Of a stretch of DNA of 64,000 nucleotides, positions 1-64,000 are shown in pieces. The DNA lies in NCBI GenBank assembly GCA_947493215.1, contig CANLQE010000002.1, positions 186,001 through 250,000 on the forward strand, read 5' to 3'. The position numbers and the translations under genes are program-made. The notes beneath the pieces are model-generated. The model did no database searches. It saw only the letters and a program-made list of their open reading frames with translations, and was not told the origin of the DNA. This DNA comes from an uncultured Sphingomonadaceae bacterium. Lineage in GTDB: Bacteria; Pseudomonadota; Alphaproteobacteria; Sphingomonadales; Sphingomonadaceae. The stretch's first letter is position 1; each line of letters opens with the position of its first letter.

Positions 1-401
1 AAGACGGTCAGACCGATTTTGAGGATCGATTCAATTTTCCGGTCGCGCGCGGCCCGTTCTGTCTGGTCATGGATATGCGCGTCCCATACCAGCCATATCC
101 AGACAGCGCCGACTGCCCAAGACAACGCCACGGCCCAGCCGGGCAAATCCCACCAGCCGCCAGCATCGACCATGGTGATCGTCAGCGGCACCATCAGCGC
201 CCAAGCGGTGCGCGGTACCATGTCGAGATTGACGAGCAGTTGCAGCAAAACCAGCCGTTGCGGCAGATCATATTTCTCCCGCTTACGAAAATGCTGACCG
301 AGCATGAACACGCCGACATCGGCGCCGAGCCACAGGACGAACAACAGGATGTGGACGAAGACCAGCCATTGATAAAAGGAAATGTTCAATATCTCTGTCA
401 T
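1..401 (-). CDS. Membrane protein, partial (runs off the left edge)
   Basis: An ATG at 401 opens a reading frame of about 133 codons that continues past the window edge, so the C-terminus is missing. It begins MTEILNISFYQWLVFVHILL and carries hydrophobic stretches with a conserved VHIL...WLGADVGVF pattern. The same pattern (VHIL...WLGGEWGVF, then a basic loop and an RTG/RTA turn) occurs in the complete 230-residue protein at 10529-11221, so the two are paralogues. Function is not recognised; a four- to six-helix inner-membrane protein is likely. A TTGTCCGGACAA-type operator lies 44-59 bases upstream, which places it in the same regulon as the rest of the island. Confidence 0.75.
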   Translation of the reverse strand, partial: MTEILNISFYQWLVFVHILLFVLWLGADVGVFMLGQHFRKREKYDLPQRLVLLQLLVNLDMVPRTAWALMVPLTITMVDAGGWWDLPGWAVALSWAVGAVWIWLVWDAHIHDQTERAARDRKIESILKIGLTV

Positions 402-444
402 CGCGCTCAATCCCCGCATTTTGCTGCATCACCGTCATAACTAT

Positions 445-460
445 ATATGTCCGGACAAAT
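445..460. promoter_or_regulatory. Operator site 1, TTGTCCGGACAA family
   Basis: ATATGTCCGGACAAAT, one mismatch from the consensus ATTTGTCCGGACAAAT. It lies upstream of the leftward membrane-protein gene. Read leftward, a TATAGT-like -10 element directly follows it, as expected for a repressor site inside a promoter. Confidence 0.7.
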
Positions 461-468
461 TGCAATGG

Positions 469-933
469 TTAGTCGCGCAGGCGATGCTCATCGCACAAGG
501 TACGCTTGAACAACCGTCCATCCTTAAACCAATGCCAGGTCCGCGCGCGGTGATGGCCATCGTCGCCGAGACAGATAATCTCATAGAAATTTGCACCGGG
601 ATCATCCTTGCGATTGAGGTTGAGCAGGATCAGGCCAAAGTCGGTTTCCCAAGCGCAGCCATCAAAATTTTCATTATCCCACCACAGCTTGCCATCGCGC
701 AGCACACCGTTCAGCGTGGAGCTATATTCGCGACCATCATCCCATCGAAACAGATTTTTCTGGATATAGGCATAGGGCCCTTCGCTAGGAAAAATGCACT
801 CCACGCGGGCCTGATGTTGATCGACTAGTTTGTTGTCGGTGTCGACGTGACGATACACACCGATCCATGTTCCCTCGTGTTTCATCATGCCGGGCATAAT
901 GTCCGTCAGTATCGCTCTATTTTTAAGATTCAC
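469..933 (-). CDS. Calycin/DUF3598-like protein of unknown function, copy 1
   Basis: A 154-residue soluble protein from a GTG start; GTG is chosen because the N-terminus then aligns with its paralogue. Visible conserved blocks are KHEGTW near residue 18, a YxQ.N..RWDDG segment, KLWWDNENFDG, and the C-terminal RTWHWFKDGRL. The 166-residue protein at 19951-20451 shares all of these (HEGVW, WWDNE, RTWHWIRNG), so the two are clear paralogues inside one island. The pattern resembles small lipocalin/calycin-like beta-barrel families, but the substrate is unknown. Its 3' end is followed by operator site 1 and the next leftward gene. Confidence 0.75.
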   Translation of the reverse strand: MNLKNRAILTDIMPGMMKHEGTWIGVYRHVDTDNKLVDQHQARVECIFPSEGPYAYIQKNLFRWDDGREYSSTLNGVLRDGKLWWDNENFDGCAWETDFGLILLNLNRKDDPGANFYEIICLGDDGHHRARTWHWFKDGRLFKRTLCDEHRLRD

Positions 934-1061
934 GCCCTAATACCCTTGTTTCTCGACATAATTTGGCTTCCGTTAGGCGACATGATAGGACGCAGCTAAC
1001 AACCGGTATTGGATTTTGCACAGCCATTGATTGTGGCGATATCGAGTGGAAGGAACTGATC

Positions 1062-2051
1062 ATGGACCAACCTGACCTGCGTCAGCGTTTTATCAAGCCG
1101 TCGATGGATCCACAGAAATTACAGCATTTTCTCTCGGTCTATGACACTGGAAGCTTTTCCCGCGCTGCAAGCAATAATGATGTCAGCCAGCAAGCGGTTT
1201 CCAAAAGCGTGGCCAAGCTCGAAGAAAGTCTCGGCGTCAGATTGTTCGAGCGCGGCGCCTTTGGTGCGGAGCCTACGCGTTTTGGCCATGCGCTGGCGCG
1301 GCGGGCCAAGGTCATCACGGCAGAAAGCCGTCTGGCTGCAGCAGAGATCAGCGCTTTGCGCGGCGCAGATCGCGGTTATGTACGAATCGGGCTGGGTTGG
1401 TCTTTCCTCACCAGAATTGCGCCGCTGGTGATCAACCGGTTCAACGAAAAACAGCCCGGTGTCACGCTCAGCATCACCTCTGGCGATAGCAGGTCGCTCT
1501 ATGATAAATTGCTACGCGGAGAAGTCGAGTTTGTCGCCAGCGCGCCGCCCACCGACCTTGAAATCGACAATGCCATCGAGACGACAGAAATGTTCGAGGA
1601 CCGGGATGTCATCATGATGCGCCGTGACCACCCTCTGGCGTCAAAGGACGCGGTAACTTTGGAAGACCTCGCTGCACAGACATGGCTGGTCTCGATGCAG
1701 CTTCAGATGCAATGGGAGCGCGTCTGCAACATTTTTCTCGCCGCGGGCCTCGCCCCGCCAAGCCGGTATGTTGATATGGATTCGGTTATCCTCGCCAAAT
1801 CCACCCTGTTACAAAGCGATGCGGTTATGCTGCTAGCGAAGGAATTATTCGCAACCGAGGAAGAGCAAGCGCAATATCACATTATCGAGGAGACAGAATT
1901 TCCTGTCGCCCGTACCGCTTATTTTGCAATGCGCCGTAATTCGGTGCTGCAACCGGTGGCGCAAACCCTGAAAAACGAACTGATCACTGCGTGTCGCGCT
2001 GTGCTTGATCCCCGTTTACTGCGCGGCATCACTGTGGCGGAAAAACCATAA
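1062..2051 (+). CDS. LysR-family transcriptional regulator
   Basis: A 329-residue LysR regulator. The winged helix-turn-helix spans about residues 15-75 (LQHFLSVYDTGSFSRAASNN, QQAVSKSVAKLEESLGVRLFERG). A substrate-binding domain of about 230 residues follows. The ATG at 1062 is preceded by AAGGAA; an ATG at 1104, right before the HTH, is an alternative. The gene lies between a divergent calycin-like gene and the TonB receptor it precedes, so it may sense the pathway substrate. It is not obviously the protein that binds the even-spaced TTGTCCGGACAA palindrome, since LysR boxes usually follow T-N11-A. A different palindrome lies just behind it at 2080-2099. Confidence 0.9.
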   Translation: MDQPDLRQRFIKPSMDPQKLQHFLSVYDTGSFSRAASNNDVSQQAVSKSVAKLEESLGVRLFERGAFGAEPTRFGHALARRAKVITAESRLAAAEISALRGADRGYVRIGLGWSFLTRIAPLVINRFNEKQPGVTLSITSGDSRSLYDKLLRGEVEFVASAPPTDLEIDNAIETTEMFEDRDVIMMRRDHPLASKDAVTLEDLAAQTWLVSMQLQMQWERVCNIFLAAGLAPPSRYVDMDSVILAKSTLLQSDAVMLLAKELFATEEEQAQYHIIEETEFPVARTAYFAMRRNSVLQPVAQTLKNELITACRAVLDPRLLRGITVAEKP

Positions 2052-2079
2052 ATGTAAGAAAACCCCACTTGGTTGTGAC

Positions 2080-2099
2080 TAACAGCCAATTGGTTGTTA
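2080..2099. promoter_or_regulatory. Imperfect 20-bp palindrome between the LysR gene and the TonB receptor
   Basis: TAACAGCCAATTGGTTGTTA, symmetrical except for one base pair, starting 29 bases after the LysR stop codon. The block TTGGTTGT also appears 21 bases earlier (2069-2076 and 2090-2097), so two copies sit on the same helix face. A LysR binding region is possible. Confidence 0.4.
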
Positions 2100-2137
2100 G
2101 CGTTATCCCTATCAAGAAGATTAGCCCTGTTTCCTCA

Positions 2138-2155
2138 AATTTGTCTGGACAAATT
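2138..2155. promoter_or_regulatory. Operator site 2, upstream of the TonB receptor
   Basis: AATTTGTCTGGACAAATT, identical to the consensus palindrome except for one central base (T for C). It ends 49 bases before the receptor start codon. Confidence 0.75.
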
Positions 2156-2204
2156 GAATGATATTCAAGCATTCTACCAAAGTCCGGAACCAGGGAGACA
2201 AAAA

Positions 2205-4706
2205 ATGAAATCGCGCAAAGACGCCTTTAAAGATACCGCCATTTTTGGATTGGCCCTAACCGCTTTGATCGGCACCCCGGCCCATGCACAAGAAGCTGCA
2301 TCGGAAGAGTCCGCTAGAGAAGGCGGTTTGAACGTTATCGTCGTGACGGCGCAACGCCGAGAAGAAAGCGTTCAAGATATCCCCATAGCAATTTCTGCTT
2401 TCTCTGCGGATGAACTGGAAACGCGAGGCGTCTCAAACGCACTGGAAGTAACCCAATTTGTTCCCAACCTTGTGGGATTGAACAACACTGGGCTTGGAAC
2501 CGCCAACTCCTATTATCTACGTGGGATTGGGAACACAGAATCCATCGCAACTTTTGATCCCCCCATCGGCACCTATGTTGACGACATTTACATGTCGCGC
2601 CAAAATGCAAATAACCTGTCCTTTTTCGATATTGATCGTTTGGAAGTGTTGCGCGGTCCGCAAGGAACATTGTTCGGCCGAAACACAACGGGCGGTGCAA
2701 TCAACGTAATTTTGAAAGAGCCAGGCGATGAGTTCGCTGGCTATGTAGAAGCCGGATATGGCAGCTATGAACGCTATTTGGTGCGCGCATCAGTAGATGT
2801 GCCGCTCGCTGACAGCTTTGCAGTGAAACTATCAGGCTATTTTCAGGATGACGAAGGATATGCTCAGAACACGACAACAGGTGAGCGCGTCAATGAAAAT
2901 GATGGTTGGGGTGTAAGACTGGGCCTTCGCGGCGAGCTGTCCGACAGTGTTCGTTGGACGGGCTCCTATATGCATACCTATGCCGATTCCGGAAACATAC
3001 TCAATTTTGACTGCGATCCCGCCAATCCATCCAATTGTGATGGCCGGTTTGTTACCACAGGACTCACCAAAGACGGCAACTTCAATGGCCTATTGACGGG
3101 ACCTAAGAATAATTTTGGATCTGGAAACGAGGTTGCGATGGACTTTATATCATCCAACCTTGAATTTGGTGTGGGTGATTTCACGGTAAATCTTATCACC
3201 GGTTTCGTTAGCCTAGATCAGGATTTTGCTTTGGACTTTGCCGACGGCAGGGGATTGCCAAGTACAAGTTCGCCAATCCCACCGGTTCTTGGATATACAT
3301 TCGGCGGCTTCACGATCGCCAACCAAGGGGACCACACGCAATTCACGCAAGAGTTGAAATTCACGGGATCACTAGCAGACGGTCTGATCGATCTTGTTGG
3401 CGGGGTTTATTATTTCCATGAAGAGAATACGACTGATTTCGGTGATATATTCACTTTGCCCTTCGCACCGCCGCCTACTGGTTTTCCATTCGTCCTAGCT
3501 GATCGGACAATCAAAAACAGCGCAGAAGCTTGGGCCGGTTACCTTCAGGGCGATCTAAACGTAACGGATGATCTGACAATTACAGCGGGCATTCGTTACA
3601 CGGACGAAGAAAAGTCGTTTGAAATTCGCGATAACAGGGCGTCGTGTAACGATGGAACCATCGAAGCAACCTGCGTCGATTCACAAAATTTGATCGCCAC
3701 CAATGGCTTGGCGATCCCCGAAGATCAGAGCGTGGGCATTTGGACACCGCGTTTTGCGATCAACTATGCAGCAACAGATGATCTTCTTGTCTTTGCTTCT
3801 GCAACACGGGGCTTCAAGTCCGGTGGCTGGAACGCTCGCGGAACATCAGCAAGCGAACTGCTGCCGTTTGGACCAGAAAAAGCATGGAGCTATGAAGCAG
3901 GTTTCAAATCAGAGTTTCTGGACAATAGAGTGCGTTTGAACGTCACCGCATTTTATCTGGACATTGCAGACCTCCAGACGCCTTCCGCTTTTATTCGAGC
4001 CGATGGATCATTGGCCTTTATCACCCGAAACTTTGCTGATTACCGCAATAAGGGCATCGAAGTGGAGTTTAATACCGCACCCGTGGATGGGTTAAACATT
4101 TTCGCATCTCTGGGATATCAAGACGATAATTATCGCATAAACCGCAATGCGGCCGCTTTGGATGCCTTTGGCGTTCAATCGGTAAATGCGCAACAGGCGG
4201 CCTGTCAGGCACAATTGGCTGCTGGTCAGATACCCAATCTTTCAGGCGGCGACACTGCGGCGTCCTGTGGCGTGGGTATTGTTGCTCCTGACGGTAGTAT
4301 CGCGGAACCCGTCCGGACACCTGATTGGACAATCGCAATCGGCGGTAGCTACACTGCGGAATTTGGTGGCGGCTTTTCGATCGTTCCATCGATCAATGCA
4401 AACTGGCGCAGCAACAGTGAAACCGGCACGAGCGAGGTTACGCTTTTCGATCAACCGGTAACCGGACTGAGCGGCACAGTCTTCCCTTCCAACACTCTTG
4501 GTAACGGCAATGTGATCACGGGTTCTTTTTCCGAAGATCGGTGGATCGTGAATGCCGGTATCGCGCTGAAAAGCGATGCGGGTTGGTCGATTACCGCCGA
4601 ATGCAAGAATTGTTTCGATGAGGAATCTGTGGAATCTACCCTGGCAAACTTTAGCTATCTTAATCCCCCGCGGTCGTTTCTGATCAAAGGACGTTTTGAT
4701 TTTTAA
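2205..4706 (+). CDS. TonB-dependent outer-membrane receptor 1
   Basis: An 833-residue receptor starting at the ATG at 2205, preceded by CAGGGAG. A signal peptide ends in THPAHAQ-like residues near 30 (PAHAQ). The plug domain follows (VIVVTAQRREESVQDIPIAI, then the RGPQGTLFGRNTTGGAINV motif near residues 150-170). The beta-barrel follows, ending in the aromatic C-terminus LIKGRFDF. Known members import ferric chelates or organic substrates such as carbohydrates, aromatics and terpenoids using TonB energy. Its promoter carries operator 2 and it opens a catabolic island, so substrate uptake is more likely than iron uptake. This is inference; no ligand can be read from the sequence. Confidence 0.93.
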   Translation: MKSRKDAFKDTAIFGLALTALIGTPAHAQEAASEESAREGGLNVIVVTAQRREESVQDIPIAISAFSADELETRGVSNALEVTQFVPNLVGLNNTGLGTANSYYLRGIGNTESIATFDPPIGTYVDDIYMSRQNANNLSFFDIDRLEVLRGPQGTLFGRNTTGGAINVILKEPGDEFAGYVEAGYGSYERYLVRASVDVPLADSFAVKLSGYFQDDEGYAQNTTTGERVNENDGWGVRLGLRGELSDSVRWTGSYMHTYADSGNILNFDCDPANPSNCDGRFVTTGLTKDGNFNGLLTGPKNNFGSGNEVAMDFISSNLEFGVGDFTVNLITGFVSLDQDFALDFADGRGLPSTSSPIPPVLGYTFGGFTIANQGDHTQFTQELKFTGSLADGLIDLVGGVYYFHEENTTDFGDIFTLPFAPPPTGFPFVLADRTIKNSAEAWAGYLQGDLNVTDDLTITAGIRYTDEEKSFEIRDNRASCNDGTIEATCVDSQNLIATNGLAIPEDQSVGIWTPRFAINYAATDDLLVFASATRGFKSGGWNARGTSASELLPFGPEKAWSYEAGFKSEFLDNRVRLNVTAFYLDIADLQTPSAFIRADGSLAFITRNFADYRNKGIEVEFNTAPVDGLNIFASLGYQDDNYRINRNAAALDAFGVQSVNAQQAACQAQLAAGQIPNLSGGDTAASCGVGIVAPDGSIAEPVRTPDWTIAIGGSYTAEFGGGFSIVPSINANWRSNSETGTSEVTLFDQPVTGLSGTVFPSNTLGNGNVITGSFSEDRWIVNAGIALKSDAGWSITAECKNCFDEESVESTLANFSYLNPPRSFLIKGRFDF

Positions 4707-4800
4707 ATTCAGCAATATGCCTGATATCATTTAGATCCGGACGGTCGGTAAAATGGTATCTAACTTGCGCTTTAATGTGGCGGCACAATCGCATAGACCA

Positions 4801-4841
4801 AAGGGGAAGCTGGGCATTTGACCGCCTGTCTTCCCTTTTTT
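4801..4841 (+). terminator. Candidate rho-independent terminator after TonB receptor 1
   Basis: AAGGGGAAG at 4801-4809 can pair with CTTCCCTT from 4830, leaving one bulged G. The loop is about 20 bases and the element ends in six T residues (4836-4841). The long loop makes it only moderately convincing. Confidence 0.45.
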
Positions 4842-4850
4842 AGACTTTTG

Positions 4851-4892
4851 ATAGCGCTACGATTAAAAGGCGCTATAGTTGTCCGGACAAAT
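4851..4892. promoter_or_regulatory. MFS-operon promoter region with inverted repeat and operator site 3
   Basis: ATAGCGC (4851-4857) and GCGCTAT (4870-4876) form a 7-bp inverted repeat. The operator AGTTGTCCGGACAAAT (4877-4892) abuts it directly. A TATAGT -10-like hexamer overlaps the junction, so a protein on the operator would cover the transcription start. The start codon of the transporter is 20 bases downstream, with GAGGGT as ribosome site. Confidence 0.65.
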
Positions 4893-4912
4893 TTTAGAAT
4901 CTTAGAGGGTGC

Positions 4913-6205
4913 ATGACAGACCAGAACACAAGCAGTAACGAATTTGCGATGGGCTGGAAAGTCCTCCTCGCCGGTGTTCTGGGCGTGGCCTGCGGGGCCT
5001 CTCCCATACCCTTCAATGTCATCGGTTTTACGGTCGAACCGCTCATTGAAGAATTCGGCTGGACCCGGACTCAGATATTGTTTCCAATCACGATTTTCGG
5101 CATTATTGCCTCTTTGTTGGCACCGTTCTTCGGATCACTCGCGGATAAATATGGCGTCCGGAAAGTCGCGCTATATTCTCTCTTAGCCTTTGGTCTTTCT
5201 TTTGCGGCAATATCTTTCACGCCGACGGCACAGGTCACTTCGACGCTCTATATTTATTACGCGCTATGGGTCGTTGTTGGGTTAATTGGCATTGGTTCGA
5301 CCCCGGTGAGCTGGAGCCGTGCAATTAATCTGTGGTTCTACAAAAATCGTGGATTAGCATTGGGCATCTTACTGCTCGGGACCAGCCTCGCTGCGATTGC
5401 AGTTCCCAAACTTGCCGTATGGGGCATTGAAAATTATGGCTGGCGCTCAATGTTTGCGATTGTTGCTATGCTACCGCTATTCGTAGCTTTGCCAATCGGA
5501 TATTTTCTGTTTCGCGAGCCGCGTCCCGAGGAAAGGCCCAAAGCTATCTTGAGCGACAGCGGCAATCTGACCGGTGTGACTTTGGGAACGGCTTTGAAAG
5601 ACTATCGTTTCTGGCTGATCTGGTTATCAATTGCGGTGATTGCCACGGCTTTTGGTGGTGCGTTTATCAATTTACCAACCATGCTAGGGGATCGCGGGCT
5701 TGACGCCCAGACGGCGGCCTCGGTGATGGGTGTGTTAGGCATTGGCATATTGTCAGGGCGGATTATCACTGGCGCACTGCTCGACCGATTCTGGCAGGGA
5801 TTCGTAGCCTTTCCGCTACTCTGCCTGCCCGCCATTTCCTGTTATCTTCTGCTCGGCGATACTATTGCCTTTCCGATGGCGGCGTTGGCCGCTTTTCTGC
5901 TCGGCTTTGCAGCGGGTGCGGAAAGCGATCTGATCGCTTATCTCACTGGCCGCTATTTCGGCATGGCCAATTACGGCAAGATTTATGGCATGCTCTACAT
6001 GCCCTTTGGTTTTTTCTCGGCCTTGTCACCGATTATCTATGCCAGCGTACGCGATAATATGGGCAGCTACGACCCGATCCTGAGCGTGGCAATTTTTGGC
6101 TTTGTCATCGGCGGTGGGCTGTTATTGTTCCTCGGGCGCTATCCCGACAGCTTACCTGAAACCGATCCTTCTCCCACGAGCAAACTTGCAATGGAGCAAA
6201 GCTGA
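4913..6205 (+). CDS. MFS transporter 1
   Basis: A 430-residue major facilitator with about 12 hydrophobic segments. The loop 2-3 signature is visible as GSLADKYGVRKV near residue 75, and a charged central loop (REPRPEERPK) separates the two halves. It is the first gene of an operon controlled by operator 3, and its stop codon overlaps the next start (TGATG). It most likely carries the pathway substrate, or an acid derived from it, across the inner membrane after uptake by the TonB receptor. Family members of this type often move monocarboxylates or aromatic acids; the substrate here is unknown. Confidence 0.9.
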   Translation: MTDQNTSSNEFAMGWKVLLAGVLGVACGASPIPFNVIGFTVEPLIEEFGWTRTQILFPITIFGIIASLLAPFFGSLADKYGVRKVALYSLLAFGLSFAAISFTPTAQVTSTLYIYYALWVVVGLIGIGSTPVSWSRAINLWFYKNRGLALGILLLGTSLAAIAVPKLAVWGIENYGWRSMFAIVAMLPLFVALPIGYFLFREPRPEERPKAILSDSGNLTGVTLGTALKDYRFWLIWLSIAVIATAFGGAFINLPTMLGDRGLDAQTAASVMGVLGIGILSGRIITGALLDRFWQGFVAFPLLCLPAISCYLLLGDTIAFPMAALAAFLLGFAAGAESDLIAYLTGRYFGMANYGKIYGMLYMPFGFFSALSPIIYASVRDNMGSYDPILSVAIFGFVIGGGLLLFLGRYPDSLPETDPSPTSKLAMEQS

Positions 6206-7755
6206 TGGCCACGAAAGCCAACCCCACCGCAACCCAATATATTGCCGATAGCGGCGCGGAGGTTTTAACCGATAGCGATACTCTGAATTTCTATGCGCAT
6301 GATGTCTATCAGCGCGGTGCTGACTTGCTCGCTGTCGTGCGTCCGAAAGACAAGAATGAGTTATCTGCCGCGATTGCCGCGACCACGGCGCAAAATATTC
6401 CTGTAGTCCCGCGCGGTGGCGGGATGAGCTATACTGGTGGTTATACGACCACCAAAGCAGGTGCGGTATTATTTGATCTGGCCGCGATGGACCAAATATT
6501 GGAAATTAATGAGACCGACATGACGGTCACCGTAGAGGCGGGCTGCACTTGGGCAAAGCTTTATGAGACGCTCGCGTCCAAGGGGTTACGCACGCCGTTT
6601 TGGGGAACCTTGTCAGGCCTGAAAGCATCCATCGGCGGCGGGATGAGCCAGAACTGTCTGTTCTGGGGATCGGGCCGCTATGGCACGGCAGCACAAAGCT
6701 GCATTGCGATGGAAGTTGTGCTGGCCGATGGCACCATCCTCAAAACCGGCGCAAATTTCACGCGGCCTTATGGGCCCGACCTGACCGGACTGTTTTTGGC
6801 TGACACAGGTGCGCTGGGCATGAAAGCGACCATCACGCTGCGCCTGATTCCCGAAGCCGATGCACATGGATATGCCAGCTTCACCTTTGAAAATCACAAG
6901 GACATATTGGCGGCAATGGGCGCGATTGAGCGATCCGGTGTCTCAACCGAATGTTTCGGGTTCGACCCCAGCCTGAACGCCCTGCGGATGAAGCGCGACA
7001 GTCTGGGCAGCGATGCCAAGGCGCTGGGCCAGATGATGAAGAAGCAGGGTTCTGTCTGGGGCGCGATCAAGGAAGGCGCAAAGGTTGTCGCGGCGGGCCG
7101 TGATTTCATGGACGAAGCGAAATTCTCGCTGCATGTATTGACCGAAGCGCGAATACAGGCGGCGGCGGATGACGACCTCGAACGCGCCCGCAGGCTGGCT
7201 TTGGACAACGGCGCGACCGAGACTGAAAATACCATTCCCAAAATCATCCGCGCCAATCCATTCGGACCGTTGAACAGCATGCTGGGGCCGCAAGGCGAAC
7301 GCTGGGCGCCAGTTCACGGCTTGCTACCACATAGTCGCGCATTGGCATGCTATGATGCCATTCTCGCTTTGTTTGAAGAGCATAAAGAAGAAATGGATCG
7401 CCACGGAATTTTCACCGGTACTCTTGTTTCAGCTGTCAGCGGCTCGGGCACGATTATCGAACCGTGCCTCTATTGGCCAGATGCGTCTAATCCGGTCCAT
7501 GAGGCATCGATCGAGCCTTCCCATTTTGCGAAACTGCCGACCTTAGAGAGCAATGCAGAGGCTTGGGCATTTACCCAGAAGCTGAAGCAAGCACTTGTCG
7601 ACCTGTTCCACGATCAGGGCGCGGCGCATTTGCAGATCGCGAAAACCTATCGCTATCGCGATAGCCTAGATTCCGCTGCAGATGCTCTGTTGCAAGATTT
7701 GAAAAAAACCGTTGATCCAAAGGGTCTTATGAATCCGGGATCACTGGGTTTATAG
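6205..7755 (+). CDS. FAD-linked oxidase (VAO/PCMH, GlcD-like)
   Basis: A 516-residue flavoprotein. The PCMH-type FAD domain fills about residues 40-220, with PRGGGMSYTGGYTT near 70 and SIGGGMSQNCLFWGSGRYGT near 140. The substrate-binding cap follows, ending in the usual DPKGLMNPGSLGL tail. Families with this layout oxidise 2-hydroxyacids, phenolic side chains (vanillyl-alcohol type) or similar CH-OH and CH-NH groups. It is translationally coupled to MFS transporter 1, which suggests it acts first on the imported compound. No signal peptide is seen, so it is cytoplasmic. Confidence 0.88.
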   Translation: MATKANPTATQYIADSGAEVLTDSDTLNFYAHDVYQRGADLLAVVRPKDKNELSAAIAATTAQNIPVVPRGGGMSYTGGYTTTKAGAVLFDLAAMDQILEINETDMTVTVEAGCTWAKLYETLASKGLRTPFWGTLSGLKASIGGGMSQNCLFWGSGRYGTAAQSCIAMEVVLADGTILKTGANFTRPYGPDLTGLFLADTGALGMKATITLRLIPEADAHGYASFTFENHKDILAAMGAIERSGVSTECFGFDPSLNALRMKRDSLGSDAKALGQMMKKQGSVWGAIKEGAKVVAAGRDFMDEAKFSLHVLTEARIQAAADDDLERARRLALDNGATETENTIPKIIRANPFGPLNSMLGPQGERWAPVHGLLPHSRALACYDAILALFEEHKEEMDRHGIFTGTLVSAVSGSGTIIEPCLYWPDASNPVHEASIEPSHFAKLPTLESNAEAWAFTQKLKQALVDLFHDQGAAHLQIAKTYRYRDSLDSAADALLQDLKKTVDPKGLMNPGSLGL

Positions 7756-7761
7756 AACAGG

Positions 7762-8916
7762 GTGGACTTTGACCGCAGACAGATGATGGCCGCGGCGCTT
7801 TGCGCCACTGTCACGCCGCCTGTTTTTGCCGCGACCGGAAAGAGTGATAAAGACAAAACCATGACCGAAAACAAAAACTACGCCGCCGTCGCCATGCAAT
7901 TGGCCGCACGATCGATTGAGAAAACGCCCGACAAAGCCACTGCCCGCGCGCAAATGCTGGCGATGATTGGTGAGGTCGAAACCAAAATTCGTTCCGCCAC
8001 TATTTTCATTCAGCAATATGCCGGTAGTCCGGTCAAGCTGGCGGTGCTGCCGGAATATTTGCTGACCAGCTATCCCGGGCGCATCTCCATCCCTGATTTT
8101 GCCGACAAGGCTGCACTCGAAGTTGATGGACCGGAATATGAGGCGCTAGGTGCCATGGCGCAGCGTTTGAAAATGTTCATTGCTGGCAATGCCTATGAAG
8201 TGGACAGCAATTTCCCGGGCCTCTATTTTCAGGCGAGCTTCGTCATCGCGCCTTCCGGTGATGTCCTGCTGCGCTATCGCCGGCTCAATTCCATGTTCGC
8301 GCCCACACCCCATGATGTCTGGTCGAAATATCTCGATATTTATGGTCTCGACGGCGTCTTTCCGGTGGCGAAAACAGAGATCGGCAATATCGCGGCCATT
8401 GCATCGGAAGAAATCCTCTATCCCGAAATCGCCCGCGCCCATGCGCTGCGCGGCGCAGAAGTTTTCGTCCATAGCTCTTCAGAAATCGGATCGCCGCTCG
8501 ACACGCCCAAGGATATCGGCAAACGCGCCCGGGCACAGGAAAATATGGCTTATGTCATATCCGCCAACACCGCCGGTATTGAAAACACTACGCTCCCGCT
8601 CGCCTCGGCGGACGGCAACAGCATGGTGGTGGACTATAAGGGCCGGGTGATGTCGGAATCCAACAGCGGCGAGACTTTTACCGCCTTTGCCGATATCGAT
8701 ATCGGGGCGCTACGTGCAGCTCGACGCAAACCGGCAATGACCAATTTTCTCGCGCGCCAACGGCTAGAACTCTTTGCAGCGACTTATAGCGATTTGTCCG
8801 TACAAAAAGCCGATGGATTGATCCAGAACAATGCAATCCAGTCGCCAGATCGCGATTATTTTTTGAGAACACAGGAAGAAACCATAGAACGCATGATCAA
8901 GGATGGTCTGATATGA
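7762..8916 (+). CDS. Nitrilase-superfamily protein with altered catalytic triad
   Basis: A 384-residue protein from a GTG start 6 bases after the oxidase. The N-terminus DRRQMMAAALCATVTPPVFA resembles a Tat signal peptide; an internal ATG (MTENKNY) at 7861 would give a cytoplasmic form. The carbon-nitrogen hydrolase fold is recognisable: the catalytic Glu is in VLPEYLLTSYPG. Where the family has Lys (YRK) this protein has YRRLNSMF. Where the family has the nucleophile Cys (C.E/D...PE) it has IASEEILYPE, with a TCG serine codon at 8404-8406. It may therefore be non-catalytic or an unusual Ser enzyme. The last bases overlap the methyltransferase start by ATGA. Confidence 0.8.
   Translation: MDFDRRQMMAAALCATVTPPVFAATGKSDKDKTMTENKNYAAVAMQLAARSIEKTPDKATARAQMLAMIGEVETKIRSATIFIQQYAGSPVKLAVLPEYLLTSYPGRISIPDFADKAALEVDGPEYEALGAMAQRLKMFIAGNAYEVDSNFPGLYFQASFVIAPSGDVLLRYRRLNSMFAPTPHDVWSKYLDIYGLDGVFPVAKTEIGNIAAIASEEILYPEIARAHALRGAEVFVHSSSEIGSPLDTPKDIGKRARAQENMAYVISANTAGIENTTLPLASADGNSMVVDYKGRVMSESNSGETFTAFADIDIGALRAARRKPAMTNFLARQRLELFAATYSDLSVQKADGLIQNNAIQSPDRDYFLRTQEETIERMIKDGLI
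8792..8807. promoter_or_regulatory. Operator-like sequence inside the nitrilase-like gene
   Basis: ATTTGTCCGTACAAAA differs from the operator consensus at two positions and lies within codons for DLSVQK. It could be an intragenic site or chance. Confidence 0.2.
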
Positions 8917-10157
8917 CAAAGATAACCCCGCAGGATCAAAAGCTGGACGTCGCCCCGCCCTATAACGCAGTGGCCCGTCACGGCGTATCGCCACAGCCTT
9001 CGCACGACGAAATCGCACGCTTTGATTTCCTCGCTAATTTTAACAAATTCCTGTCCGGTGCACTTGGACCGGGCAATAAGCAGGCCTATGACAAGCGCGT
9101 CCTGCCCGGTTTCGAGAAAGAGCATGGCCGTGAACCCCAGGATCGCTTTGAGATTCGCCACGCCATGAACGAAGATCCATTTCACACATTCTGGTCGGCG
9201 CTGAAACGCAATTCGATGGAAATGCGCCAGCAAAATGGCCGGGCAATGGTGCTGCGCCAGATTGACGAACTGAATGCCAAGGCGAGGCAGTTTAATGAGG
9301 GTCGCGATACACTGGAGCTGCATCCCGAAATCGACGTGCCGCGCTATCAGAGCGCGGTCGACATTCACTGCATGCCCGGCAGCTATCATGGTGAAGAACT
9401 GGCCGGAGATATCTCTGCCGGTGCTAATTATGATTGCGGTATTTTTGCGACCACAGCAGGCGGCCTTGGCGCCCTATCCGATGGCGGTGGTCAAGCGCTG
9501 GTTGAATGGATCAAGAAAGAACGCCCCGGATGGGAACCACGACGGGTGCTAGATATCGGTACCACGGTAGGTCATAACATTGTCCCGCTGGCGCTCGCTT
9601 TTCCCAATTGCGAGTTCATCGCGATCGATACCGCCGCACCGATTTTGCGCTATGCCCATGCCCGCGCGCAGTCGCTGGGTGCGACCAATATCAAGTTTAT
9701 TCAGGCCAATGCCGAGGACCTGTCCCGCTGGGATGATGGTGCGTTTGACTGGGTGCAAACGACCATGTTCTTGCATGAAACGAGCGGCAAAGCGCTGCCG
9801 AAAATTATCACCGAAGGCTATCGCGTGCTCGCCGACAACGGTTTGATGCTGCATCTGGAACAGCCGGAATATTCCGATGCCATGCCTCTGTTTGAACAGT
9901 TTTTGCGGGACTGGGATGCGTTTAACAACAATGAGCCGTTCTGGTCTTCGATGCACGCGCTTGATATGAAAACGGTGATGACCGACGCTGGGTTTGACCG
10001 GGAAGAACTTTTCGAAAGCGGCGTCCGCGCTGTAGTGGATCGCGAGATTTTCCTCGAAGCACCAACCGGCGAGGATGAAGACCATGGCCGTGCTGCCTAT
10101 TGGCATGCTTATGGTGCATGGAAAAATGCCGATCAGATGCAGGAGGCAGCAGAATGA
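8913..10157 (+). CDS. Class I SAM-dependent methyltransferase, copy 1
   Basis: A 414-residue protein with an alpha-helical N-terminal domain of about 150 residues, a conserved EIDVPRYQ...HCMPGSYHGE block, and then a Rossmann methyltransferase domain. Motif I is VLDIGTTVGHNIVPLA, with Thr where most families have the second Gly, followed by an acidic residue in FIAIDTAAP. The motif IV area is FDWVQTTMFLHE. It is a paralogue of the protein at 13373-14560, which has the same domain order. Each copy is coupled by ATGA to a small helical protein. The methyl acceptor is unknown; presence in a catabolic operon suggests action on a pathway intermediate. Confidence 0.85.
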   Translation: MTKITPQDQKLDVAPPYNAVARHGVSPQPSHDEIARFDFLANFNKFLSGALGPGNKQAYDKRVLPGFEKEHGREPQDRFEIRHAMNEDPFHTFWSALKRNSMEMRQQNGRAMVLRQIDELNAKARQFNEGRDTLELHPEIDVPRYQSAVDIHCMPGSYHGEELAGDISAGANYDCGIFATTAGGLGALSDGGGQALVEWIKKERPGWEPRRVLDIGTTVGHNIVPLALAFPNCEFIAIDTAAPILRYAHARAQSLGATNIKFIQANAEDLSRWDDGAFDWVQTTMFLHETSGKALPKIITEGYRVLADNGLMLHLEQPEYSDAMPLFEQFLRDWDAFNNNEPFWSSMHALDMKTVMTDAGFDREELFESGVRAVVDREIFLEAPTGEDEDHGRAAYWHAYGAWKNADQMQEAAE

Positions 10158-10516
10158 CTGATACCCCTTTCGACTGGATGGCGGCGGCCAATAAAAAGGC
10201 AAAAGGCAAGCGCCCGGAATATTTTGACGATCCCGAAGACGAACGGATGTTGTCGATCCTGATGGCGGTTGTTGGCGAAGTGTCCGTGCTGCGTGAGCGC
10301 ATGGATACGGTCGAGCGCCTGCTGGATGCTAAAGGGACCATCAGCCGGGATGATATTGAGAGTTATGCTCCGGACAAACAAGCCGCCTATGAACGCGGCG
10401 CGATGATCCGCGAGTATATTTACCGCGTCATGCGCGGCCCGCATCAGATGGTGCAGGAACTCGAGCAGGTCGAACCGCCGGTTGAAGAAATTAGCCAGGA
10501 ACTGAAGGAAATCTAA
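10154..10516 (+). CDS. Small helical partner protein, copy 1
   Basis: A 120-residue charged protein starting at the ATG at 10154 (AGGAGG just upstream), overlapping the methyltransferase stop by ATGA. It contains the block RPEYFDDPEDERMLSILMAVVGEVSVLRERMDTVERLL, which is predicted helical, and a Glu-rich tail. A matching block (KPKFFDDPGMDRF...WVQEERLMALEGL) is in the 103-residue protein at 13065-13376, again directly behind a methyltransferase of the same family. I do not recognise a named domain. The repeated pairing suggests a subunit or chaperone of the methyltransferase. Confidence 0.75.
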   Translation: MTDTPFDWMAAANKKAKGKRPEYFDDPEDERMLSILMAVVGEVSVLRERMDTVERLLDAKGTISRDDIESYAPDKQAAYERGAMIREYIYRVMRGPHQMVQELEQVEPPVEEISQELKEI

Positions 10517-10528
10517 AAGTCCGAGCCC

Positions 10529-11221
10529 CTAAAAGGGTTTGACCGCTCCTAAAAAACAAACGCCGGAAATCGTGATCCAGTAGATGTAGGCGGCGAAGCG
10601 TGCCTGGCCAATCTCCCGTTCCAACGCCGCTTCTTCCGCCGCATCGGGGCCCAGGGCCAATATCCGAAAGCGGGCTGTCCAACGGCGCATGACGAGACGC
10701 AGGAATAGACCAATGCACAACGCAAAAGCATAAAGACCGATTTTGGCCGGATACCAGTGATTGCCTTCGCCGGACATTATCGGCCCACTGCCGCCGAAAG
10801 CCATGAATGCAACAATGAACAATGCGGCAATCAGGGGATAGCGCAGCCACTCTTCCAGCCTCGTTACTGTCACACCGATATCGGTCTCTCGCTTGATAAA
10901 CGCAGTCCATGTCATCGCCAGCCAAACCGCAAAAAACAGCCACATCCACCATATTCCCGTACCATCCAGAAATGGTACGAAGCCATAAATTTTTCCCATA
11001 TGCAGGCCAAGCGGTAACAGTAAAACAATGCCGGTTCGCGCCAATATATCGATCCGGTAAGCCGTTTCCATATGACGCCGCCGCTCTTCCAGCGACAGTT
11101 CGCGATTGGTGACATTATAGCTGGTCTGGAACACGCCCCATTCGCCGCCCAGCCAATAGACCATCGCCAAAATATGTACCCAACGCAAAATACTTAGTTC
11201 ATTTGCCGTCAGAAATTCCAT
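10529..11221 (-). CDS. Integral membrane protein, paralogue of the left-edge gene
   Basis: A 230-residue protein with about six hydrophobic helices, e.g. ILARTGIVLLLPLGLHMG and IWWMWLFFAVWLAMTW. The N-terminal RWVHILAMVYWLGGEWGVF matches the partial protein at 1-401. A histidine in VHIL and another in GLHMG are conserved-looking and could bind haem or metal, as in CopD-like proteins, but this is speculation. It faces the methyltransferase operon and starts 39 bases from operator site 4, shared with the divergent 11331 gene. Confidence 0.78.
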   Translation of the reverse strand: MEFLTANELSILRWVHILAMVYWLGGEWGVFQTSYNVTNRELSLEERRRHMETAYRIDILARTGIVLLLPLGLHMGKIYGFVPFLDGTGIWWMWLFFAVWLAMTWTAFIKRETDIGVTVTRLEEWLRYPLIAALFIVAFMAFGGSGPIMSGEGNHWYPAKIGLYAFALCIGLFLRLVMRRWTARFRILALGPDAAEEAALEREIGQARFAAYIYWITISGVCFLGAVKPF

Positions 11222-11259
11222 TATTTGCGCCCTCCCAGACCGTGAAAACTCCTGACGTC

Positions 11260-11277
11260 AATTTGTCCGGACAAATT
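11260..11277. promoter_or_regulatory. Operator site 4, perfect 18-bp palindrome in a divergent promoter
   Basis: AATTTGTCCGGACAAATT is a perfect palindrome and the best copy in the window. It lies 39 bases from the leftward start (11221) and 53 bases from the rightward start (11331). A second small inverted repeat, CTCTTG-G-CAAGAG (11279-11291), begins one base later. Confidence 0.8.
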
Positions 11278-11330
11278 CCTCTTGGCAAGAGAAAAATGCA
11301 CTGGCATGAAGAAAAGCAAGGAGAAGAAAC

Positions 11331-12059
11331 ATGAAGCACCGCATTATCGAAGGCCGTCTGGAATATACGTCTCGCAAACCCGAGATGATGGGCCATAATC
11401 GCGGATTTGAGACATTTATGTTTACCCATCACGGTGATGGCAAAGTGATTATGCGGGCCCATTGTGAAATCTATGAGCCAGAGCCTACGGTGATGCGGGA
11501 CATCATCTATGCGATGGATGGAAATAAGCAGCCCACTGACCTTCATGTGCATTTGACTATCGGGGATGCGTTCATGGGCACCGGCTGGATGCATTTTGAC
11601 GGGAAGGATATCGCTATGGAAAGCTATGGCCCTTCCATCGGCCGGCTTTCCCAGAAAGTTGAGGCAGAGCTTCCCATGACCGGTTTTGGAACCCATCCGA
11701 TTGTTTCAGACGGCTATATGCTCTCGACGATGGGGTGGGAGGAAGGCCAAGCCCGCTTGCTCAATTGCTATCTACCCTCGCCCGATCATCGCGGAGCGAC
11801 ACCGCCCCAAATCGCACAGGTCAAAATCGGGGCGGTCTATATTGGCAAGGAAGAAGTGACCGTTCCCGCCGGAACCTTCCAGTGCAAACATCTGCAATTT
11901 GTCGACGATGCCAGCATTGTGCCGGGAACCGGCGGCATGGCGGGCGAACATCCCGCCTATGATGTCTGGATTACCGATGATGAAGACGGCATATTCGTGC
12001 AGGGCGGCGTCGGCGGCTATATGATGACCTGGTACGAGCTTGCCGAGCTTAAACGGTAA
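11331..12059 (+). CDS. DUF3108-like beta-rich protein, function unknown
   Basis: A 242-residue cytoplasmic protein with a good ribosome site (AAGGAGAAGAAAC). The segment EEVTVPAGTFQCKHLQF in the C-terminal half resembles the VPAGTF turn of DUF3108-type beta-barrel proteins. The rest is rich in aromatic and glycine residues (GGVGGYMMTWYEL at the end). It is the only gene rightward of operator 4; its last 11 bases overlap the end of the convergent MDR reductase gene. A binding or isomerase-like role is possible but cannot be assigned. Confidence 0.6.
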   Translation: MKHRIIEGRLEYTSRKPEMMGHNRGFETFMFTHHGDGKVIMRAHCEIYEPEPTVMRDIIYAMDGNKQPTDLHVHLTIGDAFMGTGWMHFDGKDIAMESYGPSIGRLSQKVEAELPMTGFGTHPIVSDGYMLSTMGWEEGQARLLNCYLPSPDHRGATPPQIAQVKIGAVYIGKEEVTVPAGTFQCKHLQFVDDASIVPGTGGMAGEHPAYDVWITDDEDGIFVQGGVGGYMMTWYELAELKR

Positions 12060-13068
12060 TCATGATCTTGCCCATATGGGCACCGCTTTCCAGATGGGTG
12101 AAAGCCGCAGGGGCATCGCCGAAATCAAAAACGTTCTCAACCAGCAGCTCGATATTATTTTGCGCGACCACATCCAGCGCATGCTGCAACATCTGACGAT
12201 TCCCGGACGCGATGCCCTTGATGGCTATATTCTTGCCAATGATCGCACCCTGGCTGGCGCTGGATTGATCTTGTGGTGTCCCGGAAAGCGCGCCCAGAGA
12301 ACCGATGCGTGCATTAACGGCGCACGCAGCCACGGTTTCCCCCATCGCCGGAAAGCCCAGCGTATCGACGACGACATTGGCGCCGCGGCCGTTGGTGGCT
12401 TCCAGTAAAGCAGCGGCCCAATCCGGCCGGCCGCGATAATTAATGCCATAGTCGGCACCCATATCTTTTGCGCGAGCGAGTTTTTCGTCGCTTGACGAGG
12501 TGATTGCAAATTCCATGCCCATGGCTTTGGCCAGTTGTAGCGTGAATATCGATACACCGCCGGTGCCTTGCGCGAGCACAAGATCGCCCGGCTTGGCGTC
12601 GCCAAAAGCGATCATCGCATGCCAGACAGTGCTGCCAACCACCGCAAAGGTCGCCGCACTGCTGTCACTGACATTTTCAGGCACTATGATAGCGGCATTG
12701 GCCGGTAATATGATTTTCTCGGCCAGCCAGCCATTTGCCGTCACGCCAAGGTCCCTGCCAAACACCGCAAAACTATAGGCACCATCCAGCCATGTCGCGA
12801 AATGCGGTGCCATCACGCGCATGCCGACATCCAGTCCCGAGACATCAGCACCTACGGCTTCAATGACGCCGACGCCATCGGACAAAGGTACACGATCTTC
12901 CGGCAAGTCCGTGCCATAATCTCCCCGCAGCACCATCAGGTCACGGTAGTTGAGACCTGCCGCTGAAACCTTGACCAGAATTTCTCCGGGACCAGGCTCG
13001 GGTTCGCGGTGATCGGCCAGTTGCAGCCCGCCAATGCCGGTCCGTGATCCCATTTGCCATGCCTTCAT
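12049..13068 (-). CDS. MDR-family NAD(P)H-dependent oxidoreductase (zinc-independent)
   Basis: A 339-residue medium-chain dehydrogenase/reductase. The GroES-like domain (about residues 25-130) has AAGLNYRDLMVLRGDYG, typical of quinone-oxidoreductase-like members that lack catalytic zinc. The Rossmann domain carries VLAQGTGGVSIFTLQLAKAM, where GTGGV is the nucleotide-binding turn. It is the last gene of the leftward operon and its ATG overlaps the stop of the small partner protein. Likely roles are reduction of an enoyl or keto intermediate or oxidation of an alcohol, paired with the aldehyde dehydrogenase upstream. Confidence 0.88.
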   Translation of the reverse strand: MKAWQMGSRTGIGGLQLADHREPEPGPGEILVKVSAAGLNYRDLMVLRGDYGTDLPEDRVPLSDGVGVIEAVGADVSGLDVGMRVMAPHFATWLDGAYSFAVFGRDLGVTANGWLAEKIILPANAAIIVPENVSDSSAATFAVVGSTVWHAMIAFGDAKPGDLVLAQGTGGVSIFTLQLAKAMGMEFAITSSSDEKLARAKDMGADYGINYRGRPDWAAALLEATNGRGANVVVDTLGFPAMGETVAACAVNARIGSLGALSGTPQDQSSASQGAIIGKNIAIKGIASGNRQMLQHALDVVAQNNIELLVENVFDFGDAPAAFTHLESGAHMGKIMITV

Positions 13069-13376
13069 GTGTCGTCACTCCCTTGCTCGCGCAGCGGCGC
13101 GAAAATACGGTCAATAAATTCTTTCAGCTTCTTTTCCCGGTCGGCGTCGGACGCCTGCAACCCTTCGAGCGCCATCAGCCGCTCTTCCTGAACCCACATT
13201 TCCTGCGCCATATTCATGACGACAGCGACAAAGCGGTCCATGCCGGGGTCGTCGAAAAATTTTGGCTTGCCGTCCGGACCATAGATATCCTTCGGCGTGT
13301 CGTCGGGTTTAAATGCCGGGCCGGGGCTGTGTATATCAGTACCCATGTCTTTCCGGCTCATCTCTTCCCCGCTCAT
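13065..13376 (-). CDS. Small helical partner protein, copy 2
   Basis: A 103-residue charged protein. The start at 13376 is chosen because its ATG overlaps the methyltransferase stop (ATGA), exactly as in copy 1; the frame is open a little further upstream. The core GKPKFFDDPGMDRFVAVVMN and the following QEERLMALEGL align with copy 1 (10154-10516). The stop overlaps the MDR start by ATGA, so the three genes are translated as a chain. No known domain recognised. Confidence 0.72.
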   Translation of the reverse strand: MSGEEMSRKDMGTDIHSPGPAFKPDDTPKDIYGPDGKPKFFDDPGMDRFVAVVMNMAQEMWVQEERLMALEGLQASDADREKKLKEFIDRIFAPLREQGSDDT

Positions 13377-14560
13377 TTCTTCCACGCGCCAAAACCGAAC
13401 CACATAATGCCTTCGGCCAGCCGTCCGGTGGTTTCACTATCGACCGCATTGGCGTTTTCATCCGCGATGGCCTGCGCCACTGCTTCCTCGCCATAAATGC
13501 CGATGCTGGGCACGACGAACTGGAAATAGTCATCCGCCGCAAATCCGCCCGCCTTGCACAATTCCAGAGGACTTTCATCGCGATAGCCCTTGTAAAAAGG
13601 TTCCGAATTATACCAGCTGTCCCAGTCGAGATAGAAACCGTCAAAGGCATTCATCTGGTCATTGGGTGGCAATTCCATATGGAGTAGCAATCCGCCCGGT
13701 TTGAGCACCCGATAGGCTTCCTCAAACGCTGCTGCACGCGCCTTTTTCGACAATTCGTGCAGGAACATGGAGGAAAAGACGAGGTCAAAACTGGCGTCGG
13801 CATAGTCCAGCGCATCGGCCGACATTTGCGCAAAATGGACATCCTGTCCCTGCATTTTCGCGCGCGCCGAGGCATAGCGCAGGCCGCCGGCCGCCGCGTC
13901 AATCGCTTCGACCTTTGCGTCGGGATAGGTCTGTTTCCACGGCAAAGTATTATGGCCAATGGTGCAGCCGGTATCGAGAATGCTCTGCGGCTTAAAGTCT
14001 GGGAACTTGCCCTTCACATAGGCGGCCATGGACAGGCCGATATCATCAAGATTGGCCCCCATCAGACCCATGGAGAACACGGCCAGCCCCTGATCATAGA
14101 CCGCGCCGGCCTCTAGCGATTCGCCGCCGCGCGTATAGCTGCCGGGCATCAGATGCACTTCGATCGCATCGACATTGCGGGGAATATCCAGATCAGGATT
14201 CAAGTCTACAGAGCCGGGCCGCTCGGCAACTTTGGCGGCTTCTGCTTCCAGCCGTTCGATATCCCGGGCCACCACATCGCCCGACGCTTGCCAGACCATT
14301 TTCTGCGCCTGCACCCGCATGACCGAATAGATGTTGAACGCCGGATCACCGCGCAGGGCGAGATGCGCCTCGTTGCTGGTTTCCGGGGCGCGGCCCTTTG
14401 CGCGCGCAAAGGCCGGGGCCGCACGCTTGTCATAAGCGGTGCGCAAATCACCAGCCAGATCATTCAGGATAAACGCCCTGATCCCGGACACAAAGCGCCC
14501 GCGGGCCGCTTCTTCGGCCGTCAGTTCCGGTTTCATCGGATGTTGTAATTCCACGCCCAT
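13373..14560 (-). CDS. Class I SAM-dependent methyltransferase, copy 2
   Basis: A 395-residue paralogue of the 8913-10157 protein with the same order: helical N-terminal domain, DLDIPRNVDAIEVHLMPGSY block, then the Rossmann domain. Motif I is ILDTGCTIGHNTLPW and the acidic post-strand-2 residue is in [23 protein letters not shown] marks motif IV. Both copies carry T-x-GHN after the first glycine, so this is a family trait rather than decay. It overlaps the aldehyde dehydrogenase stop by one base (TGATG). The two copies may form a heteromer or act on successive intermediates. Confidence 0.85.
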   Translation of the reverse strand: MGVELQHPMKPELTAEEAARGRFVSGIRAFILNDLAGDLRTAYDKRAAPAFARAKGRAPETSNEAHLALRGDPAFNIYSVMRVQAQKMVWQASGDVVARDIERLEAEAAKVAERPGSVDLNPDLDIPRNVDAIEVHLMPGSYTRGGESLEAGAVYDQGLAVFSMGLMGANLDDIGLSMAAYVKGKFPDFKPQSILDTGCTIGHNTLPWKQTYPDAKVEAIDAAAGGLRYASARAKMQGQDVHFAQMSADALDYADASFDLVFSSMFLHELSKKARAAAFEEAYRVLKPGGLLLHMELPPNDQMNAFDGFYLDWDSWYNSEPFYKGYRDESPLELCKAGGFAADDYFQFVVPSIGIYGEEAVAQAIADENANAVDSETTGRLAEGIMWFGFGAWKK

Positions 14561-15981
14561 CAGAAATTCTCCTCTGCAAAAGCTTCTATTCGCGCTGCCT
14601 CGCCCGACTGCCGGATCAGCACCTGCTTGCGGAAAAAACGCATCAACCCGCTGGCGCCCATGCGCGATGCACCAAGCCCGGAATAACCAAAGCTCGATTT
14701 CTCCGCTTCCCAGACCATCGAGGTCAGGGAGCCGTCATTAATCGATACTGCACCGGCATTGAGGCGCGATGCAACTGTTTCAGCCTCGCCAACTGATCCA
14801 CCAATGACCGCCGCAGACAAACCGAATTGGCTATGATTGGCCATCATCACTGCCTCGTCCACATCGTCAAACACCCTTACAGGTATCACAGGTCCGAAAT
14901 TTTCATCCGAAATAACTGTCATCGACGAGGTCACATTAGTCAGAATCGTCGGTCGCAAATAGAGACCGCCATCTAGTTTTTCGACTTTGCCACCCGACAG
15001 CAATTCCGCTCCCTTCTTGACCGCATCATCAATCTGGGACTGCGCAATCTGTGCCTGTTTTTCAAAGATAAACGGCCCGATATGACCTTGGTTGATATCA
15101 GGATGGTTGAGCTGCACTGCCTCAGCCTGCGCCACTAGACTGGTGAGAAAGGGGTCAGCAATTTCTTGCGCAACATAAACCCGCTCAATCGATTGGCAGG
15201 CCTGGCCGGTATTGACGATACTGGCCCTAAGCGCTGTCGCCGCTGCCTTTTCAGGATCGGCACTGGCAAGGACGACCATTGGGTCTTTGCCGCCCAGTTC
15301 CAAGCTAGCCGGAATGAAGGCTTTTGCTGCCGCTTCACCGACTTTGCGCCCGGTAGCAACCGATCCAGTGAAGCAGACATAGTCTAAATGATCAACCATC
15401 GCAGCACCGGTCGCACCATCGCCTTCGATGATCGACAGCACAGCCGCCAGTTCCGGAATTTTCTGCACGGTTTCCATCAACGGCTTGATAAAACGCGGCG
15501 TCACTTCGGACGGTTTTACCAGCACGGCCGATCCTGCCATCAGCGCCGGAATCGCATCAATCAGCGCGAGTGTCATAGGGAAGTTCCACGGGCTGATTAC
15601 GCCAACCAAGCCATAAGGCACTAGTCGCGTAGATGTGGTGATTGTTGGTACTGATGTGGGTTGATCAAACGGTTGGCCATCGGCCATGAGCTGCGGCGCC
15701 ATGGCCGCCCAACGCCTAATCTGTCCCGGTACACCTGCTGCTTCAATTTTTGAAATACCGCCACGCCCGGTATCAGCGGTCAGGGCCGGGATAACCGCGC
15801 CGAGATGCGCTTCAATGGCGTCGGCCCATTGCAGCAAAATCGCGCCGCGCTCTTCGGGTGTTTTTGCAACCCAATCCTTTTGGGCATCGCGAAGCCGCTT
15901 TGCTTCATCGGCAACCGCCTCAACACCCAAAGGCGCGATTTCATAGTCCGCTTTCCCCGTACGCGGATTGCGTATCTTCAT
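14560..15981 (-). CDS. NAD(P)-dependent aldehyde dehydrogenase
   Basis: A 473-residue ALDH-superfamily enzyme from the ATG at 15981, about 10 bases after the deacetylase stop and behind AAGGCACAGG. The catalytic set is complete: GVISPWNFPM for cofactor binding, FTGSVATGRKV, the general base Glu in LELGGKDP, and nucleophile Cys in NTGQACQS. The length is normal for the family. In this operon it would oxidise a semialdehyde formed by the FAD oxidase or by bond cleavage to a carboxylate. Confidence 0.92.
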   Translation of the reverse strand: MKIRNPRTGKADYEIAPLGVEAVADEAKRLRDAQKDWVAKTPEERGAILLQWADAIEAHLGAVIPALTADTGRGGISKIEAAGVPGQIRRWAAMAPQLMADGQPFDQPTSVPTITTSTRLVPYGLVGVISPWNFPMTLALIDAIPALMAGSAVLVKPSEVTPRFIKPLMETVQKIPELAAVLSIIEGDGATGAAMVDHLDYVCFTGSVATGRKVGEAAAKAFIPASLELGGKDPMVVLASADPEKAAATALRASIVNTGQACQSIERVYVAQEIADPFLTSLVAQAEAVQLNHPDINQGHIGPFIFEKQAQIAQSQIDDAVKKGAELLSGGKVEKLDGGLYLRPTILTNVTSSMTVISDENFGPVIPVRVFDDVDEAVMMANHSQFGLSAAVIGGSVGEAETVASRLNAGAVSINDGSLTSMVWEAEKSSFGYSGLGASRMGASGLMRFFRKQVLIRQSGEAARIEAFAEENF

Positions 15982-15991
15982 GCCTGTGCCT

Positions 15992-16915
15992 TCATCTTTG
16001 GGCCTTCCAGCTATCGAGTATCGCATCACCCCGTGCGAACCCGATATCATTGCGCTCAGCAAGTCCAGCAATCAACTTCTCAAAACTGCTAATCCGATAG
16101 GGCAGTCCCATAATATAGGGCGTCAGATGCATGGGCAGCATTCGCCCGCCATATTGCTCTGCCTCTGCGAGCAGCCAGTCCGCCGCATCGGTCATCTGTT
16201 GCGCATAGCTATCGACCGATTGCTGCTGGACATTGACAATCTGCCTGTCCGATAATTCATGGTTGAGCGGGACATTGGTGATCGCTCCCGCGTCCGTTTG
16301 AAATGCATAAGGCAGTTCGTCATTGGCCCAGTCACACATATAATCGACACCAGCCTCGGCGAGCAATTTTGCAGTATTGAAACTCTGCGAACGCGCTATC
16401 GACAACCAGCCGCGTGGTCGCGTTCCGGTCGCTTTTTCCAGCGCCGTGAGTGAACCCTCGATTAGCGCTTTCTCCTCCGCCTCGGCCAGTCCGCTAGCAA
16501 TAGTGCCGTTCATGTTGGTGCTATGCGCGATAATCTCATGGCCACCGGAGATGATGTCCTCAACCAACTGCGGGTAGCGCTCAGCGATGACGCTATTGGT
16601 CGCCACTGAAACCTTCGCGCCAACCTTCTCAAACGCGCCAAGCAACCGGTAAATCCCAATCCGCGTGCCATATTCGCGCGCGGTATAATGGCGATAGTCG
16701 GGATAGGCGGTCTGCATATGCCCCGGCGCGCGAAACGGATCGTCGTTCGGCGTCATCGGGAAATATTCGAGGGAGATGACCGGCCAAATCAGCAGCTTTT
16801 TGCCGTCGGGCCATTGCACCGGCTTGCGATCAAACAGACTACTATAGGGATAATAGTCATGGTCCATCCCGCGGCCACGCTTGGGATAGTCGAGATAGCT
16901 GAGATCAAGGCTCAT
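15992..16915 (-). CDS. PuuE-like polysaccharide-deacetylase-fold hydrolase, copy 1
   Basis: A 307-residue NodB-fold protein. It shows the WPDGKKLLIWPVISLEYFP start, GGHEIIAHSTNMNG, and RGWLSIARSQSFNTAKLLAEAGVDYMCDW typical of the allantoinase PuuE/cyclic-amide branch. The second histidine of the sugar-deacetylase H-x3-H motif is absent (HSTNM), as in metal-independent PuuE. It is coupled by ATGA to copy 2 upstream. A role in opening a cyclic amide, ureide or imide is more likely than polysaccharide deacetylation. The substrate is unknown. Confidence 0.82.
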   Translation of the reverse strand: MSLDLSYLDYPKRGRGMDHDYYPYSSLFDRKPVQWPDGKKLLIWPVISLEYFPMTPNDDPFRAPGHMQTAYPDYRHYTAREYGTRIGIYRLLGAFEKVGAKVSVATNSVIAERYPQLVEDIISGGHEIIAHSTNMNGTIASGLAEAEEKALIEGSLTALEKATGTRPRGWLSIARSQSFNTAKLLAEAGVDYMCDWANDELPYAFQTDAGAITNVPLNHELSDRQIVNVQQQSVDSYAQQMTDAADWLLAEAEQYGGRMLPMHLTPYIMGLPYRISSFEKLIAGLAERNDIGFARGDAILDSWKAQR

Positions 16916-17805
16916 GATGCGCCTCCCGTCTGTTTGCGGAAGGCATCGACAATATCACCTGCTTTGGTGATCCATGCCCGGCCATCCGCGGCGATATGTT
17001 CCAGCACCGCCTCAAACGGTCCAATCCGGTGGGGTTGACCAATTAAATAGCTGTGGAGCGGGATACACATCACAGTGCCAGATTGCGCGCCCTCCTCTGC
17101 CAGTCGGTTATATTGCCGGATCAGCGTATCGGCATATTCCCGCGGCGACATGTTGTAGATGAAAAAGCCATAATGATCGTTGACCTCAAGGCTGTAGGGA
17201 ATGGCGGTCAGCTGGCCGGATTTCACCTTTACGTCGGTCGGCTGGTCATCATGATAAAGGTCGCAGGTATAATCCATGCCATATTCCGCGAGCAGATCGA
17301 GCGTACGCGGCGTGTGGGTCAGCGCCGGCGCCAGCCAACCTCTGATCCGTTGGCCAGTAGCACGCTCTACGGTCGCAATCGAATCCTCGATAATAGCGCG
17401 TTCCTGCGCCTCATCCATTCCATAAGAATAGCGCGTATTGTATATGCCATGGCTAAAAAACTCCCAGCCGCGTTGCTTGGCATCTTCGACCACTTCGGGA
17501 ATATGATCACACAAAGCCACGGACAGACTTACCGATCCGGGAAAGCCATGTTTGGTCATCATCTCCGCCATCCGCCAGTGCGATACACGATTGGCATGAT
17601 CGCGGTGGCTGTAGCCGACCACATCGGGATGCGGCTTTGGCCAACTCTTCCGGTGTGGATTGACCGCCGGATCGAGCTCGTAAAATTCAAGATTGGGGGC
17701 AACCCATACGGCACAGGTCTTACCGTCCGGCCACTTGATTTTCGGGCGTCCACGATAGGGCGCATAATCATATAATCCCGGGTCCGATTTCTGCACGTCT
17801 GACAC
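16912..17805 (-). CDS. PuuE-like polysaccharide-deacetylase-fold hydrolase, copy 2
   Basis: A 297-residue paralogue of the next gene, from a GTG start whose G is the last base of the upstream TAG. Shared blocks are KWPDGKTCAVWVAPNLEFYE, GWEFFSHGIYNTRYSYGM, RGWLAPALTHTPRTLDLLAEYGMDYTCD and IPLHSYLIGQPHRI. As in copy 1, the position four after the catalytic-loop His is not His. Two such proteins translated in tandem suggest a heteromeric cyclic-amide hydrolase or two successive hydrolyses. It follows the isochorismatase-type amidase directly. Confidence 0.82.
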   Translation of the reverse strand: MSDVQKSDPGLYDYAPYRGRPKIKWPDGKTCAVWVAPNLEFYELDPAVNPHRKSWPKPHPDVVGYSHRDHANRVSHWRMAEMMTKHGFPGSVSLSVALCDHIPEVVEDAKQRGWEFFSHGIYNTRYSYGMDEAQERAIIEDSIATVERATGQRIRGWLAPALTHTPRTLDLLAEYGMDYTCDLYHDDQPTDVKVKSGQLTAIPYSLEVNDHYGFFIYNMSPREYADTLIRQYNRLAEEGAQSGTVMCIPLHSYLIGQPHRIGPFEAVLEHIAADGRAWITKAGDIVDAFRKQTGGAS

Positions 17806-18485
17806 TAGCGCGCCTCCAGCCAGTCAACCACCGTCTGCACCGGCTCCACATCTGCATATTTAATCTGCAAGTCGGTCAGGTTAGCAAAATGATAGCTTTC
17901 ATGCTTGTCCGCACAGGTTTCGATTGGAACGATCGTGCGATAACCATAGCTCAAGGCATCCACCGCTGTTGCGCGGACGCAGCCGGATGTCGAACCGCCG
18001 GTGACAATCACCGTATCCACTTTATGCCACGTCAAATAGCTCGCCAGCTGGGTTTCAAAAAAGGCGCTCGGCATGCGCTTGGTATATTGCAGGTCATCGG
18101 CATCGACCTCGCAACGCGGATCAAGCTTATGCCGTTCGCTGCCATATTTGATATTCTGCAACGAATCTTCGGTATCGGTGCGCGTGCCCCAGACACCGGC
18201 ATCTCCCGCATCCGCTTTATAAGCGACGCGGCTCCAGATCACCGGCATCGCCTTGGCCCGTGCCAAAGCCGATATCTGATTAATATAGTCAATCTGCTTC
18301 GGATCAGTCTCATAGGCGGTTTTGAACATATCCATCCGGGTATAGGCCTGCTGCACATCAACATTGACGATGGCGAGCTTTTCTCCGAAGCCGAACTTCT
18401 TGCGAGCTGGGTTACCAATCAACTCTTCAAAAATATCCCGGGCCGTCCGCCCGTCTTCAACCATTTTCGTGCCTTTGACGTCCAT
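17805..18485 (-). CDS. Isochorismatase-family cysteine amidohydrolase
   Basis: A 226-residue enzyme starting at the ATG at 18485 behind GGAGAG. The Asp-Lys-Cys triad is intact: Asp in AIVNVDVQQAY, Lys in YTKRMPSAFF, and Cys in GGSTSGCVRATAVDA. Family members hydrolyse N-carbamoylsarcosine, maleamate, ureidoacrylate or nicotinamide; an N-carbamoyl or half-amide substrate fits the PuuE-like genes downstream. It opens the leftward seven-gene operon, and its 5' region holds the tandem operators at 18533-18562. Confidence 0.9.
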   Translation of the reverse strand: MDVKGTKMVEDGRTARDIFEELIGNPARKKFGFGEKLAIVNVDVQQAYTRMDMFKTAYETDPKQIDYINQISALARAKAMPVIWSRVAYKADAGDAGVWGTRTDTEDSLQNIKYGSERHKLDPRCEVDADDLQYTKRMPSAFFETQLASYLTWHKVDTVIVTGGSTSGCVRATAVDALSYGYRTIVPIETCADKHESYHFANLTDLQIKYADVEPVQTVVDWLEAR

Positions 18486-18532
18486 AAATATTCTCTCCGG
18501 AATCGATAAAAATGTAATAAACAACAGAAAAG

Positions 18533-18562
18533 ACTTGTCGAGACAAATTTGTCCGGACAAAT
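18533..18562. promoter_or_regulatory. Tandem operator sites 5 and 6 in a divergent promoter
   Basis: ATTTGTCCGGACAAAT (18547-18562) is a perfect consensus site. ACTTGTCGAGACAAAT (18533-18548) has the same arms with a changed centre; the two share two bases and their centres are 14 bases apart. They control both the leftward amidase operon and the rightward hydrolase operon. Site 5 ends only 9 bases before the rightward ATG and overlaps a TATAGA -10-like element (18562-18567). Confidence 0.78.
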
Positions 18563-18571
18563 ATAGAGATT

Positions 18572-19951
18572 ATGATTACACGCCATTTTATAGACGTAGA
18601 GAATGACGGCAACACACGCCGTGTCCATTATCGCATGGCGGGCAATGGCCCGCCGCTGCTGATGGTGCACCAAAGCCCGCGCAGTTCAAAGGAATATGAA
18701 GCGCTGATGGAAAAATGGTCTTCCCATTTTACCTGTATCGCCCCCGATACGCCGGGTTTTGGGCAATCCGATCCGCTGTCTGGTCATCCTGAGATCGCCG
18801 AATATGCAGACGCAGCTATCGAATTTCTCGATGCATTGGGCATAGAAAAATGCGCTGCTTATGGCTTCCATTCCGGTGGAATCATTCTGGTGACAGCGGT
18901 CAAACTCCATCCGACTCGAATCACCACCTTGGCGGTTGGTGGCTATGCCATCTGGTCCGCCGAAGAAATGGCATTGTTCAGCGACCGCTATCTGCCCGAA
19001 TTTCATCCGTCCGATTATGGCGAGCATCTGACATGGGTTTGGAACCGTATTCTCGAACAAAGTTGGTTCTTCCCCTGGTTTGCGACGGATGATGCCCACC
19101 GGCTATCTGTCGCCAATGATGATCCAGCGCGGGTAGACGCAATTGTTCGTGAAATGCTTGATGCGGGCAATGCCTATCAGGCTGGCTATGGCGCCGTATT
19201 GCGCGCGCCGCGGGATATTCCCGCGGCCGATGCGGATGTCCCGCCGTGCCTGATCAGCGCCTATGATGGCGATCCGCTGCAAGAGCATATTGACCGGTTG
19301 GGTGAGATGCCGCCAACTTGGTCTGCTCAAAAGGTGGCCACGCCAGCAGACCATCAGGCCGTCAGTCTGAGTCATTTATTGGCCACCGAAACAGCAATGG
19401 TTGATGATTTGCATGAGGCGCAGGATGAAGGCTTTATCGCGATACAAACTGATGAGTTTAATGGCCTGATCCACTGGCGCGGAGACAGAACCGCTCATCA
19501 ACTCATTCTTCACGCACCTGGCTATGCAGCGGCAGACGATCAAACTGCAGGACAAATTGCGATTGATTTGCCGGGTCATGGCTTGTCCGACAATTGGGCC
19601 GGCGAAGCGCCTGATATTTGGGGGCCTTGGGAAGCAATCATTGCGGCTGTGGCCGATGCGCTTGATACGAAAGAGACCATCTATCCAACCCTACCCATTG
19701 GCGAGCCGAAAAACCTCTATCCGGATCTAGCGCCGGATCGCTTTGGCAATTATCTCAACATGGCGTGGCAGATTGTTCGCGCTCGTCATATGTTTGCCCC
19801 GTGGTACCAAGTGGATGCAGCCCATGCTGTGGCTTTTGATGAACAGCAGCTACAGCCGGAACATATCGCCGCCGAGCATCTCGCGCTGATCAACGGACAT
19901 AGCGCCAGACAATATCATATTGCCCTGCAATGCAGACAAAAGGAAAACTAA
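18572..19951 (+). CDS. Alpha/beta-hydrolase with an extra C-terminal half-domain
   Basis: A 459-residue protein, well above the usual 270-300. Residues about 1-260 are a standard alpha/beta hydrolase: LLMVHQSPRSS oxyanion loop, APDTPGFGQSDP, and nucleophile serine in YGFHSGGI (the residue two before Ser is Phe, not the usual Gly). Residues about 290-459 resemble a second, partial hydrolase: LILHAPGY, then IAIDLPGHGLSDNW. It may act on an ester, lactone or C-C bond. The ATG lies at the predicted transcription start, so the mRNA may be leaderless. It heads the operon running to the CoA transferase. Confidence 0.82.
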   Translation: MITRHFIDVENDGNTRRVHYRMAGNGPPLLMVHQSPRSSKEYEALMEKWSSHFTCIAPDTPGFGQSDPLSGHPEIAEYADAAIEFLDALGIEKCAAYGFHSGGIILVTAVKLHPTRITTLAVGGYAIWSAEEMALFSDRYLPEFHPSDYGEHLTWVWNRILEQSWFFPWFATDDAHRLSVANDDPARVDAIVREMLDAGNAYQAGYGAVLRAPRDIPAADADVPPCLISAYDGDPLQEHIDRLGEMPPTWSAQKVATPADHQAVSLSHLLATETAMVDDLHEAQDEGFIAIQTDEFNGLIHWRGDRTAHQLILHAPGYAAADDQTAGQIAIDLPGHGLSDNWAGEAPDIWGPWEAIIAAVADALDTKETIYPTLPIGEPKNLYPDLAPDRFGNYLNMAWQIVRARHMFAPWYQVDAAHAVAFDEQQLQPEHIAAEHLALINGHSARQYHIALQCRQKEN

Positions 19952-20451
19952 TGGGAATCAAAGAAGACATGCCGCTTTTGGGTCGCCATGAAGGGGTTTG
20001 GGATGGCACCTACACATATTTCAATGCACAGAATGAGAAGATTGACGAACATACTTCCCGCCTGCTGTGCCGTCTGCCTGATGAAGGGGATATCCCTTAC
20101 CACCAGACCAACCATTATAAATGGGCTGACGGCAAAACAGAAATTCGCGAATTTCCTGCCGCTTATCACGACAAACGCATCTGGTGGGATAATGAGTTGA
20201 TCAAAGGCTGGGCCGCAGAAGTACCGCTAGACGAATATAACCGCACCATGATGTTGTATTGGCAGCGGCAAGGTGATCCATCGCTTTATCTTTATGAGCA
20301 GATCCAGATTTCCGATGACGGTCAGAACCGGTGCCGGACATGGCACTGGATTCGCAATGGAATGTTGGAAACACGAACGGCAATACAGGAGAGTTTTGTG
20401 ACCAAAGACTGGTGCAGCATTGATGCGGAAATGGGGGCTGTTTCTGCCTGA
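19951..20451 (+). CDS. Calycin/DUF3598-like protein of unknown function, copy 2
   Basis: A 166-residue protein whose ATG shares its A with the TAA of the hydrolase, behind AGGAAAA. It is the paralogue of the 469-933 protein, sharing GRHEGVWDGTY, NHYKWADGK, RIWWDNELIKGWAAE and CRTWHWIRNGMLETRT. In this copy the gene sits inside the operon between the hydrolase and the LeuC-like hydratase, so it is probably needed by the same pathway. No catalytic residues can be named. Confidence 0.78.
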   Translation: MGIKEDMPLLGRHEGVWDGTYTYFNAQNEKIDEHTSRLLCRLPDEGDIPYHQTNHYKWADGKTEIREFPAAYHDKRIWWDNELIKGWAAEVPLDEYNRTMMLYWQRQGDPSLYLYEQIQISDDGQNRCRTWHWIRNGMLETRTAIQESFVTKDWCSIDAEMGAVSA

Positions 20452-21823
20452 ACCTTCCAGTCTCTTTGATAAATTATGGAATAGCCATGTCGTCACCGCC
20501 TTACCGGGCGGTGGCGCATTAGTGGCGATTGACCGCGTGTTCCTGCACGAACGGACAGGCGCATCAGCGCTCAATTCACTAGCGCAAGCGGGGCGACCGG
20601 TAGCTGACCCCGCGCGTGTATTTGCCGTGACAGACCATATTGTTGATACCCGCCCGGGACGCACTGACAAGACACTCATGCCCGGCGGGCAGGCTTTCAT
20701 TACTGAGACAAGGGCTGCGGCCAACGCGGCGGGTATTACCCTGTTTGATGTGAACGACCCCGATCAGGGCATTGTCCATGTCATTTCACCGGAACTCGGC
20801 ATCGTTTTGCCGGGATGTACGCTGGTGGCACCTGACAGCCATACCTGCACGCAGGGTGCTTTTGGGGCGCTGGCGTGGGGCATTGGTTCGTCCGAAGCCG
20901 AGCATGCGATGGCAACCGGAACATTGCGGCTGAACAAACCCAAATCGATGCGGGTTTGCTTTTTCGGGACGCTTGCGAAAGGCGTCACGCCAAAGGATAT
21001 GATCATGACGGTGATCGCCCGCCATGGCGCAGCGGGCGGCAAGGGCCATGCGGTTGAATTTGCAGGCGAAGCGGTCAGCGCACTGGATATGGAAGGGCGG
21101 ATGACGCTGTGTAACATGGCAACGGAATTTTCCGCGATGTCCGGCTTTATTGCCCCTGATGCAAAAACTTTCGAATATTTGGAAGGTCGGCGCTACGCCC
21201 CCAAAGGATCAGATTGGGATCAAGCGGTTGAAAGTTGGACACAGTTGGCTAGCGATACCGGCACGGCTTTCGACACAGAGATTAAGATAGATGCTGGTGG
21301 CATCACTCCGATGGTCAGTTGGGGTACCAGCCCAGAAAATAGTGTTGGCATAAGCGGCGCGGTCCCTGATGATGCGGGCAAACGCGCGCTAGAATATATG
21401 GCATTGGATAAGGGTCAAAGGCTTGCCGGAACATCAATTGATGCTGCGTTTATCGGCAGTTGCACCAACAGCCGACTATCCGATTTGCGCCGGGCCAGCG
21501 CGCTGCTAAAGGGCAAGAAAATTGCCAGCCATGTTAAAGCCATTTGCGTCCCTGGCTCATCCCGCGTCAAACGCGAAGCGGAAGCGGAAGGCATAGATGC
21601 AATTTTCCGCGAGGCCGGGTTTGAATGGCGGGAAAGCGGATGCTCGATGTGCTTCTACGCGGGCGGCGAAAGTTTCGACGCCGGATCGCGGGTCGTATCG
21701 ACAACCAACCGTAATTTTGAAAGCCGCCAAGGCCCGGGCGTCAAAACCCACATTGCCAGTCCAGAGACTGTTGTGGCTAGCGCGCTAGCCGGTGTGATTG
21801 CCGATGTGCGGGAGCTATTGTGA
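20423..21823 (+). CDS. leuC: LeuC-like (aconitase-family) hydratase, large subunit
   Basis: A 466-residue aconitase-superfamily large subunit; the ATG at 20423 overlaps the preceding gene by 29 bases. The iron-sulfur ligands are visible: Cys in IGSCTNSRL and the CxxC in ESGCSMCF. LVAPDSHTCTQGAFGALAWG is the conserved substrate loop. Homologues isomerise isopropylmalate or hydrate maleate, citraconate or dimethylmaleate. Because the neighbours are a lyase and a CoA transferase, not leuA or leuB, a catabolic hydratase of a branched unsaturated dicarboxylate is more likely than leucine synthesis. Confidence 0.9.
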   Translation: MRKWGLFLPEPSSLFDKLWNSHVVTALPGGGALVAIDRVFLHERTGASALNSLAQAGRPVADPARVFAVTDHIVDTRPGRTDKTLMPGGQAFITETRAAANAAGITLFDVNDPDQGIVHVISPELGIVLPGCTLVAPDSHTCTQGAFGALAWGIGSSEAEHAMATGTLRLNKPKSMRVCFFGTLAKGVTPKDMIMTVIARHGAAGGKGHAVEFAGEAVSALDMEGRMTLCNMATEFSAMSGFIAPDAKTFEYLEGRRYAPKGSDWDQAVESWTQLASDTGTAFDTEIKIDAGGITPMVSWGTSPENSVGISGAVPDDAGKRALEYMALDKGQRLAGTSIDAAFIGSCTNSRLSDLRRASALLKGKKIASHVKAICVPGSSRVKREAEAEGIDAIFREAGFEWRESGCSMCFYAGGESFDAGSRVVSTTNRNFESRQGPGVKTHIASPETVVASALAGVIADVRELL

Positions 21824-22440
21824 TGGCTAAACCGCTCACAACCCTCACTTCCCTGCCGATGCCCCTGATCCGCGACAATATCGACACCGACCAGATCATC
21901 CCCTCCCGCGAGATGAAGAGCACGGGCAAAACTGGCCTAACCGACGGCTTGTTCGCTGGATGGCGCTATACCGAAATCGGGGGCCGCAAAGCTGACCTCG
22001 ATTTCGTGCTCAACGATCCACATTATACTGATAGCCAAATCATCCTCGGCGGCACCAATTTCGGCTGTGGGTCGAGCCGCGAACATGCGGTCTGGGCTTT
22101 GGTCGAATATGGTTTTCGCGCCATCATCGCGCCCAGTTTTGCACCGATATTTGCCAGCAACTGCGTGCGCAACGGGATATTGCCCGCCATTATTGACGCC
22201 GATGCTATCGCCATCATGGAAAAGGCCGACAGCCCGATCACCATCGACTTGAGCACGCAAAAAATTGGCATCGACGAGGATCAAAGCTGGACCTTTCCCA
22301 TCGACGAAGAAGCCAAAGCAATGTTGATCGAGGGACTCGACGCGATCGATCTCAGTTTGAAAATGGCCGACGACATTGCCACATGGCAAGAGGCCGACCG
22401 CGCACAGCGGCCATGGATATATCTAGGAGCCAACCAATGA
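21823..22440 (+). CDS. leuD: LeuD-like hydratase, small subunit
   Basis: A 205-residue swivel-domain subunit that pairs with the LeuC-like protein; the ATG shares its A with the preceding TGA. Signatures are LIRDNIDTDQIIPSREMK and GGTNFGCGSSREHAVWAL, followed by APSFAPIFASNCVRNGILP. Length is normal for a LeuD. Large and small subunits are adjacent and coupled, so stoichiometric assembly is expected. The physiological substrate is inferred to be a pathway dicarboxylate. Confidence 0.9.
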   Translation: MAKPLTTLTSLPMPLIRDNIDTDQIIPSREMKSTGKTGLTDGLFAGWRYTEIGGRKADLDFVLNDPHYTDSQIILGGTNFGCGSSREHAVWALVEYGFRAIIAPSFAPIFASNCVRNGILPAIIDADAIAIMEKADSPITIDLSTQKIGIDEDQSWTFPIDEEAKAMLIEGLDAIDLSLKMADDIATWQEADRAQRPWIYLGANQ

Positions 22441-23369
22441 CAGTTTCCGTAACGATCAGCGAAGTCGGGCCTCGCGATGGCCTGCAAAGCGTCGATGCCG
22501 TTATGCCTACCGCAGCCAAAAAGGCTTGGATCAAGGCCGAAGCCGAGGCCGGCGTTAGTGAGATTGAAGTGGGCAGCTTTGTGCCGCCTTCCCTGCTTCC
22601 TCAAATGGCGGACACTGCGGAAATCGTGGCTTACGCCAAAACGCTTCCCAATCTGGACGTTGTGGCGCTAATCCCCAATCTGAAGGGTGCGGAGCGAGCC
22701 ATTACTGCCGGCGTCGATAAAATGTCGATCCCTTTTTCTATGTCCGAAACCCATAGCATCAACAACGTCCGCAAGGATCACCCCACGATGCTCGCAGAGA
22801 TCAGAGCCATCGCAGAACTCGTCGAAGCCCAGCCAGAAGGACGGCGTCCGCATTTTGAGGTTGGTCTGTCGACGGCCTTTGGGTGCACCATTGAGGGCCC
22901 GGTAAGCGAAGACCAAGTCACCCGCTTAGCCGAAGCCGCGATGGCCGCAGGCGTGGCCGAAGTCGGCCTGTCGGACACCACCGGCTATGCCAATCCAGCG
23001 CAGGTCACGCGCATGGTGCGCCAAATCAAAGGCGTGATCGGCAATGACAAGCTCAACACCCTACACCTCCACAACACCCGGGGTTTGGGGCTGGCCAATG
23101 TCATGGCAGGGCTGGAGGAAGGCATTACCACCTTTGACGCGTCGCTTGGCGGCCTCGGCGGTTGCCCCTTTGCACCGGGAGCATCCGGTAATATTGTGAC
23201 AGAGGATCTTGTTTTCATGCTGGAGGCCATGGGTATTAATACCGGCATTAATCTCGATAAGCTTCTGAAAGTCAGAGAAATTATCGCAGAAGCTCTGCCG
23301 GGCGAACCCCTTTATGGCTTCACGCCCGACGCAGGCCTTCCGTTAGGATTTGAGAAAGCAGCAGCATGA
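22437..23369 (+). CDS. HMG-CoA lyase-like enzyme 1
   Basis: A 310-residue DRE-TIM-family lyase starting at the ATGA overlap at 22437, behind CTAGGAGCC. Motifs are VGPRDGLQ, SDTTGYANP, LHLHNTRGLGLANV (metal His pair) and GGLGGCPFAPGASGN with the catalytic-loop Cys. Family reactions split 3-hydroxy-3-methylglutaryl-CoA or citramalyl-CoA-type tertiary hydroxyacyl-CoAs into acetyl-CoA and a ketoacid. Placed after a LeuCD-type hydratase and before a CoA transferase, it supplies the C-C cleavage step. A second member of the family is at 34962-35882. Confidence 0.9.
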   Translation: MTVSVTISEVGPRDGLQSVDAVMPTAAKKAWIKAEAEAGVSEIEVGSFVPPSLLPQMADTAEIVAYAKTLPNLDVVALIPNLKGAERAITAGVDKMSIPFSMSETHSINNVRKDHPTMLAEIRAIAELVEAQPEGRRPHFEVGLSTAFGCTIEGPVSEDQVTRLAEAAMAAGVAEVGLSDTTGYANPAQVTRMVRQIKGVIGNDKLNTLHLHNTRGLGLANVMAGLEEGITTFDASLGGLGGCPFAPGASGNIVTEDLVFMLEAMGINTGINLDKLLKVREIIAEALPGEPLYGFTPDAGLPLGFEKAAA

Positions 23370-24553
23370 GCGTCAAACAAAATGGGCCAACGCCGCTAGC
23401 GGGCCTGAAAGTGATTGAATTCACCCATATGGTCATGGGGCCAACGGTCGGCGCAATCCTTGCATCGCTGGGCGCAGAGGTCATCCGCGTCGAACCTATT
23501 GGCGGAGACCGTACTCGCAATCTGGTGGGTTCCGGTTCCGGTTATTTCCCAATGTATAACCGGCACAAGCAGAGCATATCGCTTAACTTGAAAGACCCCA
23601 AAGGGCTAAAGATCGCGCAACAACTGGTTACAGGCGCCGATATCCTGGTTGAAAATTATCGCCCCGGCGCGATGGACCGATTGGGCCTCAGCTATGAATC
23701 TTTATCTGAAACTAACGAACGCCTCATCTACGCTTCCGAAAAAGGTTTCCTTCCCGGTCCCTATGAAAACCGCACGGCGCTCGACGAAGTCGCGCAAATG
23801 ATGGGTGGCCTTGCCTATATGACCGGACCTCCCGGCCAACCATTGCGCGCTGGTTCCAGCGTTATCGATGTGACGGGCGGCATGTTCGGCGTCATCGCGA
23901 TCTTGGCAGCAGTCGAAGAACGCCACCGCACCGGCAAGGGCCAAAAGGTCCAAAGCTCGCTGTTTGAAACAACCGTTTATATGATCGGCCAGCATATGGC
24001 CCAAATGGCCGTCACCGGCAAAGCCGCTGATCCCATGCCTGCGCGCATTTCGGCCTGGGCGATTTATGATGTATTTCAGACCAAGGATGAACCGATTTTC
24101 ATTGGCGTCGTAACCGATGCCTTGTGGGAGAAATTCTGCAAGCTGTTCGCGCTCGACGACCTGTGGGCGGACGAGAGTCTCCGCGAGAATAACAATCGGG
24201 TTGCCGAGCGCGACCAGATCATGCCGCAAATTCGCGACCTGATCGCAGGCTTTGGCCGCGACGAATTAATCGCCAAACTCGAGGGTACAGGCCTGCCCTT
24301 CGCACCGATTGCGCGTCCCGAGGACATGTTCGATGATCCCCATCTTAATGCCAGTGGCGGACTGGAGCCGGTCACCCTCCCCAATGGCACGAAAACCAAA
24401 TTACCGGGACTGCCGATTGAGATGAATGGCGCTCGGCCCTCCGCACATGCGCAGCTATCAACCGTCGGTGAGCATAGTGACGTGATCATGAAAGAGCTCG
24501 GCCTCAGCGCAGCCCAGATCCAATCGCTTCGGGATGCAGGTGCCGTTGATTAA
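23366..24553 (+). CDS. Class III (CaiB/BaiF) CoA transferase 1
   Basis: A 395-residue class III CoA transferase, coupled by ATGA to the lyase. It starts with PLAGLKVIEFTHMVMGPTVG and carries the DLxxEN-like VENYRPGAMDRLGL and GKGQKVQSSLFETTVY blocks. The catalytic Asp is present in NRTALDEVAQMMGG. It would move CoA from a donor such as succinyl-CoA or acetyl-CoA onto the hydroxy-dicarboxylate made by the LeuCD-like hydratase, giving the substrate of the lyase. It is the last gene of the tightly coupled block. Confidence 0.9.
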   Translation: MSVKQNGPTPLAGLKVIEFTHMVMGPTVGAILASLGAEVIRVEPIGGDRTRNLVGSGSGYFPMYNRHKQSISLNLKDPKGLKIAQQLVTGADILVENYRPGAMDRLGLSYESLSETNERLIYASEKGFLPGPYENRTALDEVAQMMGGLAYMTGPPGQPLRAGSSVIDVTGGMFGVIAILAAVEERHRTGKGQKVQSSLFETTVYMIGQHMAQMAVTGKAADPMPARISAWAIYDVFQTKDEPIFIGVVTDALWEKFCKLFALDDLWADESLRENNNRVAERDQIMPQIRDLIAGFGRDELIAKLEGTGLPFAPIARPEDMFDDPHLNASGGLEPVTLPNGTKTKLPGLPIEMNGARPSAHAQLSTVGEHSDVIMKELGLSAAQIQSLRDAGAVD

Positions 24554-24610
24554 ACTGGCCTTGGGTCGTTTGATCCCAGCCCAAAAGTAACAGTGGCCCG
24601 GTACCGACAA

Positions 24611-24641
24611 TCTCCCTTATCAAAGGCGACAACAAGGGAGA
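24611..24641 (+). promoter_or_regulatory. Hairpin that hides the ribosome-binding site of the flavoprotein gene
   Basis: TCTCCCTT (24611-24618) is perfectly complementary to AAGGGAGA (24634-24641), which is the ribosome-binding site of the gene starting at 24651. The loop is 15 bases. Formation of the 8-bp stem would block translation initiation. Confidence 0.5.
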
Positions 24642-24650
24642 GTTATCGCC

Positions 24651-26270
24651 ATGAAGACGGATGTTCTGATCATCGGAGCCGGTGCGGCCGGCCTGAGCGC
24701 CGCGCTCGCTGCTCATGAGGACGGTTCAAGCGTCACCGTCATTGAGAAACAGCCAAAGCTGGGCGGCACCGCGTCGATATCTGGTGGTATTGTCTGGATA
24801 CCCGGCAATCGGCAGATGAAAGTTCATGGCATCGAAGATAGCCGTGAGGACGCCCTAGCCTATTTCCGCTCGCTCGATCAGGGTGATATAGACGACACGA
24901 GTTTGACGGCCTTTGTTGAAGAAGGCCCCCGCGCACTTGCGTTTCTCGAAGATATGGATGCGGCGCGGCTCAGTATGCTCGAAGGCTATCCCGATTATTA
25001 TCTCGACCGCCCCGGAGCCCGACCCGATGGTGGCCGCGCGCTAGACAATGATTTGTTCGATTTCTCTACGCTAGGAGACTGGGCGGAAAAGGTTTTTGAA
25101 CATGGCCCAGCACCGCGCATGATGCTGCGGGAAACTCCTTTGGGTGGTGGCACCGGACAAGTCGATCCCGCTGAAATGGCACGCCGCGAAAGTGAAGATC
25201 TACGCGGCTGGGGACAGGCTTTGATCGGGCGCATGTTAAAGGCCTGCCTCGACCGGGGCATTGAACCTTTGTTGGATGTCAGCGGCTATCGCTTGATCGT
25301 TGAAGAGGGTCGGGTGACGGGCGTAACTGTGCGCCGTGATGACACCGATTTGACTATCGATGCCTCGCAAGGCGTGATCCTCGCCACTGGCGGTTTTGAA
25401 TGGAATGATCAGCTCAAACAGACTTTTCTGCGCGGCCCCCTCGATGCGCCTGCGTCCCCCCCGGGTAATCAGGGTGACGGCCTGAAAATGGCGATGGCGG
25501 CGGGAGCCAGCCTTGGCAACATGACGAGCGCCTGGTGGGTGCCGACGCTGTCCATGCCCGGCGTAAACTGGGAAGGCGGCGAGCAACGCGCTATGCCAGT
25601 CTTGATCGAACGAACCTTGCCACACACGATCATGGTCAATGGCGCGGGCGAACGCTTTTGCAATGAGGCGAATAACTATTCCGCCCTCGCAGGCGCTTTC
25701 CACCAATTTGATCCGGCGACCTATTCCTATCCCAATTTGCCTGCCTATCTGATTTTCGATTCGCAATATATCTCTCGCTATCCGCTGGCCTCCGTCATGC
25801 CGGGTCAGCCGATACCCGATTGGATCACAAGCGCGAATGACTTGGAAAGCCTTGGCGCGGCGATAGGGATAGACGGGGCGCAGCTTGAAGAAACCGTGAC
25901 GCATTTCAATGCCCATGCCATCAAAGGTCACGATCCTGATTTTGCCCGGGGTGAAAACGCCTATGACCGCTTTTATGGTGATCGTTCGCGCGATGGCGCG
26001 GCTGCCACATTGGGTCCGATTACCAACGGACCTTTCTACGCTGTGGAAATTAAGATGGGCACACTCGGCACCAATGGCGGCGCGAAAACCGATGGATCGG
26101 CGCAGGTGCTCGATCTGGATGGAGAGCCTATTCCCGGCCTGTTCGCGGCTGGCAATGTTATTAGCTGTCCGACCGGCGGTGTTTATGCAGGCGCCGGCGG
26201 AACGCTCGGCCCCGCATTGACCTTTGGATATATCGCCGGACGCGCAGCAGCACGCCGGATCAACAGTTAA
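24651..26270 (+). CDS. FAD-dependent oxidoreductase, 3-ketosteroid dehydrogenase/fumarate reductase-like
   Basis: A 539-residue flavoprotein. The N-terminal dinucleotide fold is DVLIIGAGAAGLSAALAAHE, the acidic ribose contact follows in VIEKQPKLGGTAS, and the C-terminal FAD loop is GLFAAGNVISCPTGGVYAGAGGTLGPALTFGYIAG. Length and the GGIVWIPGN and TLGTNGGAKTD blocks fit the ketosteroid 1-dehydrogenase/fumarate reductase branch, which introduces or removes C=C bonds beside a carbonyl. It follows the CoA transferase by 97 bases with a sequestered ribosome site, so it may be controlled separately. Confidence 0.88.
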   Translation: MKTDVLIIGAGAAGLSAALAAHEDGSSVTVIEKQPKLGGTASISGGIVWIPGNRQMKVHGIEDSREDALAYFRSLDQGDIDDTSLTAFVEEGPRALAFLEDMDAARLSMLEGYPDYYLDRPGARPDGGRALDNDLFDFSTLGDWAEKVFEHGPAPRMMLRETPLGGGTGQVDPAEMARRESEDLRGWGQALIGRMLKACLDRGIEPLLDVSGYRLIVEEGRVTGVTVRRDDTDLTIDASQGVILATGGFEWNDQLKQTFLRGPLDAPASPPGNQGDGLKMAMAAGASLGNMTSAWWVPTLSMPGVNWEGGEQRAMPVLIERTLPHTIMVNGAGERFCNEANNYSALAGAFHQFDPATYSYPNLPAYLIFDSQYISRYPLASVMPGQPIPDWITSANDLESLGAAIGIDGAQLEETVTHFNAHAIKGHDPDFARGENAYDRFYGDRSRDGAAATLGPITNGPFYAVEIKMGTLGTNGGAKTDGSAQVLDLDGEPIPGLFAAGNVISCPTGGVYAGAGGTLGPALTFGYIAGRAAARRINS

Positions 26271-26314
26271 AGACACTTAACGACATTTAAGAAGAGGATA
26301 GGATCATCAGAATA

Positions 26315-27259
26315 TTGACCATCGGCGCGACCGGCGACCAAGGCCAACCTTTGCTGGAACGATTGCTGGACGCCGGCTTGCATCCGGTAGCGGCGCTGCG
26401 CAATCCGACGGCTCTTGTCAACACGCCTTTTGCCGATGTCGAAGCCATATCGGCTGATCTCTATGATGAGAAATCTATGGTTGCCGCAGCGCAAGGCATG
26501 GACGCGATCGCGATGCACCTGCCCTTTGTTTTTGATCTGGACAAGGCAACCGAGCTCGGCCGGAATATCGCCGCCGCGGCCAAAGGTAGCAGCGTTCGCA
26601 AGATCGTGTTCAACACCAGCTGTTATGTAGCCGATCAAGACAATGGCAACCCCGCCCATGATGGCCGCCGGGCTATTGAACAGGCGATTATCGACAGCGG
26701 CGTCAGCTATGCAATTTTTGAAACCAAAGTCTTCATGGATAATATGATCCGCAGCTGGAACAAGCCGTCCATCGTGAATAGTTCGATATTTGCCTATCCC
26801 GCCAAACCAGATCTGAAAATATCCTGGATATGCCTCGATGACGTAGCCGCCTTCATGGTAGAAGCCTTGCAGAATGATGATCTGCCCAGCGGACGCTATG
26901 CCGTTGGCGGGCCGCAAGCCTTAGTGGGCGACGAGGTTGCGGCAATTCTCAGCGAAGTGACCGGAAAGACCATCACTTTCAAAAGCCTAACGCCCGATGA
27001 CTTCGCCTCTGCGATGAGCCTGCTTGTCACCGGATCAGCCACTGTCGAACCCAAATCCATTTATAGCGGCATGGCCAGCTTCTACAGCTTTTATAACGAG
27101 CAGCCGGTATCGCCGCTGATTGCCGACCCAGCCGAAATGGCGAAATATTTCAAAACCCGACCAACGCCGCTCGCCGAATGGGCGGCGCGTCAGGATTGGA
27201 CCGATCCCACTGATCCAGCCTTGGCGATCAGAATGGCGGGGATGCAACAGGGGATGTAA
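26315..27259 (+). CDS. NmrA-like NAD(P)-binding protein, start codon uncertain
   Basis: A protein of about 314 residues from the TTG at 26315, or 317 if translation begins at ATC 26306. The Rossmann strand reads IRILTIGATGDQGQPLLERL only if the frame is read from 26306; the TTG cuts the first strand. AAGAAGAGG lies at a good distance from the ATC. Further conserved parts are VRKIVFNTSCYV and the YAIFETKVFMDNM region. NmrA/atypical-SDR members act as NAD(P)-sensors or oxidoreductases. Function in the pathway is not known. Confidence 0.8.
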   Translation: MTIGATGDQGQPLLERLLDAGLHPVAALRNPTALVNTPFADVEAISADLYDEKSMVAAAQGMDAIAMHLPFVFDLDKATELGRNIAAAAKGSSVRKIVFNTSCYVADQDNGNPAHDGRRAIEQAIIDSGVSYAIFETKVFMDNMIRSWNKPSIVNSSIFAYPAKPDLKISWICLDDVAAFMVEALQNDDLPSGRYAVGGPQALVGDEVAAILSEVTGKTITFKSLTPDDFASAMSLLVTGSATVEPKSIYSGMASFYSFYNEQPVSPLIADPAEMAKYFKTRPTPLAEWAARQDWTDPTDPALAIRMAGMQQGM

Positions 27260-27362
27260 TATTGGGACGCTATTGCCCCGGTTCAAAAATCTGTCATGTT
27301 AAGGCGCTAAGGCGGGACTGAGAGATTAGTCGCCATCGCGCCTAACAACAGGATCGCAAATC

Positions 27363-28724
27363 ATGCAGTTGAATCGCCGCAATTTTACGGGGGGACTTAC
27401 CGCTCTCGCCATGTCCGGCTTTGCCCAGCACAGCAGTTTGGCGAGACGCGGGGCGGTTATGTCTCACAAGGGCTACGGTCCGTTGCAAATCGATCCCAAT
27501 GGCTTGCTCGATCTGCCCAACGGCTTTTCCTATCGGGTGATTTCCGAATTTCGCGGAACCATGTCCGATGGAAACCGAGTGCCAGATCGTGCCGACGGCA
27601 TGGGCTGTTTCGCAATGCCGGATGGCAAGATCGCTTTGGTCCGCAATCATGAACTAAAAGCCAATCATTTTGATGATGGCCCCTTTGGTAAAGTGCCATC
27701 GACACTGGCAACCTATGATCACAGCAATGACGGTAAGCCGCTGGTCGGCGGTACCACCACATTGCTGCTGAACGAACAAACGCTAGCAATAGAGCGCGAG
27801 CATCTCAGTCTGGTTGGCACAATACGCAACTGTGCTGGCGGCACGACGCCCTGGGGCAGCTGGCTAAGTTGTGAGGAAGATATGACCCGCGCAGGTGATG
27901 GCGTGAAGCGCGATCATGGTTGGGTTTTTGAAGTCCCGGCTGCCCATGAAGGGCTGGTTGATCCCGTCCCGCTCAAAGCAATGGGTCGGTTCAATCACGA
28001 GGCCGCAGCGGTCGATCCAGCGACGGGTATTGTTTATCTGACAGAGGACAGGAACGACAGTCTGTTCTATCGCTTCATCCCGAATGTCCCGGGCAAGCTG
28101 AACGAAGGCGGCCAGTTGCAAGCCGTGGTATTTGCCAGTGACACGATTGACAATGACAGCCGCAATTGGGGCGAAACAATTTTCCAACCGGGCGCTTGGC
28201 AATTTGTCCGCTGGATTGACGTAACTGACGTCGAGAGCCCCAAGGATGATCTGCGCGAACGCGGTGCCAGTGACGGCGCGGTCAAATTTGCGCGCGGCGA
28301 AGGTATTATTTACGGCGATGGCGAGCTTTATTTCTGCTGCACCAATGGCGGCACAGCAAAAGAAGGCCAGATCATGCGCTATCGCCCCTCGCGTTTTGAA
28401 GGTCAGAAAGAAGAAGCCGACGCGCCCGGGTTGTTGCAACTATTCATGGAATCAACCGACCGACGGCAATATAGTTATGGCGACAATCTCACCATTGCGC
28501 CAAATGGCCATCTGATTGTCTGCGAAGATCAATATAGCGCGACTGTCGATAATCATCTGCGCGGTGTGACGCCTCGCGGAGAGGCTTACGCGCTGGCCCG
28601 GGTCAGAGTGCAAACGGAGCCGGCCGGGGCCTGTTTCTCGCCGGATGGACATACTATGTTCGTCAATCTGTACAGCCCGACAAAAACGCTGGCCGTTTCA
28701 GGCCCTTGGAGCAAAGCTATTTAA
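27363..28724 (+). CDS. PhoX-family protein (Tat-exported)
   Basis: A 453-residue PhoX/DUF839 protein. The start NRRNFTGGLTALAMSGFA is a Tat signal peptide. Conserved PhoX blocks are LVRNHELKANHF, TPWGSWLSCEEDM, GRFNHEAAAVDPATGIVYLTEDR and GDNLTIAPNGHLIVCED, which contain the acidic and Arg/Cys residues that bind calcium and iron in PhoX phosphatases. It should act in the periplasm as a phosphatase or related metallo-beta-propeller enzyme. It is separated from the NmrA gene by about 100 bases, so its link to the catabolic operon is uncertain. Confidence 0.85.
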   Translation: MQLNRRNFTGGLTALAMSGFAQHSSLARRGAVMSHKGYGPLQIDPNGLLDLPNGFSYRVISEFRGTMSDGNRVPDRADGMGCFAMPDGKIALVRNHELKANHFDDGPFGKVPSTLATYDHSNDGKPLVGGTTTLLLNEQTLAIEREHLSLVGTIRNCAGGTTPWGSWLSCEEDMTRAGDGVKRDHGWVFEVPAAHEGLVDPVPLKAMGRFNHEAAAVDPATGIVYLTEDRNDSLFYRFIPNVPGKLNEGGQLQAVVFASDTIDNDSRNWGETIFQPGAWQFVRWIDVTDVESPKDDLRERGASDGAVKFARGEGIIYGDGELYFCCTNGGTAKEGQIMRYRPSRFEGQKEEADAPGLLQLFMESTDRRQYSYGDNLTIAPNGHLIVCEDQYSATVDNHLRGVTPRGEAYALARVRVQTEPAGACFSPDGHTMFVNLYSPTKTLAVSGPWSKAI

Positions 28725-28740
28725 TTTTAGGGGCATTGTG

Positions 28741-28769
28741 GGGCGCAGCGCGTTAATCGCGCCGCGCCC
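28741..28769. terminator. Hairpin between convergent genes
   Basis: GGGCGCAGCGCG and CGCGCCGCGCCC form a 12-bp stem with one mismatch and a 5-base loop (TTAAT). It sits between the PhoX stop and the TonB receptor stop and may end both transcripts, although neither side has a clear T tract. Confidence 0.5.
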
Positions 28770-28780
28770 ATAATTGGTAA

Positions 28781-31306
28781 TTAGAACTTATATCCGACTT
28801 CAACGCCAAAGCGACGACGAGCGCCAGGTGAGATAAACGAACCGCCAAATTCTACCGCCGGAATAACCTCATTGAGATATTTCCGGTTGAACATATTGTC
28901 AGCAAATGCGGTGATTTTCCAGCTTTCGCCTTCAAAACCAACCCGCAGATCAAGCACGCCAAAGGCTTCCCTTTCGGTCGGGGTAAGGTCGGCATCGCCA
29001 ACAGCGGCTGGCAGAGCCAGAGCAGAGCCCGGCAACAAGCCGCTGAACAGGGTCGGACCAATGTCATCTTGCACGGTATGGAAGAACGTCGGACCGGTAA
29101 TCCGGTAGTCGGCTCGCATTACCAGATCGAAACTATCGGCGATCGGCGCCACAATCTGTGTGCCCAGATTAATCGTGTAATCGGACGTCGATGGAGATTT
29201 GTTGCCGACTGTCTCGGGACGAGAGCTATTCGCTTTGATCTCGCTTTCGGTCACGTTGAACGAGCCGAAAATATCCCATCCGTCTACAATCTCCAAATTG
29301 GCGTTAAACTCGGCGCCGTAGATTTCGACTTCATCGATATTCGAAACAATCCGTAGAAGCCCAAAAGCACCGACGAAAAATTCGAAAAATTGCACATCAT
29401 CCGCTTCGGTATAATAGCCCGCAAGATCAAAGGTCATCCGGCCATTCCAAAGACTGCCCTTGATACCCGCTTCAAAGGCGCTGGATGTTTCCTTGTCGAA
29501 AACATCTTCGATGAGAATGTTGGTACCGAGAAATTGATTGAAATTCTGATCAATTACCGCTGCAGACCCTTGGTTGTTGAAACCACCAGATTTGAAGCCG
29601 ATGCCCCAGTTTGCATAGACATTAATGTCATCCGTCAGACCATAGCGTAGCGATATCTTGGGTTGCAGCTGCTTGAATGTCTGCGATTGATCAGTGATCG
29701 GACCAAAGGCCTGACCCGGATTAATCGGTCCGCCGCCAAAAGGGTCGGTCGCATTCGGGACCAAATTGCTAACGCTGCGATCTTCTATATCATAGCGCAG
29801 CGCAACACCGACATTGAACCGGTCACTCGGTTCCCAGTCAACCGAACCGAACGCGGCATAAACATCGGTGTTGAAATTATCAAAATAGAGTTGCGTTGTC
29901 GGGTTGGTGCTATTGGCATCGTTGAACAGCTCGCGGATAACGCCCTGCCCTAGATCCGCGCCAAGACTAACTCCAACATCACGATCAATATTCAGATAAT
30001 AGGCACCAACCTGCCAGTTGAGCGGACCATCATTGTCGGATGCCAGTCGCACTTCGGCGCTGATATCGGTTTGGTTACGGATTTGATATTGCGTTCCGTC
30101 GCAGGTTGTTGGGCTATAAGGGCCAAAGGTGGAGCCGTTCGCCGGGTCGAAGATAAAGGGCGTCGGCACCGTGCCGATAAAGCCTGGAGAATTGACGGGA
30201 AAGCCCGTCAATGCAGCGGTCGTACCAAAACAGCTATTGGATGCCGCAACCGATGCCGGTGTGGCTCCGGGAAAGGTGAAGCGTGCAAAGTCGGCGGACG
30301 TACCATCGGCTGTTAGCTCCTGATCGACATCGCTGTAAAGCACCCATGCGGTCAAGACAGCGGAATCAAATTGATGCTCGATCTTTGCCGATGCTTCAAA
30401 GGTCTGCTGATCATTGGTTGGCCGGATATTGCTGTAAAAATTGAACGGATGGTCGTTCACATCTTCAAAAAAGTCGGGATTCACGCCAGCGAAATTGGGC
30501 AGATGGAAGGAAGCGTTAAAGTTGATCGACGCACCGGAAAGATCGGCATAGCGGGCTTTCACGTCCAGTTCGGTATCATCTCCCAATTGAGTAACAAACC
30601 GGCCGTCAATGGACCAGGTTTCCTGATCATCGACAATCGCAGCGTTATTTTGGAAGGAGTTGCGAAAAAATCCATCGCTGGTTGAATAGCTGCCCGACAA
30701 GACAAGACCTGAGGAGTCGCCCACCGGGACCGATACATAGGCTGACGCTTTATAAGTGTTATCCTCAGCAGCACTGGCTTCAATCCCGCCTTCTAGTTCA
30801 TCACCGGGCTTCAGGGTTTGAATGACAATCGCGCCAGCGGCTGCATTGCGGCCATAAAGCGCGCCTTGAGGGCCCTTTAGCACCTCGATCTGACGCAATG
30901 TGCCTTGCTTCTGGTTGAGCTGCGCGGTGTTGGTTTTCAATATACCATCAACGACAAGCGCAACCGAACTTTCGGCGTCGCGAGTGCCATTAATACCGCG
31001 AATGTTAATCTGCGTGTCGCCTGCTTCCGCGGTCCCGGTAATGATCGTGACACCGGCAGTAAGCTGCACAAATTCATCGGCGCGTTCGATACCGGTTTTG
31101 TCAATCGCGTCCGCGCCAAAGACCGTAACGGACGCCGGAACTTCCGTCAGCAATTCGTCCTGCCGCCGAGCAGTCACGATGATAACGTTGCTATCTTCCC
31201 CCTCGCTGGCGCCTTGATCACCGGCCGATTGAGCAAGAGCGGGATTAAAACTCACCAGCGCAGCGAAACCCGCCGATAGTGAAAGAGTTGTTTTGATGTT
31301 ACGCAT
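28781..31306 (-). CDS. TonB-dependent outer-membrane receptor 2
   Basis: An 841-residue receptor. The signal peptide ends SFNPALAQ near residue 26. The plug starts at NVIIVTARRQDELLTEVPAS and contains VLKGPQGALYGRNAAAGAIV. The barrel ends in RRFGVEVGYKF. It is preceded on the same strand by two SnoaL-like genes and a racemase gene, with a gap of only 58 bases, so it is probably the last gene of the operon controlled by the GntR site at 32979. It is expected to import the substrate of cluster B. It differs clearly from receptor 1. Confidence 0.92.
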   Translation of the reverse strand: MRNIKTTLSLSAGFAALVSFNPALAQSAGDQGASEGEDSNVIIVTARRQDELLTEVPASVTVFGADAIDKTGIERADEFVQLTAGVTIITGTAEAGDTQINIRGINGTRDAESSVALVVDGILKTNTAQLNQKQGTLRQIEVLKGPQGALYGRNAAAGAIVIQTLKPGDELEGGIEASAAEDNTYKASAYVSVPVGDSSGLVLSGSYSTSDGFFRNSFQNNAAIVDDQETWSIDGRFVTQLGDDTELDVKARYADLSGASINFNASFHLPNFAGVNPDFFEDVNDHPFNFYSNIRPTNDQQTFEASAKIEHQFDSAVLTAWVLYSDVDQELTADGTSADFARFTFPGATPASVAASNSCFGTTAALTGFPVNSPGFIGTVPTPFIFDPANGSTFGPYSPTTCDGTQYQIRNQTDISAEVRLASDNDGPLNWQVGAYYLNIDRDVGVSLGADLGQGVIRELFNDANSTNPTTQLYFDNFNTDVYAAFGSVDWEPSDRFNVGVALRYDIEDRSVSNLVPNATDPFGGGPINPGQAFGPITDQSQTFKQLQPKISLRYGLTDDINVYANWGIGFKSGGFNNQGSAAVIDQNFNQFLGTNILIEDVFDKETSSAFEAGIKGSLWNGRMTFDLAGYYTEADDVQFFEFFVGAFGLLRIVSNIDEVEIYGAEFNANLEIVDGWDIFGSFNVTESEIKANSSRPETVGNKSPSTSDYTINLGTQIVAPIADSFDLVMRADYRITGPTFFHTVQDDIGPTLFSGLLPGSALALPAAVGDADLTPTEREAFGVLDLRVGFEGESWKITAFADNMFNRKYLNEVIPAVEFGGSFISPGARRRFGVEVGYKF

Positions 31307-31364
31307 ATTAAATACCTTCCCTGAATGGAATATTCTGCAGGTCTTTTGACCCGTCGTTTTCGCG

Positions 31365-31763
31365 TTAAACGAGGACGTTTTCCCCGCTCATATATACATA
31401 GACTTCCTGAAATTTTCCGTCGCGCATGCGCCAGAAATTCGTGTTGTTCAGCAATGTGACATTGCCGTCCGCATCGATCAGCTCGGCAACAAAGCTGGCC
31501 GTGATCCGGCCATTGGCTTCATCGACCGTACAGTTAAAACCTCGGTGAATGATGGTTTCATAGGCACCGAAAAATTCCTCAAACATACGTTTGATCGCAG
31601 CCTTGCCGCTATGCCGGGTAAAGCTTGTTTGCACGCAAAACAGAGCTTCGTCATGAAAACAATCCAAAGCAGCATCCATATTTTTTGCATCAACATTGCC
31701 AAAATAGGTTTTCGTCGCAAATTCGATCAGTTCTGCGCGAGATAGGCCGGGTTCATATTGCAT
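31365..31763 (-). CDS. SnoaL-like (NTF2-fold) protein 1
   Basis: A 132-residue cone-shaped NTF2-like protein: helix LIEFATKTYFGNVDAKNMDA, then FHDEALFCVQTSFTRHSGKA, and the strand TNFWRMRDGKFQEVYVYMSG. The final YVYMSGENVL repeats in its neighbour at 31763-32194 (FVYMSGDNLL), so they are paralogues. Family members are isomerases, hydratases or dehalogenase-like enzymes acting on cyclic substrates. The start codon overlaps the neighbour stop. Confidence 0.85.
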   Translation of the reverse strand: MQYEPGLSRAELIEFATKTYFGNVDAKNMDAALDCFHDEALFCVQTSFTRHSGKAAIKRMFEEFFGAYETIIHRGFNCTVDEANGRITASFVAELIDADGNVTLLNNTNFWRMRDGKFQEVYVYMSGENVLV

Positions 31764-32194
31764 CAGGCCTCTCCTTCTTTGAGCAGATTATCGCCGCTCA
31801 TATAGACGAATACATGCTGGAACAGGCGGTCCTTACAATAGAAGCGATTGCAATTTTCATAGCGCAATTGCTCACCGCCATTGGGTGTGATCAATACCGT
31901 AAACTGTGAACAGACGGCGTTGGTGCCAGGGTCAGCCACATGCACGAAATTACCATGCCAGATGGACTCAAAATCAGTGAACAGCTTTTCAAACATCGCC
32001 CGGATCGCATCACGACCTTCGTGAATGGTATTGGATGTCGCTTCATGCAGGATCGCGTCTGGCGCAAAGCAATTCAGCACTTGCGTCATATTCTGGTTAT
32101 CGACGCCATCAAAATAGCGTTTCGTCACAATGTCGATATAAAACGGATAGGGCAACGGTGTCTGCCCTGCCATGCCGGGTGTCCAGTCTGCCAT
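31763..32194 (-). CDS. SnoaL-like (NTF2-fold) protein 2
   Basis: A 143-residue NTF2-like protein beginning at the ATG at 32194, whose A belongs to the racemase TAA; another ATG lies 9 bases upstream. It shares YFDGVDNQNMTQVLNCFAPD and GRDAIRAMFEKLFTDFESI with neighbour 1 in layout. The two paralogues may form a heterodimer or act on successive intermediates. Function in cluster B is unknown; ring isomerisation or hydration are family precedents. Confidence 0.85.
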   Translation of the reverse strand: MADWTPGMAGQTPLPYPFYIDIVTKRYFDGVDNQNMTQVLNCFAPDAILHEATSNTIHEGRDAIRAMFEKLFTDFESIWHGNFVHVADPGTNAVCSQFTVLITPNGGEQLRYENCNRFYCKDRLFQHVFVYMSGDNLLKEGEA

Positions 32195-32946
32195 TAATAC
32201 CATCCTTTTCTGATATCATCGTCCTTCGGCACTTCCGGCGAAGGAAACGCAACCTTGCTGTGGGTCAAGCCAAGTTCAAGCAAGGTTTCGAGAAACTTAT
32301 ACGCCACTTGCCCCGGGTTCAGGACCGGGATCGGCATATTATCATCGAGAAATTTTGCCGACTGATGCATGGTCGTGGAGCCAAGCACGATAACGTCCGC
32401 ACCATCTTCTTCCATCGCAGCGGTTGCCTCGGCTTTCAATTTATCGAAGATCACCTCTTCCTTGCCCGCAAGCAATTCCGTGACGTCGGGGCGGGTATCA
32501 ATCGACCGCAGTGAAGCGACTCGATCCCACCAGCCATATTCATTCAGGGTTTTCTCGTAGAGCGGGAACCATTCGGGCCACATAGTCAGCACGGTAAATT
32601 TCTTGCCCAGCATCATAGCGGCCGCAAAAGCCGCTTCACCCGGACCGACGACAGGAATGGAAAGACGAGAACGCAAGGCTCGCATACCGCTATCACTAAC
32701 CGTATCGATCAATACGCCGGCATAACCTTCTTCTTCAGCCTTTATACCAGCTTGAAAAACCGTCCAGTCCATCAACATGGTATCATGATAACTGTCCCCC
32801 AGTGCCGCGCCCCAGGGCACAGCGACAAATTCCGGCGCAAAGCCTTCGCGAACAAAATCTGCTGGCAGCTGTTCCGCGCGGGCGGCAACGCCAGCTTCAT
32901 CCATTGGAATAGGAACAATGACCTTGATACGTTTTGGATTGGGCAT
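32194..32946 (-). CDS. Asp/Glu/hydantoin racemase-family protein
   Basis: A protein of about 250 residues (ATG at 32946; a TTG at 32958 is possible). It has the two-lobed racemase/maleate-isomerase layout with KVIVPIPMDEAG, VLIDTVSDSGMRALRSRL, IPVVGPGEAAFAAAM and VIVLGSTTMHQSAKF. At the two positions where hydantoin racemases carry catalytic Cys it shows Asp/Ser (DTVSDSG) and Ser/Thr (GSTTM), so chemistry may differ. It opens the leftward operon next to the GntR operator. Together with HyuA and HyuB it points to a hydantoin- or lactam-like substrate. Confidence 0.8.
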   Translation of the reverse strand: MPNPKRIKVIVPIPMDEAGVAARAEQLPADFVREGFAPEFVAVPWGAALGDSYHDTMLMDWTVFQAGIKAEEEGYAGVLIDTVSDSGMRALRSRLSIPVVGPGEAAFAAAMMLGKKFTVLTMWPEWFPLYEKTLNEYGWWDRVASLRSIDTRPDVTELLAGKEEVIFDKLKAEATAAMEEDGADVIVLGSTTMHQSAKFLDDNMPIPVLNPGQVAYKFLETLLELGLTHSKVAFPSPEVPKDDDIRKGWY

Positions 32947-32978
32947 AATAGTTGACAAATCTCCCTGCTACACTTCTA

Positions 32979-32988
32979 TTGTATACAA
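32979..32988. promoter_or_regulatory. GntR operator 1 (TTGTATACAA)
   Basis: Perfect 10-bp palindrome between the racemase operon (leftward) and the GntR gene (rightward). The same sequence recurs at 34947-34956 in the other divergent promoter of this cluster. Confidence 0.75.
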
Positions 32989-33052
32989 AATCACCCCGTC
33001 AAGCACAAACTGTGCGCCCTATGAACAAAGCTAGCTCAAACCCTTGAGGAAT

Positions 33053-33715
33053 ATGACCGATCCCATGATGCCCGCCTCCGAAACTGCTTATCAAAAGATC
33101 CGCGCTTTCATCCTGCAAGGGGAAGCCATACCTGGCATGCAATTGACCGAGGAAAAACTGTCCGAGATATCGGGTGTGTCGCGGACTTCCGTGCGTGATG
33201 CGGTCCGGCGGCTGGAAAATGAAATGCTGGTCGTCCGCAGCGCATCCAAAAGACTGTTCGTGGCCGACTGGTCCGATGGCGAGGTAGATGAGATGTTTAC
33301 CTTACGCGGGATGTTGGAAGCCCATGCTGCCGCCCGCGCTGCGCAGAGGATTGACGGCGATGCCCTGAACATATTGCGCGGTATAAACAAAGAGCTGAAA
33401 GACGCGGTGAACCAATCACCGCCCGATATCACATGTTTTCTGGAAGCCAACCGGCGCTTCCACGACCTGATATTAGAATGCGCGCAGTCACCTCGCTTGA
33501 CCAAGTTAATGCCAGCGCTGGTCGAACAACCGGTGGTTCGGCGAACGGCGCATCAATATTCCAAAATCCAACTGAACCAGTCAGCAGTAGACCATGATGA
33601 GTTAATCGCCGCCTTTGCAGCGAAAGATGCCGACTGGGCCAAATCGGTGATGACCAGTCATATCCGGCGGGCATTTCACTCATTCAGTGCTACAGCTGCC
33701 CCGGAAAGTCCCTAG
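33053..33715 (+). CDS. GntR-family (FadR/FCD) transcriptional regulator
   Basis: A 220-residue repressor. The N-terminal winged helix has LTEEKLSEISGVSRTSVRDAVRRLENE. The FCD ligand domain carries the metal-site pattern ANRRFHDLI and later DHDELIAAF and SHIRR. The start at 33053 is close to GAGGA; the next ATGs at 33065 and 33068 are alternatives. TTGTATACAA sites lie at both divergent promoters that flank it, so it most likely represses its own cluster and is released by a pathway acid or CoA ester. Confidence 0.92.
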   Translation: MTDPMMPASETAYQKIRAFILQGEAIPGMQLTEEKLSEISGVSRTSVRDAVRRLENEMLVVRSASKRLFVADWSDGEVDEMFTLRGMLEAHAAARAAQRIDGDALNILRGINKELKDAVNQSPPDITCFLEANRRFHDLILECAQSPRLTKLMPALVEQPVVRRTAHQYSKIQLNQSAVDHDELIAAFAAKDADWAKSVMTSHIRRAFHSFSATAAPESP

Positions 33716-33716
33716 G

Positions 33717-34898
33717 CTAGATAATCCCGCGATCCAAAAGGTCTGCCATTTTCGCGCTATCCATGCCCAGTAATTCACCATAAATGGCTTCATTATGCGC
33801 GCCCAAATCGGGGCCGATTGTTTCGATTTTACCCGGAGTATCGGACAGTTTCGGAGCGACATTCTGCATCATGAAATTCTCATGCTGTGGATGATCCATT
33901 TTCACCAAAGCATCGCGCGCTTCGAAATGCGGGTCCGCCAGCATTTCTGGGGCACGGTATATGTTGCCGGCCGGAACACCATTTTCTTCGCACAGGTCAA
34001 GAATTTGCTGACTGCTCAACGTCCGTGTCCAGACATTGATGAGATCATCCAGTTCGGTCTGGTGCTCGCCGCGCGCCACATGGGTGGCATAGCGGGGATC
34101 ATCGCCCAATTCCGGTTGTCCCATCATCGCGGACATGCGCTTCCATACGCTGTCCTGATTACCACCGATCAACACGCTGCCATCGTTCGTTTCATAAACA
34201 TTGGAAGGTGCGATTTTCGGCAATATCGATCCTGTCCGTTCGCGGATATGGCCCGCGACGGTATATTCAGCGACAGTCGATTCCATATTGGCGAGCACCG
34301 CCTCATATATAGCTGAATCAACAACCTGTCCCTTGCCCGTCACATGCCTGTGGTGCAGCGCCATCATCGCACCGAGACAAGCATAGGTCGCCGCCAGCGA
34401 ATCGCCAATCGAAAGACCGGCACGGCTTGGCGGGCGGTCTGGCTCGCCAGCAATATAGCGCATCCCGCCCATTGCTTCGCCGATCGACCCATAGCCTGCA
34501 CGCGACGCGTAGGGACCGGTTTGGCCATAGCCGGAAACGCGGATCATGATCAGCGCCTGATTGATCGCGCTCAGCTGATCGTAGCCCAACCCCCATTTTT
34601 CCATCGTACCGGGGCGGAAATTTTCCAACAGAAAATCGCTTTTTTCGACCAGTTTTTTGACAATGTCCTGACCTTCCTTTTCGCGAAGGTTGAGTGTAAT
34701 TGATTTTTTGTTGCGCCCGACGACCGAAAACCACAGCGGTATTCCCTGTCCCCAACTGCGCATCGCATCGCCGACCTTTGGTGGCTCGATTTTGATAACT
34801 TCTGCGCCATGATCTCCCATGAGCTGACCGCAAAAGGGGCCTGCAATTAGCTGCCCCATTTCGATCAACCTAAGTCCGGCCAGTGCCCCTTGCGCCAT
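33717..34898 (-). CDS. Class III (CaiB/BaiF) CoA transferase 2
   Basis: A 393-residue class III CoA transferase with good AGGAGG at its start. LAGLRLIEMGQLIAGPFCGQ, ENFRPGTMEKWGL and GKGQVVDSAIYEAV are typical. In the segment that normally holds the catalytic Asp it reads GYGSIGEAMGG, with Gly at that place and Glu four residues later. I recall a GFG/GYG-IGEAMGG subgroup, so this may be a family variant rather than loss of function. It converges on the GntR gene with one base between stop codons. Confidence 0.88.
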   Translation of the reverse strand: MAQGALAGLRLIEMGQLIAGPFCGQLMGDHGAEVIKIEPPKVGDAMRSWGQGIPLWFSVVGRNKKSITLNLREKEGQDIVKKLVEKSDFLLENFRPGTMEKWGLGYDQLSAINQALIMIRVSGYGQTGPYASRAGYGSIGEAMGGMRYIAGEPDRPPSRAGLSIGDSLAATYACLGAMMALHHRHVTGKGQVVDSAIYEAVLANMESTVAEYTVAGHIRERTGSILPKIAPSNVYETNDGSVLIGGNQDSVWKRMSAMMGQPELGDDPRYATHVARGEHQTELDDLINVWTRTLSSQQILDLCEENGVPAGNIYRAPEMLADPHFEARDALVKMDHPQHENFMMQNVAPKLSDTPGKIETIGPDLGAHNEAIYGELLGMDSAKMADLLDRGII

Positions 34899-34923
34899 TA
34901 AAAAACCTCCTGCATGATGCTTT

Positions 34924-34956
34924 TTCTATACAAAGCACATTATAGATTGTATACAA
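34924..34956. promoter_or_regulatory. GntR operators 2 and 3 in a divergent promoter
   Basis: TTGTATACAA (34947-34956) is perfect. TTCTATACAA (34924-34933) has one mismatch and is centred 23 bases away. Both lie between CoA transferase 2 and the lyase gene. A TATAGA -10-like element (34941-34946) lies between them. Confidence 0.7.
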
Positions 34957-34961
34957 TTTCT

Positions 34962-35882
34962 ATGGCACATGAAAACCCTTTATCAGTCAACATCGTTGAA
35001 GTCGGCCCGCGCGACGGCTTGCAGAATGAGGCTGAGATTATTTCCACAGCGGACAAGCTGGGCCTGATCAATCATATGATAGACGCCGGTATCCGCCGGA
35101 TGGAAGTCGCGAGCTTCGTGCATCCCGGCCGCGTTCCTCAAATGGCAGATGCCGAAGCGGTGATCGAGGGCCTGCCTGACCGCGCCGATGTTTCCTATAT
35201 CGGTCTGTGCCTGAACAAACGCGGCGTCTTGCGCGGACTCGCCACCAAAGAGGGTGGCAAGCGCGGGATTGATGAAGCCGGCTGTGTCATCGTCGCCAGC
35301 GACACATTTGGCGAGAAAAACCAAGGTCAGACGATCGCTGAAGGCATAAGGGAGAATCGCGAGATGATCCGCTTTGCGAAAGGCGAAGGTCTGAAAGCGC
35401 AGGTCACGATTTCGGCGGCCTTCGGCTGTCCGTTTGAAGGGCATGTCCCACCCGAAACCGTTTTAAACATCGCCCGCGAAATGGCCGAAGAAGAACCGCT
35501 TGAAATTGCACTCGCCGATACAATCGGTGTCGGTGTGCCAGGACAGGTAGAAGATTTGTTTGGCCGCCTTGGCGAAATACTGCCCGACAACATAACCATG
35601 CGCGCGCATTTTCATGACACACGCAATACCGGCATTGCCAATGCATGGGCCGCTGTGCGGTCAGGCGTCTCAACCCTCGACGCGAGCCTTGGCGGACTCG
35701 GCGGCTGTCCGTTTGCGCCCAACGCAACGGGTAACATCGCCACCGAAGATCTGGTCAACCTGCTTGACCGGTCAGCGATCAATCACGGCGTTGATCTGGC
35801 CAAAGCCATCGCCACCAACCAATGGTTTGAAACAATATTGGACCGACCGCTACCCTCGCTCGTTGCGAGGGCAGAGGCTTGA
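34962..35882 (+). CDS. HMG-CoA lyase-like enzyme 2
   Basis: A 306-residue DRE-TIM lyase. It has VGPRDGLQNE, ASFVHPGRVPQMADAE, ADTIGVGVPGQ, MRAHFHDTRNTG (metal His pair) and GGLGGCPFAPNATGN with the catalytic-loop Cys. The start ATG at 34962 lies 5 bases after a GntR site and has no ribosome-binding site, which suggests a very short or absent leader. Paired with the divergent CoA transferase 2, it would activate and cleave a hydroxy-diacid. It is a separate lineage from enzyme 1 in cluster A. Confidence 0.9.
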   Translation: MAHENPLSVNIVEVGPRDGLQNEAEIISTADKLGLINHMIDAGIRRMEVASFVHPGRVPQMADAEAVIEGLPDRADVSYIGLCLNKRGVLRGLATKEGGKRGIDEAGCVIVASDTFGEKNQGQTIAEGIRENREMIRFAKGEGLKAQVTISAAFGCPFEGHVPPETVLNIAREMAEEEPLEIALADTIGVGVPGQVEDLFGRLGEILPDNITMRAHFHDTRNTGIANAWAAVRSGVSTLDASLGGLGGCPFAPNATGNIATEDLVNLLDRSAINHGVDLAKAIATNQWFETILDRPLPSLVARAEA

Positions 35883-35913
35883 ATGCATAAATTATAAAGA
35901 GAGAGAATGACAT

Positions 35914-37971
35914 ATGGGGTATCGACTAGGCGTTGATGTCGGGGGAACCTTTACCGATCTGCTGCTTTTCAATGATGAAACCGGACAATTCTGGCGCACG
36001 AAAACGCCGTCTACGCCTCATGACAGCTCCGAAGGCATATTAAATGGTGTGAACGCTATTTGTGAAGATGCGGATGTTAAGGCCAGCGAGATCGAATATT
36101 TTCTCCACGGCACAACGGTCGCCACCAACGCAGTGCTGGAAGGCAAAGGCGCAAAAGTTGGCCTGATCACCACCGAGGGTTACCGCGATATCATGCAGAT
36201 TGCGCGCAGCTTTGTCCCCGGCGGCCTTGCTGCCTGGATTATCTGGCCCAAACCGCAACCTCTCGCGGCGCTGGAAGACACGGTTACTGTTAAAGAGCGC
36301 ATGGGCGCCGATGGTGAAGAAGTCCGTCCCCTCGACGAGGCGAGTGTGACAACGGCCATTGAATATCTTAAAAAGCAGGGTGTGGAAGCGGTTACGGTCT
36401 CTTTGATGAACGCCTATACCAATGGCGCGCATGAAAGCCGTATTGGCGAAATGGTCGCAGCCGAAATGCCTGATGTTCCCTATTCGCTGAGCCACGAAGT
36501 GCTTCCTGAAATGCAGGAATATGAGCGGACGTTGACAACAGTCGCCAACGCGGCTGTCCGGCCGGTGGTGAGTAATTATGTGTCCAGTCTGCGCGCCAAG
36601 CTAGCCGACGCTGGGATGGCAGGACGGTTCTCGCTACTGCGTTCCGATGGCGGCCTGATGTCCTCCCAAAAAGCGGAAGAGCATCCCGTCAACATCTTGA
36701 TGTCCGGTCCGGCCGGCGGCGTTACAGGCGCTGTCTGGGTTGCAAAAAATGCGGGACTGAAGAACATCCTGACGCTGGACGTTGGCGGGACCTCTACCGA
36801 CGTGGCGTTGATCGAAAATCTAGAACCGCGCCGAGTGCGCACAACCGAGGTTGGCCACTTGTCAGTGCGCGCCTCTTCGCTGGATGTGAAGACGGTTGGC
36901 GCAGGCGGCGGTTCCATCGCCTATGTGCCAGAACTAACCGGTGCGCTGAGAGTGGGTCCGCAATCAGCTGGGGCAGTCCCCGGACCAGTGGCTTATGGCA
37001 AGGGCGGCGAAGAACCGACTGTCACCGACGCTAACGTCGTGCTCGGCTATCTACCGGAAAATTTACTCGGTGGCTCGTTCCAGCTGGATCGCGAAGGTGC
37101 CAAGAAATCAGTCCAGAAAATCGCCGACGCCCTTGGCATTGATCTAATGGCAGCCGCACGTGGTATCATTGATATTGTGAACGAAAATATGTTCGGTGCG
37201 CTGCGCATGATTTCTGTGCAGCAAGGCTATGACCCGCGCCATTTCGCTTTGATGGGATTTGGCGGAGCAGGGCCGCTGCACGTCAACGCAGTCGCAAGAC
37301 TGATGGGAAGTTGGCCAGCTGTATCGCCGGTTTCTCCCGGGGTGCTCTGCGCTTTGGGCGACGCGACAACGCGGATGCGGACTGAGACAGCGCGCTCCTT
37401 CTCGCGCCTAGCGACAACCACTGATGCGTCGGAGCTCATCGCAATCCTGAAAGAAATGGCCGATCAAACCCGTGCGGAATTGCTGTCCGATGGCGTTGCA
37501 GAAGAAGACCTTACCAGCGAATTCGAAATCGACGTGCGCTATGCTGGACAGGCCTTTGAAGTGCCCTTGACGATCACGCCAGAAGTGTTGGAACGCGATG
37601 GCATTGACGGCATATTAGCCCGCTTTGATGAAGAGCATCATCGGCTTTTCACCTTCAACATGGATACTCCGCATGAAGTTGTGAACCTGCGCGCTGTCGC
37701 AATGGGTCAGTCACTCAACCTGCCAGCCGCAGAATTGCCCAAAGGCAATGGCGATCCATCGGACGCAAAAATCCGCGATCATAAATTATGGATGGACGGC
37801 GCAGAACAAGATGGAGCGATTTACGATCGCGCTAAACTCAAGCAGGGCGATGTCATCATAGGCCCGGCGATTGTTGTGGAAATGGATTCCACAACCCTGA
37901 TCGAAAAAGGCTGCGTCGGCGAAGTGGACGCGGTCGGCAATATCCTCATCAATTTGGCGGAGGGACAGTAA
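35914..37971 (+). CDS. hyuA: Hydantoinase A/5-oxoprolinase-family subunit
   Basis: A 685-residue ATP-dependent amidohydrolase subunit. The actin-like ATPase core shows YRLGVDVGGTFTDLLLF at the N-terminus, HGTTVATNAVLEGKG, and LTLDVGGTSTDVALIEN with GAGGGSIAYV. HyuA with HyuB hydrolyses N-methylhydantoin or 5-oxoproline using ATP, and relatives form acetone or acetophenone carboxylases. Which activity applies cannot be told from sequence. It lies 31 bases after the lyase and one base before hyuB. Confidence 0.9.
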   Translation: MGYRLGVDVGGTFTDLLLFNDETGQFWRTKTPSTPHDSSEGILNGVNAICEDADVKASEIEYFLHGTTVATNAVLEGKGAKVGLITTEGYRDIMQIARSFVPGGLAAWIIWPKPQPLAALEDTVTVKERMGADGEEVRPLDEASVTTAIEYLKKQGVEAVTVSLMNAYTNGAHESRIGEMVAAEMPDVPYSLSHEVLPEMQEYERTLTTVANAAVRPVVSNYVSSLRAKLADAGMAGRFSLLRSDGGLMSSQKAEEHPVNILMSGPAGGVTGAVWVAKNAGLKNILTLDVGGTSTDVALIENLEPRRVRTTEVGHLSVRASSLDVKTVGAGGGSIAYVPELTGALRVGPQSAGAVPGPVAYGKGGEEPTVTDANVVLGYLPENLLGGSFQLDREGAKKSVQKIADALGIDLMAAARGIIDIVNENMFGALRMISVQQGYDPRHFALMGFGGAGPLHVNAVARLMGSWPAVSPVSPGVLCALGDATTRMRTETARSFSRLATTTDASELIAILKEMADQTRAELLSDGVAEEDLTSEFEIDVRYAGQAFEVPLTITPEVLERDGIDGILARFDEEHHRLFTFNMDTPHEVVNLRAVAMGQSLNLPAAELPKGNGDPSDAKIRDHKLWMDGAEQDGAIYDRAKLKQGDVIIGPAIVVEMDSTTLIEKGCVGEVDAVGNILINLAEGQ

Positions 37972-37972
37972 A

Positions 37973-39838
37973 ATGCCTGCAACAATCATTGAAACCAACG
38001 ATACGCCTTTCAAAAAAATCGATATTGATCCGGTCACGCTGGATATTATCGAAAATGCATTGCGCAATGCCCGGATTGAGATGGATGCGACACTCGTACG
38101 GACAGCCATGTCGCCAGGCATTCGCGAACAGGGTGATGCCTTTCCTCTAATCGCTGATCATACCGGCAAGATGATTGTCGGACAGTTTGGCAGCTTTATC
38201 GACGGTTTCCTGCGTCTCTATGACGGTACGCTGGAAGATGGCGATATGATCTTCCTGTCTGATCCTTATAGCTGCGACGGCGCGGTCAGCCACAATAACG
38301 ACTGGCTGATCCTATTACCCATTTTCAAGGATGGCCGTTTAATCGCCTATACCGCCATGTTTGGACATCAATCCGATATCGGCGGAAAAGTGGTCGGCTC
38401 CATGCCGATTGACGCCAAATCAATCTTTGAAGAAGGCGTTCGCATACCGCCTGTCAAAATCTGGAAAAAAGGCGAATATAACGAAGATTTGATGAAGCTC
38501 GTTATGCACCAAACCAGAAAACCTGATTGGTGTCAGGCCGATTTAAACGCGATTATTGCATCCTGCCGTGTGGCGGCACGCCGCGTTATTGAAATGGCGG
38601 ATCGTTTCGGTGATGACGTCTATGTTTCGGCGACGCAGGAATTGCTGGCCCGCAATCATCGGGCGATGAAAACATTGATCGGTCAGGCTATCGGCGAAGA
38701 GCCGGTCAGCTTCGAAGACTATATCTGTGATGATGGTATTGGCGCTGGCCCTTATAAGATAAAGTGCACGATGCGGCGCGAAGGCGAGAAGGTCATTCTC
38801 GATTTTGAGGGGACCGATCCGCAAAGTGGCGCTTCCATCAATTTCTTGCTCAATGAAAATATGTTCAAGATGTTCTTCGGCATTTACATGATCATGGTTT
38901 TCGATCCGCAAATCCTGTTCAACGACGGTTTCTATGATCTGATTGAAGTGCGGATTCCCGAAGGATCACTGCTCAAACCCAAATTCCCGGCTGCGCTCTC
39001 TGGACGCACACACGCGCTGGGGCGCATTTTCGATATTCTCGGCGGGTTGCTGGGTCAGAAGACGCCGGAATTCCTGAACGCCGCTGGCTTTTCGTCGTCA
39101 CCACATCTGTTCTATTCCGGCAATGACAAAAATGGCGATTGGTTCCAGCTGTTTCAAATTGGCTTTGGCGGGATACCCGGGCGTCCTCTGGGCGACGGGC
39201 CAGATGGTCATTCGCTATGGCCCGGCTTTACCAATGTACCCAATGAATTTCTCGAGCGCTATTTCCCATTGCGCATCGAACGCTATGAGACAGCGCAGGA
39301 TAGCGGCGGCGCAGGATTGCACCGCGGCGGCAACGGCATTCACCTGACCTATCGTTTCCTCGCCGGTGGGACTATTTCCATCCATGATGATCGTTGGTTC
39401 GTTCCGCCATGGGGCGTAAACGGCGGTGAACCTGGAAAACGAGCTCGTAAGATTCTTGAAAAAGCAGATGGCACGAGCACGATCGTCGCCAACAAGGTGG
39501 AAGAAATCACCGTCGCAGAGGGTGACCAGTTACACTTCGTCACATGGGGCGGTGGCGGATGGGGCAACCCATTGGAACGCGATCCCGAAGTGGTGGCGTT
39601 GGAAATCCGTCAAGGTCTGGTCAGTGTTGATGGAGCGCGGGAATATGGCGTCGTCATGGCGAGCGATGGAACAGTGGACCAATCGGCTACGGACAGTCTG
39701 CGGAACGATCTGGCTAGCCAAGTTATCGAAACCGATAGTCCGTTTAACTTCGGACCGGATATCGAAACGCTGCGCGCCAATTGTCTGGAAGAAACTGGCC
39801 TGCCTGCCCCCATCCAACCGGGGCATGTCGCCGCTTAA
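37973..39838 (+). CDS. hyuB: Hydantoinase B/5-oxoprolinase-family subunit
   Basis: A 621-residue partner of HyuA, one base downstream and preceded by GGAGGGA. It has the family pattern MSPGIREQGDAFPLIADHTG, DPYSCDGAVSHNNDW, FGHQSDIGGKVVGSMP and the C-terminal TWGGGGWGNPLERDPEVV. The His and Asp residues of these blocks form the metal centre in known HyuB proteins. Together the two subunits should open an amide ring or carboxylate a ketone. The racemase at 32194-32946 supports the hydantoin-like reading. Confidence 0.9.
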   Translation: MPATIIETNDTPFKKIDIDPVTLDIIENALRNARIEMDATLVRTAMSPGIREQGDAFPLIADHTGKMIVGQFGSFIDGFLRLYDGTLEDGDMIFLSDPYSCDGAVSHNNDWLILLPIFKDGRLIAYTAMFGHQSDIGGKVVGSMPIDAKSIFEEGVRIPPVKIWKKGEYNEDLMKLVMHQTRKPDWCQADLNAIIASCRVAARRVIEMADRFGDDVYVSATQELLARNHRAMKTLIGQAIGEEPVSFEDYICDDGIGAGPYKIKCTMRREGEKVILDFEGTDPQSGASINFLLNENMFKMFFGIYMIMVFDPQILFNDGFYDLIEVRIPEGSLLKPKFPAALSGRTHALGRIFDILGGLLGQKTPEFLNAAGFSSSPHLFYSGNDKNGDWFQLFQIGFGGIPGRPLGDGPDGHSLWPGFTNVPNEFLERYFPLRIERYETAQDSGGAGLHRGGNGIHLTYRFLAGGTISIHDDRWFVPPWGVNGGEPGKRARKILEKADGTSTIVANKVEEITVAEGDQLHFVTWGGGGWGNPLERDPEVVALEIRQGLVSVDGAREYGVVMASDGTVDQSATDSLRNDLASQVIETDSPFNFGPDIETLRANCLEETGLPAPIQPGHVAA

Positions 39839-39911
39839 CACTAATCCTTCTATTAGTGATCCTTCTGTTAGTGGACTTCCCCTTTGTCGCCGATAATCTG
39901 GGCGACAAAGG
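39839..39911 (+). promoter_or_regulatory. Two hairpins between hyuB and the SDR gene
   Basis: CACTAAT/ATTAGTG (39839-39858) forms a 7-bp hairpin just after the hyuB stop. CCTTTGTCGCC (39881-39891) and GGCGACAAAGG (39901-39911) form a perfect 11-bp stem with a 9-base loop. Its last two G residues are also the first of the ribosome site GGAGAGG for the gene at 39924. It may end the hyuB transcript, or control translation of the next gene. Confidence 0.5.
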
Positions 39912-39923
39912 AGAGGTTTTCTG

Positions 39924-40697
39924 ATGAACATATTAGACAGTTTCAAACTGGAGGGCGACGTTGCCATCGTCACGGGCGCTGGCAAAGGCATTGGTCGGGC
40001 AATTGCTTTAGGCTTGGCAGAGGCTGGCGCAGATGTGGCTCTGGCAGCCCGCACAGCTGGTGATCTGGAGGCTGTGGCCGAAGAAATCCGTGCGCTGGGC
40101 CGCCGCGCCATAACCGTCGCTACCGATGTCACTGATATGGCTGCGCTAGAAAATCTGGCACAGCGGGCGGTCGATGAACTGGGGTCGTTAACGATCTGGG
40201 TCAGCAATGCCGGTGGCCTGCCTGACGGAACACCTCGCTACCTCACGAAAACCTCAGAGGACAACTGGGACGCGCAGATTGATCTCAATCTCAAAAGCGT
40301 CTGGATGGGAGCTGTTGTCGCAGCAAAGCACATGAAGGAAAATGGCGGTTCCATTATCAACACTTCGTCCCGCGCTTCTTTTGGCGGACAGGTAAAAAAT
40401 GGGCCTTATGGTGCATCAAAAGCGGCGGTAAACAGCCTCACCAGTACGTTATCATTAGAACTCGCGCCCAAAATCCGGGTCAACGCGGTTGCTCCTGGCC
40501 CGATCCCTACTGAAAATTTTGACGAGTCCATGGGAATAAAATCCGATGAGGATCGTGAAAATCTGCTGAAGCATATTGGCGTTCCGCTGGGGCGTTATGG
40601 CAAGGAAGAGGATATCGCCGCAGCGGTCATCTATATGGCCTCCCCAGCGGCCAGCTGGGTAACCGGCCAATGTCTGTTCGTGACCGGAGGCCGTTAG
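39924..40697 (+). CDS. Short-chain dehydrogenase/reductase 1
   Basis: A 257-residue classical SDR: cofactor turn VTGAGKGIGRAI, NAG in VSNAGG, catalytic Ser in IINTSSRAS and YxxxK as YGASKAAV, then VAPGPIPTENF. The FVTGGR end is typical. It is behind the two hairpins after hyuB and probably belongs to cluster B. A role in oxidising a hydroxy intermediate is likely; substrate unknown. Confidence 0.9.
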   Translation: MNILDSFKLEGDVAIVTGAGKGIGRAIALGLAEAGADVALAARTAGDLEAVAEEIRALGRRAITVATDVTDMAALENLAQRAVDELGSLTIWVSNAGGLPDGTPRYLTKTSEDNWDAQIDLNLKSVWMGAVVAAKHMKENGGSIINTSSRASFGGQVKNGPYGASKAAVNSLTSTLSLELAPKIRVNAVAPGPIPTENFDESMGIKSDEDRENLLKHIGVPLGRYGKEEDIAAAVIYMASPAASWVTGQCLFVTGGR

Positions 40698-40764
40698 AAA
40701 AGGAAAGATTGCGGGCCTCGTCCAAACTGGACTAGTATCTATGAAACAATAGATTGCGGTACGC

Positions 40765-41727
40765 TTGAACAATATTTTCCCCATATTCCGGTTTCTGAAA
40801 GACAAGTCCTCGGCAGGTCTTGGCTGCGCTCTGATAACTTTAACGGCGGTAACAGGTGCCTCCACGCGCAATCCTGGTGCTCATATGGCCGTCGCGGCAG
40901 ACGGCAGCTCGGTCGGATCCTTTTCCGGCGGCTGCATTGAAACAGCGGTCGTCGCTGAAGCCTTGGATTGCCTCACCGCCAATGCACCACGCGAAGTCCG
41001 TTTTGGCGCAGGCTCGCCATATCTCGACATTCGCTTGCCTTGTGGCGGCGGCATTGATTTGCTGTTCAGCCCCTTTCACAATGCGGAGATCGCTGAGGAA
41101 CTATTTGATGCGGTCTCGGCAAGGCAGCCCTTTACCATCAGCATGGATAGTAAAAAGGGTACCATCACCCGTGCACCGGCCGAGCAAGATCAGGCCGTTG
41201 TTCGGGAGGGATCAGCGGTTCACGTCAACCACATTCCCGCCGCCAAAATCATCACCCTCGGTCATGGCGCTGTTGTTGAAAATCTCGCAAATCTAACGGC
41301 ATCCTATGGCCTCGACTGCGAAATATTAACGCCGGATTTGGATATTGTGGAGCGGATCACCGAAGACGGCGGCACGGCTCATCGGCTTAAAACACCAGCG
41401 GCTACCGATCTCTATCAAGCCGATCCGTGGACGGCATGTGTCTTTTATTTTCATGACCATGATTGGGAAGCGGAACTGATGAAGCAGGCACTGGCTTCAC
41501 CGGCCTTTTATATTGGCGCGATGGGTAGTTTCAAAACCCACGGTATCCGCAAGACTTTACTTAGCGAAGTAGGCGTCAGCGACGCGGTTATTAAGCGGAT
41601 GAAAGCCCCTATTGGCATCATTCCGTCGACGCGTGACCCCGCCACTCTGGCGCTGTCTACGCTAACCGAAATAATTGAAACTTATCACAGCCGTTTCAGC
41701 CGTACCCATGGCACGATCGCCTTATAA
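40765..41727 (+). CDS. xdhC: XdhC/CoxI-family molybdenum-enzyme accessory protein
   Basis: A protein of about 320 residues from a TTG at 40765; no good ribosome site is visible, so the start is uncertain. The N-terminal XdhC_CoxI domain reads CALITLTAVTGASTRNPGAH followed by GSFSGGCIE. The C-terminal Rossmann domain starts IITLGHGAVVENL and ends with SFKTHGIRKTLL and TRDPATLALSTL. XdhC proteins load the sulfurated Mo cofactor into xanthine-dehydrogenase-type enzymes. No such enzyme is next to it; the IorAB pair is 14 kb away. Confidence 0.85.
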   Translation: MNNIFPIFRFLKDKSSAGLGCALITLTAVTGASTRNPGAHMAVAADGSSVGSFSGGCIETAVVAEALDCLTANAPREVRFGAGSPYLDIRLPCGGGIDLLFSPFHNAEIAEELFDAVSARQPFTISMDSKKGTITRAPAEQDQAVVREGSAVHVNHIPAAKIITLGHGAVVENLANLTASYGLDCEILTPDLDIVERITEDGGTAHRLKTPAATDLYQADPWTACVFYFHDHDWEAELMKQALASPAFYIGAMGSFKTHGIRKTLLSEVGVSDAVIKRMKAPIGIIPSTRDPATLALSTLTEIIETYHSRFSRTHGTIAL

Positions 41728-42492
41728 GCACTGACCATCATCGACCACTATATCAGACCCGGTCATAGCCTGCGAAACATCTGACGAAAGATACAGCATC
41801 ATTGAATCGAGCGACGACATGTCCTGCAGCCGCCGCCGATGGAAACTGGCTATCTGTTTCTTGCCGCCTTCGGTTTGATACCAGTCACCCTGAATTTCGG
41901 TGGCGATATAGCCGGGATGGATGGTATTCACGTTCACACCCTGTCGCACCCACTCACGCGCCAGATTGCGGCCGAGATGGGTGACACCAGCTTTGCTCGC
42001 AGCATAAGCGCTATCGCCCTCTCCAGTAAGCCGCGACGTAATTGATCCAATGATTGTGATCCGGCCGTTTTCCTTGGCCCGACTGTCGCTGGCAATCAGG
42101 CGCTTGGCCCCTTCGCGGGCAACCAGATATACGCCGACAAAATTCGTTCCGATAAGGTTCTGCAAACCTTCCAGAGGCACATCGGTTGAGCGACCGGCAG
42201 CACTGACTCCGGCATTTGCGACGATTGAATCGACTACACCAAATTTCGCCTCCGCTGCATCATAAGCAGCAATCACAGATGCCTCATCCGTTACGTCGAG
42301 AGGCACCGCCAACGCACTGCCACCCGCCGCTATTATTTTGTCCGCCACTTCTGCCGTGCGATCCGTTCGCCGCGCGCCCAGAACAACATTGGCACCCGCC
42401 GCAGCAAACAGCTCCGCGAAATGCGCGCCAAGGCCTGATGATGCGCCAGCGATTAGAGCGGTCCGACCCGCCAGTGAGAATGGAATGTCCAT
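41722..42492 (-). CDS. Short-chain dehydrogenase/reductase 2
   Basis: A 256-residue classical SDR on the opposite strand: IAGASSGLGAHFAELF, NAGVSAAG, catalytic Ser in IIGSITSRLTG, YAASKAGV, and HPGYIATEI. It converges on XdhC with a 6-base overlap. It shares a divergent promoter region (42493-42616) with SDR 3, where I see no copy of either operator. Substrate unknown. Confidence 0.9.
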   Translation of the reverse strand: MDIPFSLAGRTALIAGASSGLGAHFAELFAAAGANVVLGARRTDRTAEVADKIIAAGGSALAVPLDVTDEASVIAAYDAAEAKFGVVDSIVANAGVSAAGRSTDVPLEGLQNLIGTNFVGVYLVAREGAKRLIASDSRAKENGRITIIGSITSRLTGEGDSAYAASKAGVTHLGRNLAREWVRQGVNVNTIHPGYIATEIQGDWYQTEGGKKQIASFHRRRLQDMSSLDSMMLYLSSDVSQAMTGSDIVVDDGQCL

Positions 42493-42616
42493 ATTTTATC
42501 CTCTGGATTATGCGTTATCACAATCGGCTCTAGACCATCACCTTCTGCTCAGCCAATATCGCTTTGCATAGGGGCTCATCGAACAACTGGGCCAACATAA
42601 AAGGGAGAGGATAGAT
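42493..42616. other. Divergent promoter region between SDR 2 and SDR 3
   Basis: A 124-base region without either operator motif. It includes the ribosome site AAAGGGAGAGG of SDR 3. Confidence 0.3.
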
Positions 42617-43357
42617 ATGATCGACGCGTCGCTCAATTATGAAGGCAAGATAGTTTCCGTCATTGGCGGCTCCAGCGGAATTGGTAATGCCACCGCACAA
42701 GCCTTTCGCAAATGCGGGGCGCAAGTTCATGTCACCGGCACCCGCAAAAGCGCGGAAGACTATTCCAAGGACGCCGGCTCTGATCTGGACGGCCTGCATT
42801 ATGCTCAGGTGGATGCTGCCGACGATATGGCCATCACAGCCTATCGACGGACTTTTTCTAAAGTTGACGTTTTGATCTGCTCGCAAGGCATGGTGCTATA
42901 TAAACGCGCAGAATTTGAGCCGGAAAATTTCGCAAAAGTAATCCAGGTCAATCTCAACAGCTTGATGACCTTTGCCGGTCAATTTCATGATCTTTTGAAA
43001 GAAGCACAAGGTTCGCTGATCATCATCAGCTCCACCGCCGCCTTTCATGCGACTGTTGGCAACCCTGCCTATAATGCATCGAAGACAGGAGCCATGGGCC
43101 TGACCCGAACTTTGGGCAAGGCATGGGCTCCTGACGGTATCCGCGTCAACGGCATCGCGCCCGGGCTTATCGCAACGAAGATGACGGCCGTGACAACCGA
43201 GAATCCGAAACGCCGGGAAGCGACCATCAGAAATATCCCAGTCGGCCGGATTGGTGATCCGGATGATATGGCAGGGCTATCGTTATTCCTTGCCTCCCCA
43301 TTGGCGCGCTATGTCGTCGGACAGACGCTTATCGCTGATGGTGGATTGTTGTTATGA
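42617..43357 (+). CDS. Short-chain dehydrogenase/reductase 3
   Basis: A 246-residue classical SDR: IGGSSGIGNATAQAF, ICSQGMVLY in place of NAG, catalytic Ser in IIISSTAAFH, YNASKTGAMG, and IAPGLIATKM. The end YVVGQTLIADGGLLL is coded by 43309-43351, a stretch repeated after the next gene. The changed NAG motif (SQG) is mildly unusual. The ribosome site is AAAGGGAGAGG, and its stop overlaps the next start by ATGA. Confidence 0.9.
   Translation: MIDASLNYEGKIVSVIGGSSGIGNATAQAFRKCGAQVHVTGTRKSAEDYSKDAGSDLDGLHYAQVDAADDMAITAYRRTFSKVDVLICSQGMVLYKRAEFEPENFAKVIQVNLNSLMTFAGQFHDLLKEAQGSLIIISSTAAFHATVGNPAYNASKTGAMGLTRTLGKAWAPDGIRVNGIAPGLIATKMTAVTTENPKRREATIRNIPVGRIGDPDDMAGLSLFLASPLARYVVGQTLIADGGLLL
43309..43351 (+). 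repeat. Direct repeat, left copy (3' end of SDR 3)
   Basis: Stretch encoding YVVGQTLIADGGLL. It matches 43927-43962 closely except for a 7-base gap in the right copy. The two copies flank the exported-protein gene. Confidence 0.6.
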
Positions 43358-43911
43358 CGATGAAAGTCATGAATTGCTGGATGAAATTGGGACTGGCCGG
43401 TCTCGCCTATTCTTTCGCATCACCCAGTCTCGCTAGCGATAGCTGGCGCTTTGACAAATATAGCAATTCAACAGATTGCGGCGACCGAAAGCCACTGACG
43501 GAACAAGAAGAATTGGGCCTTACCCGTGCCAGCGATACATACCGGATATTGGCAATGATCGGGAAAGAGGCTGAGAAAAATGAAAACGCCGTCTGGATGA
43601 TATTGGCCATTGATGGCAGGCCAATGAACCAAGCGGGCGAGTTTCCCAAAGGGCGCTGCGCCAACAAAGCCATTCTGAAAATGTCGGATGGGCAGGAATA
43701 TGCAGGTATAACCGAATATAAGAAAAAGAAAGCGGGGGATGAGCATCCCGGATATTCCTATCGGGTGCTATTCGAGAAAGGCAGCCCGATACCGGAGCTA
43801 CGATATGATGCGACTTTGTATCGCATTGACGGGCATCTCAGCTATCCCGAACATGGCGAAAATACGCGCCCCTTTGCCGGCTGGTGGATCAAGGTTGAGC
43901 AGTCCCCATAG
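43354..43911 (+). CDS. Small exported protein, function unknown
   Basis: A 185-residue protein with a signal peptide (WMKLGLAGLAYSFASPSLAS), so it is secreted to the periplasm. The mature part is charged and has two cysteines, in DCGDR and GRCANK, that could form a disulfide. It ends in AGWWIKVEQSP. No domain recognised. It overlaps the SDR 3 stop by ATGA but is flanked by two copies of the SDR 3' end, which suggests it was inserted or that a second SDR gene was lost. Confidence 0.7.
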   Translation: MTMKVMNCWMKLGLAGLAYSFASPSLASDSWRFDKYSNSTDCGDRKPLTEQEELGLTRASDTYRILAMIGKEAEKNENAVWMILAIDGRPMNQAGEFPKGRCANKAILKMSDGQEYAGITEYKKKKAGDEHPGYSYRVLFEKGSPIPELRYDATLYRIDGHLSYPEHGENTRPFAGWWIKVEQSP

Positions 43912-43918
43912 GAGATGA

Positions 43919-43981
43919 CTCGCAAACTATGTCGTCGGGCAGACGCTGATGGTGGATTGCTGCAGCAGCTCAAACTATGGC
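43919..43981 (+). pseudogene. Remnant of an SDR gene 3' end (right repeat copy)
   Basis: The bases read LANYVVGQTLMVD in frame, then continue as GGLLQQLKLW after a small deletion and frame change. This is the typical C-terminal tail of a classical SDR. It has no start and no body, and matches the end of SDR 3 at 43309-43351. Confidence 0.6.
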
Positions 43982-45259
43982 AGGCTCATCATTCACCGCT
44001 TTGCCGGTCCACCAGAATAATATCGCCGCCATGATCAGGCTGAAAACCACCGTTACGATGACCGCATAGCTAAGCGACATCGAACCATAGTCGCTGGCCC
44101 AATTATCACTCATCATGCCAATAAGTGCGGGACCAATGCCATAACCTAGCAGGTTGATCGAAAGGCTGCTGATGGACGACGCCGTGCCGCGCTCTGACGG
44201 CAATACGGAGGATTGCACCATTGATATGGCAGCGCCTTGTGTTGAAACCAACAGAACATAGCCGATGATATAAAGCGTAAGGGTCATTTCCAAACTGCCG
44301 GCCAACAAACAAAAAGTCCAGAATGGCAAGGTTAACATCATCGCCAAACAGCAATACCATGGACGCCATTTGGGATTTTTCTTCGCCAGATAATCAGCCA
44401 AATATCCGCCCAAAATCATACCAGGAACGCCGGCAACGAATAACGCAGCTCCAAGATAAACGCCAACTTCGCCTTGGGTTACATCATAGTTGCGGATCAG
44501 CGTCGGTGCCAGCCAAATGGCAAAAGCGAATGATGGAATATTGGTAAAGGAATTTGCTAAAACGACGCGAAAGAAAACGCTGTTCTTCCACAGCGATCGC
44601 ATGGTGGCCATGAACGGTTGTTGTGTGTTCGCCTCGGCTTGCGGTCCATCTGGCTTGAAATAACGGCCGCGCTTTGGTTCTTTCACGGTCAAATAGAGGA
44701 TGATACCGAGCAGCACCCCCGGCAAGCCCAATATTATGAAAGTCCAGCGCCATCCGTAAGTCTCTGCGATCAGGCCGCCCGCTGCATAGCCGAGCACAGG
44801 ACCCAACACCGCACCGACGGCAAATATGCCCATCGCGCGGGACAATTCATGTGGCGCAAAATAATCTGTAATGATTGAAACCGAGGGCGGCCCCCCTCCT
44901 GCCTCGCCAACGCCAACACCCAGACGGGCCAACAACAATGTCCAGAAACCAACCGCCGCGCCGCAAAGGGCCGCCATCAGGCTCCACATCGACAAAGCCA
45001 CAGCAACCATATTTTTCCGGTTGGTACGATCCGCTAAACGGCCCGCAGGAATTCCAAGGAGCAGGTAAAAAGCGGTGAAGGCGGTTCCCGCCAGCAAACC
45101 AATTTGCGTGTCACTTAGCAGAAACTCGGCTTTAATATCCTCGATCAGGATCGACATAACCAAGCGGTCAGTGATGTTGAACATGAAGGTCAGCATCAGC
45201 ATGATCAGCACATAATAGCGGTAGATACCGCCAGTGCTTGATGTTGCCTGATCAGCCAT
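43970..45259 (-). CDS. MFS transporter 2 (spinster-like)
   Basis: A 429-residue transporter with 12 predicted helices, starting at the ATG at 45259 eight bases behind AGGAGGG. The spinster-type signature is present: MLTFMFNITDRLVMSIL, GIPAGRLADRTNRKN and LARLGVGVGEAGGGPPSVSI. Such proteins are frequent in sphingomonads next to acyl-CoA dehydrogenase genes and are thought to export or import lipophilic acids. It lies downstream of the terminator at 45297, so it is probably transcribed separately from the acyl-CoA dehydrogenase genes. Confidence 0.9.
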   Translation of the reverse strand: MADQATSSTGGIYRYYVLIMLMLTFMFNITDRLVMSILIEDIKAEFLLSDTQIGLLAGTAFTAFYLLLGIPAGRLADRTNRKNMVAVALSMWSLMAALCGAAVGFWTLLLARLGVGVGEAGGGPPSVSIITDYFAPHELSRAMGIFAVGAVLGPVLGYAAGGLIAETYGWRWTFIILGLPGVLLGIILYLTVKEPKRGRYFKPDGPQAEANTQQPFMATMRSLWKNSVFFRVVLANSFTNIPSFAFAIWLAPTLIRNYDVTQGEVGVYLGAALFVAGVPGMILGGYLADYLAKKNPKWRPWYCCLAMMLTLPFWTFCLLAGSLEMTLTLYIIGYVLLVSTQGAAISMVQSSVLPSERGTASSISSLSINLLGYGIGPALIGMMSDNWASDYGSMSLSYAVIVTVVFSLIMAAILFWWTGKAVNDEPAIV

Positions 45260-45296
45260 ACGCATTCCCTCCTAAAGGAGCACCACGGATAGCGCG

Positions 45297-45334
45297 AAAA
45301 AGGGGGTGCAGCCAGCCTGACTGCACCCCCTTTT
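45297..45334 (-). terminator. Strong bidirectional rho-independent terminator
   Basis: GGGGGTGCAG and CTGCACCCCC form a perfect 10-bp GC-rich stem, extended by four A-T pairs, with a 9-base loop. Runs of A and T on both sides give U tracts in either direction. It ends the leftward acyl-CoA dehydrogenase operon. Confidence 0.9.
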
Positions 45335-45357
45335 ATGATAGGGTTATAGAACCTGCT

Positions 45358-46497
45358 TTATGCAGCAGCAGTCAGCTTAATGTGCCGCCGCATATGATGA
45401 TCAACACTGCCAAATTCGCTTTCAATAATCGAAAGGCGTTTGAAATAGCTGCCAACAGCCGTTTCATCGGTGACGCCCATGCCGCCATGGGTCTGAACCG
45501 CTGACTGGCCAACAAAGCGTGCTGATTGACCAACACGCACTTTCGCCGAAGAGACAGCATGTTTGCGTGCTGCTGCGTTCTCGTCGAGCTTGATCGTTGC
45601 GAGATAGGACATGGAGATGGACTGCTCATATTCCATGAACATATCGACCATGCGGTGTTGCAGCACTTGGAAGCTGCTGATGGGAACGCCGAATTGCTTG
45701 CGCTGTTTGGCATATTCCAGTGTCATTGCGTGAGTGACCTGCATCGCGCCGGTTGCTTCTGCGCAGACTGCAGCCGTGGCTTCATCAACCACTGTCTCAA
45801 TCAGTGGCAAGCCGCCATCCAACTCACCAATTAATGCATCAGCCGAAACGGAAACATTCTCAAAATAGACTTCCGAGGCACGGCGACCATCGACGGTTGC
45901 ATAGTCCCGCAAGCTAACGCCCGCAGCGTCTTTGGCGACGACAAACACAGACACACCATTTGCATCAGTCTGTCCGCCAGAGGTCCGCGCCGTCACGACG
46001 AAATGGCTCGCCCAGGGCGCACCGATCACGACCGCTTTTTGGCCGTTCAATGAAAAGCCTTCGCCGTCTTTCTTCGCAGTGGTCGTCAGATTCGCAAGAT
46101 CATAACGCCCCTGTGGTTCGGCATAAGCAAAAGCAAAAACCTTCTCACCCGCGATAATTGCGCTAAGATATTCTTCCTTCTGCGCTGCGGTTCCAGCATG
46201 TTTCAAGAAGCCACCGGCACAAACAACGCTCGGAATGAATGGCTCGACCACAAGGCCTTTGCCAAATTCTTCCATGATCAGCATGGTTTCAACCGCGCCG
46301 CCGCCAAAACCACCATCTTCTTCTGAAAAAGGCGCTGCCAGCATGCCAAGTTCCGCCAATTGTGCCCAAAATTCAGGGCTCCAACCCGCGTCACTGGCGA
46401 TTATGCCGCGCCGCGTGTCCCAGTCATATTGCTCCCGAACGAGCCGTGAAATACCGTCACGAACCATATTTTGTTCGTCAGAAAAATTGAAATCCAT
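45358..46497 (-). CDS. Acyl-CoA dehydrogenase, small (PimD-like) subunit
   Basis: A 379-residue acyl-CoA dehydrogenase. The N-terminal helical domain, the beta domain (FAYAEPQGRYDL, LNGQKAVVIGAPWA) and the C-terminal helices (YAKQRKQFGVPI, QTHGGMGVTDE) are all present. Sphingomonad and rhizobial pairs of this type (pimC/pimD) act on long or dicarboxylic acyl-CoAs as heterotetramers. The next gene upstream encodes the partner. The catalytic Glu near YGGSNE is found only in the partner, as is usual for such pairs. Confidence 0.88.
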   Translation of the reverse strand: MDFNFSDEQNMVRDGISRLVREQYDWDTRRGIIASDAGWSPEFWAQLAELGMLAAPFSEEDGGFGGGAVETMLIMEEFGKGLVVEPFIPSVVCAGGFLKHAGTAAQKEEYLSAIIAGEKVFAFAYAEPQGRYDLANLTTTAKKDGEGFSLNGQKAVVIGAPWASHFVVTARTSGGQTDANGVSVFVVAKDAAGVSLRDYATVDGRRASEVYFENVSVSADALIGELDGGLPLIETVVDEATAAVCAEATGAMQVTHAMTLEYAKQRKQFGVPISSFQVLQHRMVDMFMEYEQSISMSYLATIKLDENAAARKHAVSSAKVRVGQSARFVGQSAVQTHGGMGVTDETAVGSYFKRLSIIESEFGSVDHHMRRHIKLTAAA

Positions 46498-46529
46498 AGT
46501 TTCGCTTTCTTATTATTTTGCGGTTGGAT

Positions 46530-47726
46530 CTAGAGTCCGAGAACCATTTTGGTGATGATGTTACGCTGAATCTCGTTTGATCCACCGTAGATCGATGTCT
46601 TGCGCATATTGAAGTAAGTCGGAGCTGCGCTGTGCGCATAATCCGGACCAATCGGGAAATCGTTTGAGCCATCGGCCGGGAAGCTGCGGAAGTCAGGCGT
46701 GCCATAATAGCCAACCGCTTCCAGCGTCAATTCGGTTAGACGCTGCTGAATTTCCGTGCCTTTCACTTTCAAGAGCGAGCTTTCAGGGCCCGGGCCTTTA
46801 CCCGCCTGTTCACCAGCCAATGTCCGCAGTTCGGTAATTTCCAGCGCTGCGAGGTCAATTTCCAGCTGGCTGATCTTGGTTGCAAAACCCATGTCCTGAA
46901 TAAGCGGTTCGCCGTCGAGCATCTCGTGCTTGGCAATGTCTTTCAGCTGCTCAACACCGCGTTTGGAACGCGCCACACCAGCAATGCCGGAGCGTTCATG
47001 CGCGAGCAGGAATTTTGCGTAGGTCCAACCTTTATTCTCTTCGCCAATAAGGTTTTCCGCCGGTACGCGCACATCGGTGAGCCATACTTCGTTGACTTCA
47101 TAGCCGCCGTCGATGAGTTTGATTGGGCGCACTTCAATGCCCGGGGTGTTCATGTCGACGAGGATGAAGCTGATGCCCTGTTGCGGCTTAGGCGCATCGG
47201 GATCGGTGCGGCACAGGAAGAAACCCCAATCGGCATGCTGCGCCAAGGTTGTCCAGGTTTTTTGGCCATTGAGGATGTAGTCATCGCCATCGCGGACAGC
47301 GGTTGTTTTCAATGACGCAAGATCAGAACCAGCGCCTGGCTCTGAATAACCCTGACACCACCAGGTGTTACCGCTTTTGATCCCTGGCAGATGCTTGGCT
47401 TTCTGCTCTTCATTACCGAACGTATAAATAACCGGACCAACCATCGCCACGCCAAAAGGCAAAGGCATAACCGCATTTACACGGGCGTTTTCCTCTGACC
47501 AAATATAGCGCTGCGTCGGCGTCCAGCCGGTTCCGCCATATTGCTCAGGCCATGCCGGAACAGACCAGCCTTTTTCGCCGAGAATTTTATGCCATGCAGT
47601 CATATCTTCCGGAGTCATATCGTCCTGAACAGCCGCACGTTCGATATTCTGGGGGTAGTTATTCTCGATAAAGCTGCGCACTTCGTCGCGAAATGCATTT
47701 TCCTCTGCTGTGAATTCCAAGTTCAT
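46530..47726 (-). CDS. Acyl-CoA dehydrogenase, large (PimC-like) subunit
   Basis: A 398-residue subunit from the ATG at 47726 (GGAG upstream). It has WPEQYGGTGWTPTQRYIW, the FAD/substrate segment QGYSEPGAGSDLASLKTTA, LNGQKTWTTLAQHAD and the catalytic C-terminal SIYGGSNEIQRNII. It precedes the small subunit by 32 bases and should form a heteromeric enzyme introducing the 2,3 double bond in an acyl-CoA. It connects to region A and B pathways only by general fit with CoA-thioester metabolism. Confidence 0.9.
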   Translation of the reverse strand: MNLEFTAEENAFRDEVRSFIENNYPQNIERAAVQDDMTPEDMTAWHKILGEKGWSVPAWPEQYGGTGWTPTQRYIWSEENARVNAVMPLPFGVAMVGPVIYTFGNEEQKAKHLPGIKSGNTWWCQGYSEPGAGSDLASLKTTAVRDGDDYILNGQKTWTTLAQHADWGFFLCRTDPDAPKPQQGISFILVDMNTPGIEVRPIKLIDGGYEVNEVWLTDVRVPAENLIGEENKGWTYAKFLLAHERSGIAGVARSKRGVEQLKDIAKHEMLDGEPLIQDMGFATKISQLEIDLAALEITELRTLAGEQAGKGPGPESSLLKVKGTEIQQRLTELTLEAVGYYGTPDFRSFPADGSNDFPIGPDYAHSAAPTYFNMRKTSIYGGSNEIQRNIITKMVLGL

Positions 47727-47878
47727 GACCGATTCTCCAATGATGAATTTGGCGCCAACATACGCCAAAAACCCCAGAAAACAAGCTGATCGAAAGACCG
47801 TAGAAGGTGACGCTACGGCAAGCAGGACTCCTGTCGGATTTCATTCTTAAAAACCTCAGACCCGATTTAACCGACTCC
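47727..47878. other. Intergenic region upstream of the acyl-CoA dehydrogenase operon
   Basis: Contains a 6-bp inverted repeat, CCGTAG (47798-47803) and CTACGG (47813-47818), and otherwise no recognisable operator. It separates the acyl-CoA dehydrogenase genes from the 3' end of the RDD/MoxR operon. Confidence 0.4.
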
Positions 47879-48829
47879 TTAAATATCCGCGGAATATTTA
47901 TCCTTACGACGTTTTCCGAAACGCATGCCGCTTTCCAATTTGGCCCGTAGAGCGGTATAGTAAGCCTCTAGGAATATCCGCTCATCGCCGCTGCCCGGTT
48001 CCCATCCGATTTTGGCGCAAATGGATTTGGTCACTGTCTCCAGCGCTTCGTCCGTTCCGGTCCTCAGCACGCTTTCCAGCGTTTGTAATTCAAACTCGCC
48101 ATAGACGGACAAATCAGTGTCCGAGAATTCATAACGGCTCGTCGCCTGCCCAACAGCAGGGTTGGCGCTGGCCTCAGCCGAAGGTGCCACAACACCGCCC
48201 AGATTCCGCTTCACATTCTGGATCACCCAAGTTCCCGCGATCAAATCACCACAGCGCAGGCGGTCTTTGTTAAACAACGGAAAGAGTAGGAACATCAAAA
48301 CCCACAGGAAGCCCGCCCAAGCGGTAAAGTCGGTCATCGTGCCCTCGGCCTCTCCCGAGGTGATAAAGACCAGCGGCAGAAAAAGCTCGATATCGCGGAT
48401 GATATTGCGCGCGATCACTGCTTCTGCTGTCAAGCGTCCGCCATCACGCGCGGCAACCCGGATACCGACGGCGCGTTTGCCCCATGTCGCCGCCCTTTCA
48501 CCCAATTCGAAATAGAGGAAATAGGCGTTGCGAAATAGAAAAACCGCGATGATCCAAAAGACGGCGACCACGCTTAACGGGCCGCTTTCTTCTAAAACTG
48601 CGCCACCGCCAAAAGCAGCTTCAAAGCCCCACAGGACAAGAAGCCCCAACAAAGTCACACCGAGGATCAAGCCCAATATGATAAGGATATCCAGCGTCAA
48701 CGCACCAGCGCGAGCGCCGGCGGTCGCCACCGTCACGTTGAGCGGAACACCCTCTGGTGAAACCATGATCCGGTCAAGCTTAGGATTGGAGGATCGTCTA
48801 ACCCAAGGATCAGTTGCCGTGCTACTCAT
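47879..48829 (-). CDS. RDD-family membrane protein
   Basis: A 316-residue protein. The RDD domain is clear: TVATAGARAGALTLDILIIL (Arg near helix 1), GERAATWGKRAVGIRV and LFNKDRLRCGDLIAGTWVI with the paired Asp residues. Three or four helices are followed by a cytoplasmic tail of about 120 residues. It is the last gene of a six-gene leftward operon (ATGA overlaps). RDD proteins have been linked to ion or osmolyte transport; in this operon type it probably supports a membrane complex with MoxR and DUF58. Confidence 0.88.
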   Translation of the reverse strand: MSSTATDPWVRRSSNPKLDRIMVSPEGVPLNVTVATAGARAGALTLDILIILGLILGVTLLGLLVLWGFEAAFGGGAVLEESGPLSVVAVFWIIAVFLFRNAYFLYFELGERAATWGKRAVGIRVAARDGGRLTAEAVIARNIIRDIELFLPLVFITSGEAEGTMTDFTAWAGFLWVLMFLLFPLFNKDRLRCGDLIAGTWVIQNVKRNLGGVVAPSAEASANPAVGQATSRYEFSDTDLSVYGEFELQTLESVLRTGTDEALETVTKSICAKIGWEPGSGDERIFLEAYYTALRAKLESGMRFGKRRKDKYSADI

Positions 48830-49869
48830 GAGGCAATCTCCGCCCGCTTACGGCCAAAGACAAAAAAATAGGCCAGCCAGAATATCAGCATAGCGCCACC
48901 AACCAGATAACGCCCCCCGGTATTGTTAATGAGCTGCCGGGCAAAGCCTTCGAGCAGCCCGGCGCAGATCAGCATAATGACCACCCCGGCCATCACCAAA
49001 GCTGCCCGTTTACCGGCATCGCTAGCGGCCGTCAGATGGGATTTTGCGCCGGGGAACGCAAGCGAACGCCCGACATGAATGCCCGCAGCACCGGCCAAGA
49101 GGATGGCGAATAATTCCGTCGTACCATGTATCGATAGCCATCCAATAAATTCAACCGTTAACCCGCGCTGGGCAAATACCCAAAGCATCGCACCCAAAAG
49201 CGCCATATTGTGGATGAGCAAAAGGATACTGGGGATGGCAAAAGCGAAACCCAGAGCAAAAGCAAGGATCGCAACTTGCGCGTTGTTACTGAACAAATAA
49301 GCCGCAAATACACCCAGGCCGTCTTGTTCCTCTGCGCCAAACAGCGTCCCCCGCAAAGCCTCTTCGGTAGCGCCCGGTACACGGACCTCAGCAAAATTGC
49401 CGGGCACTAGCGCATAATACCAATCGCTATCCCCAGCAACCAGCACATAGCCAATCAAGGTTCCGGCTATCATCACGAATAAAGCAATCCAGATATCGAG
49501 CTTTATTTCACGAATAGCCTGGCTCCAACCGCCGCCGAAAAATCCCTTCAGCCATCTACCGAAACTCGTCTGGGTTCCGTAAACCATGAAGTAGGATCGC
49601 AAGGCCAAGCCTTCGAGATAGTCGATCAGCCCGGCATCGAGCGAGCTTTCGCGGGCAATAGACAAGCTAGACAATAACGTCCGGTAAAGCGTTGGGAGCG
49701 CGAGTACATCGTCATCACTCAAGCGTCGCGTCTTCCCCTTTTCCATTTTGGTGATAATCTCTTCCAGCCGCACCCAGTCGGCCTCACGTTCCAAGCGAAA
49801 ACGGTCGCTTTTGAGCGCCGCCGATTCAATGGCCTGCTGCAGGTCCGGGTCAGTCATGACACTCGCCAT
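48826..49869 (-). CDS. SpoIIM-like stage II sporulation M-family membrane protein
   Basis: A 347-residue protein with a soluble N-terminus and five or six C-terminal helices. The motifs NNAQVAILAFALGFAFAIPS and IHGTTELFAILLAGAAGIHVG define the SpoIIM/DUF95 family. The start is the ATG at 49869, overlapping the DUF58 stop. In alphaproteobacteria it is not connected to sporulation; conserved linkage with DUF58, MoxR and RDD suggests a role in envelope homeostasis. Confidence 0.88.
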   Translation of the reverse strand: MASVMTDPDLQQAIESAALKSDRFRLEREADWVRLEEIITKMEKGKTRRLSDDDVLALPTLYRTLLSSLSIARESSLDAGLIDYLEGLALRSYFMVYGTQTSFGRWLKGFFGGGWSQAIREIKLDIWIALFVMIAGTLIGYVLVAGDSDWYYALVPGNFAEVRVPGATEEALRGTLFGAEEQDGLGVFAAYLFSNNAQVAILAFALGFAFAIPSILLLIHNMALLGAMLWVFAQRGLTVEFIGWLSIHGTTELFAILLAGAAGIHVGRSLAFPGAKSHLTAASDAGKRAALVMAGVVIMLICAGLLEGFARQLINNTGGRYLVGGAMLIFWLAYFFVFGRKRAEIAS

Positions 49870-51188
49870 CAAATAGCCCCCCGCCGCTTGATCTTAAGAT
49901 AGCTGTTAATCAGCCGCGTACCGATGTTTTTGTGCGCGCCTTCCACCACATCAATGCCCAAATGCTGCAGGCGGGTAACGACCAGTTTTTTCTGATCGAG
50001 CAGGCTTTGCGCTGTAACGCTGCGCGCGACATCTTCTGCCGTTACAGGTTCTTTTTTGATAAACTCGGACAATTCTTCATCTTCCAAAACCACAAAAAGC
50101 ACGAGATGTTTGTCTATCAATCGTCCCGCCGCCTCCAACATCAAATCGGCGCTGGTCGGATCCGTAAAATCGGTAAAAATGATGATCAGCGACCGCCGTT
50201 GTAATCGACTGGAAAGAGACGACAGGGCCAATGTGTAATTGCTTTCCTGATGCCGATAATCGATCGTCGCTGCATCCTGCTGCATCCGATAGAAATTGCG
50301 ACTGCCAGACAGGAAGGGTGTTGATAATTCCGGTTTGGCCGCGAAACTGAACAGGCTGGTTTTATCGCCTGATTTCAGGGTGATATAGGCCGTCAGCAAA
50401 GCGGCCGATACAGCCCGGTCAATCCGGGGCAAGCCGTCAATTGGCTCGCACATGGCCGACCCGCAATCCAGTGCAAAAACGATCTGATTATTGCGTTCCG
50501 TATCATATTCCTTGGCCAGCAATTTGCTGTGCCGCGCCGAGCCCTTCCAATCGATACTGCGCCGATCCATGCCCGGTTGATATTCGGCCAGCGCTTCAAA
50601 CTCACTGCCTTCACCGCGAAATTTGCGGGCAAGTAGACCGAAAATAGAATCCCGCAGGAACATTTGTACGGTAGGGCTCCGCACCGCGGAAATATTCGGC
50701 ATCACTGCGATTGATCGACCGCTTTGCTTCGAGGTTTGGCGCCATGCTAGGCCAAGCGGGCCTTTCCAACGCAGCCAGAGCTTGCCGATCTCCCCTGCCC
50801 CTCGGCGGCTGGGCGTTGTCGTCGCGGTTCCACTATAGGCCCGCTCCTTGGGCTTAGACCGACTAAGCGTAAACTCCATCCGACCATTTTCGGACAATCG
50901 ATCATCCACACCTAAGTTCCCACTGACAGTGCGTGGAGCCATAAGTCCTGCAAATTCAGCTTGCACGCCAAACTCCAGTGGCGCTCCAATTTCCGCCGTC
51001 TTGGGCGCAGCCAGCTCGACATTACCCGCTTTTGCGGCAATCAGACCATCGACCACCAAAAGCAGTATCAGCATCGCCGCCCATGCAATGCCAATCGCCC
51101 AGAGGCCGGGCATCAGCGCCGCCAGCACAGCGGCGACCGGCGCCCCAATTGCGATCAACAATACAGCCCGGGCGGTGGGGTAAATCAA
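49869..51188 (-). CDS. DUF58 domain protein
   Basis: A 439-residue protein with two N-terminal membrane helices and a C-terminal DUF58 region, visible as [27 protein letters not shown] and, after it, a von Willebrand A-like fold with FALDCGSAM (MIDAS-like DxGxS variant) and [12 protein letters not shown]58 proteins usually partner with MoxR ATPases. It is coupled by ATGA to the MoxR gene upstream. Confidence 0.9.
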
Positions 51189-52141
51189 CGCGGTGCTTCC
51201 GTCCGTTCAACCAGGGCTTCGATAATCGCATCAACCCGGCGGCCTTCAATTTCCGCAGCGGGTGACAAGAGGGTGCGATGACGCAACACAGACGGCGCAA
51301 GCGCTTTCACATCGTCCGGTAGGACATAATCCCGTCCCGAAATAGCAGCCCGCGCGCGCGCCGCCGTCGCCAGCATAATCGCTGCCCTTGGGCTGGCTCC
51401 ATTTTCAAGATCGGCGGTTTCACGTGTCGCGCGAATCAGCCGGACAATATAGTCGGTAATGTCTTCAACCAGCTTCACCGATTTTACCGCCTCGGCTGCC
51501 GCTATCAGCGTTTTTTCGTCAACTTGCGGGCTGATCCCAAAATCCTTTGGCCCCGGCGCGCCGATGCGTTCGCCATATTGCATGACAATTTTCTTTTCTT
51601 CCTCGGCATCGGGATATTCGATCAACAATTTGAACAGAAACCGGTCGAGCTGGGCTTCTGGCAGAGGATAAACGCCTTGCTGCTCAATCGGATTTTGCGT
51701 TGCGACCACCATGAATTGGGAAGATAGCTTATGGGTTTCACCATCAATCGTGACCGCCCGTTCCTGCATAGCCTCCAGCATCGCGGCTTGTGTTTTTGGC
51801 GGTGTCCGGTTGATTTCATCGGCAAGCAACAGGTCACAGAAAATCGGGCCGCGGGTCAGGGTGAATGTGCTGGTCTGGAAATTGAACAGGTTAGAACCAA
51901 CAATATCGCCTGGCATCAGGTCCGGGGTGAACTGGATCCGCCCGAAATCGAGGCTGAGAGTTTCAGAGAAACATTGTGCGAGAAATGTTTTGGCAGTCCC
52001 GGGAGGCCCTTCCAAAAGCACGTGACCAGAAGAGAACAACGCGATCAGCAGATGATCGACAATCTCTTCCTGACCAATAATCGCCTTTGCGACTTCCGCC
52101 CGGATATTGTCCGCAAGCGTCTTTAGTTCCCCAATTTTCAT
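51185..52141 (-). CDS. MoxR-family AAA+ ATPase
   Basis: A 318-residue ATPase starting at the ATG at 52141, overlapping the upstream stop (ATGA). Walker A is [10 protein letters not shown], Walker B is [17 protein letters not shown], and sensor 1 is [22 protein letters not shown] marks the arginine-finger region. MoxR enzymes act as chaperones that load cofactors or assemble complexes, typically with DUF58/VWA partners, both of which are adjacent here. Confidence 0.95.
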
Positions 52142-53505
52142 CCGATGAGTTCCTTTTTCCAATGATAAAGCGCCGCTGCCCGTTCCGCTGTTTCACGGGC
52201 ATTTTGGGCGCTGTTTAGGTTTTCCAGCAAGGCGGTAAAACGATACCCGTTCACCTCGCCGAGCATATCGAGATTGCGGTTCTGATCCTCGCGCTCAGCC
52301 GCTGGCGACAGGCCAACGACGTGAATGGCTTCATTGCGAATAATCTCTCCATAAGGGTCGGCGACGAGATGCTCGCGTTGCATCCGATGGATGAAACCAG
52401 CACTATTATTAACCAGCGCGGTTTTGCCAAAATCGATACTGCGGCGTTCGCGCACCGGCGGCCCGAAGCGATTAAAAGCCATCCAGGCCGCGGCCAGCGC
52501 GGCAATGATCAGGCATATCGTCGCCGACAAAAATGGCGGCTTAAACGCGAGCGTCAGAAGATTGTCGGAGGAGCCCAAACCGTTAAAAGTAAGATCAAAT
52601 ATAATGGGGCCATCCGTCTGCGCCTCTAGTGCTGTGACGAGATCATAGGCATGCCGCGCAATACGCTCGTTGCCCATCCCGGTATTGTTCATCAAGTCCG
52701 CGTCTGCCACGATCACCACGGGATAGTAAGCGGCGTCTATTTCATCCTCCGCCGTAAGCCGCGAGGGGTCAAGACCCTCTAGACTATCGTAAATGCCGCC
52801 ATCATCCACATAGCCGATCAACGATTCTCCATTTTCCGGGTCTTCGACAATATTGCGGACATAATCCCCGGTCATCGTGATGTGGATTTCAGGAACGGGG
52901 ATCGAATCTCCCACGGCAGAATTGGCAATTTCAGAACGATTAAACTTGGACTTGGTTGACTGCATCTCGCTGGCAATCAGGGCCTCGCTCTTGCCTTCGT
53001 TCGCTTTTTCGTCCGCGTCCGGGCGGATCGTTTGCAACTTGATATCAACGATCTCACTTAACATCTTTACGCCGGAATCGCTCTCCACGACTCCCAAACG
53101 CCGGGCCCAGCCCTTTTTCGACTCCATCCCAACAAGATTGGTCGTGGCCACTTGCCATTTGGGCAATATGATCAGCGTTGGCCCAACGTAAGCGCGCCCT
53201 TGGATCACTTCGGCAATCTTATCCGCCTCAGCATAGGCATTGGGCGTCAATATCAGCAGACCGGGTTTATCAATGCCCGCTGCGTTGCGGGACAAGTTCA
53301 CCTCACGGCCAGTCTTTTCCAATAGGTTCGCTAGCGCTTTATATCCGACAAGGCTGTTCGACGCTCCATGCGCCCGGCCGTTATTCCCGGAACTCAAACG
53401 GTCTCCCGCTCCCAATCCATAAAGCAGCGCCACAAAGGCCGCAAAACCGATGGCGAACATGATGATGATCGTCGTACGTTTAAAGGGATTGGCCTGAGCG
53501 CTCAT
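52138..53505 (-). CDS. DUF4350 domain protein
   Basis: A 455-residue membrane-anchored protein: helix near residues 10-30 ([20 protein letters not shown]), a central extracytoplasmic region resembling a GATase-like or Rossmann fold ([20 protein letters not shown]), a second helix ([21 protein letters not shown]), and a cytoplasmic tail. DUF4350 proteins commonly sit between MoxR and a DUF4129 protein, as here. The exact role is unknown. Confidence 0.82.
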
Positions 53506-54176
53506 TTCAGGCCGACCTTGGGCTTACGCCAGCTGTCAGCCAGAGCAAACTCACCGTAAGCGTTGCGCGATGCGGTCCAGCCTTCTTCCCCAATGGGTGT
53601 TGCCGCAAAAATTCCGCGTTCGACATGCCCCGCGATGACCGCGAACATGGCCCGCGCCGTAGCTGGCAGACTATCGAACCGCTCAATCTCACGGGATGTA
53701 TTGGATGGACGCAAAAGATCGGGGCGCCGCTTTTCAATATCCTCGATACTACGGAACAGGAGAAGATGAGCAGCCTCATCAAACTGGCCCTTGCCGGCCA
53801 ATGCATCGGCTTCGTCAAGCAAGCGCCGGGCCGTCGTTTGATCTGGTCGCCATTCTTCTTCCTGTTTCGGCGCACGGCTACGCCAGTCCTGCCAGTAAGG
53901 CGACAAGATGACCCACAATAGAGCCAATACACCCAGTGCCAAAAGCACCAATAATATGATTCTAAGTGTCGGCCATGCTGCAACCAGCCCCTCAGCAGCA
54001 GGGGCCATTGCATCACTCAGCCACTTTAGAAAATCCGTCCACCATTCTGGGGGTTTTTCGACGGGTTTGGCAGCCACATTGGCAAATTGGATATCTTCAT
54101 CCCCGCGCACGTCTTTCCATGCGGCATCAAAAGAAGCGTTCTTGTTATCACCCTGTACTACTGCGTCTTTTGCCAC
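53502..54176 (-). CDS. DUF4129-like membrane protein, first gene of the MoxR operon
   Basis: A 224-residue protein from a GTG at 54176, with one clear helix (LRIILLVLLALGVLALLWVIL) and a C-terminal domain containing ARRLLDEADALAGKGQFDEAAHLLLFRSIEDIE that fits DUF4129. Upstream in the same frame, 54177-54239 encodes a hydrophobic stretch (FANLVIFTLAPAPCFC) that looks like a signal peptide but contains no start codon. The true N-terminus is therefore uncertain. Confidence 0.75.
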   Translation of the reverse strand: MAKDAVVQGDNKNASFDAAWKDVRGDEDIQFANVAAKPVEKPPEWWTDFLKWLSDAMAPAAEGLVAAWPTLRIILLVLLALGVLALLWVILSPYWQDWRSRAPKQEEEWRPDQTTARRLLDEADALAGKGQFDEAAHLLLFRSIEDIEKRRPDLLRPSNTSREIERFDSLPATARAMFAVIAGHVERGIFAATPIGEEGWTASRNAYGEFALADSWRKPKVGLK

Positions 54177-54298
54177 TCGTCCGATGTTGCAGAAACAAGG
54201 AGCAGGGGCAAGAGTGAAGATTACTAGATTTGCAAAGCTTTACTCCCAAGACTCATTATGACAATCTAAGTATCATTTGGTTTTTAAGGGGAAGAAAA

Positions 54299-55039
54299 AT
54301 GGCAGATGTGGCAAGCAAAATCGATATTGGCCGAGTTCTAACCAACACATTCGGGGTCATCAGCCGCAATCCGGTTGTCTTCCTTGGGTTGTCCTTGCTG
54401 ATTGTTGGCCTGCCCAATGCCGCCATGCAACTTATCCAGGGCAGCCCTGATGCGATAGCAGGTGCTTTTGCATCACCAACCGTTATCATCACCAGTATAG
54501 TCGGATTTTTCGTATTCTTGTTTCTGTCCGTCGTCCTGCAAGCGACGTTAATTGTCGCCACGTTGAATGACTTGGGTAGCAAAGAAATCAATCTGGGCGC
54601 TTGCATCAGTGAAGCGATCCGCAAATTTTTGCCCCTGTTTGGACTTGGCTTGCTCTTTGGCTTGGGCATCGCTCTCGGCTTCATGCTGTTAATCGTTCCC
54701 GGCGTCATTTTATATCTCATGTGGATCGTTGCTGCGCCGGTGATGATGGCGGAGGATAAAGGGATCATTGAATCCTTCAAACGCAGCGCAGAATTAACCT
54801 CCGGGTCAAAAGGTATGATCTTTCTGCTGATGATAATCTTTGTCGTTGTGGCGGCGGTCATCGGCGGTATTGGCGGCGCACTTAGCTTTTTCAGCGTTAC
54901 TGCATCCGTCATTATCGCCACGATAGTGAACACAATAACTGGTGCGTTACAAGGCGCAGGTATCGCATCTATCTATGTCGATCTGCGCACCGCCAAAGAA
55001 GGAACAGACAGCAGCACGTTGGCCGATGTTTTCGCCTGA
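54299..55039 (+). CDS. Multi-pass membrane protein (YciC/DUF975-like)
   Basis: A 246-residue inner-membrane protein starting at the ATG at 54299 behind AAGGGGAAG. Six hydrophobic segments; the pattern LIVPGVILYLMWIVAAPVMM followed by GIIESFKRSAELTSGSKG is typical of the glycerophosphoryl-diester-phosphodiesterase membrane domain family. It is divergent from the MoxR operon. Function unknown. Confidence 0.82.
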   Translation: MADVASKIDIGRVLTNTFGVISRNPVVFLGLSLLIVGLPNAAMQLIQGSPDAIAGAFASPTVIITSIVGFFVFLFLSVVLQATLIVATLNDLGSKEINLGACISEAIRKFLPLFGLGLLFGLGIALGFMLLIVPGVILYLMWIVAAPVMMAEDKGIIESFKRSAELTSGSKGMIFLLMIIFVVVAAVIGGIGGALSFFSVTASVIIATIVNTITGALQGAGIASIYVDLRTAKEGTDSSTLADVFA

Positions 55040-55165
55040 TTTACCCAATGCCGTCCAGAATATCAGGAAAGGGGTAGAGCGCAAAGCCAATTGAATCCTT
55101 GGCTTGAGGCTATCACTCCGTTATAAGTTTCATTTCAATATGCAATTTATACGGGTGAGGCTTCC
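55040..55165. other. Intergenic region before the IorAB operon
   Basis: Contains a perfect 7-bp inverted repeat, AAGCCAA (55084-55090) and TTGGCTT (55099-55105), without a T tract. It may be a weak terminator of the membrane-protein gene. Confidence 0.3.
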
Positions 55166-55642
55166 ATGATTACACTGAACGTCAACGGTCAGGCGAAGGA
55201 GGTCGATGTCGACCCCGCAACGCCTATTTTATGGGTCGTCCGTGAAAATCTGAAAATGACCGGAACCAAATTCGGTTGCGGTGTTGCGCTTTGCGGCGCC
55301 TGTACGGTGCATGTGGATGGTAAACCGGTCCGCTCTTGTTCGACACCAGTGTCCGAAGCCGATGGCAAAGCGATTACCACAATTGAAGGTTTGGCAGAAG
55401 AGGACGGCACGTTCAGCAAAGTCCAGCAAGCCTGGGTCGATGAGCAAGTGGCGCAATGCGGTTATTGCCAGTCCGGTCAAATCATGACGGCCACAGCGCT
55501 GCTGAAAAACAATCCTAATCCCAGCGACGAGCAAATTGATGCTGCAATGGCGGGTAATATCTGCCGCTGCGGAACCTATGTCCGGATACGCAAGGCGATC
55601 AAGGTTGCGGCCGGTAACGCCACTGAAACGCAGGAGGCTTGA
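55166..55642 (+). CDS. iorA: Isoquinoline 1-oxidoreductase-type (2Fe-2S) subunit
   Basis: A 158-residue small subunit with two 2Fe-2S clusters. The plant-type cluster cysteines are in [17 protein letters not shown] and CSTPVS; the second cluster is [12 protein letters not shown] and ICRCGTY. It matches IorA-type subunits of aldehyde/N-heterocycle molybdenum hydroxylases. It transfers electrons from the Mo centre of the next gene product to a cytochrome. No signal peptide; export could occur by hitchhiking with the Tat-bearing partner. Confidence 0.93.
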
Positions 55643-55644
55643 TC

Positions 55645-57870
55645 ATGGCCGAGGCAAAGAAAAAGAAGAGTTGGACAAGACGCGCATTCATCGGTGCTGG
55701 CGTAGCCGCTGGCGGCGCTTTGGTCGTCGGCATTGCGGTGCGCCCCGGCAATCCAACCGATCGGCTGTCACCACTGGTCGCTAAGGGCGAAGGCGAGAAA
55801 CTGATCAACGCCTGGGTTAAGATAGATGCCGACAATATTGTCACGGCGATCGTGCCGCATGTCGAAATGGGCCAAGGCATTTTTACCTCCCTTGCCCAGA
55901 TGCTAGCCGACGAACTTGATGCCGATTGGAGCAAGGTACGAATTCTCGAAGCTCCAGCCGATGCCAAATATTCCTCCTCCCATATCGGCCGCGAATTTCT
56001 CGCGCCCAATCTGGAAGTACCCGAAATTCTGGAACCAACGGTCAGTGGCAGCTTCCTGTCATTGGCGACCGCGATGACATTGCAAATCACGGGCGGCAGC
56101 TACTCGATCCGCGGGACCGGTCAACGCGCGATGCGAACAGCCGGTGCAGCTGCGCGCGAAATGCTGGTCGCAGCGGCGGCGAGTGAATGGAATGTTCCTG
56201 TCGGCGAATTGCGCACGGAAAACAGCATGATCTTGCATGACAAAAGCAGTAAATCGGCGACCTTCGCTAGTTTTGCCGCCGCTGCTGCCGAGCAAAGCCT
56301 GCCTGCCAAACCCAAGCTCAAGTCTCCGAAAGATTACAAGCTGATGGGCAAAGCCATTGCCCGCACCGATATCCCGGAGAAATCTAACGGTAGCGCGATT
56401 TTCGGTATTGATGCCGACTTGCCCGGGATGAAATATGCCGCCGTCAAAGCCGCTCCGGTTGTCGGCGCCACGGTGGAAGCCATAGATGCGGCCGCCGCCA
56501 AGACTATGCCCGGCGTGTTGCAAATCCTCAACATGGGTGACTTTGTCGCTGTCGTGGCCGATGGCTATTGGCAAGCCGAGCAAGCGCTGGCGACCATCCA
56601 GGCCACCTATTCCAAGACCGAAGGTGACGGGCTCGATCAGGACGCTTTGTTCACGCGCTATGCCACCATGCTCGATGAAGCCGGTGACACAGATGGCGAT
56701 GTCGAGACCGAAGAAGGTGATGTTGGCGAGGCCTTTGCCAGCGCCGCAACCAAAGTCGAAGCGGAATATAAAGTACCGTTCCTTGCACATGCAACCATGG
56801 AACCGATGAACTGCACGGCGTGGGTACGTGACGGCAAATGCGATGTCTGGTCGGGAACACAGTCACCGTTAATGGCACGCAAAACTGCAGCTGAAACGAC
56901 TGGTATCGACATTGATAATGTTGCCTATCACAATGCCTATCTGGGCGGCGGCTTTGGTCGGCGTTCGGAAATGGACGTTATTATTATGTCCACCCGCATT
57001 GCAATGGCGACCAAATATCCCGTGAAGATGATCTGGTCGCGCGAAGAAGATACGATGCAAGATCACTACCGCCCATCGGCGACAAGCCGTTTCCAAGGCG
57101 GTCTCGACAAGGACGGCAAAGCGGTCAGCTGGAGCAATATTCATACGCATTTATTCGATCCGCAAGAAGCACCAACGGTGCCTTATTACAATATTGCCAA
57201 TCACAAGATCCGCAAAATTGATGTGCCGACCCATTTGCGGTTCGGTCCATGGCGGTCGGTCGACCATAGCCAGCACGGTTATTTTATCGAGAGTTTTGTG
57301 GATGAAATGGCCCATGCTGCTGGCAAAGATGGCTATGCGTTCCGCCGCGAATTGCTTGCCGGATCGCCGCGCCACTTGAAGGTGCTTGATACCGCTGCGA
57401 AAATGTCTGGTTGGGATAAACCCCTGCCGGAAGGCCATGGTCGCGGCATTGCCTTTGTGCCATCCTTCGGCACGATTGTGGCAGAAGTGGCCGAGGTCGA
57501 TATGACCGGCAAGAAACCCAAGGTCACGACAGTCTATGTCGCTGCGGACCCAGGCTTTGCCGTCAATCCTGACGGCTTTGCAGCCCAGATGGAAAGCAGC
57601 GTTGCCTATGGTCTGACTGCCGCACTTTACGGTGAGATTTCCGTCAAAGACGGCGCTGTTCAACAGAGCAATTTCCATGACTATCCGATCCTGCGCATCA
57701 ACGAGATGCCAGATGTTGTGGTGGAAATTATCAATGGCGATCACAAGCGTTTGGGCGGAGCGGGTGAACCCGGACTGCCGCCGCTTGCGCCCGCTGTCAC
57801 CAACGCGATATTTGCCGCCACCGGCAATCGTGTTCGCGAGCTGCCGTTGAGCAAAGTTAACTTCGCCTAA
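55645..57870 (+). CDS. iorB: Isoquinoline 1-oxidoreductase-type molybdopterin subunit (Tat-exported)
   Basis: A 741-residue catalytic subunit starting at the ATG at 55645 (AGGAGG eight bases upstream). A Tat signal is present, [19 protein letters not shown]. Mo-pterin binding segments are [31 protein letters not shown] and [13 protein letters not shown], the last with the catalytic Glu region. Periplasmic location and the downstream cytochrome c suggest oxidation of an aldehyde or N-heterocycle with electrons passed to the respiratory chain. Confidence 0.93.
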
Positions 57871-57904
57871 GGCGCTTCGTGTCAATATTGATAAGGATAG
57901 AGTA

Positions 57905-58360
57905 ATGAGAGCAATGCTTCGCGCATCCGCGCCGATTTTGGTAATTGCGCTGGCCGCCTGCGGAACCGACCCCGCACCAGAGCCCACCGAACAAATTGTT
58001 GTTCGCGAACCGGGTGCTGCGGCGGTGCCCGCCGTCGAAACCGAAGACAGCTTGATCGCAATTGGTAAGGCGGCCTTCAACACATGTATTGCTTGCCATG
58101 GTATTGAAAAGGGCGGCGCCAATAAGGTTGGCCCCAATCTCTATGGCATTATCGGTCAGGCCGCCGGAGCCGCCCAAGGTTTCGGCTATTCTGAGGCCCT
58201 GACATCTTCTGGGATCACCTGGACCAAGGAAGAACTGGATCGCTATATTGCCAATCCTGCCGCCAAAGTTCCCGGCACTACGATGATGGCCGGTGCGATC
58301 ACCGACGCAGGGCGGCGCGAAGCCATTATCGCCTATATAGATGAGGTGTCCGCTAATTGA
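57905..58360 (+). CDS. Cytochrome c lipoprotein
   Basis: A 151-residue c-type cytochrome with a lipobox (ALAACG, Cys near residue 19), an Ala/Pro-rich linker, and one haem site CIACH. The distal Met ligand is probably in GTTMMAG. The layout is that of class I cytochrome c552-like carriers. Located directly after iorB, it is the likely electron acceptor of the IorAB enzyme. Confidence 0.92.
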   Translation: MRAMLRASAPILVIALAACGTDPAPEPTEQIVVREPGAAAVPAVETEDSLIAIGKAAFNTCIACHGIEKGGANKVGPNLYGIIGQAAGAAQGFGYSEALTSSGITWTKEELDRYIANPAAKVPGTTMMAGAITDAGRREAIIAYIDEVSAN

Positions 58361-58965
58361 GCGAAACGACCGGCAGTGAGATCATGTTGGCCGTGCTGGC
58401 GGCGGGTCAATCGCGGCGTTTTGGTGATGATGACAAGCTAACCGCATCCTTGCATGGCAAGATGCTAGGCCTTCATGCTACCGACACTTTGACCCGCATA
58501 GCCTTCGACCACCGCATCATCATAGCATCTGATCCGGACCATCCCTGTGCCACGGGCTGGAAGGAAATGGGCTATGATATCATCGTCAACGATAATGCTA
58601 TCAAAGGGCAGTCTGCATCGGTTCGGTGTGCAGCGCGGCAGGCATTAGCATGTGGTGCCAGCGCGCTTCACATATGCCTCGCTGACATGCCCTATATAGC
58701 CGGCCAGCATATCCAGAATCTGTCTCAGGCTTTTGAAGAAAACGGCCAGAATAAGGTCATTGCATCAAGCGAAGATGGCAAAGCCATGCCGCCAGCGATT
58801 TTCCCGCCCCGCCTATTTGCGAGGCTTGCGGACTTGCAGGGGGATCAGGGCGCTCGAGAACTGCTGCAAGCAGCCCATCTTGTTCCGGCCGATGACGGCA
58901 GCTTGCTGGATATTGATACACCGGAACTATTGGCGAGTGAAAACCGCAAAGGACACGGCCGTTAA
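58357..58965 (+). CDS. MocA/MobA-like molybdenum cofactor nucleotidyltransferase
   Basis: A 202-residue nucleotidyltransferase from the TTG at 58357 (GAGGTG nine bases upstream; an ATG at 58384 is possible). It shows VLAAGQSRRFGDDDKL and the metal-binding LADMPYI. MocA converts the Mo cofactor to its CMP (MCD) form used by molybdenum hydroxylases, so it serves the IorAB enzyme in the same operon. It overlaps the cytochrome stop by four bases. Confidence 0.88.
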   Translation: MSETTGSEIMLAVLAAGQSRRFGDDDKLTASLHGKMLGLHATDTLTRIAFDHRIIIASDPDHPCATGWKEMGYDIIVNDNAIKGQSASVRCAARQALACGASALHICLADMPYIAGQHIQNLSQAFEENGQNKVIASSEDGKAMPPAIFPPRLFARLADLQGDQGARELLQAAHLVPADDGSLLDIDTPELLASENRKGHGR

Positions 58966-59735
58966 TCCAAAAAAAGGTCCGCTGCATCCACTAGATGAAT
59001 ATCGTCGCGGGTCTCCAATTGTTCCAGAAACCAATATTTGTGCCAAGCGCCATAAAGGATCAATATCCGCTTTTCCTGACCTCTTACGTCATCCAGAGCG
59101 GCAGCGATTTTCTGATAATGGGCGACGTTGATATTCTTCCAGCCGCCCGGTCCCAGATCATCACCGAACAGCTCTTCATAGATGTTCTGCCGCGCTTTTA
59201 CGGCGTTGTCATAGGTCTTATTATGGATGAATAGCGGATCATCAGAACGTCCTCGGACGGCTTTGCTGTAAGAAGCGATAGCGGCTTGAAACGCCGCCCA
59301 ATCTTTCGCTCGCGCCGGATCACTCTCCAGCTTCGCCAGAGCTGCACGTCGGTCATCTGCGATTTTTTGCGTCCACGCCGCAACAGGGACCATTTCAAAA
59401 CCCAGCTTTTCGCGTAGCGGGAAAACAACATCGATCAGTTCCGGGAAATCATCGGTGCGGCTCTCCCGTACCTCACCAAATTGTTCGTAGTTGGCTGATG
59501 CTATCGCAAAGCGTTCCGGCGGCAGTTCAACCATGATAATATCCGGATCAAACTTCTTGATAGCTTCTTGCAAAACCGTGAGCGAATAGCTTTCGCTATG
59601 TCTATGCTGTCCATGCACCGCACCCATTACTGTAACAATATTGGCGCCCGGAGGCGGAGTCCCTTTCTCGGCCGGTGCCGAGCACGCGATGACAAAAGTC
59701 AGCAATCCAAACAGGCAGGCCTTACCGAATTTCAC
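58962..59735 (-). CDS. TraB/ChaN-like (DUF5694-type) lipoprotein
   Basis: A 257-residue lipoprotein: MKFGKACLFGLLTFVIACSA with lipobox Cys at 18. The mature domain has MGAVHGQHRHSESYSLTVL and later IIMVELPPERFA, then LILYGAWHKYWFLEQL. These His/Glu positions fit the GxxH/E motifs of the TraB/ChaN/erythromycin-esterase superfamily. It could be a metal-dependent hydrolase or haem-binding protein; function is not defined. It overlaps two neighbouring genes by four bases each. Confidence 0.75.
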   Translation of the reverse strand: MKFGKACLFGLLTFVIACSAPAEKGTPPPGANIVTVMGAVHGQHRHSESYSLTVLQEAIKKFDPDIIMVELPPERFAIASANYEQFGEVRESRTDDFPELIDVVFPLREKLGFEMVPVAAWTQKIADDRRAALAKLESDPARAKDWAAFQAAIASYSKAVRGRSDDPLFIHNKTYDNAVKARQNIYEELFGDDLGPGGWKNINVAHYQKIAAALDDVRGQEKRILILYGAWHKYWFLEQLETRDDIHLVDAADLFLD

Positions 59736-60379
59736 TCCGCATCAAGCCGCTTGGCCAATCGCACAATAGCGTAAACTAGCGGCGGCACGAACACAGCGGA
59801 TAATATGACTTTCGCCAACAGCTGACCCGGCATGATTTTCATCAGCGGTGCGACGCCATAAAAGGCGATGGTGATGAAAATCACGGTATCAACAGCTTGG
59901 CTGACGACCCCCGCTACCATACTTCTGAGCCATAACAGTCTCCCACTTTCGCCCCTCATCCGGGTAATCAGGAAGACATTTAACAGCTGGGACGTTCCAT
60001 AGGCGATGATCCCTGCAAACATCAGCCGGGTTGACTGGTTCAATATGATATCAAAGGCGATCCGCTTCTCGTCTTCCCAAAAAGACGCCGGTGGCAATGC
60101 CAGTACAAGTTGAATCAAAATCATCGAAACGATGATCGGGACAAAACCGAAGACAACTATCCTGTTGCCTGTCGCGCGGCCGTAAACTTCGGCCACGGCG
60201 CTGGATAACACGACCAGCAAGATGAATGCGAATATTCCCGCCTCCACCGCCAATGGCCCCAGCGCGACCAACTTATTCCCCAAAATGCCGGCCAAACTCG
60301 CCATGCCGCCGTAAAGCACGCAGATGACGAAAAGGCCCCGAGGGATGTGTTTTGTTTTTGGAATCGCTGTCATCTTCAT
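59732..60379 (-). CDS. Queuosine-precursor (preQ0/preQ1) transporter, YhhQ/VUT family
   Basis: A 215-residue protein with about six helices. The VUT-1 signature is visible as LSSAVAEVYGRATGNRIVVFGF and LNVFLITRMRGESGRLLWLRSMVAGVVSQAVDTVIF. Family members import 7-cyano-7-deazaguanine for tRNA queuosine synthesis. No preQ1 riboswitch consensus was recognised in the upstream 150 bases. Confidence 0.9.
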   Translation of the reverse strand: MKMTAIPKTKHIPRGLFVICVLYGGMASLAGILGNKLVALGPLAVEAGIFAFILLVVLSSAVAEVYGRATGNRIVVFGFVPIIVSMILIQLVLALPPASFWEDEKRIAFDIILNQSTRLMFAGIIAYGTSQLLNVFLITRMRGESGRLLWLRSMVAGVVSQAVDTVIFITIAFYGVAPLMKIMPGQLLAKVILSAVFVPPLVYAIVRLAKRLDAE

Positions 60380-60537
60380 TGCCTAGCGCGGTCTGAATTG
60401 AAAAAAAAGCACCAAAAACGAACAGGAAAAAGGAATCGTGACTCTCCGCCATTTTCCTCTAGGGAGGAATCGATGATCGTGTTGGCACAGTTAAGGCCGG
60501 CGGCGTCGGGGGCATAGGTCGGTCCAAAGGGGAATTT
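60380..60537. other. Intergenic region between the YhhQ and LOG genes
   Basis: Contains a 14-codon open frame with GGGAGGAAT (60461-60469) and ATG at 60473 ending at TAG 60517. It could be a leader peptide for the LOG gene; otherwise nothing recognisable. Confidence 0.35.
60473..60517 (+). CDS. Possible 14-residue leader peptide
   Basis: ATG at 60473 behind GGGAGGAAT encodes MIVLAQLRPAASGA and stops 20 bases before the LOG start codon. The strong ribosome site is the only evidence; it may be fortuitous. Confidence 0.25.
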   Translation: MIVLAQLRPAASGA

Positions 60538-61107
60538 GTGCAAAGACTAGCAGTTTATTGTGGCGCGAGTGCTGGAGGAGATCCGGTTTTCGCCGAGACA
60601 GCAAAAATATTGGGCCAGATCATGGCACAACGCAATATCGACTTGGTCTTCGGCGGCGGGCGTCTGGGGCTAATGGGCATTATCGCCGATGCGGTTCTGG
60701 AAGGCGGCGGCAAGGTCTATGGCGTTATCCCCGAAATGCTGAAAGACCATGAGGTAGCCCATACCGGATTAACCGAGCTTCATGTTGTTAAGTCCATGCA
60801 CGAGCGTAAAGCGAAAATGACCGAGCTGACTGATGGCTTCGTCGCGATCCCTGGTGGGATTGGTACTTTGGATGAGCTGTTTGAAGCATGGACCTGGAAA
60901 GCACTGGGCTATCACGGCAAGCCGATCGGACTGCTTAACGTGAACGGCTATTGGGATTCTCTGACCGTCTTTCTCGACAATGTCGCCGGGCACGGCTTTA
61001 TGTCGGAAGCCCGTCGGAAACAGCTGATATCAAGTGACAATATCGAAGACATCTTGGACAAACTGACATCCGAATTTACCGGAGGCAATGGGGAAGTAAC
61101 ATGGTAA
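60538..61107 (+). CDS. LOG-family protein (nucleoside-5'-monophosphate phosphoribohydrolase)
   Basis: A 189-residue protein from a GTG behind AAAGGGGAA. It has VYCGASAGGDP, VFGGGRLGLMGIIADAV and the catalytic PGGIGTLDELFEAWTW motif. LOG enzymes release the base from cytokinin-type or other nucleoside 5'-monophosphates. The following nucleoside transporter and uridine kinase suggest nucleotide salvage as the common theme. Confidence 0.92.
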   Translation: MQRLAVYCGASAGGDPVFAETAKILGQIMAQRNIDLVFGGGRLGLMGIIADAVLEGGGKVYGVIPEMLKDHEVAHTGLTELHVVKSMHERKAKMTELTDGFVAIPGGIGTLDELFEAWTWKALGYHGKPIGLLNVNGYWDSLTVFLDNVAGHGFMSEARRKQLISSDNIEDILDKLTSEFTGGNGEVTW

Positions 61108-61129
61108 GCTTTAATCGAGTTGACGGTAA

Positions 61130-62365
61130 ATGACATCGATACTGACCAGCATGGCGGGAATGGCGGTCATTCTGCTATTAGCCCTAGCCCTGTCCAATGG
61201 GCGTCGGAATATCAAGCTTCGGGTGGTTGCAGCCGCTTTCGCGCTTCAGGCCAGTATCGCGGTGCTGGTGCTGTACGTGCCTGCTGGCAAAAACATAATC
61301 GGTGCGATGGCCGGAGGGGTCTCCAATCTCCTGGGCTATGCAGCGGCTGGAACCAATTTTATATTCGGGCCACTCGCTACGCCTGAAATGGGCGGAAACA
61401 GCTTTGCCATTGCCGCATTGCCGGTGATTATCTTTTTCTCCGCGCTAATTTCGATCCTCTATTATCTCGGCGTCATGCAGTTCATCATCAAATGGGTTGG
61501 CGGCGGCATTCAGAAAGTCACTGGCATATCCAAAGTAGAGTCCCTCTGCGCTGCTGCCAATATTTTCGTCGGCCAGTCCGAATCTCCGCTGGTTATCCGG
61601 CCCTATCTCGCCAAACTTAGCGAGTCTCAGCTTTTCACAGTCATGAGCGTTGGTATGGCCGGTGTGGCCGGAACGATCTTGGCAGCCTATGCATCGATGG
61701 GCATACGTATCGATTACCTGCTTGCCGCTGCCTTCATGTCGGCCCCGGGCGGTATCTTGATGGCAAAGATTATCATGCCCGATGATCCTGATGCAGAAGC
61801 GCCGGAAGAATTGGTGGTCGCCGTCGATTACGAAGAAGAAAAACCAGCCAATATCATCATGGCGGCCTCTATGGGCGCGCAAACAGGCGTAAAAATTGCT
61901 GTCGCAGTTGGTGCTATGGTACTTGCTTTCGTTGCTTTGGTGGCCTTGGCCAACGGCATATTGGGCGGAGTGGGCGGCTGGTTCGGCCAGCCGGATCTCA
62001 GCTTCCAGCAGATTATTGGTTATGTTTTTGCCCCCATCATGTTTTTGCTCGGCGTGCCATGGGAAGAAGCTTTTGCAGCTGGCGGCTTGTTTGGAACGAA
62101 AGTCGTGCTGAACGAATTTGTAGCTTTTAGCGACCTAGGCGGCATGGGCGGTAGCCTGTCCCCAAGCACGGTTGCCATTGTGACTTTTGCCTTGTGCGGA
62201 TTTGCCAACTTCCTGTCCATCGCAATTCAATTGGCTGTCACTGGCGGATTAGCGCCCAATCAACGCCCCGTAATTGCCCGCCTTGGCCTCAGAGCGCTAG
62301 CGGCTGGATCGCTGGCAAACTTGATGAGCGCGGCTTTGGCCGGATTATTATTATCCCTCGGCTAA
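61130..62365 (+). CDS. nupC: Concentrative nucleoside transporter (NupC family)
   Basis: A 411-residue transporter with about ten helices. The CNT signatures are GPLATPEMGGNSFAIAALPVIIFFSALISILYYLG (read in two parts), ANIFVGQSESPLVIRPYL and GGLFGTKVVLNEFVAF. These bind nucleoside and sodium or proton in CNT proteins. It lies 22 bases after LOG. Confidence 0.94.
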   Translation: MTSILTSMAGMAVILLLALALSNGRRNIKLRVVAAAFALQASIAVLVLYVPAGKNIIGAMAGGVSNLLGYAAAGTNFIFGPLATPEMGGNSFAIAALPVIIFFSALISILYYLGVMQFIIKWVGGGIQKVTGISKVESLCAAANIFVGQSESPLVIRPYLAKLSESQLFTVMSVGMAGVAGTILAAYASMGIRIDYLLAAAFMSAPGGILMAKIIMPDDPDAEAPEELVVAVDYEEEKPANIIMAASMGAQTGVKIAVAVGAMVLAFVALVALANGILGGVGGWFGQPDLSFQQIIGYVFAPIMFLLGVPWEEAFAAGGLFGTKVVLNEFVAFSDLGGMGGSLSPSTVAIVTFALCGFANFLSIAIQLAVTGGLAPNQRPVIARLGLRALAAGSLANLMSAALAGLLLSLG

Positions 62366-62408
62366 GCCGATAGATTGACAAACCCGTTTAGCGGAGCATC
62401 ATAGCGTC

Positions 62409-63353
62409 ATGTCCGAAACCCATGATACCTTATCATCCATCTCGCTCGCCTTGGCCGACCAAGACAAAGACGCATTTGCCGCACGCATCGGCCAGTCTTT
62501 TTCCGACTGGGGCTTTGCTGTCGTCTCTGACCACGGCATATCAGATGCTCTCATTGAAAAAGCAGAACAAATGTCGCGTGCCTTTTTCGCGTTGCCGGAT
62601 AATGTGAAGCGCCAATATTTTATTGCCGGCGGTGGCGGCGCACGGGGCTACACGCCTTTTGGGACGGAAGCGGCCAAAGACTCAGATATTCATGACCTGA
62701 AGGAATTTTGGCATATTGGCCGGCAACTGCCGAGCGGTCATGAATTTGAACCTTTTATGAGCCCAAATATCTGGCCCCGGGAACTGGATGGTTTTCGCGA
62801 TTGCTATCTGGAACTTTTCACCGCCTTTGACACGGCAGGTCAGCGGATATTAGAGGCCATTGCCCGTTTCCTGAAACTCGACCCTGCTTTTTTCGATGAT
62901 ACGGTTCGTGATGGCAACAGTATTTTGCGCCTGATACATTATCCTCCTGTTCCCTCAGACTCACCAGCGGTACGTGCGGCGGCCCATGAAGATATTAACA
63001 CAATCACATTGCTCATCGGCGCCGAAGAAGCCGGTCTTGAGTTGCTGGACAAGCAAGGCAATTGGCGCGCCGTGACACCAAAGCCGGGCGAGCTGGCGGT
63101 TAACATCGGTGATATGCTGCAACGCCTAACCAATAACCGGTTGCCATCAACCACCCACCGGGTCGTCAATCCGGCACCAGAACGCCGCGGACATTCGCGC
63201 TATTCCATGCCTTTCTTCCTTCATTTTCGACCGGATTATCTGATCAAGACACTGCCCGAATGTGTCGACGAAGATCATCCCAATCTCTATCCGGAACCGA
63301 TCACGGCGCATGATTATCTGATGGAACGCCTGCGCGAAATTGGATTGGCATGA
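62409..63353 (+). CDS. Isopenicillin-N-synthase-like 2OG-Fe(II) oxygenase
   Basis: A 314-residue oxygenase. An N-terminal DIOX_N-like domain (FSDWGFAVVSDHGI) precedes the double-stranded beta-helix. The Fe(II) triad is H in AAHEDINTI, D two residues later, and H in STTHRVVNP; the 2OG-binding RxS is RYSMPFF. Bacterial members often hydroxylate small molecules; the substrate is unknown. It overlaps the uridine kinase start by ATGA, so the two are coupled. Confidence 0.9.
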   Translation: MSETHDTLSSISLALADQDKDAFAARIGQSFSDWGFAVVSDHGISDALIEKAEQMSRAFFALPDNVKRQYFIAGGGGARGYTPFGTEAAKDSDIHDLKEFWHIGRQLPSGHEFEPFMSPNIWPRELDGFRDCYLELFTAFDTAGQRILEAIARFLKLDPAFFDDTVRDGNSILRLIHYPPVPSDSPAVRAAAHEDINTITLLIGAEEAGLELLDKQGNWRAVTPKPGELAVNIGDMLQRLTNNRLPSTTHRVVNPAPERRGHSRYSMPFFLHFRPDYLIKTLPECVDEDHPNLYPEPITAHDYLMERLREIGLA

Positions 63354-63970
63354 TCCCGAAAGTCGTTGGGATTAGCGGGGGTAGCTGTTCGGGCAAATCA
63401 ACATTGGCCAGACACATTCATGAAACACTGGGTGCGGACCGCTGCGTAATCCTCCCGCAGGACGATTATTTTTTTGGCTATGGCGATGCGCCGGAAGGCA
63501 AAGGTGGGCCCAATTTCGACCATCCCGATGCGGTCGACTTTGACAAAATATGCACGCAACTATCTCAGCTCAAACAGGGGCAAGCCGTCCATCGCCCACT
63601 TTACGACTTTCCGACCCATTTGCCAAAAACGGAAACGCAGCTGACCGAACCTCGCCCTATCATATTGGTCGACGGTATATTGATATTGCATCACGCTCCT
63701 CTGCGGCAATTATTTGATCTGTCTATATTCGTCCGCTGCGACAGTGACCTACGGTTTGAGCGGCGTCTCGAACGGGATGTCAGAGAACGCGGCCGCACCG
63801 CCGACTCGGTCCGTGAGGTGTTCGCCAATCAGGTCGATCCCATGCATGATGAATATGTAGAACCTTCACAGAGCCATGCCGACATCGTGATAAATTCGCA
63901 ACAGTCTAAAACGATCATTACCAGTGAATTTTCCGCAATTGTAAAATCAATAACCGCTTTGATTCAATAA
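63350..63970 (+). CDS. udk: Uridine kinase
   Basis: A 206-residue P-loop kinase: Walker A GISGGSCSGKSTLARHI, substrate segment LPQDDYFFGYG, NFDHPDAVDF, and LVDGILILHH with the Walker B-like Asp. RRLERDVRERGRT is the lid region. It phosphorylates uridine or cytidine, consistent with the nucleoside transporter two genes upstream. The last 30 bases of the window contain nothing recognisable. Confidence 0.93.
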   Translation: MIPKVVGISGGSCSGKSTLARHIHETLGADRCVILPQDDYFFGYGDAPEGKGGPNFDHPDAVDFDKICTQLSQLKQGQAVHRPLYDFPTHLPKTETQLTEPRPIILVDGILILHHAPLRQLFDLSIFVRCDSDLRFERRLERDVRERGRTADSVREVFANQVDPMHDEYVEPSQSHADIVINSQQSKTIITSEFSAIVKSITALIQ

Positions 63971-64000
63971 GATAAGTCAAAGCGCCGTCAATCTCGCCCG

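Follow-up and report, generated by a model that had tools for sequence, protein, structure and literature searches.

We predict with high confidence that the palindrome AAATTTGTCCGGACAAATTT serves as operator for a GntR regulator of the HutC subfamily, whose gene lies at C2:178,934-179,713. Acting through this sequence, one HutC-type repressor very probably switches some forty genes for uptake and breakdown. What was an orphan palindrome thereby marks a defined regulon, for which a candidate regulator can be named.

A palindrome confined to one gene cluster

Six copies of the palindrome had been reported in the window, by which we mean the whole 64-kb stretch of DNA that was analysed, and all six are present (445-460, 2138-2155, 4877-4892, 11260-11277, 18533-18548 and 18547-18562). 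Each is intergenic and, given inferred starts, lies no more than about 60 bases from a start (6/6). Three of the six carry the perfect core TTGTCCGGACAA. The first of these (4879-4890) stands 22 bases ahead of the ATG at 4913 of an MFS gene, which begins a presumed operon (4913-10516) encoding the MFS protein, an FAD oxidase, a carbon-nitrogen hydrolase, a methyltransferase and a small protein. The second (11263-11274) falls between divergent genes at 10529-11221 (- strand) and 11331-12059 (+ strand), 41 and 56 bases from their starts. The third (18549-18560) occupies the divergent promoter of two long operons, 11 bases ahead of an ATG at 18572, in tandem with a two-mismatch copy, TTGTCGAGACAA, at 18535-18546 (matrix score 20.6). 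The remaining two sites each have one mismatch: ATGTCCGGACAA (447-458; matrix score 25.6) lies 27 bases from the start at 419 of memA, a membrane-protein gene on the - strand (C2:185715-186419), and TTGTCTGGACAA (2141-2152) lies 52 bases before the inferred start at 2205 of a TonB-dependent receptor gene.

With up to three mismatches allowed, we count 47 cores in the window, compared with 25.8 +/- 5.2 in 100 shuffled sequences (largest 40). The palindrome is genuine and occurs far more often than chance would give. The initial annotation held that no full-quality copy occurs elsewhere in the window, which is incorrect: a weaker one-mismatch copy, TTGTCCGTACAA, is found inside coding sequence at 8794-8805 (score 17.1), close to the 3' end of the gene for the carbon-nitrogen hydrolase and ~110 bases before the methyltransferase start, and its core is as good as that of two of the six sites.

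Across the 3.69-Mb genome, TTGTCYRGACAA occurs 13 times, with 12 copies inside one 50.6-kb stretch, and its reversed control occurs 0 times. Similarly, eight of the nine perfect cores in the genome lie within C2:153,999-204,560. Rather than being scattered at random, good copies are confined to one stretch, and the site cluster continues 32 kb leftward beyond the window, which holds only its right-hand part. The regulon originally proposed is upheld on the two points that would have told against it, its good copies being neither scattered through the genome nor lacking conservation at corresponding promoters, but its scope was drawn too small: the sites extend over about 50 kb, and one further gene lies apart.

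A HutC-subfamily protein is the candidate regulator

The regulator had been described as not evident; a candidate is encoded 7 kb upstream of the window, inside the regulon. This gene, hutC, lies on the + strand at C2:178934-179713 (window -7066 to -6287; L007:12934-13713) and encodes a GntR/HutC protein with an N-terminal GntR winged helix (PF00392, 60.8 bits; cut-off 27) and a C-terminal UTRA effector domain (PF07702, 58 bits; cut-off 23.8). Its best solved relative is NagR (YvoA) of Bacillus subtilis, likewise a two-domain GntR-UTRA protein. An FCD-type GntR protein at 33044-33715, which belongs to another subfamily and lies outside the site cluster, was set aside.

The form of the palindrome is what would be expected for this subfamily, whose namesake is the Pseudomonas regulator of histidine utilisation. 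The usual HutC operator frame (PMC4494728) places GT and AC 4 nt apart, and TTGTCCGGACAA fits it as GT-CCGG-AC, with CG at the centre versus TA in the consensus. The dre-sites of NagR share the frame of our palindrome, with a conserved G-4 and a gap of six nucleotides separating the half sites that are recognised (PMC4333415). According to the same source, NagR reads G-5 through Arg38 and G-4 through Arg48; the HutC residues at these positions are Ser51 and Arg61, and the motif has T-5 in place of G-5 while retaining G-4. The native B. subtilis dre-sites are not near-perfect palindromes (PMC4333415), whereas the sites here are nearly perfect.

We infer from the family how such a protein would act, and DNA binding, repression, metabolite release and operon structure are all drawn from this analogy. 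A HutC dimer would sit on operators near gene starts and block transcription until a pathway metabolite bound the UTRA domain and released it. The catabolic operons would then come on together with the genes for TonB receptors and MFS transporters, which makes some 15 transcription units judging from site positions.

The palindrome accompanies HutC across the family

As read from the DNA, the motif depends on the presence of HutC. Among 298 family genomes, at least two motifs are found in 37 of the 39 with a close HutC versus 2 of the 259 without, where the division of HutC matches into close and weak was set once the list had been seen, at the gap between 4.4e-45 and 6.7e-30. Because hutC travels with the cluster, part of this association would be common to any cluster gene. 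When we considered genomes that encode a close homolog of either of two enzymes, the isochorismatase-family protein and the acyl-CoA dehydrogenase, at least two motifs were present in 37/38 with HutC and in 0/29 without; this answers the objection only in part, because 27 of the 29 HutC-negative genomes have one of these enzymes but not the other. Exact copies of the palindrome number 126 in 80 named hutC loci (1.49 Mb), and ten other palindromes of equal composition occur 0 times (nine of them) or once. The genomes are related, and both this set and the 79-locus set below retain any near-identical loci and overlap the 298 genomes. Records whose hutC loci have the motif bear the names of at least ten genera, and the substrate may therefore be common in their habitats.

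It is improbable that another regulator elsewhere in the genome, of the TetR or IclR kind for example, binds the palindrome while HutC controls only part of the cluster. Such an arrangement would accommodate the promoter of hutC in this genome, where there is a weak copy, ATGTGCGGACAA (matrix score 6.2), and no perfect one. An unlinked regulator would, however, need to be gained and lost in step with HutC in different genera, and where HutC is diverged, the palindrome differs too. In addition, 32 of 79 loci have a motif-like site between -220 and +60 relative to the start of the hutC match, with about 1 expected, at a threshold of at least the 99th percentile of control windows and with a matrix whose training sites include five sites before hutC; the other 47 loci have no clear motif copy near hutC. 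GntR/HutC regulators often, though not always, have an operator at their own promoter.

LysR-regulated operons carry a box of the T-N11-A type. The initial annotation had named as its candidate the LysR-type protein encoded at 963-2051 (+ strand; Pfam HTH_1 and LysR_substrate), whose gene does lie inside the regulon, between two sites. The comparison lends this choice no support, and we regard it as highly improbable that this protein is the regulator and the palindrome its box: of seven motif-keeping clusters, one (G285) conserves the protein, at 53% identity, and the others have no match or 24-27% in the stretches fetched. Moreover, the GT-N4-AC frame is the one found in HutC operators (PMC4494728).

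Sites face corresponding gene starts in related clusters

Comparison with related clusters, drawn from seven other genera, upholds the regulatory assignment, in that sites are conserved at corresponding promoters. An exact site precedes the memA match in five of the seven, and a site lies ahead of the matching TonB-dependent receptor (27-54% identity) also in five. The divergent promoter corresponding to 18549-18560 bears the motif in 6/7; the divergent arrangement at 11263-11274 is repeated in one (G108). The methyltransferase gene is preceded by an exact site in G060, G218 and G285. Over all eight clusters, not one of the 52 sites falls deeper than 75 bases into a conserved coding stretch, even though 77-95% of the spans consists of such stretches.

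That the palindrome is a non-regulatory repeat element or part of a terminator is scarcely credible even though one genome (G072) has 41 copies, mostly scattered away from the cluster with varied flanks in the stretches read, since sites in the eight clusters avoid conserved coding DNA and face gene starts, and AAAT/ATTT flanks are kept across 177 non-redundant sites. Among the other genomes, G203 has five scattered copies without HutC, and G023 has two copies. TATAAT-like hexamers occur 1-2 bases past the motif on 22 of 354 strands (offsets 13-14), where the AT-rich motif flank overlaps them; we keep them out of the evidence, and the shuffled expectation of 2.2 refers to offset 14 alone and not to 13.

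The presumed pathway

Two presumed operons diverge from the tandem sites at 18.5 kb. The - strand operon begins with an isochorismatase-family amidohydrolase gene (17805-18560; Pfam), followed by PuuE-like and ALDH genes. The listed TTG start of its first gene falls in the operator, and a plausible ATG lies at 18485. The best solved relatives of the encoded protein are N-carbamoylsarcosine amidohydrolases and isochorismatase-family hydrolases. On the + strand (18572-24553), the second operon encodes an alpha/beta hydrolase, a small protein, LeuC-like, LeuD-like and HMG-CoA-lyase-like proteins and a CoA-transferase III.

Unlike those of Pseudomonas HutC, the targets here are CoA, amidase and MaoC/CitE-type enzymes, and no histidine-utilisation enzymes were found among 60 proteins scanned with Pfam. 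In contrast to NagR, no amino-sugar genes were found among the proteins scanned with Pfam. The cluster MaoC and CitE proteins score 240.1 bits against RipB and 215.5 bits against RipC of itaconate degradation (ripB/ich, ripC/ccl), below the curated cut-offs (340 and 375), and they are not assigned to these families; their chemistry may resemble that of itaconate degradation. PheR, which governs phenanthrene genes in Sphingobium, is likewise a sphingomonad repressor linked with a catabolic cluster and with TonB receptors, but it belongs to the IclR family and has a GCAACG motif (PMC13273656), whereas the candidate regulator here is of the GntR/HutC type.

The compound handled by the regulon is probably nitrogen-containing. 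The enzyme set suggests a cyclic amide or imide as candidate substrate, ending as methyl-branched dicarboxylic acids. Ring opening would fall to three PuuE-like hydrolases and a nitrilase-like one, together with the isochorismatase-family amidase and a further amidase, and the acids so formed would then be cleaved by the LeuC/LeuD/HMG-lyase-like and MaoC/CitE modules. One candidate that fits this set is the alkyl-maleimides from tetrapyrrole breakdown. The earlier view that the site-bearing region (region A of the initial annotation) is one pathway holds insofar as it is one regulon; that it is a single chemical pathway is plausible. We tentatively propose the fuller picture, in which a HutC-type regulator not described before governs an equally undescribed sphingomonad pathway of ~50 kb, patchy in its distribution, for a nitrogen-containing ring compound, including the ring-opening and cleavage steps above. 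In literature titles and abstract beginnings, no description of the HutC regulator or the cluster appeared among the matches listed, although an earlier one is possible, and the motif letters returned only unrelated Drosophila work among the matches listed. Having a named candidate regulator makes the substrate question testable, as an operator reporter in a strain carrying hutC would report the inducer.

A diverged HutC adjoins another palindrome

In five genomes, four of one genus plus one, a diverged HutC with the recognition helix SRYAVRGAL (versus SRFTVREAL) adjoins a different palindrome, AAAAGTTCGAACTTTT. G118 has a diverged HutC beside a like module, yet without AAAAGTTCGAACTTTT. The diverged HutC together with its own palindrome may serve as a natural pair in which to study the choice of DNA sites by HutC proteins.

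A palindrome concentrated in one catabolic island

The palindrome that the initial annotation had placed at six sites in the first 19 kb belongs to a larger regulon, which the window cuts. Its perfect 12-base core, TTGTCCGGACAA, occurs nine times in the 3,685,390-base genome, and eight of these copies lie within C2:153,999-204,560 (C2 is contig CANLQE010000002.1), a cluster of catabolic genes of which 32 kb precede the window start at C2:186,001. The looser pattern TTGTCYRGACAA occurs 13 times, 12 of them in the same stretch, and a reversed control pattern is absent from the whole genome. With one mismatch allowed, the motif is found at 36 places and the control at 28, so single-mismatch copies outside the cluster are at about the chance level. 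A weight matrix run over C2:126,001-250,000, whose training sites include the very sites scored there, gave 13 sites at least 20, the copy at window position 8794 17.1, the copy at C2:163,506 12.9 and the rest at most 6.2. The one site outside the stretch, on another contig (C4:156,906), lies upstream of an alpha/beta hydrolase gene; the product is 33% identical to one hydrolase of the cluster and, by the look of its N-terminus, may be exported.

In a sequence scan of the window all six sites proved real: 4879, 11263 and 18549 have the perfect 12-base core, 2141 has a TG centre, and 447 and 18535 are imperfect. Missing from the list was a seventh copy, TTGTCCGTACAA at 8794, which equals 447 and 2141 in core quality yet lies inside a carbon-nitrogen hydrolase gene. 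If as many as three mismatches are allowed, there are 47 matches in the window (25.8 +/- 5.2 in shuffles); it is the near-exact copies, rather than this count, that carry strong evidence.

From left to right, sites face a hypothetical gene (C2:153,999), a divergent hypothetical/amine-oxidase pair (C2:155,620), a TonB receptor (C2:160,590 and 160,621), a divergent TonB receptor/DUF1330 pair (C2:163,506, 163,553 and 163,747), a divergent CitE/DUF1838 pair (C2:184,667), a membrane protein (C2:186,447), a TonB receptor (C2:188,141), an MFS operon (C2:190,879), a divergent pair (C2:197,263) and two long divergent operons (C2:204,535 and 204,549). Taking closely spaced genes as operons, we infer about 15 transcription units with some forty genes in all. 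Left of hutC, a large operon encodes two PrpD, PaaK-like, amidase, HapK, SDR, GFA, polysaccharide-deacetylase-like, enoyl-CoA hydratase and glyoxalase-family proteins; its sole site is a weak copy at C2:178,869.

A HutC protein as the probable regulator

The regulon claim holds in the comparative tests made, and a candidate for the regulator, which was not evident to the initial annotation, lies just outside the window. Judged from sequence, the regulator is very probably the product of hutC (C2:178,934-179,713, window coordinate -7066), a 259-residue protein whose GntR winged helix and UTRA domain are the domain make-up of the HutC subfamily, and for which NagR/YvoA is the best relative of solved structure (E 5.7e-16). 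An excerpt of PMC4494728 describes HutC operators as mostly GT and AC separated by four nucleotides, the same spacing as in TT-GT-CCGG-AC-AA here. NagR recognises G at -5 through Arg38 and G at -4 through Arg48, according to an excerpt of PMC4333415. Arg38 aligns with Ser51 of this HutC (Ser, Thr or Ala in 19 orthologs) and Arg48 with Arg61, invariant in the 19; the bases at -5 and -4 of the motif are T and G, which agrees with the HutC assignment, short of proof.

Most operators lie about 10-70 bases upstream of inferred starts, and several are doubled or tripled. HutC-subfamily proteins are typically repressors released by a metabolite. NagR is an example in the same excerpt (PMC4333415). 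Given the position and multiplicity of the operators, the simplest reading is that the predicted HutC would block polymerase and repress, and that a pathway metabolite would release it and permit transcription.

Co-occurrence of HutC and the motif

HutC is matched at E <= 1e-20 in 52 of 298 family genomes, own included; in 39 of these the match is close, with an E value of 4.4e-45 or lower, and in the other 13 it is weak, with none better than 6.7e-30. All 39 genomes with a close HutC carry at least one TTGTCYRGACAA and 37 carry two or more; for the remaining 259 genomes these counts are 39 and two, and the 13 weak-match genomes have none or one each. Because hutC travels with its cluster, genomes carrying target enzymes without HutC were compared, using close homologs of the isochorismatase-family protein (E <= 1e-50; 55/298) and the acyl-CoA dehydrogenase (E <= 1e-120; 51/298). 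With either enzyme present, two or more motifs occur in 37 of 38 genomes with HutC and in 0 of 29 without, although both enzymes are present in only 2 of the 29, so the effect of HutC is not fully separated from that of the rest of the cluster.

The exceptions with at least two motifs and no close HutC are G203 (five) and G023 (two). The five sites of G203 lie on five contigs, with poor flanks at four, and the 19-kb stretches around them have no cluster match save TonB-receptor similarity of 23-29%. At the cut-offs used, G203, of the same genus as our genome, has no HutC match beyond weak HTH ones and none to the isochorismatase-family protein or acyl-CoA dehydrogenase. These missing matches suggest that the island was gained or lost within the genus. 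Another genome, G072, holds 41 copies of TTGTCYRGACAA, mostly away from its cluster, with varying flanks in the stretches read.

Conservation of the sites across genera

The initial annotation had called for a comparison of promoters in relatives, and the motif is kept at corresponding promoters in seven other clusters, each of another genus (G108, G285, G060, G246, G047, G218 and G204), with HutC at 53-71% identity and many of the same genes. Across the eight clusters, conserved coding stretches make up 77-95% of the spans, and none of the 52 sites lies more than 75 bases inside one. All eight have a site at CitE and seven have one at the isochorismatase/hydrolase divergon; in the exception, G204, the isochorismatase-family gene is elsewhere in the genome.

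Among 270 HutC relatives from named genomes, the best 80, several with near-identical loci and some from genomes overlapping the 298, have 146 TTGTCYRGACAA copies in 69 loci, 126 of them exact palindromes; of ten control palindromes of equal composition, nine were absent and one occurred once. Named records include Sphingorhabdus, Parasphingorhabdus, Sphingobium, Sphingomonas, Novosphingobium, Erythrobacter, Altererythrobacter, Blastomonas, Porphyrobacter, Sandarakinorhabdus and others. Around the hutC start, 32 of 79 loci carry a motif-like site scoring no lower than the 99th percentile of control windows (about one expected), and 47 have none at that level. The hutC-matching stretch of Erythrobacter ani (L114:10001-10774) has one stop codon on translation as given.

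A diverged HutC beside another palindrome

Across 14 genomic neighbourhoods with a weak HutC relative, 231,837 bases in all, there is just one copy of the motif. Upstream of a diverged HutC (25-27% identity) in G085, G150, G242 and G277, all of one genus, and in G056, there is a perfect palindrome, AAAAGTTCGAACTTTT (L181:9912, L182:10829, L183:9912, L184:5047 and L186:9875). These loci adjoin HyuA/HyuB, and an acyl-CoA dehydrogenase (78-82%)/MaoC/CitE module is near in four of them; the remaining contig is too short to show whether one is there. G085, G150 and G242 also have a near copy of AAAAGTTCGAACTTTT about 72 bases upstream of CoA-transferase genes, and in G118 another diverged HutC lies beside a similar module without AAAAGTTCGAACTTTT. 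The recognition helix is SRYAVRGAL in the diverged HutC and SRFTVREAL in the clade of our HutC.

The putative pathway

Four kinds of carbon-nitrogen hydrolase, six proteins in all, are encoded in the cluster: three PuuE/polysaccharide-deacetylase-type proteins, one isochorismatase-family protein, one amidase and one nitrilase-type protein. Of the first three, the two that were scanned with the PuuE model scored 249.9 and 107.1 bits (cut-off 424.6). The CitE operon has Pfam matches to CoA-transferases, acyl-CoA dehydrogenase, MaoC and HpcH/HpaI proteins, and RipB and RipC of itaconate degradation are nearest to its MaoC and CitE, both below cut-off. By Pfam, the divergon at 18.5 kb of the window encodes an isochorismatase, two deacetylase-like proteins, an ALDH, aconitase-family LeuC/LeuD-like proteins, an HMGL-like protein and a CoA-transferase; the LeuC/LeuD-like, HMG-lyase-like and CoA-transferase genes are possibly a second cleavage module. 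Together, the hydrolase set and the RipB/RipC-like and LeuC/LeuD-type modules suggest as substrate a ring compound that contains amide or imide bonds and whose carbon ends up in methyl-branched dicarboxylic acids. Candidates that in our own estimation would fit are tetrapyrrole-derived alkyl-maleimides and flavin-type rings. A HutC regulon is a known kind of system; the literature matches listed include no description of this regulator, operator or catabolic island, nor of a pathway for such a substrate.

At window 28781-39838, where the motif is absent, lies a module of a TonB receptor, an FCD-type GntR, HMG-lyase-like and CoA-transferase proteins and HyuA/HyuB; its counterparts in G218 sit inside the motif-bearing cluster. 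Two methyltransferase-domain proteins (window 8913-10516 and 13065-14560) each have a long N-terminal extension and adjoin a small protein with no Pfam hit.
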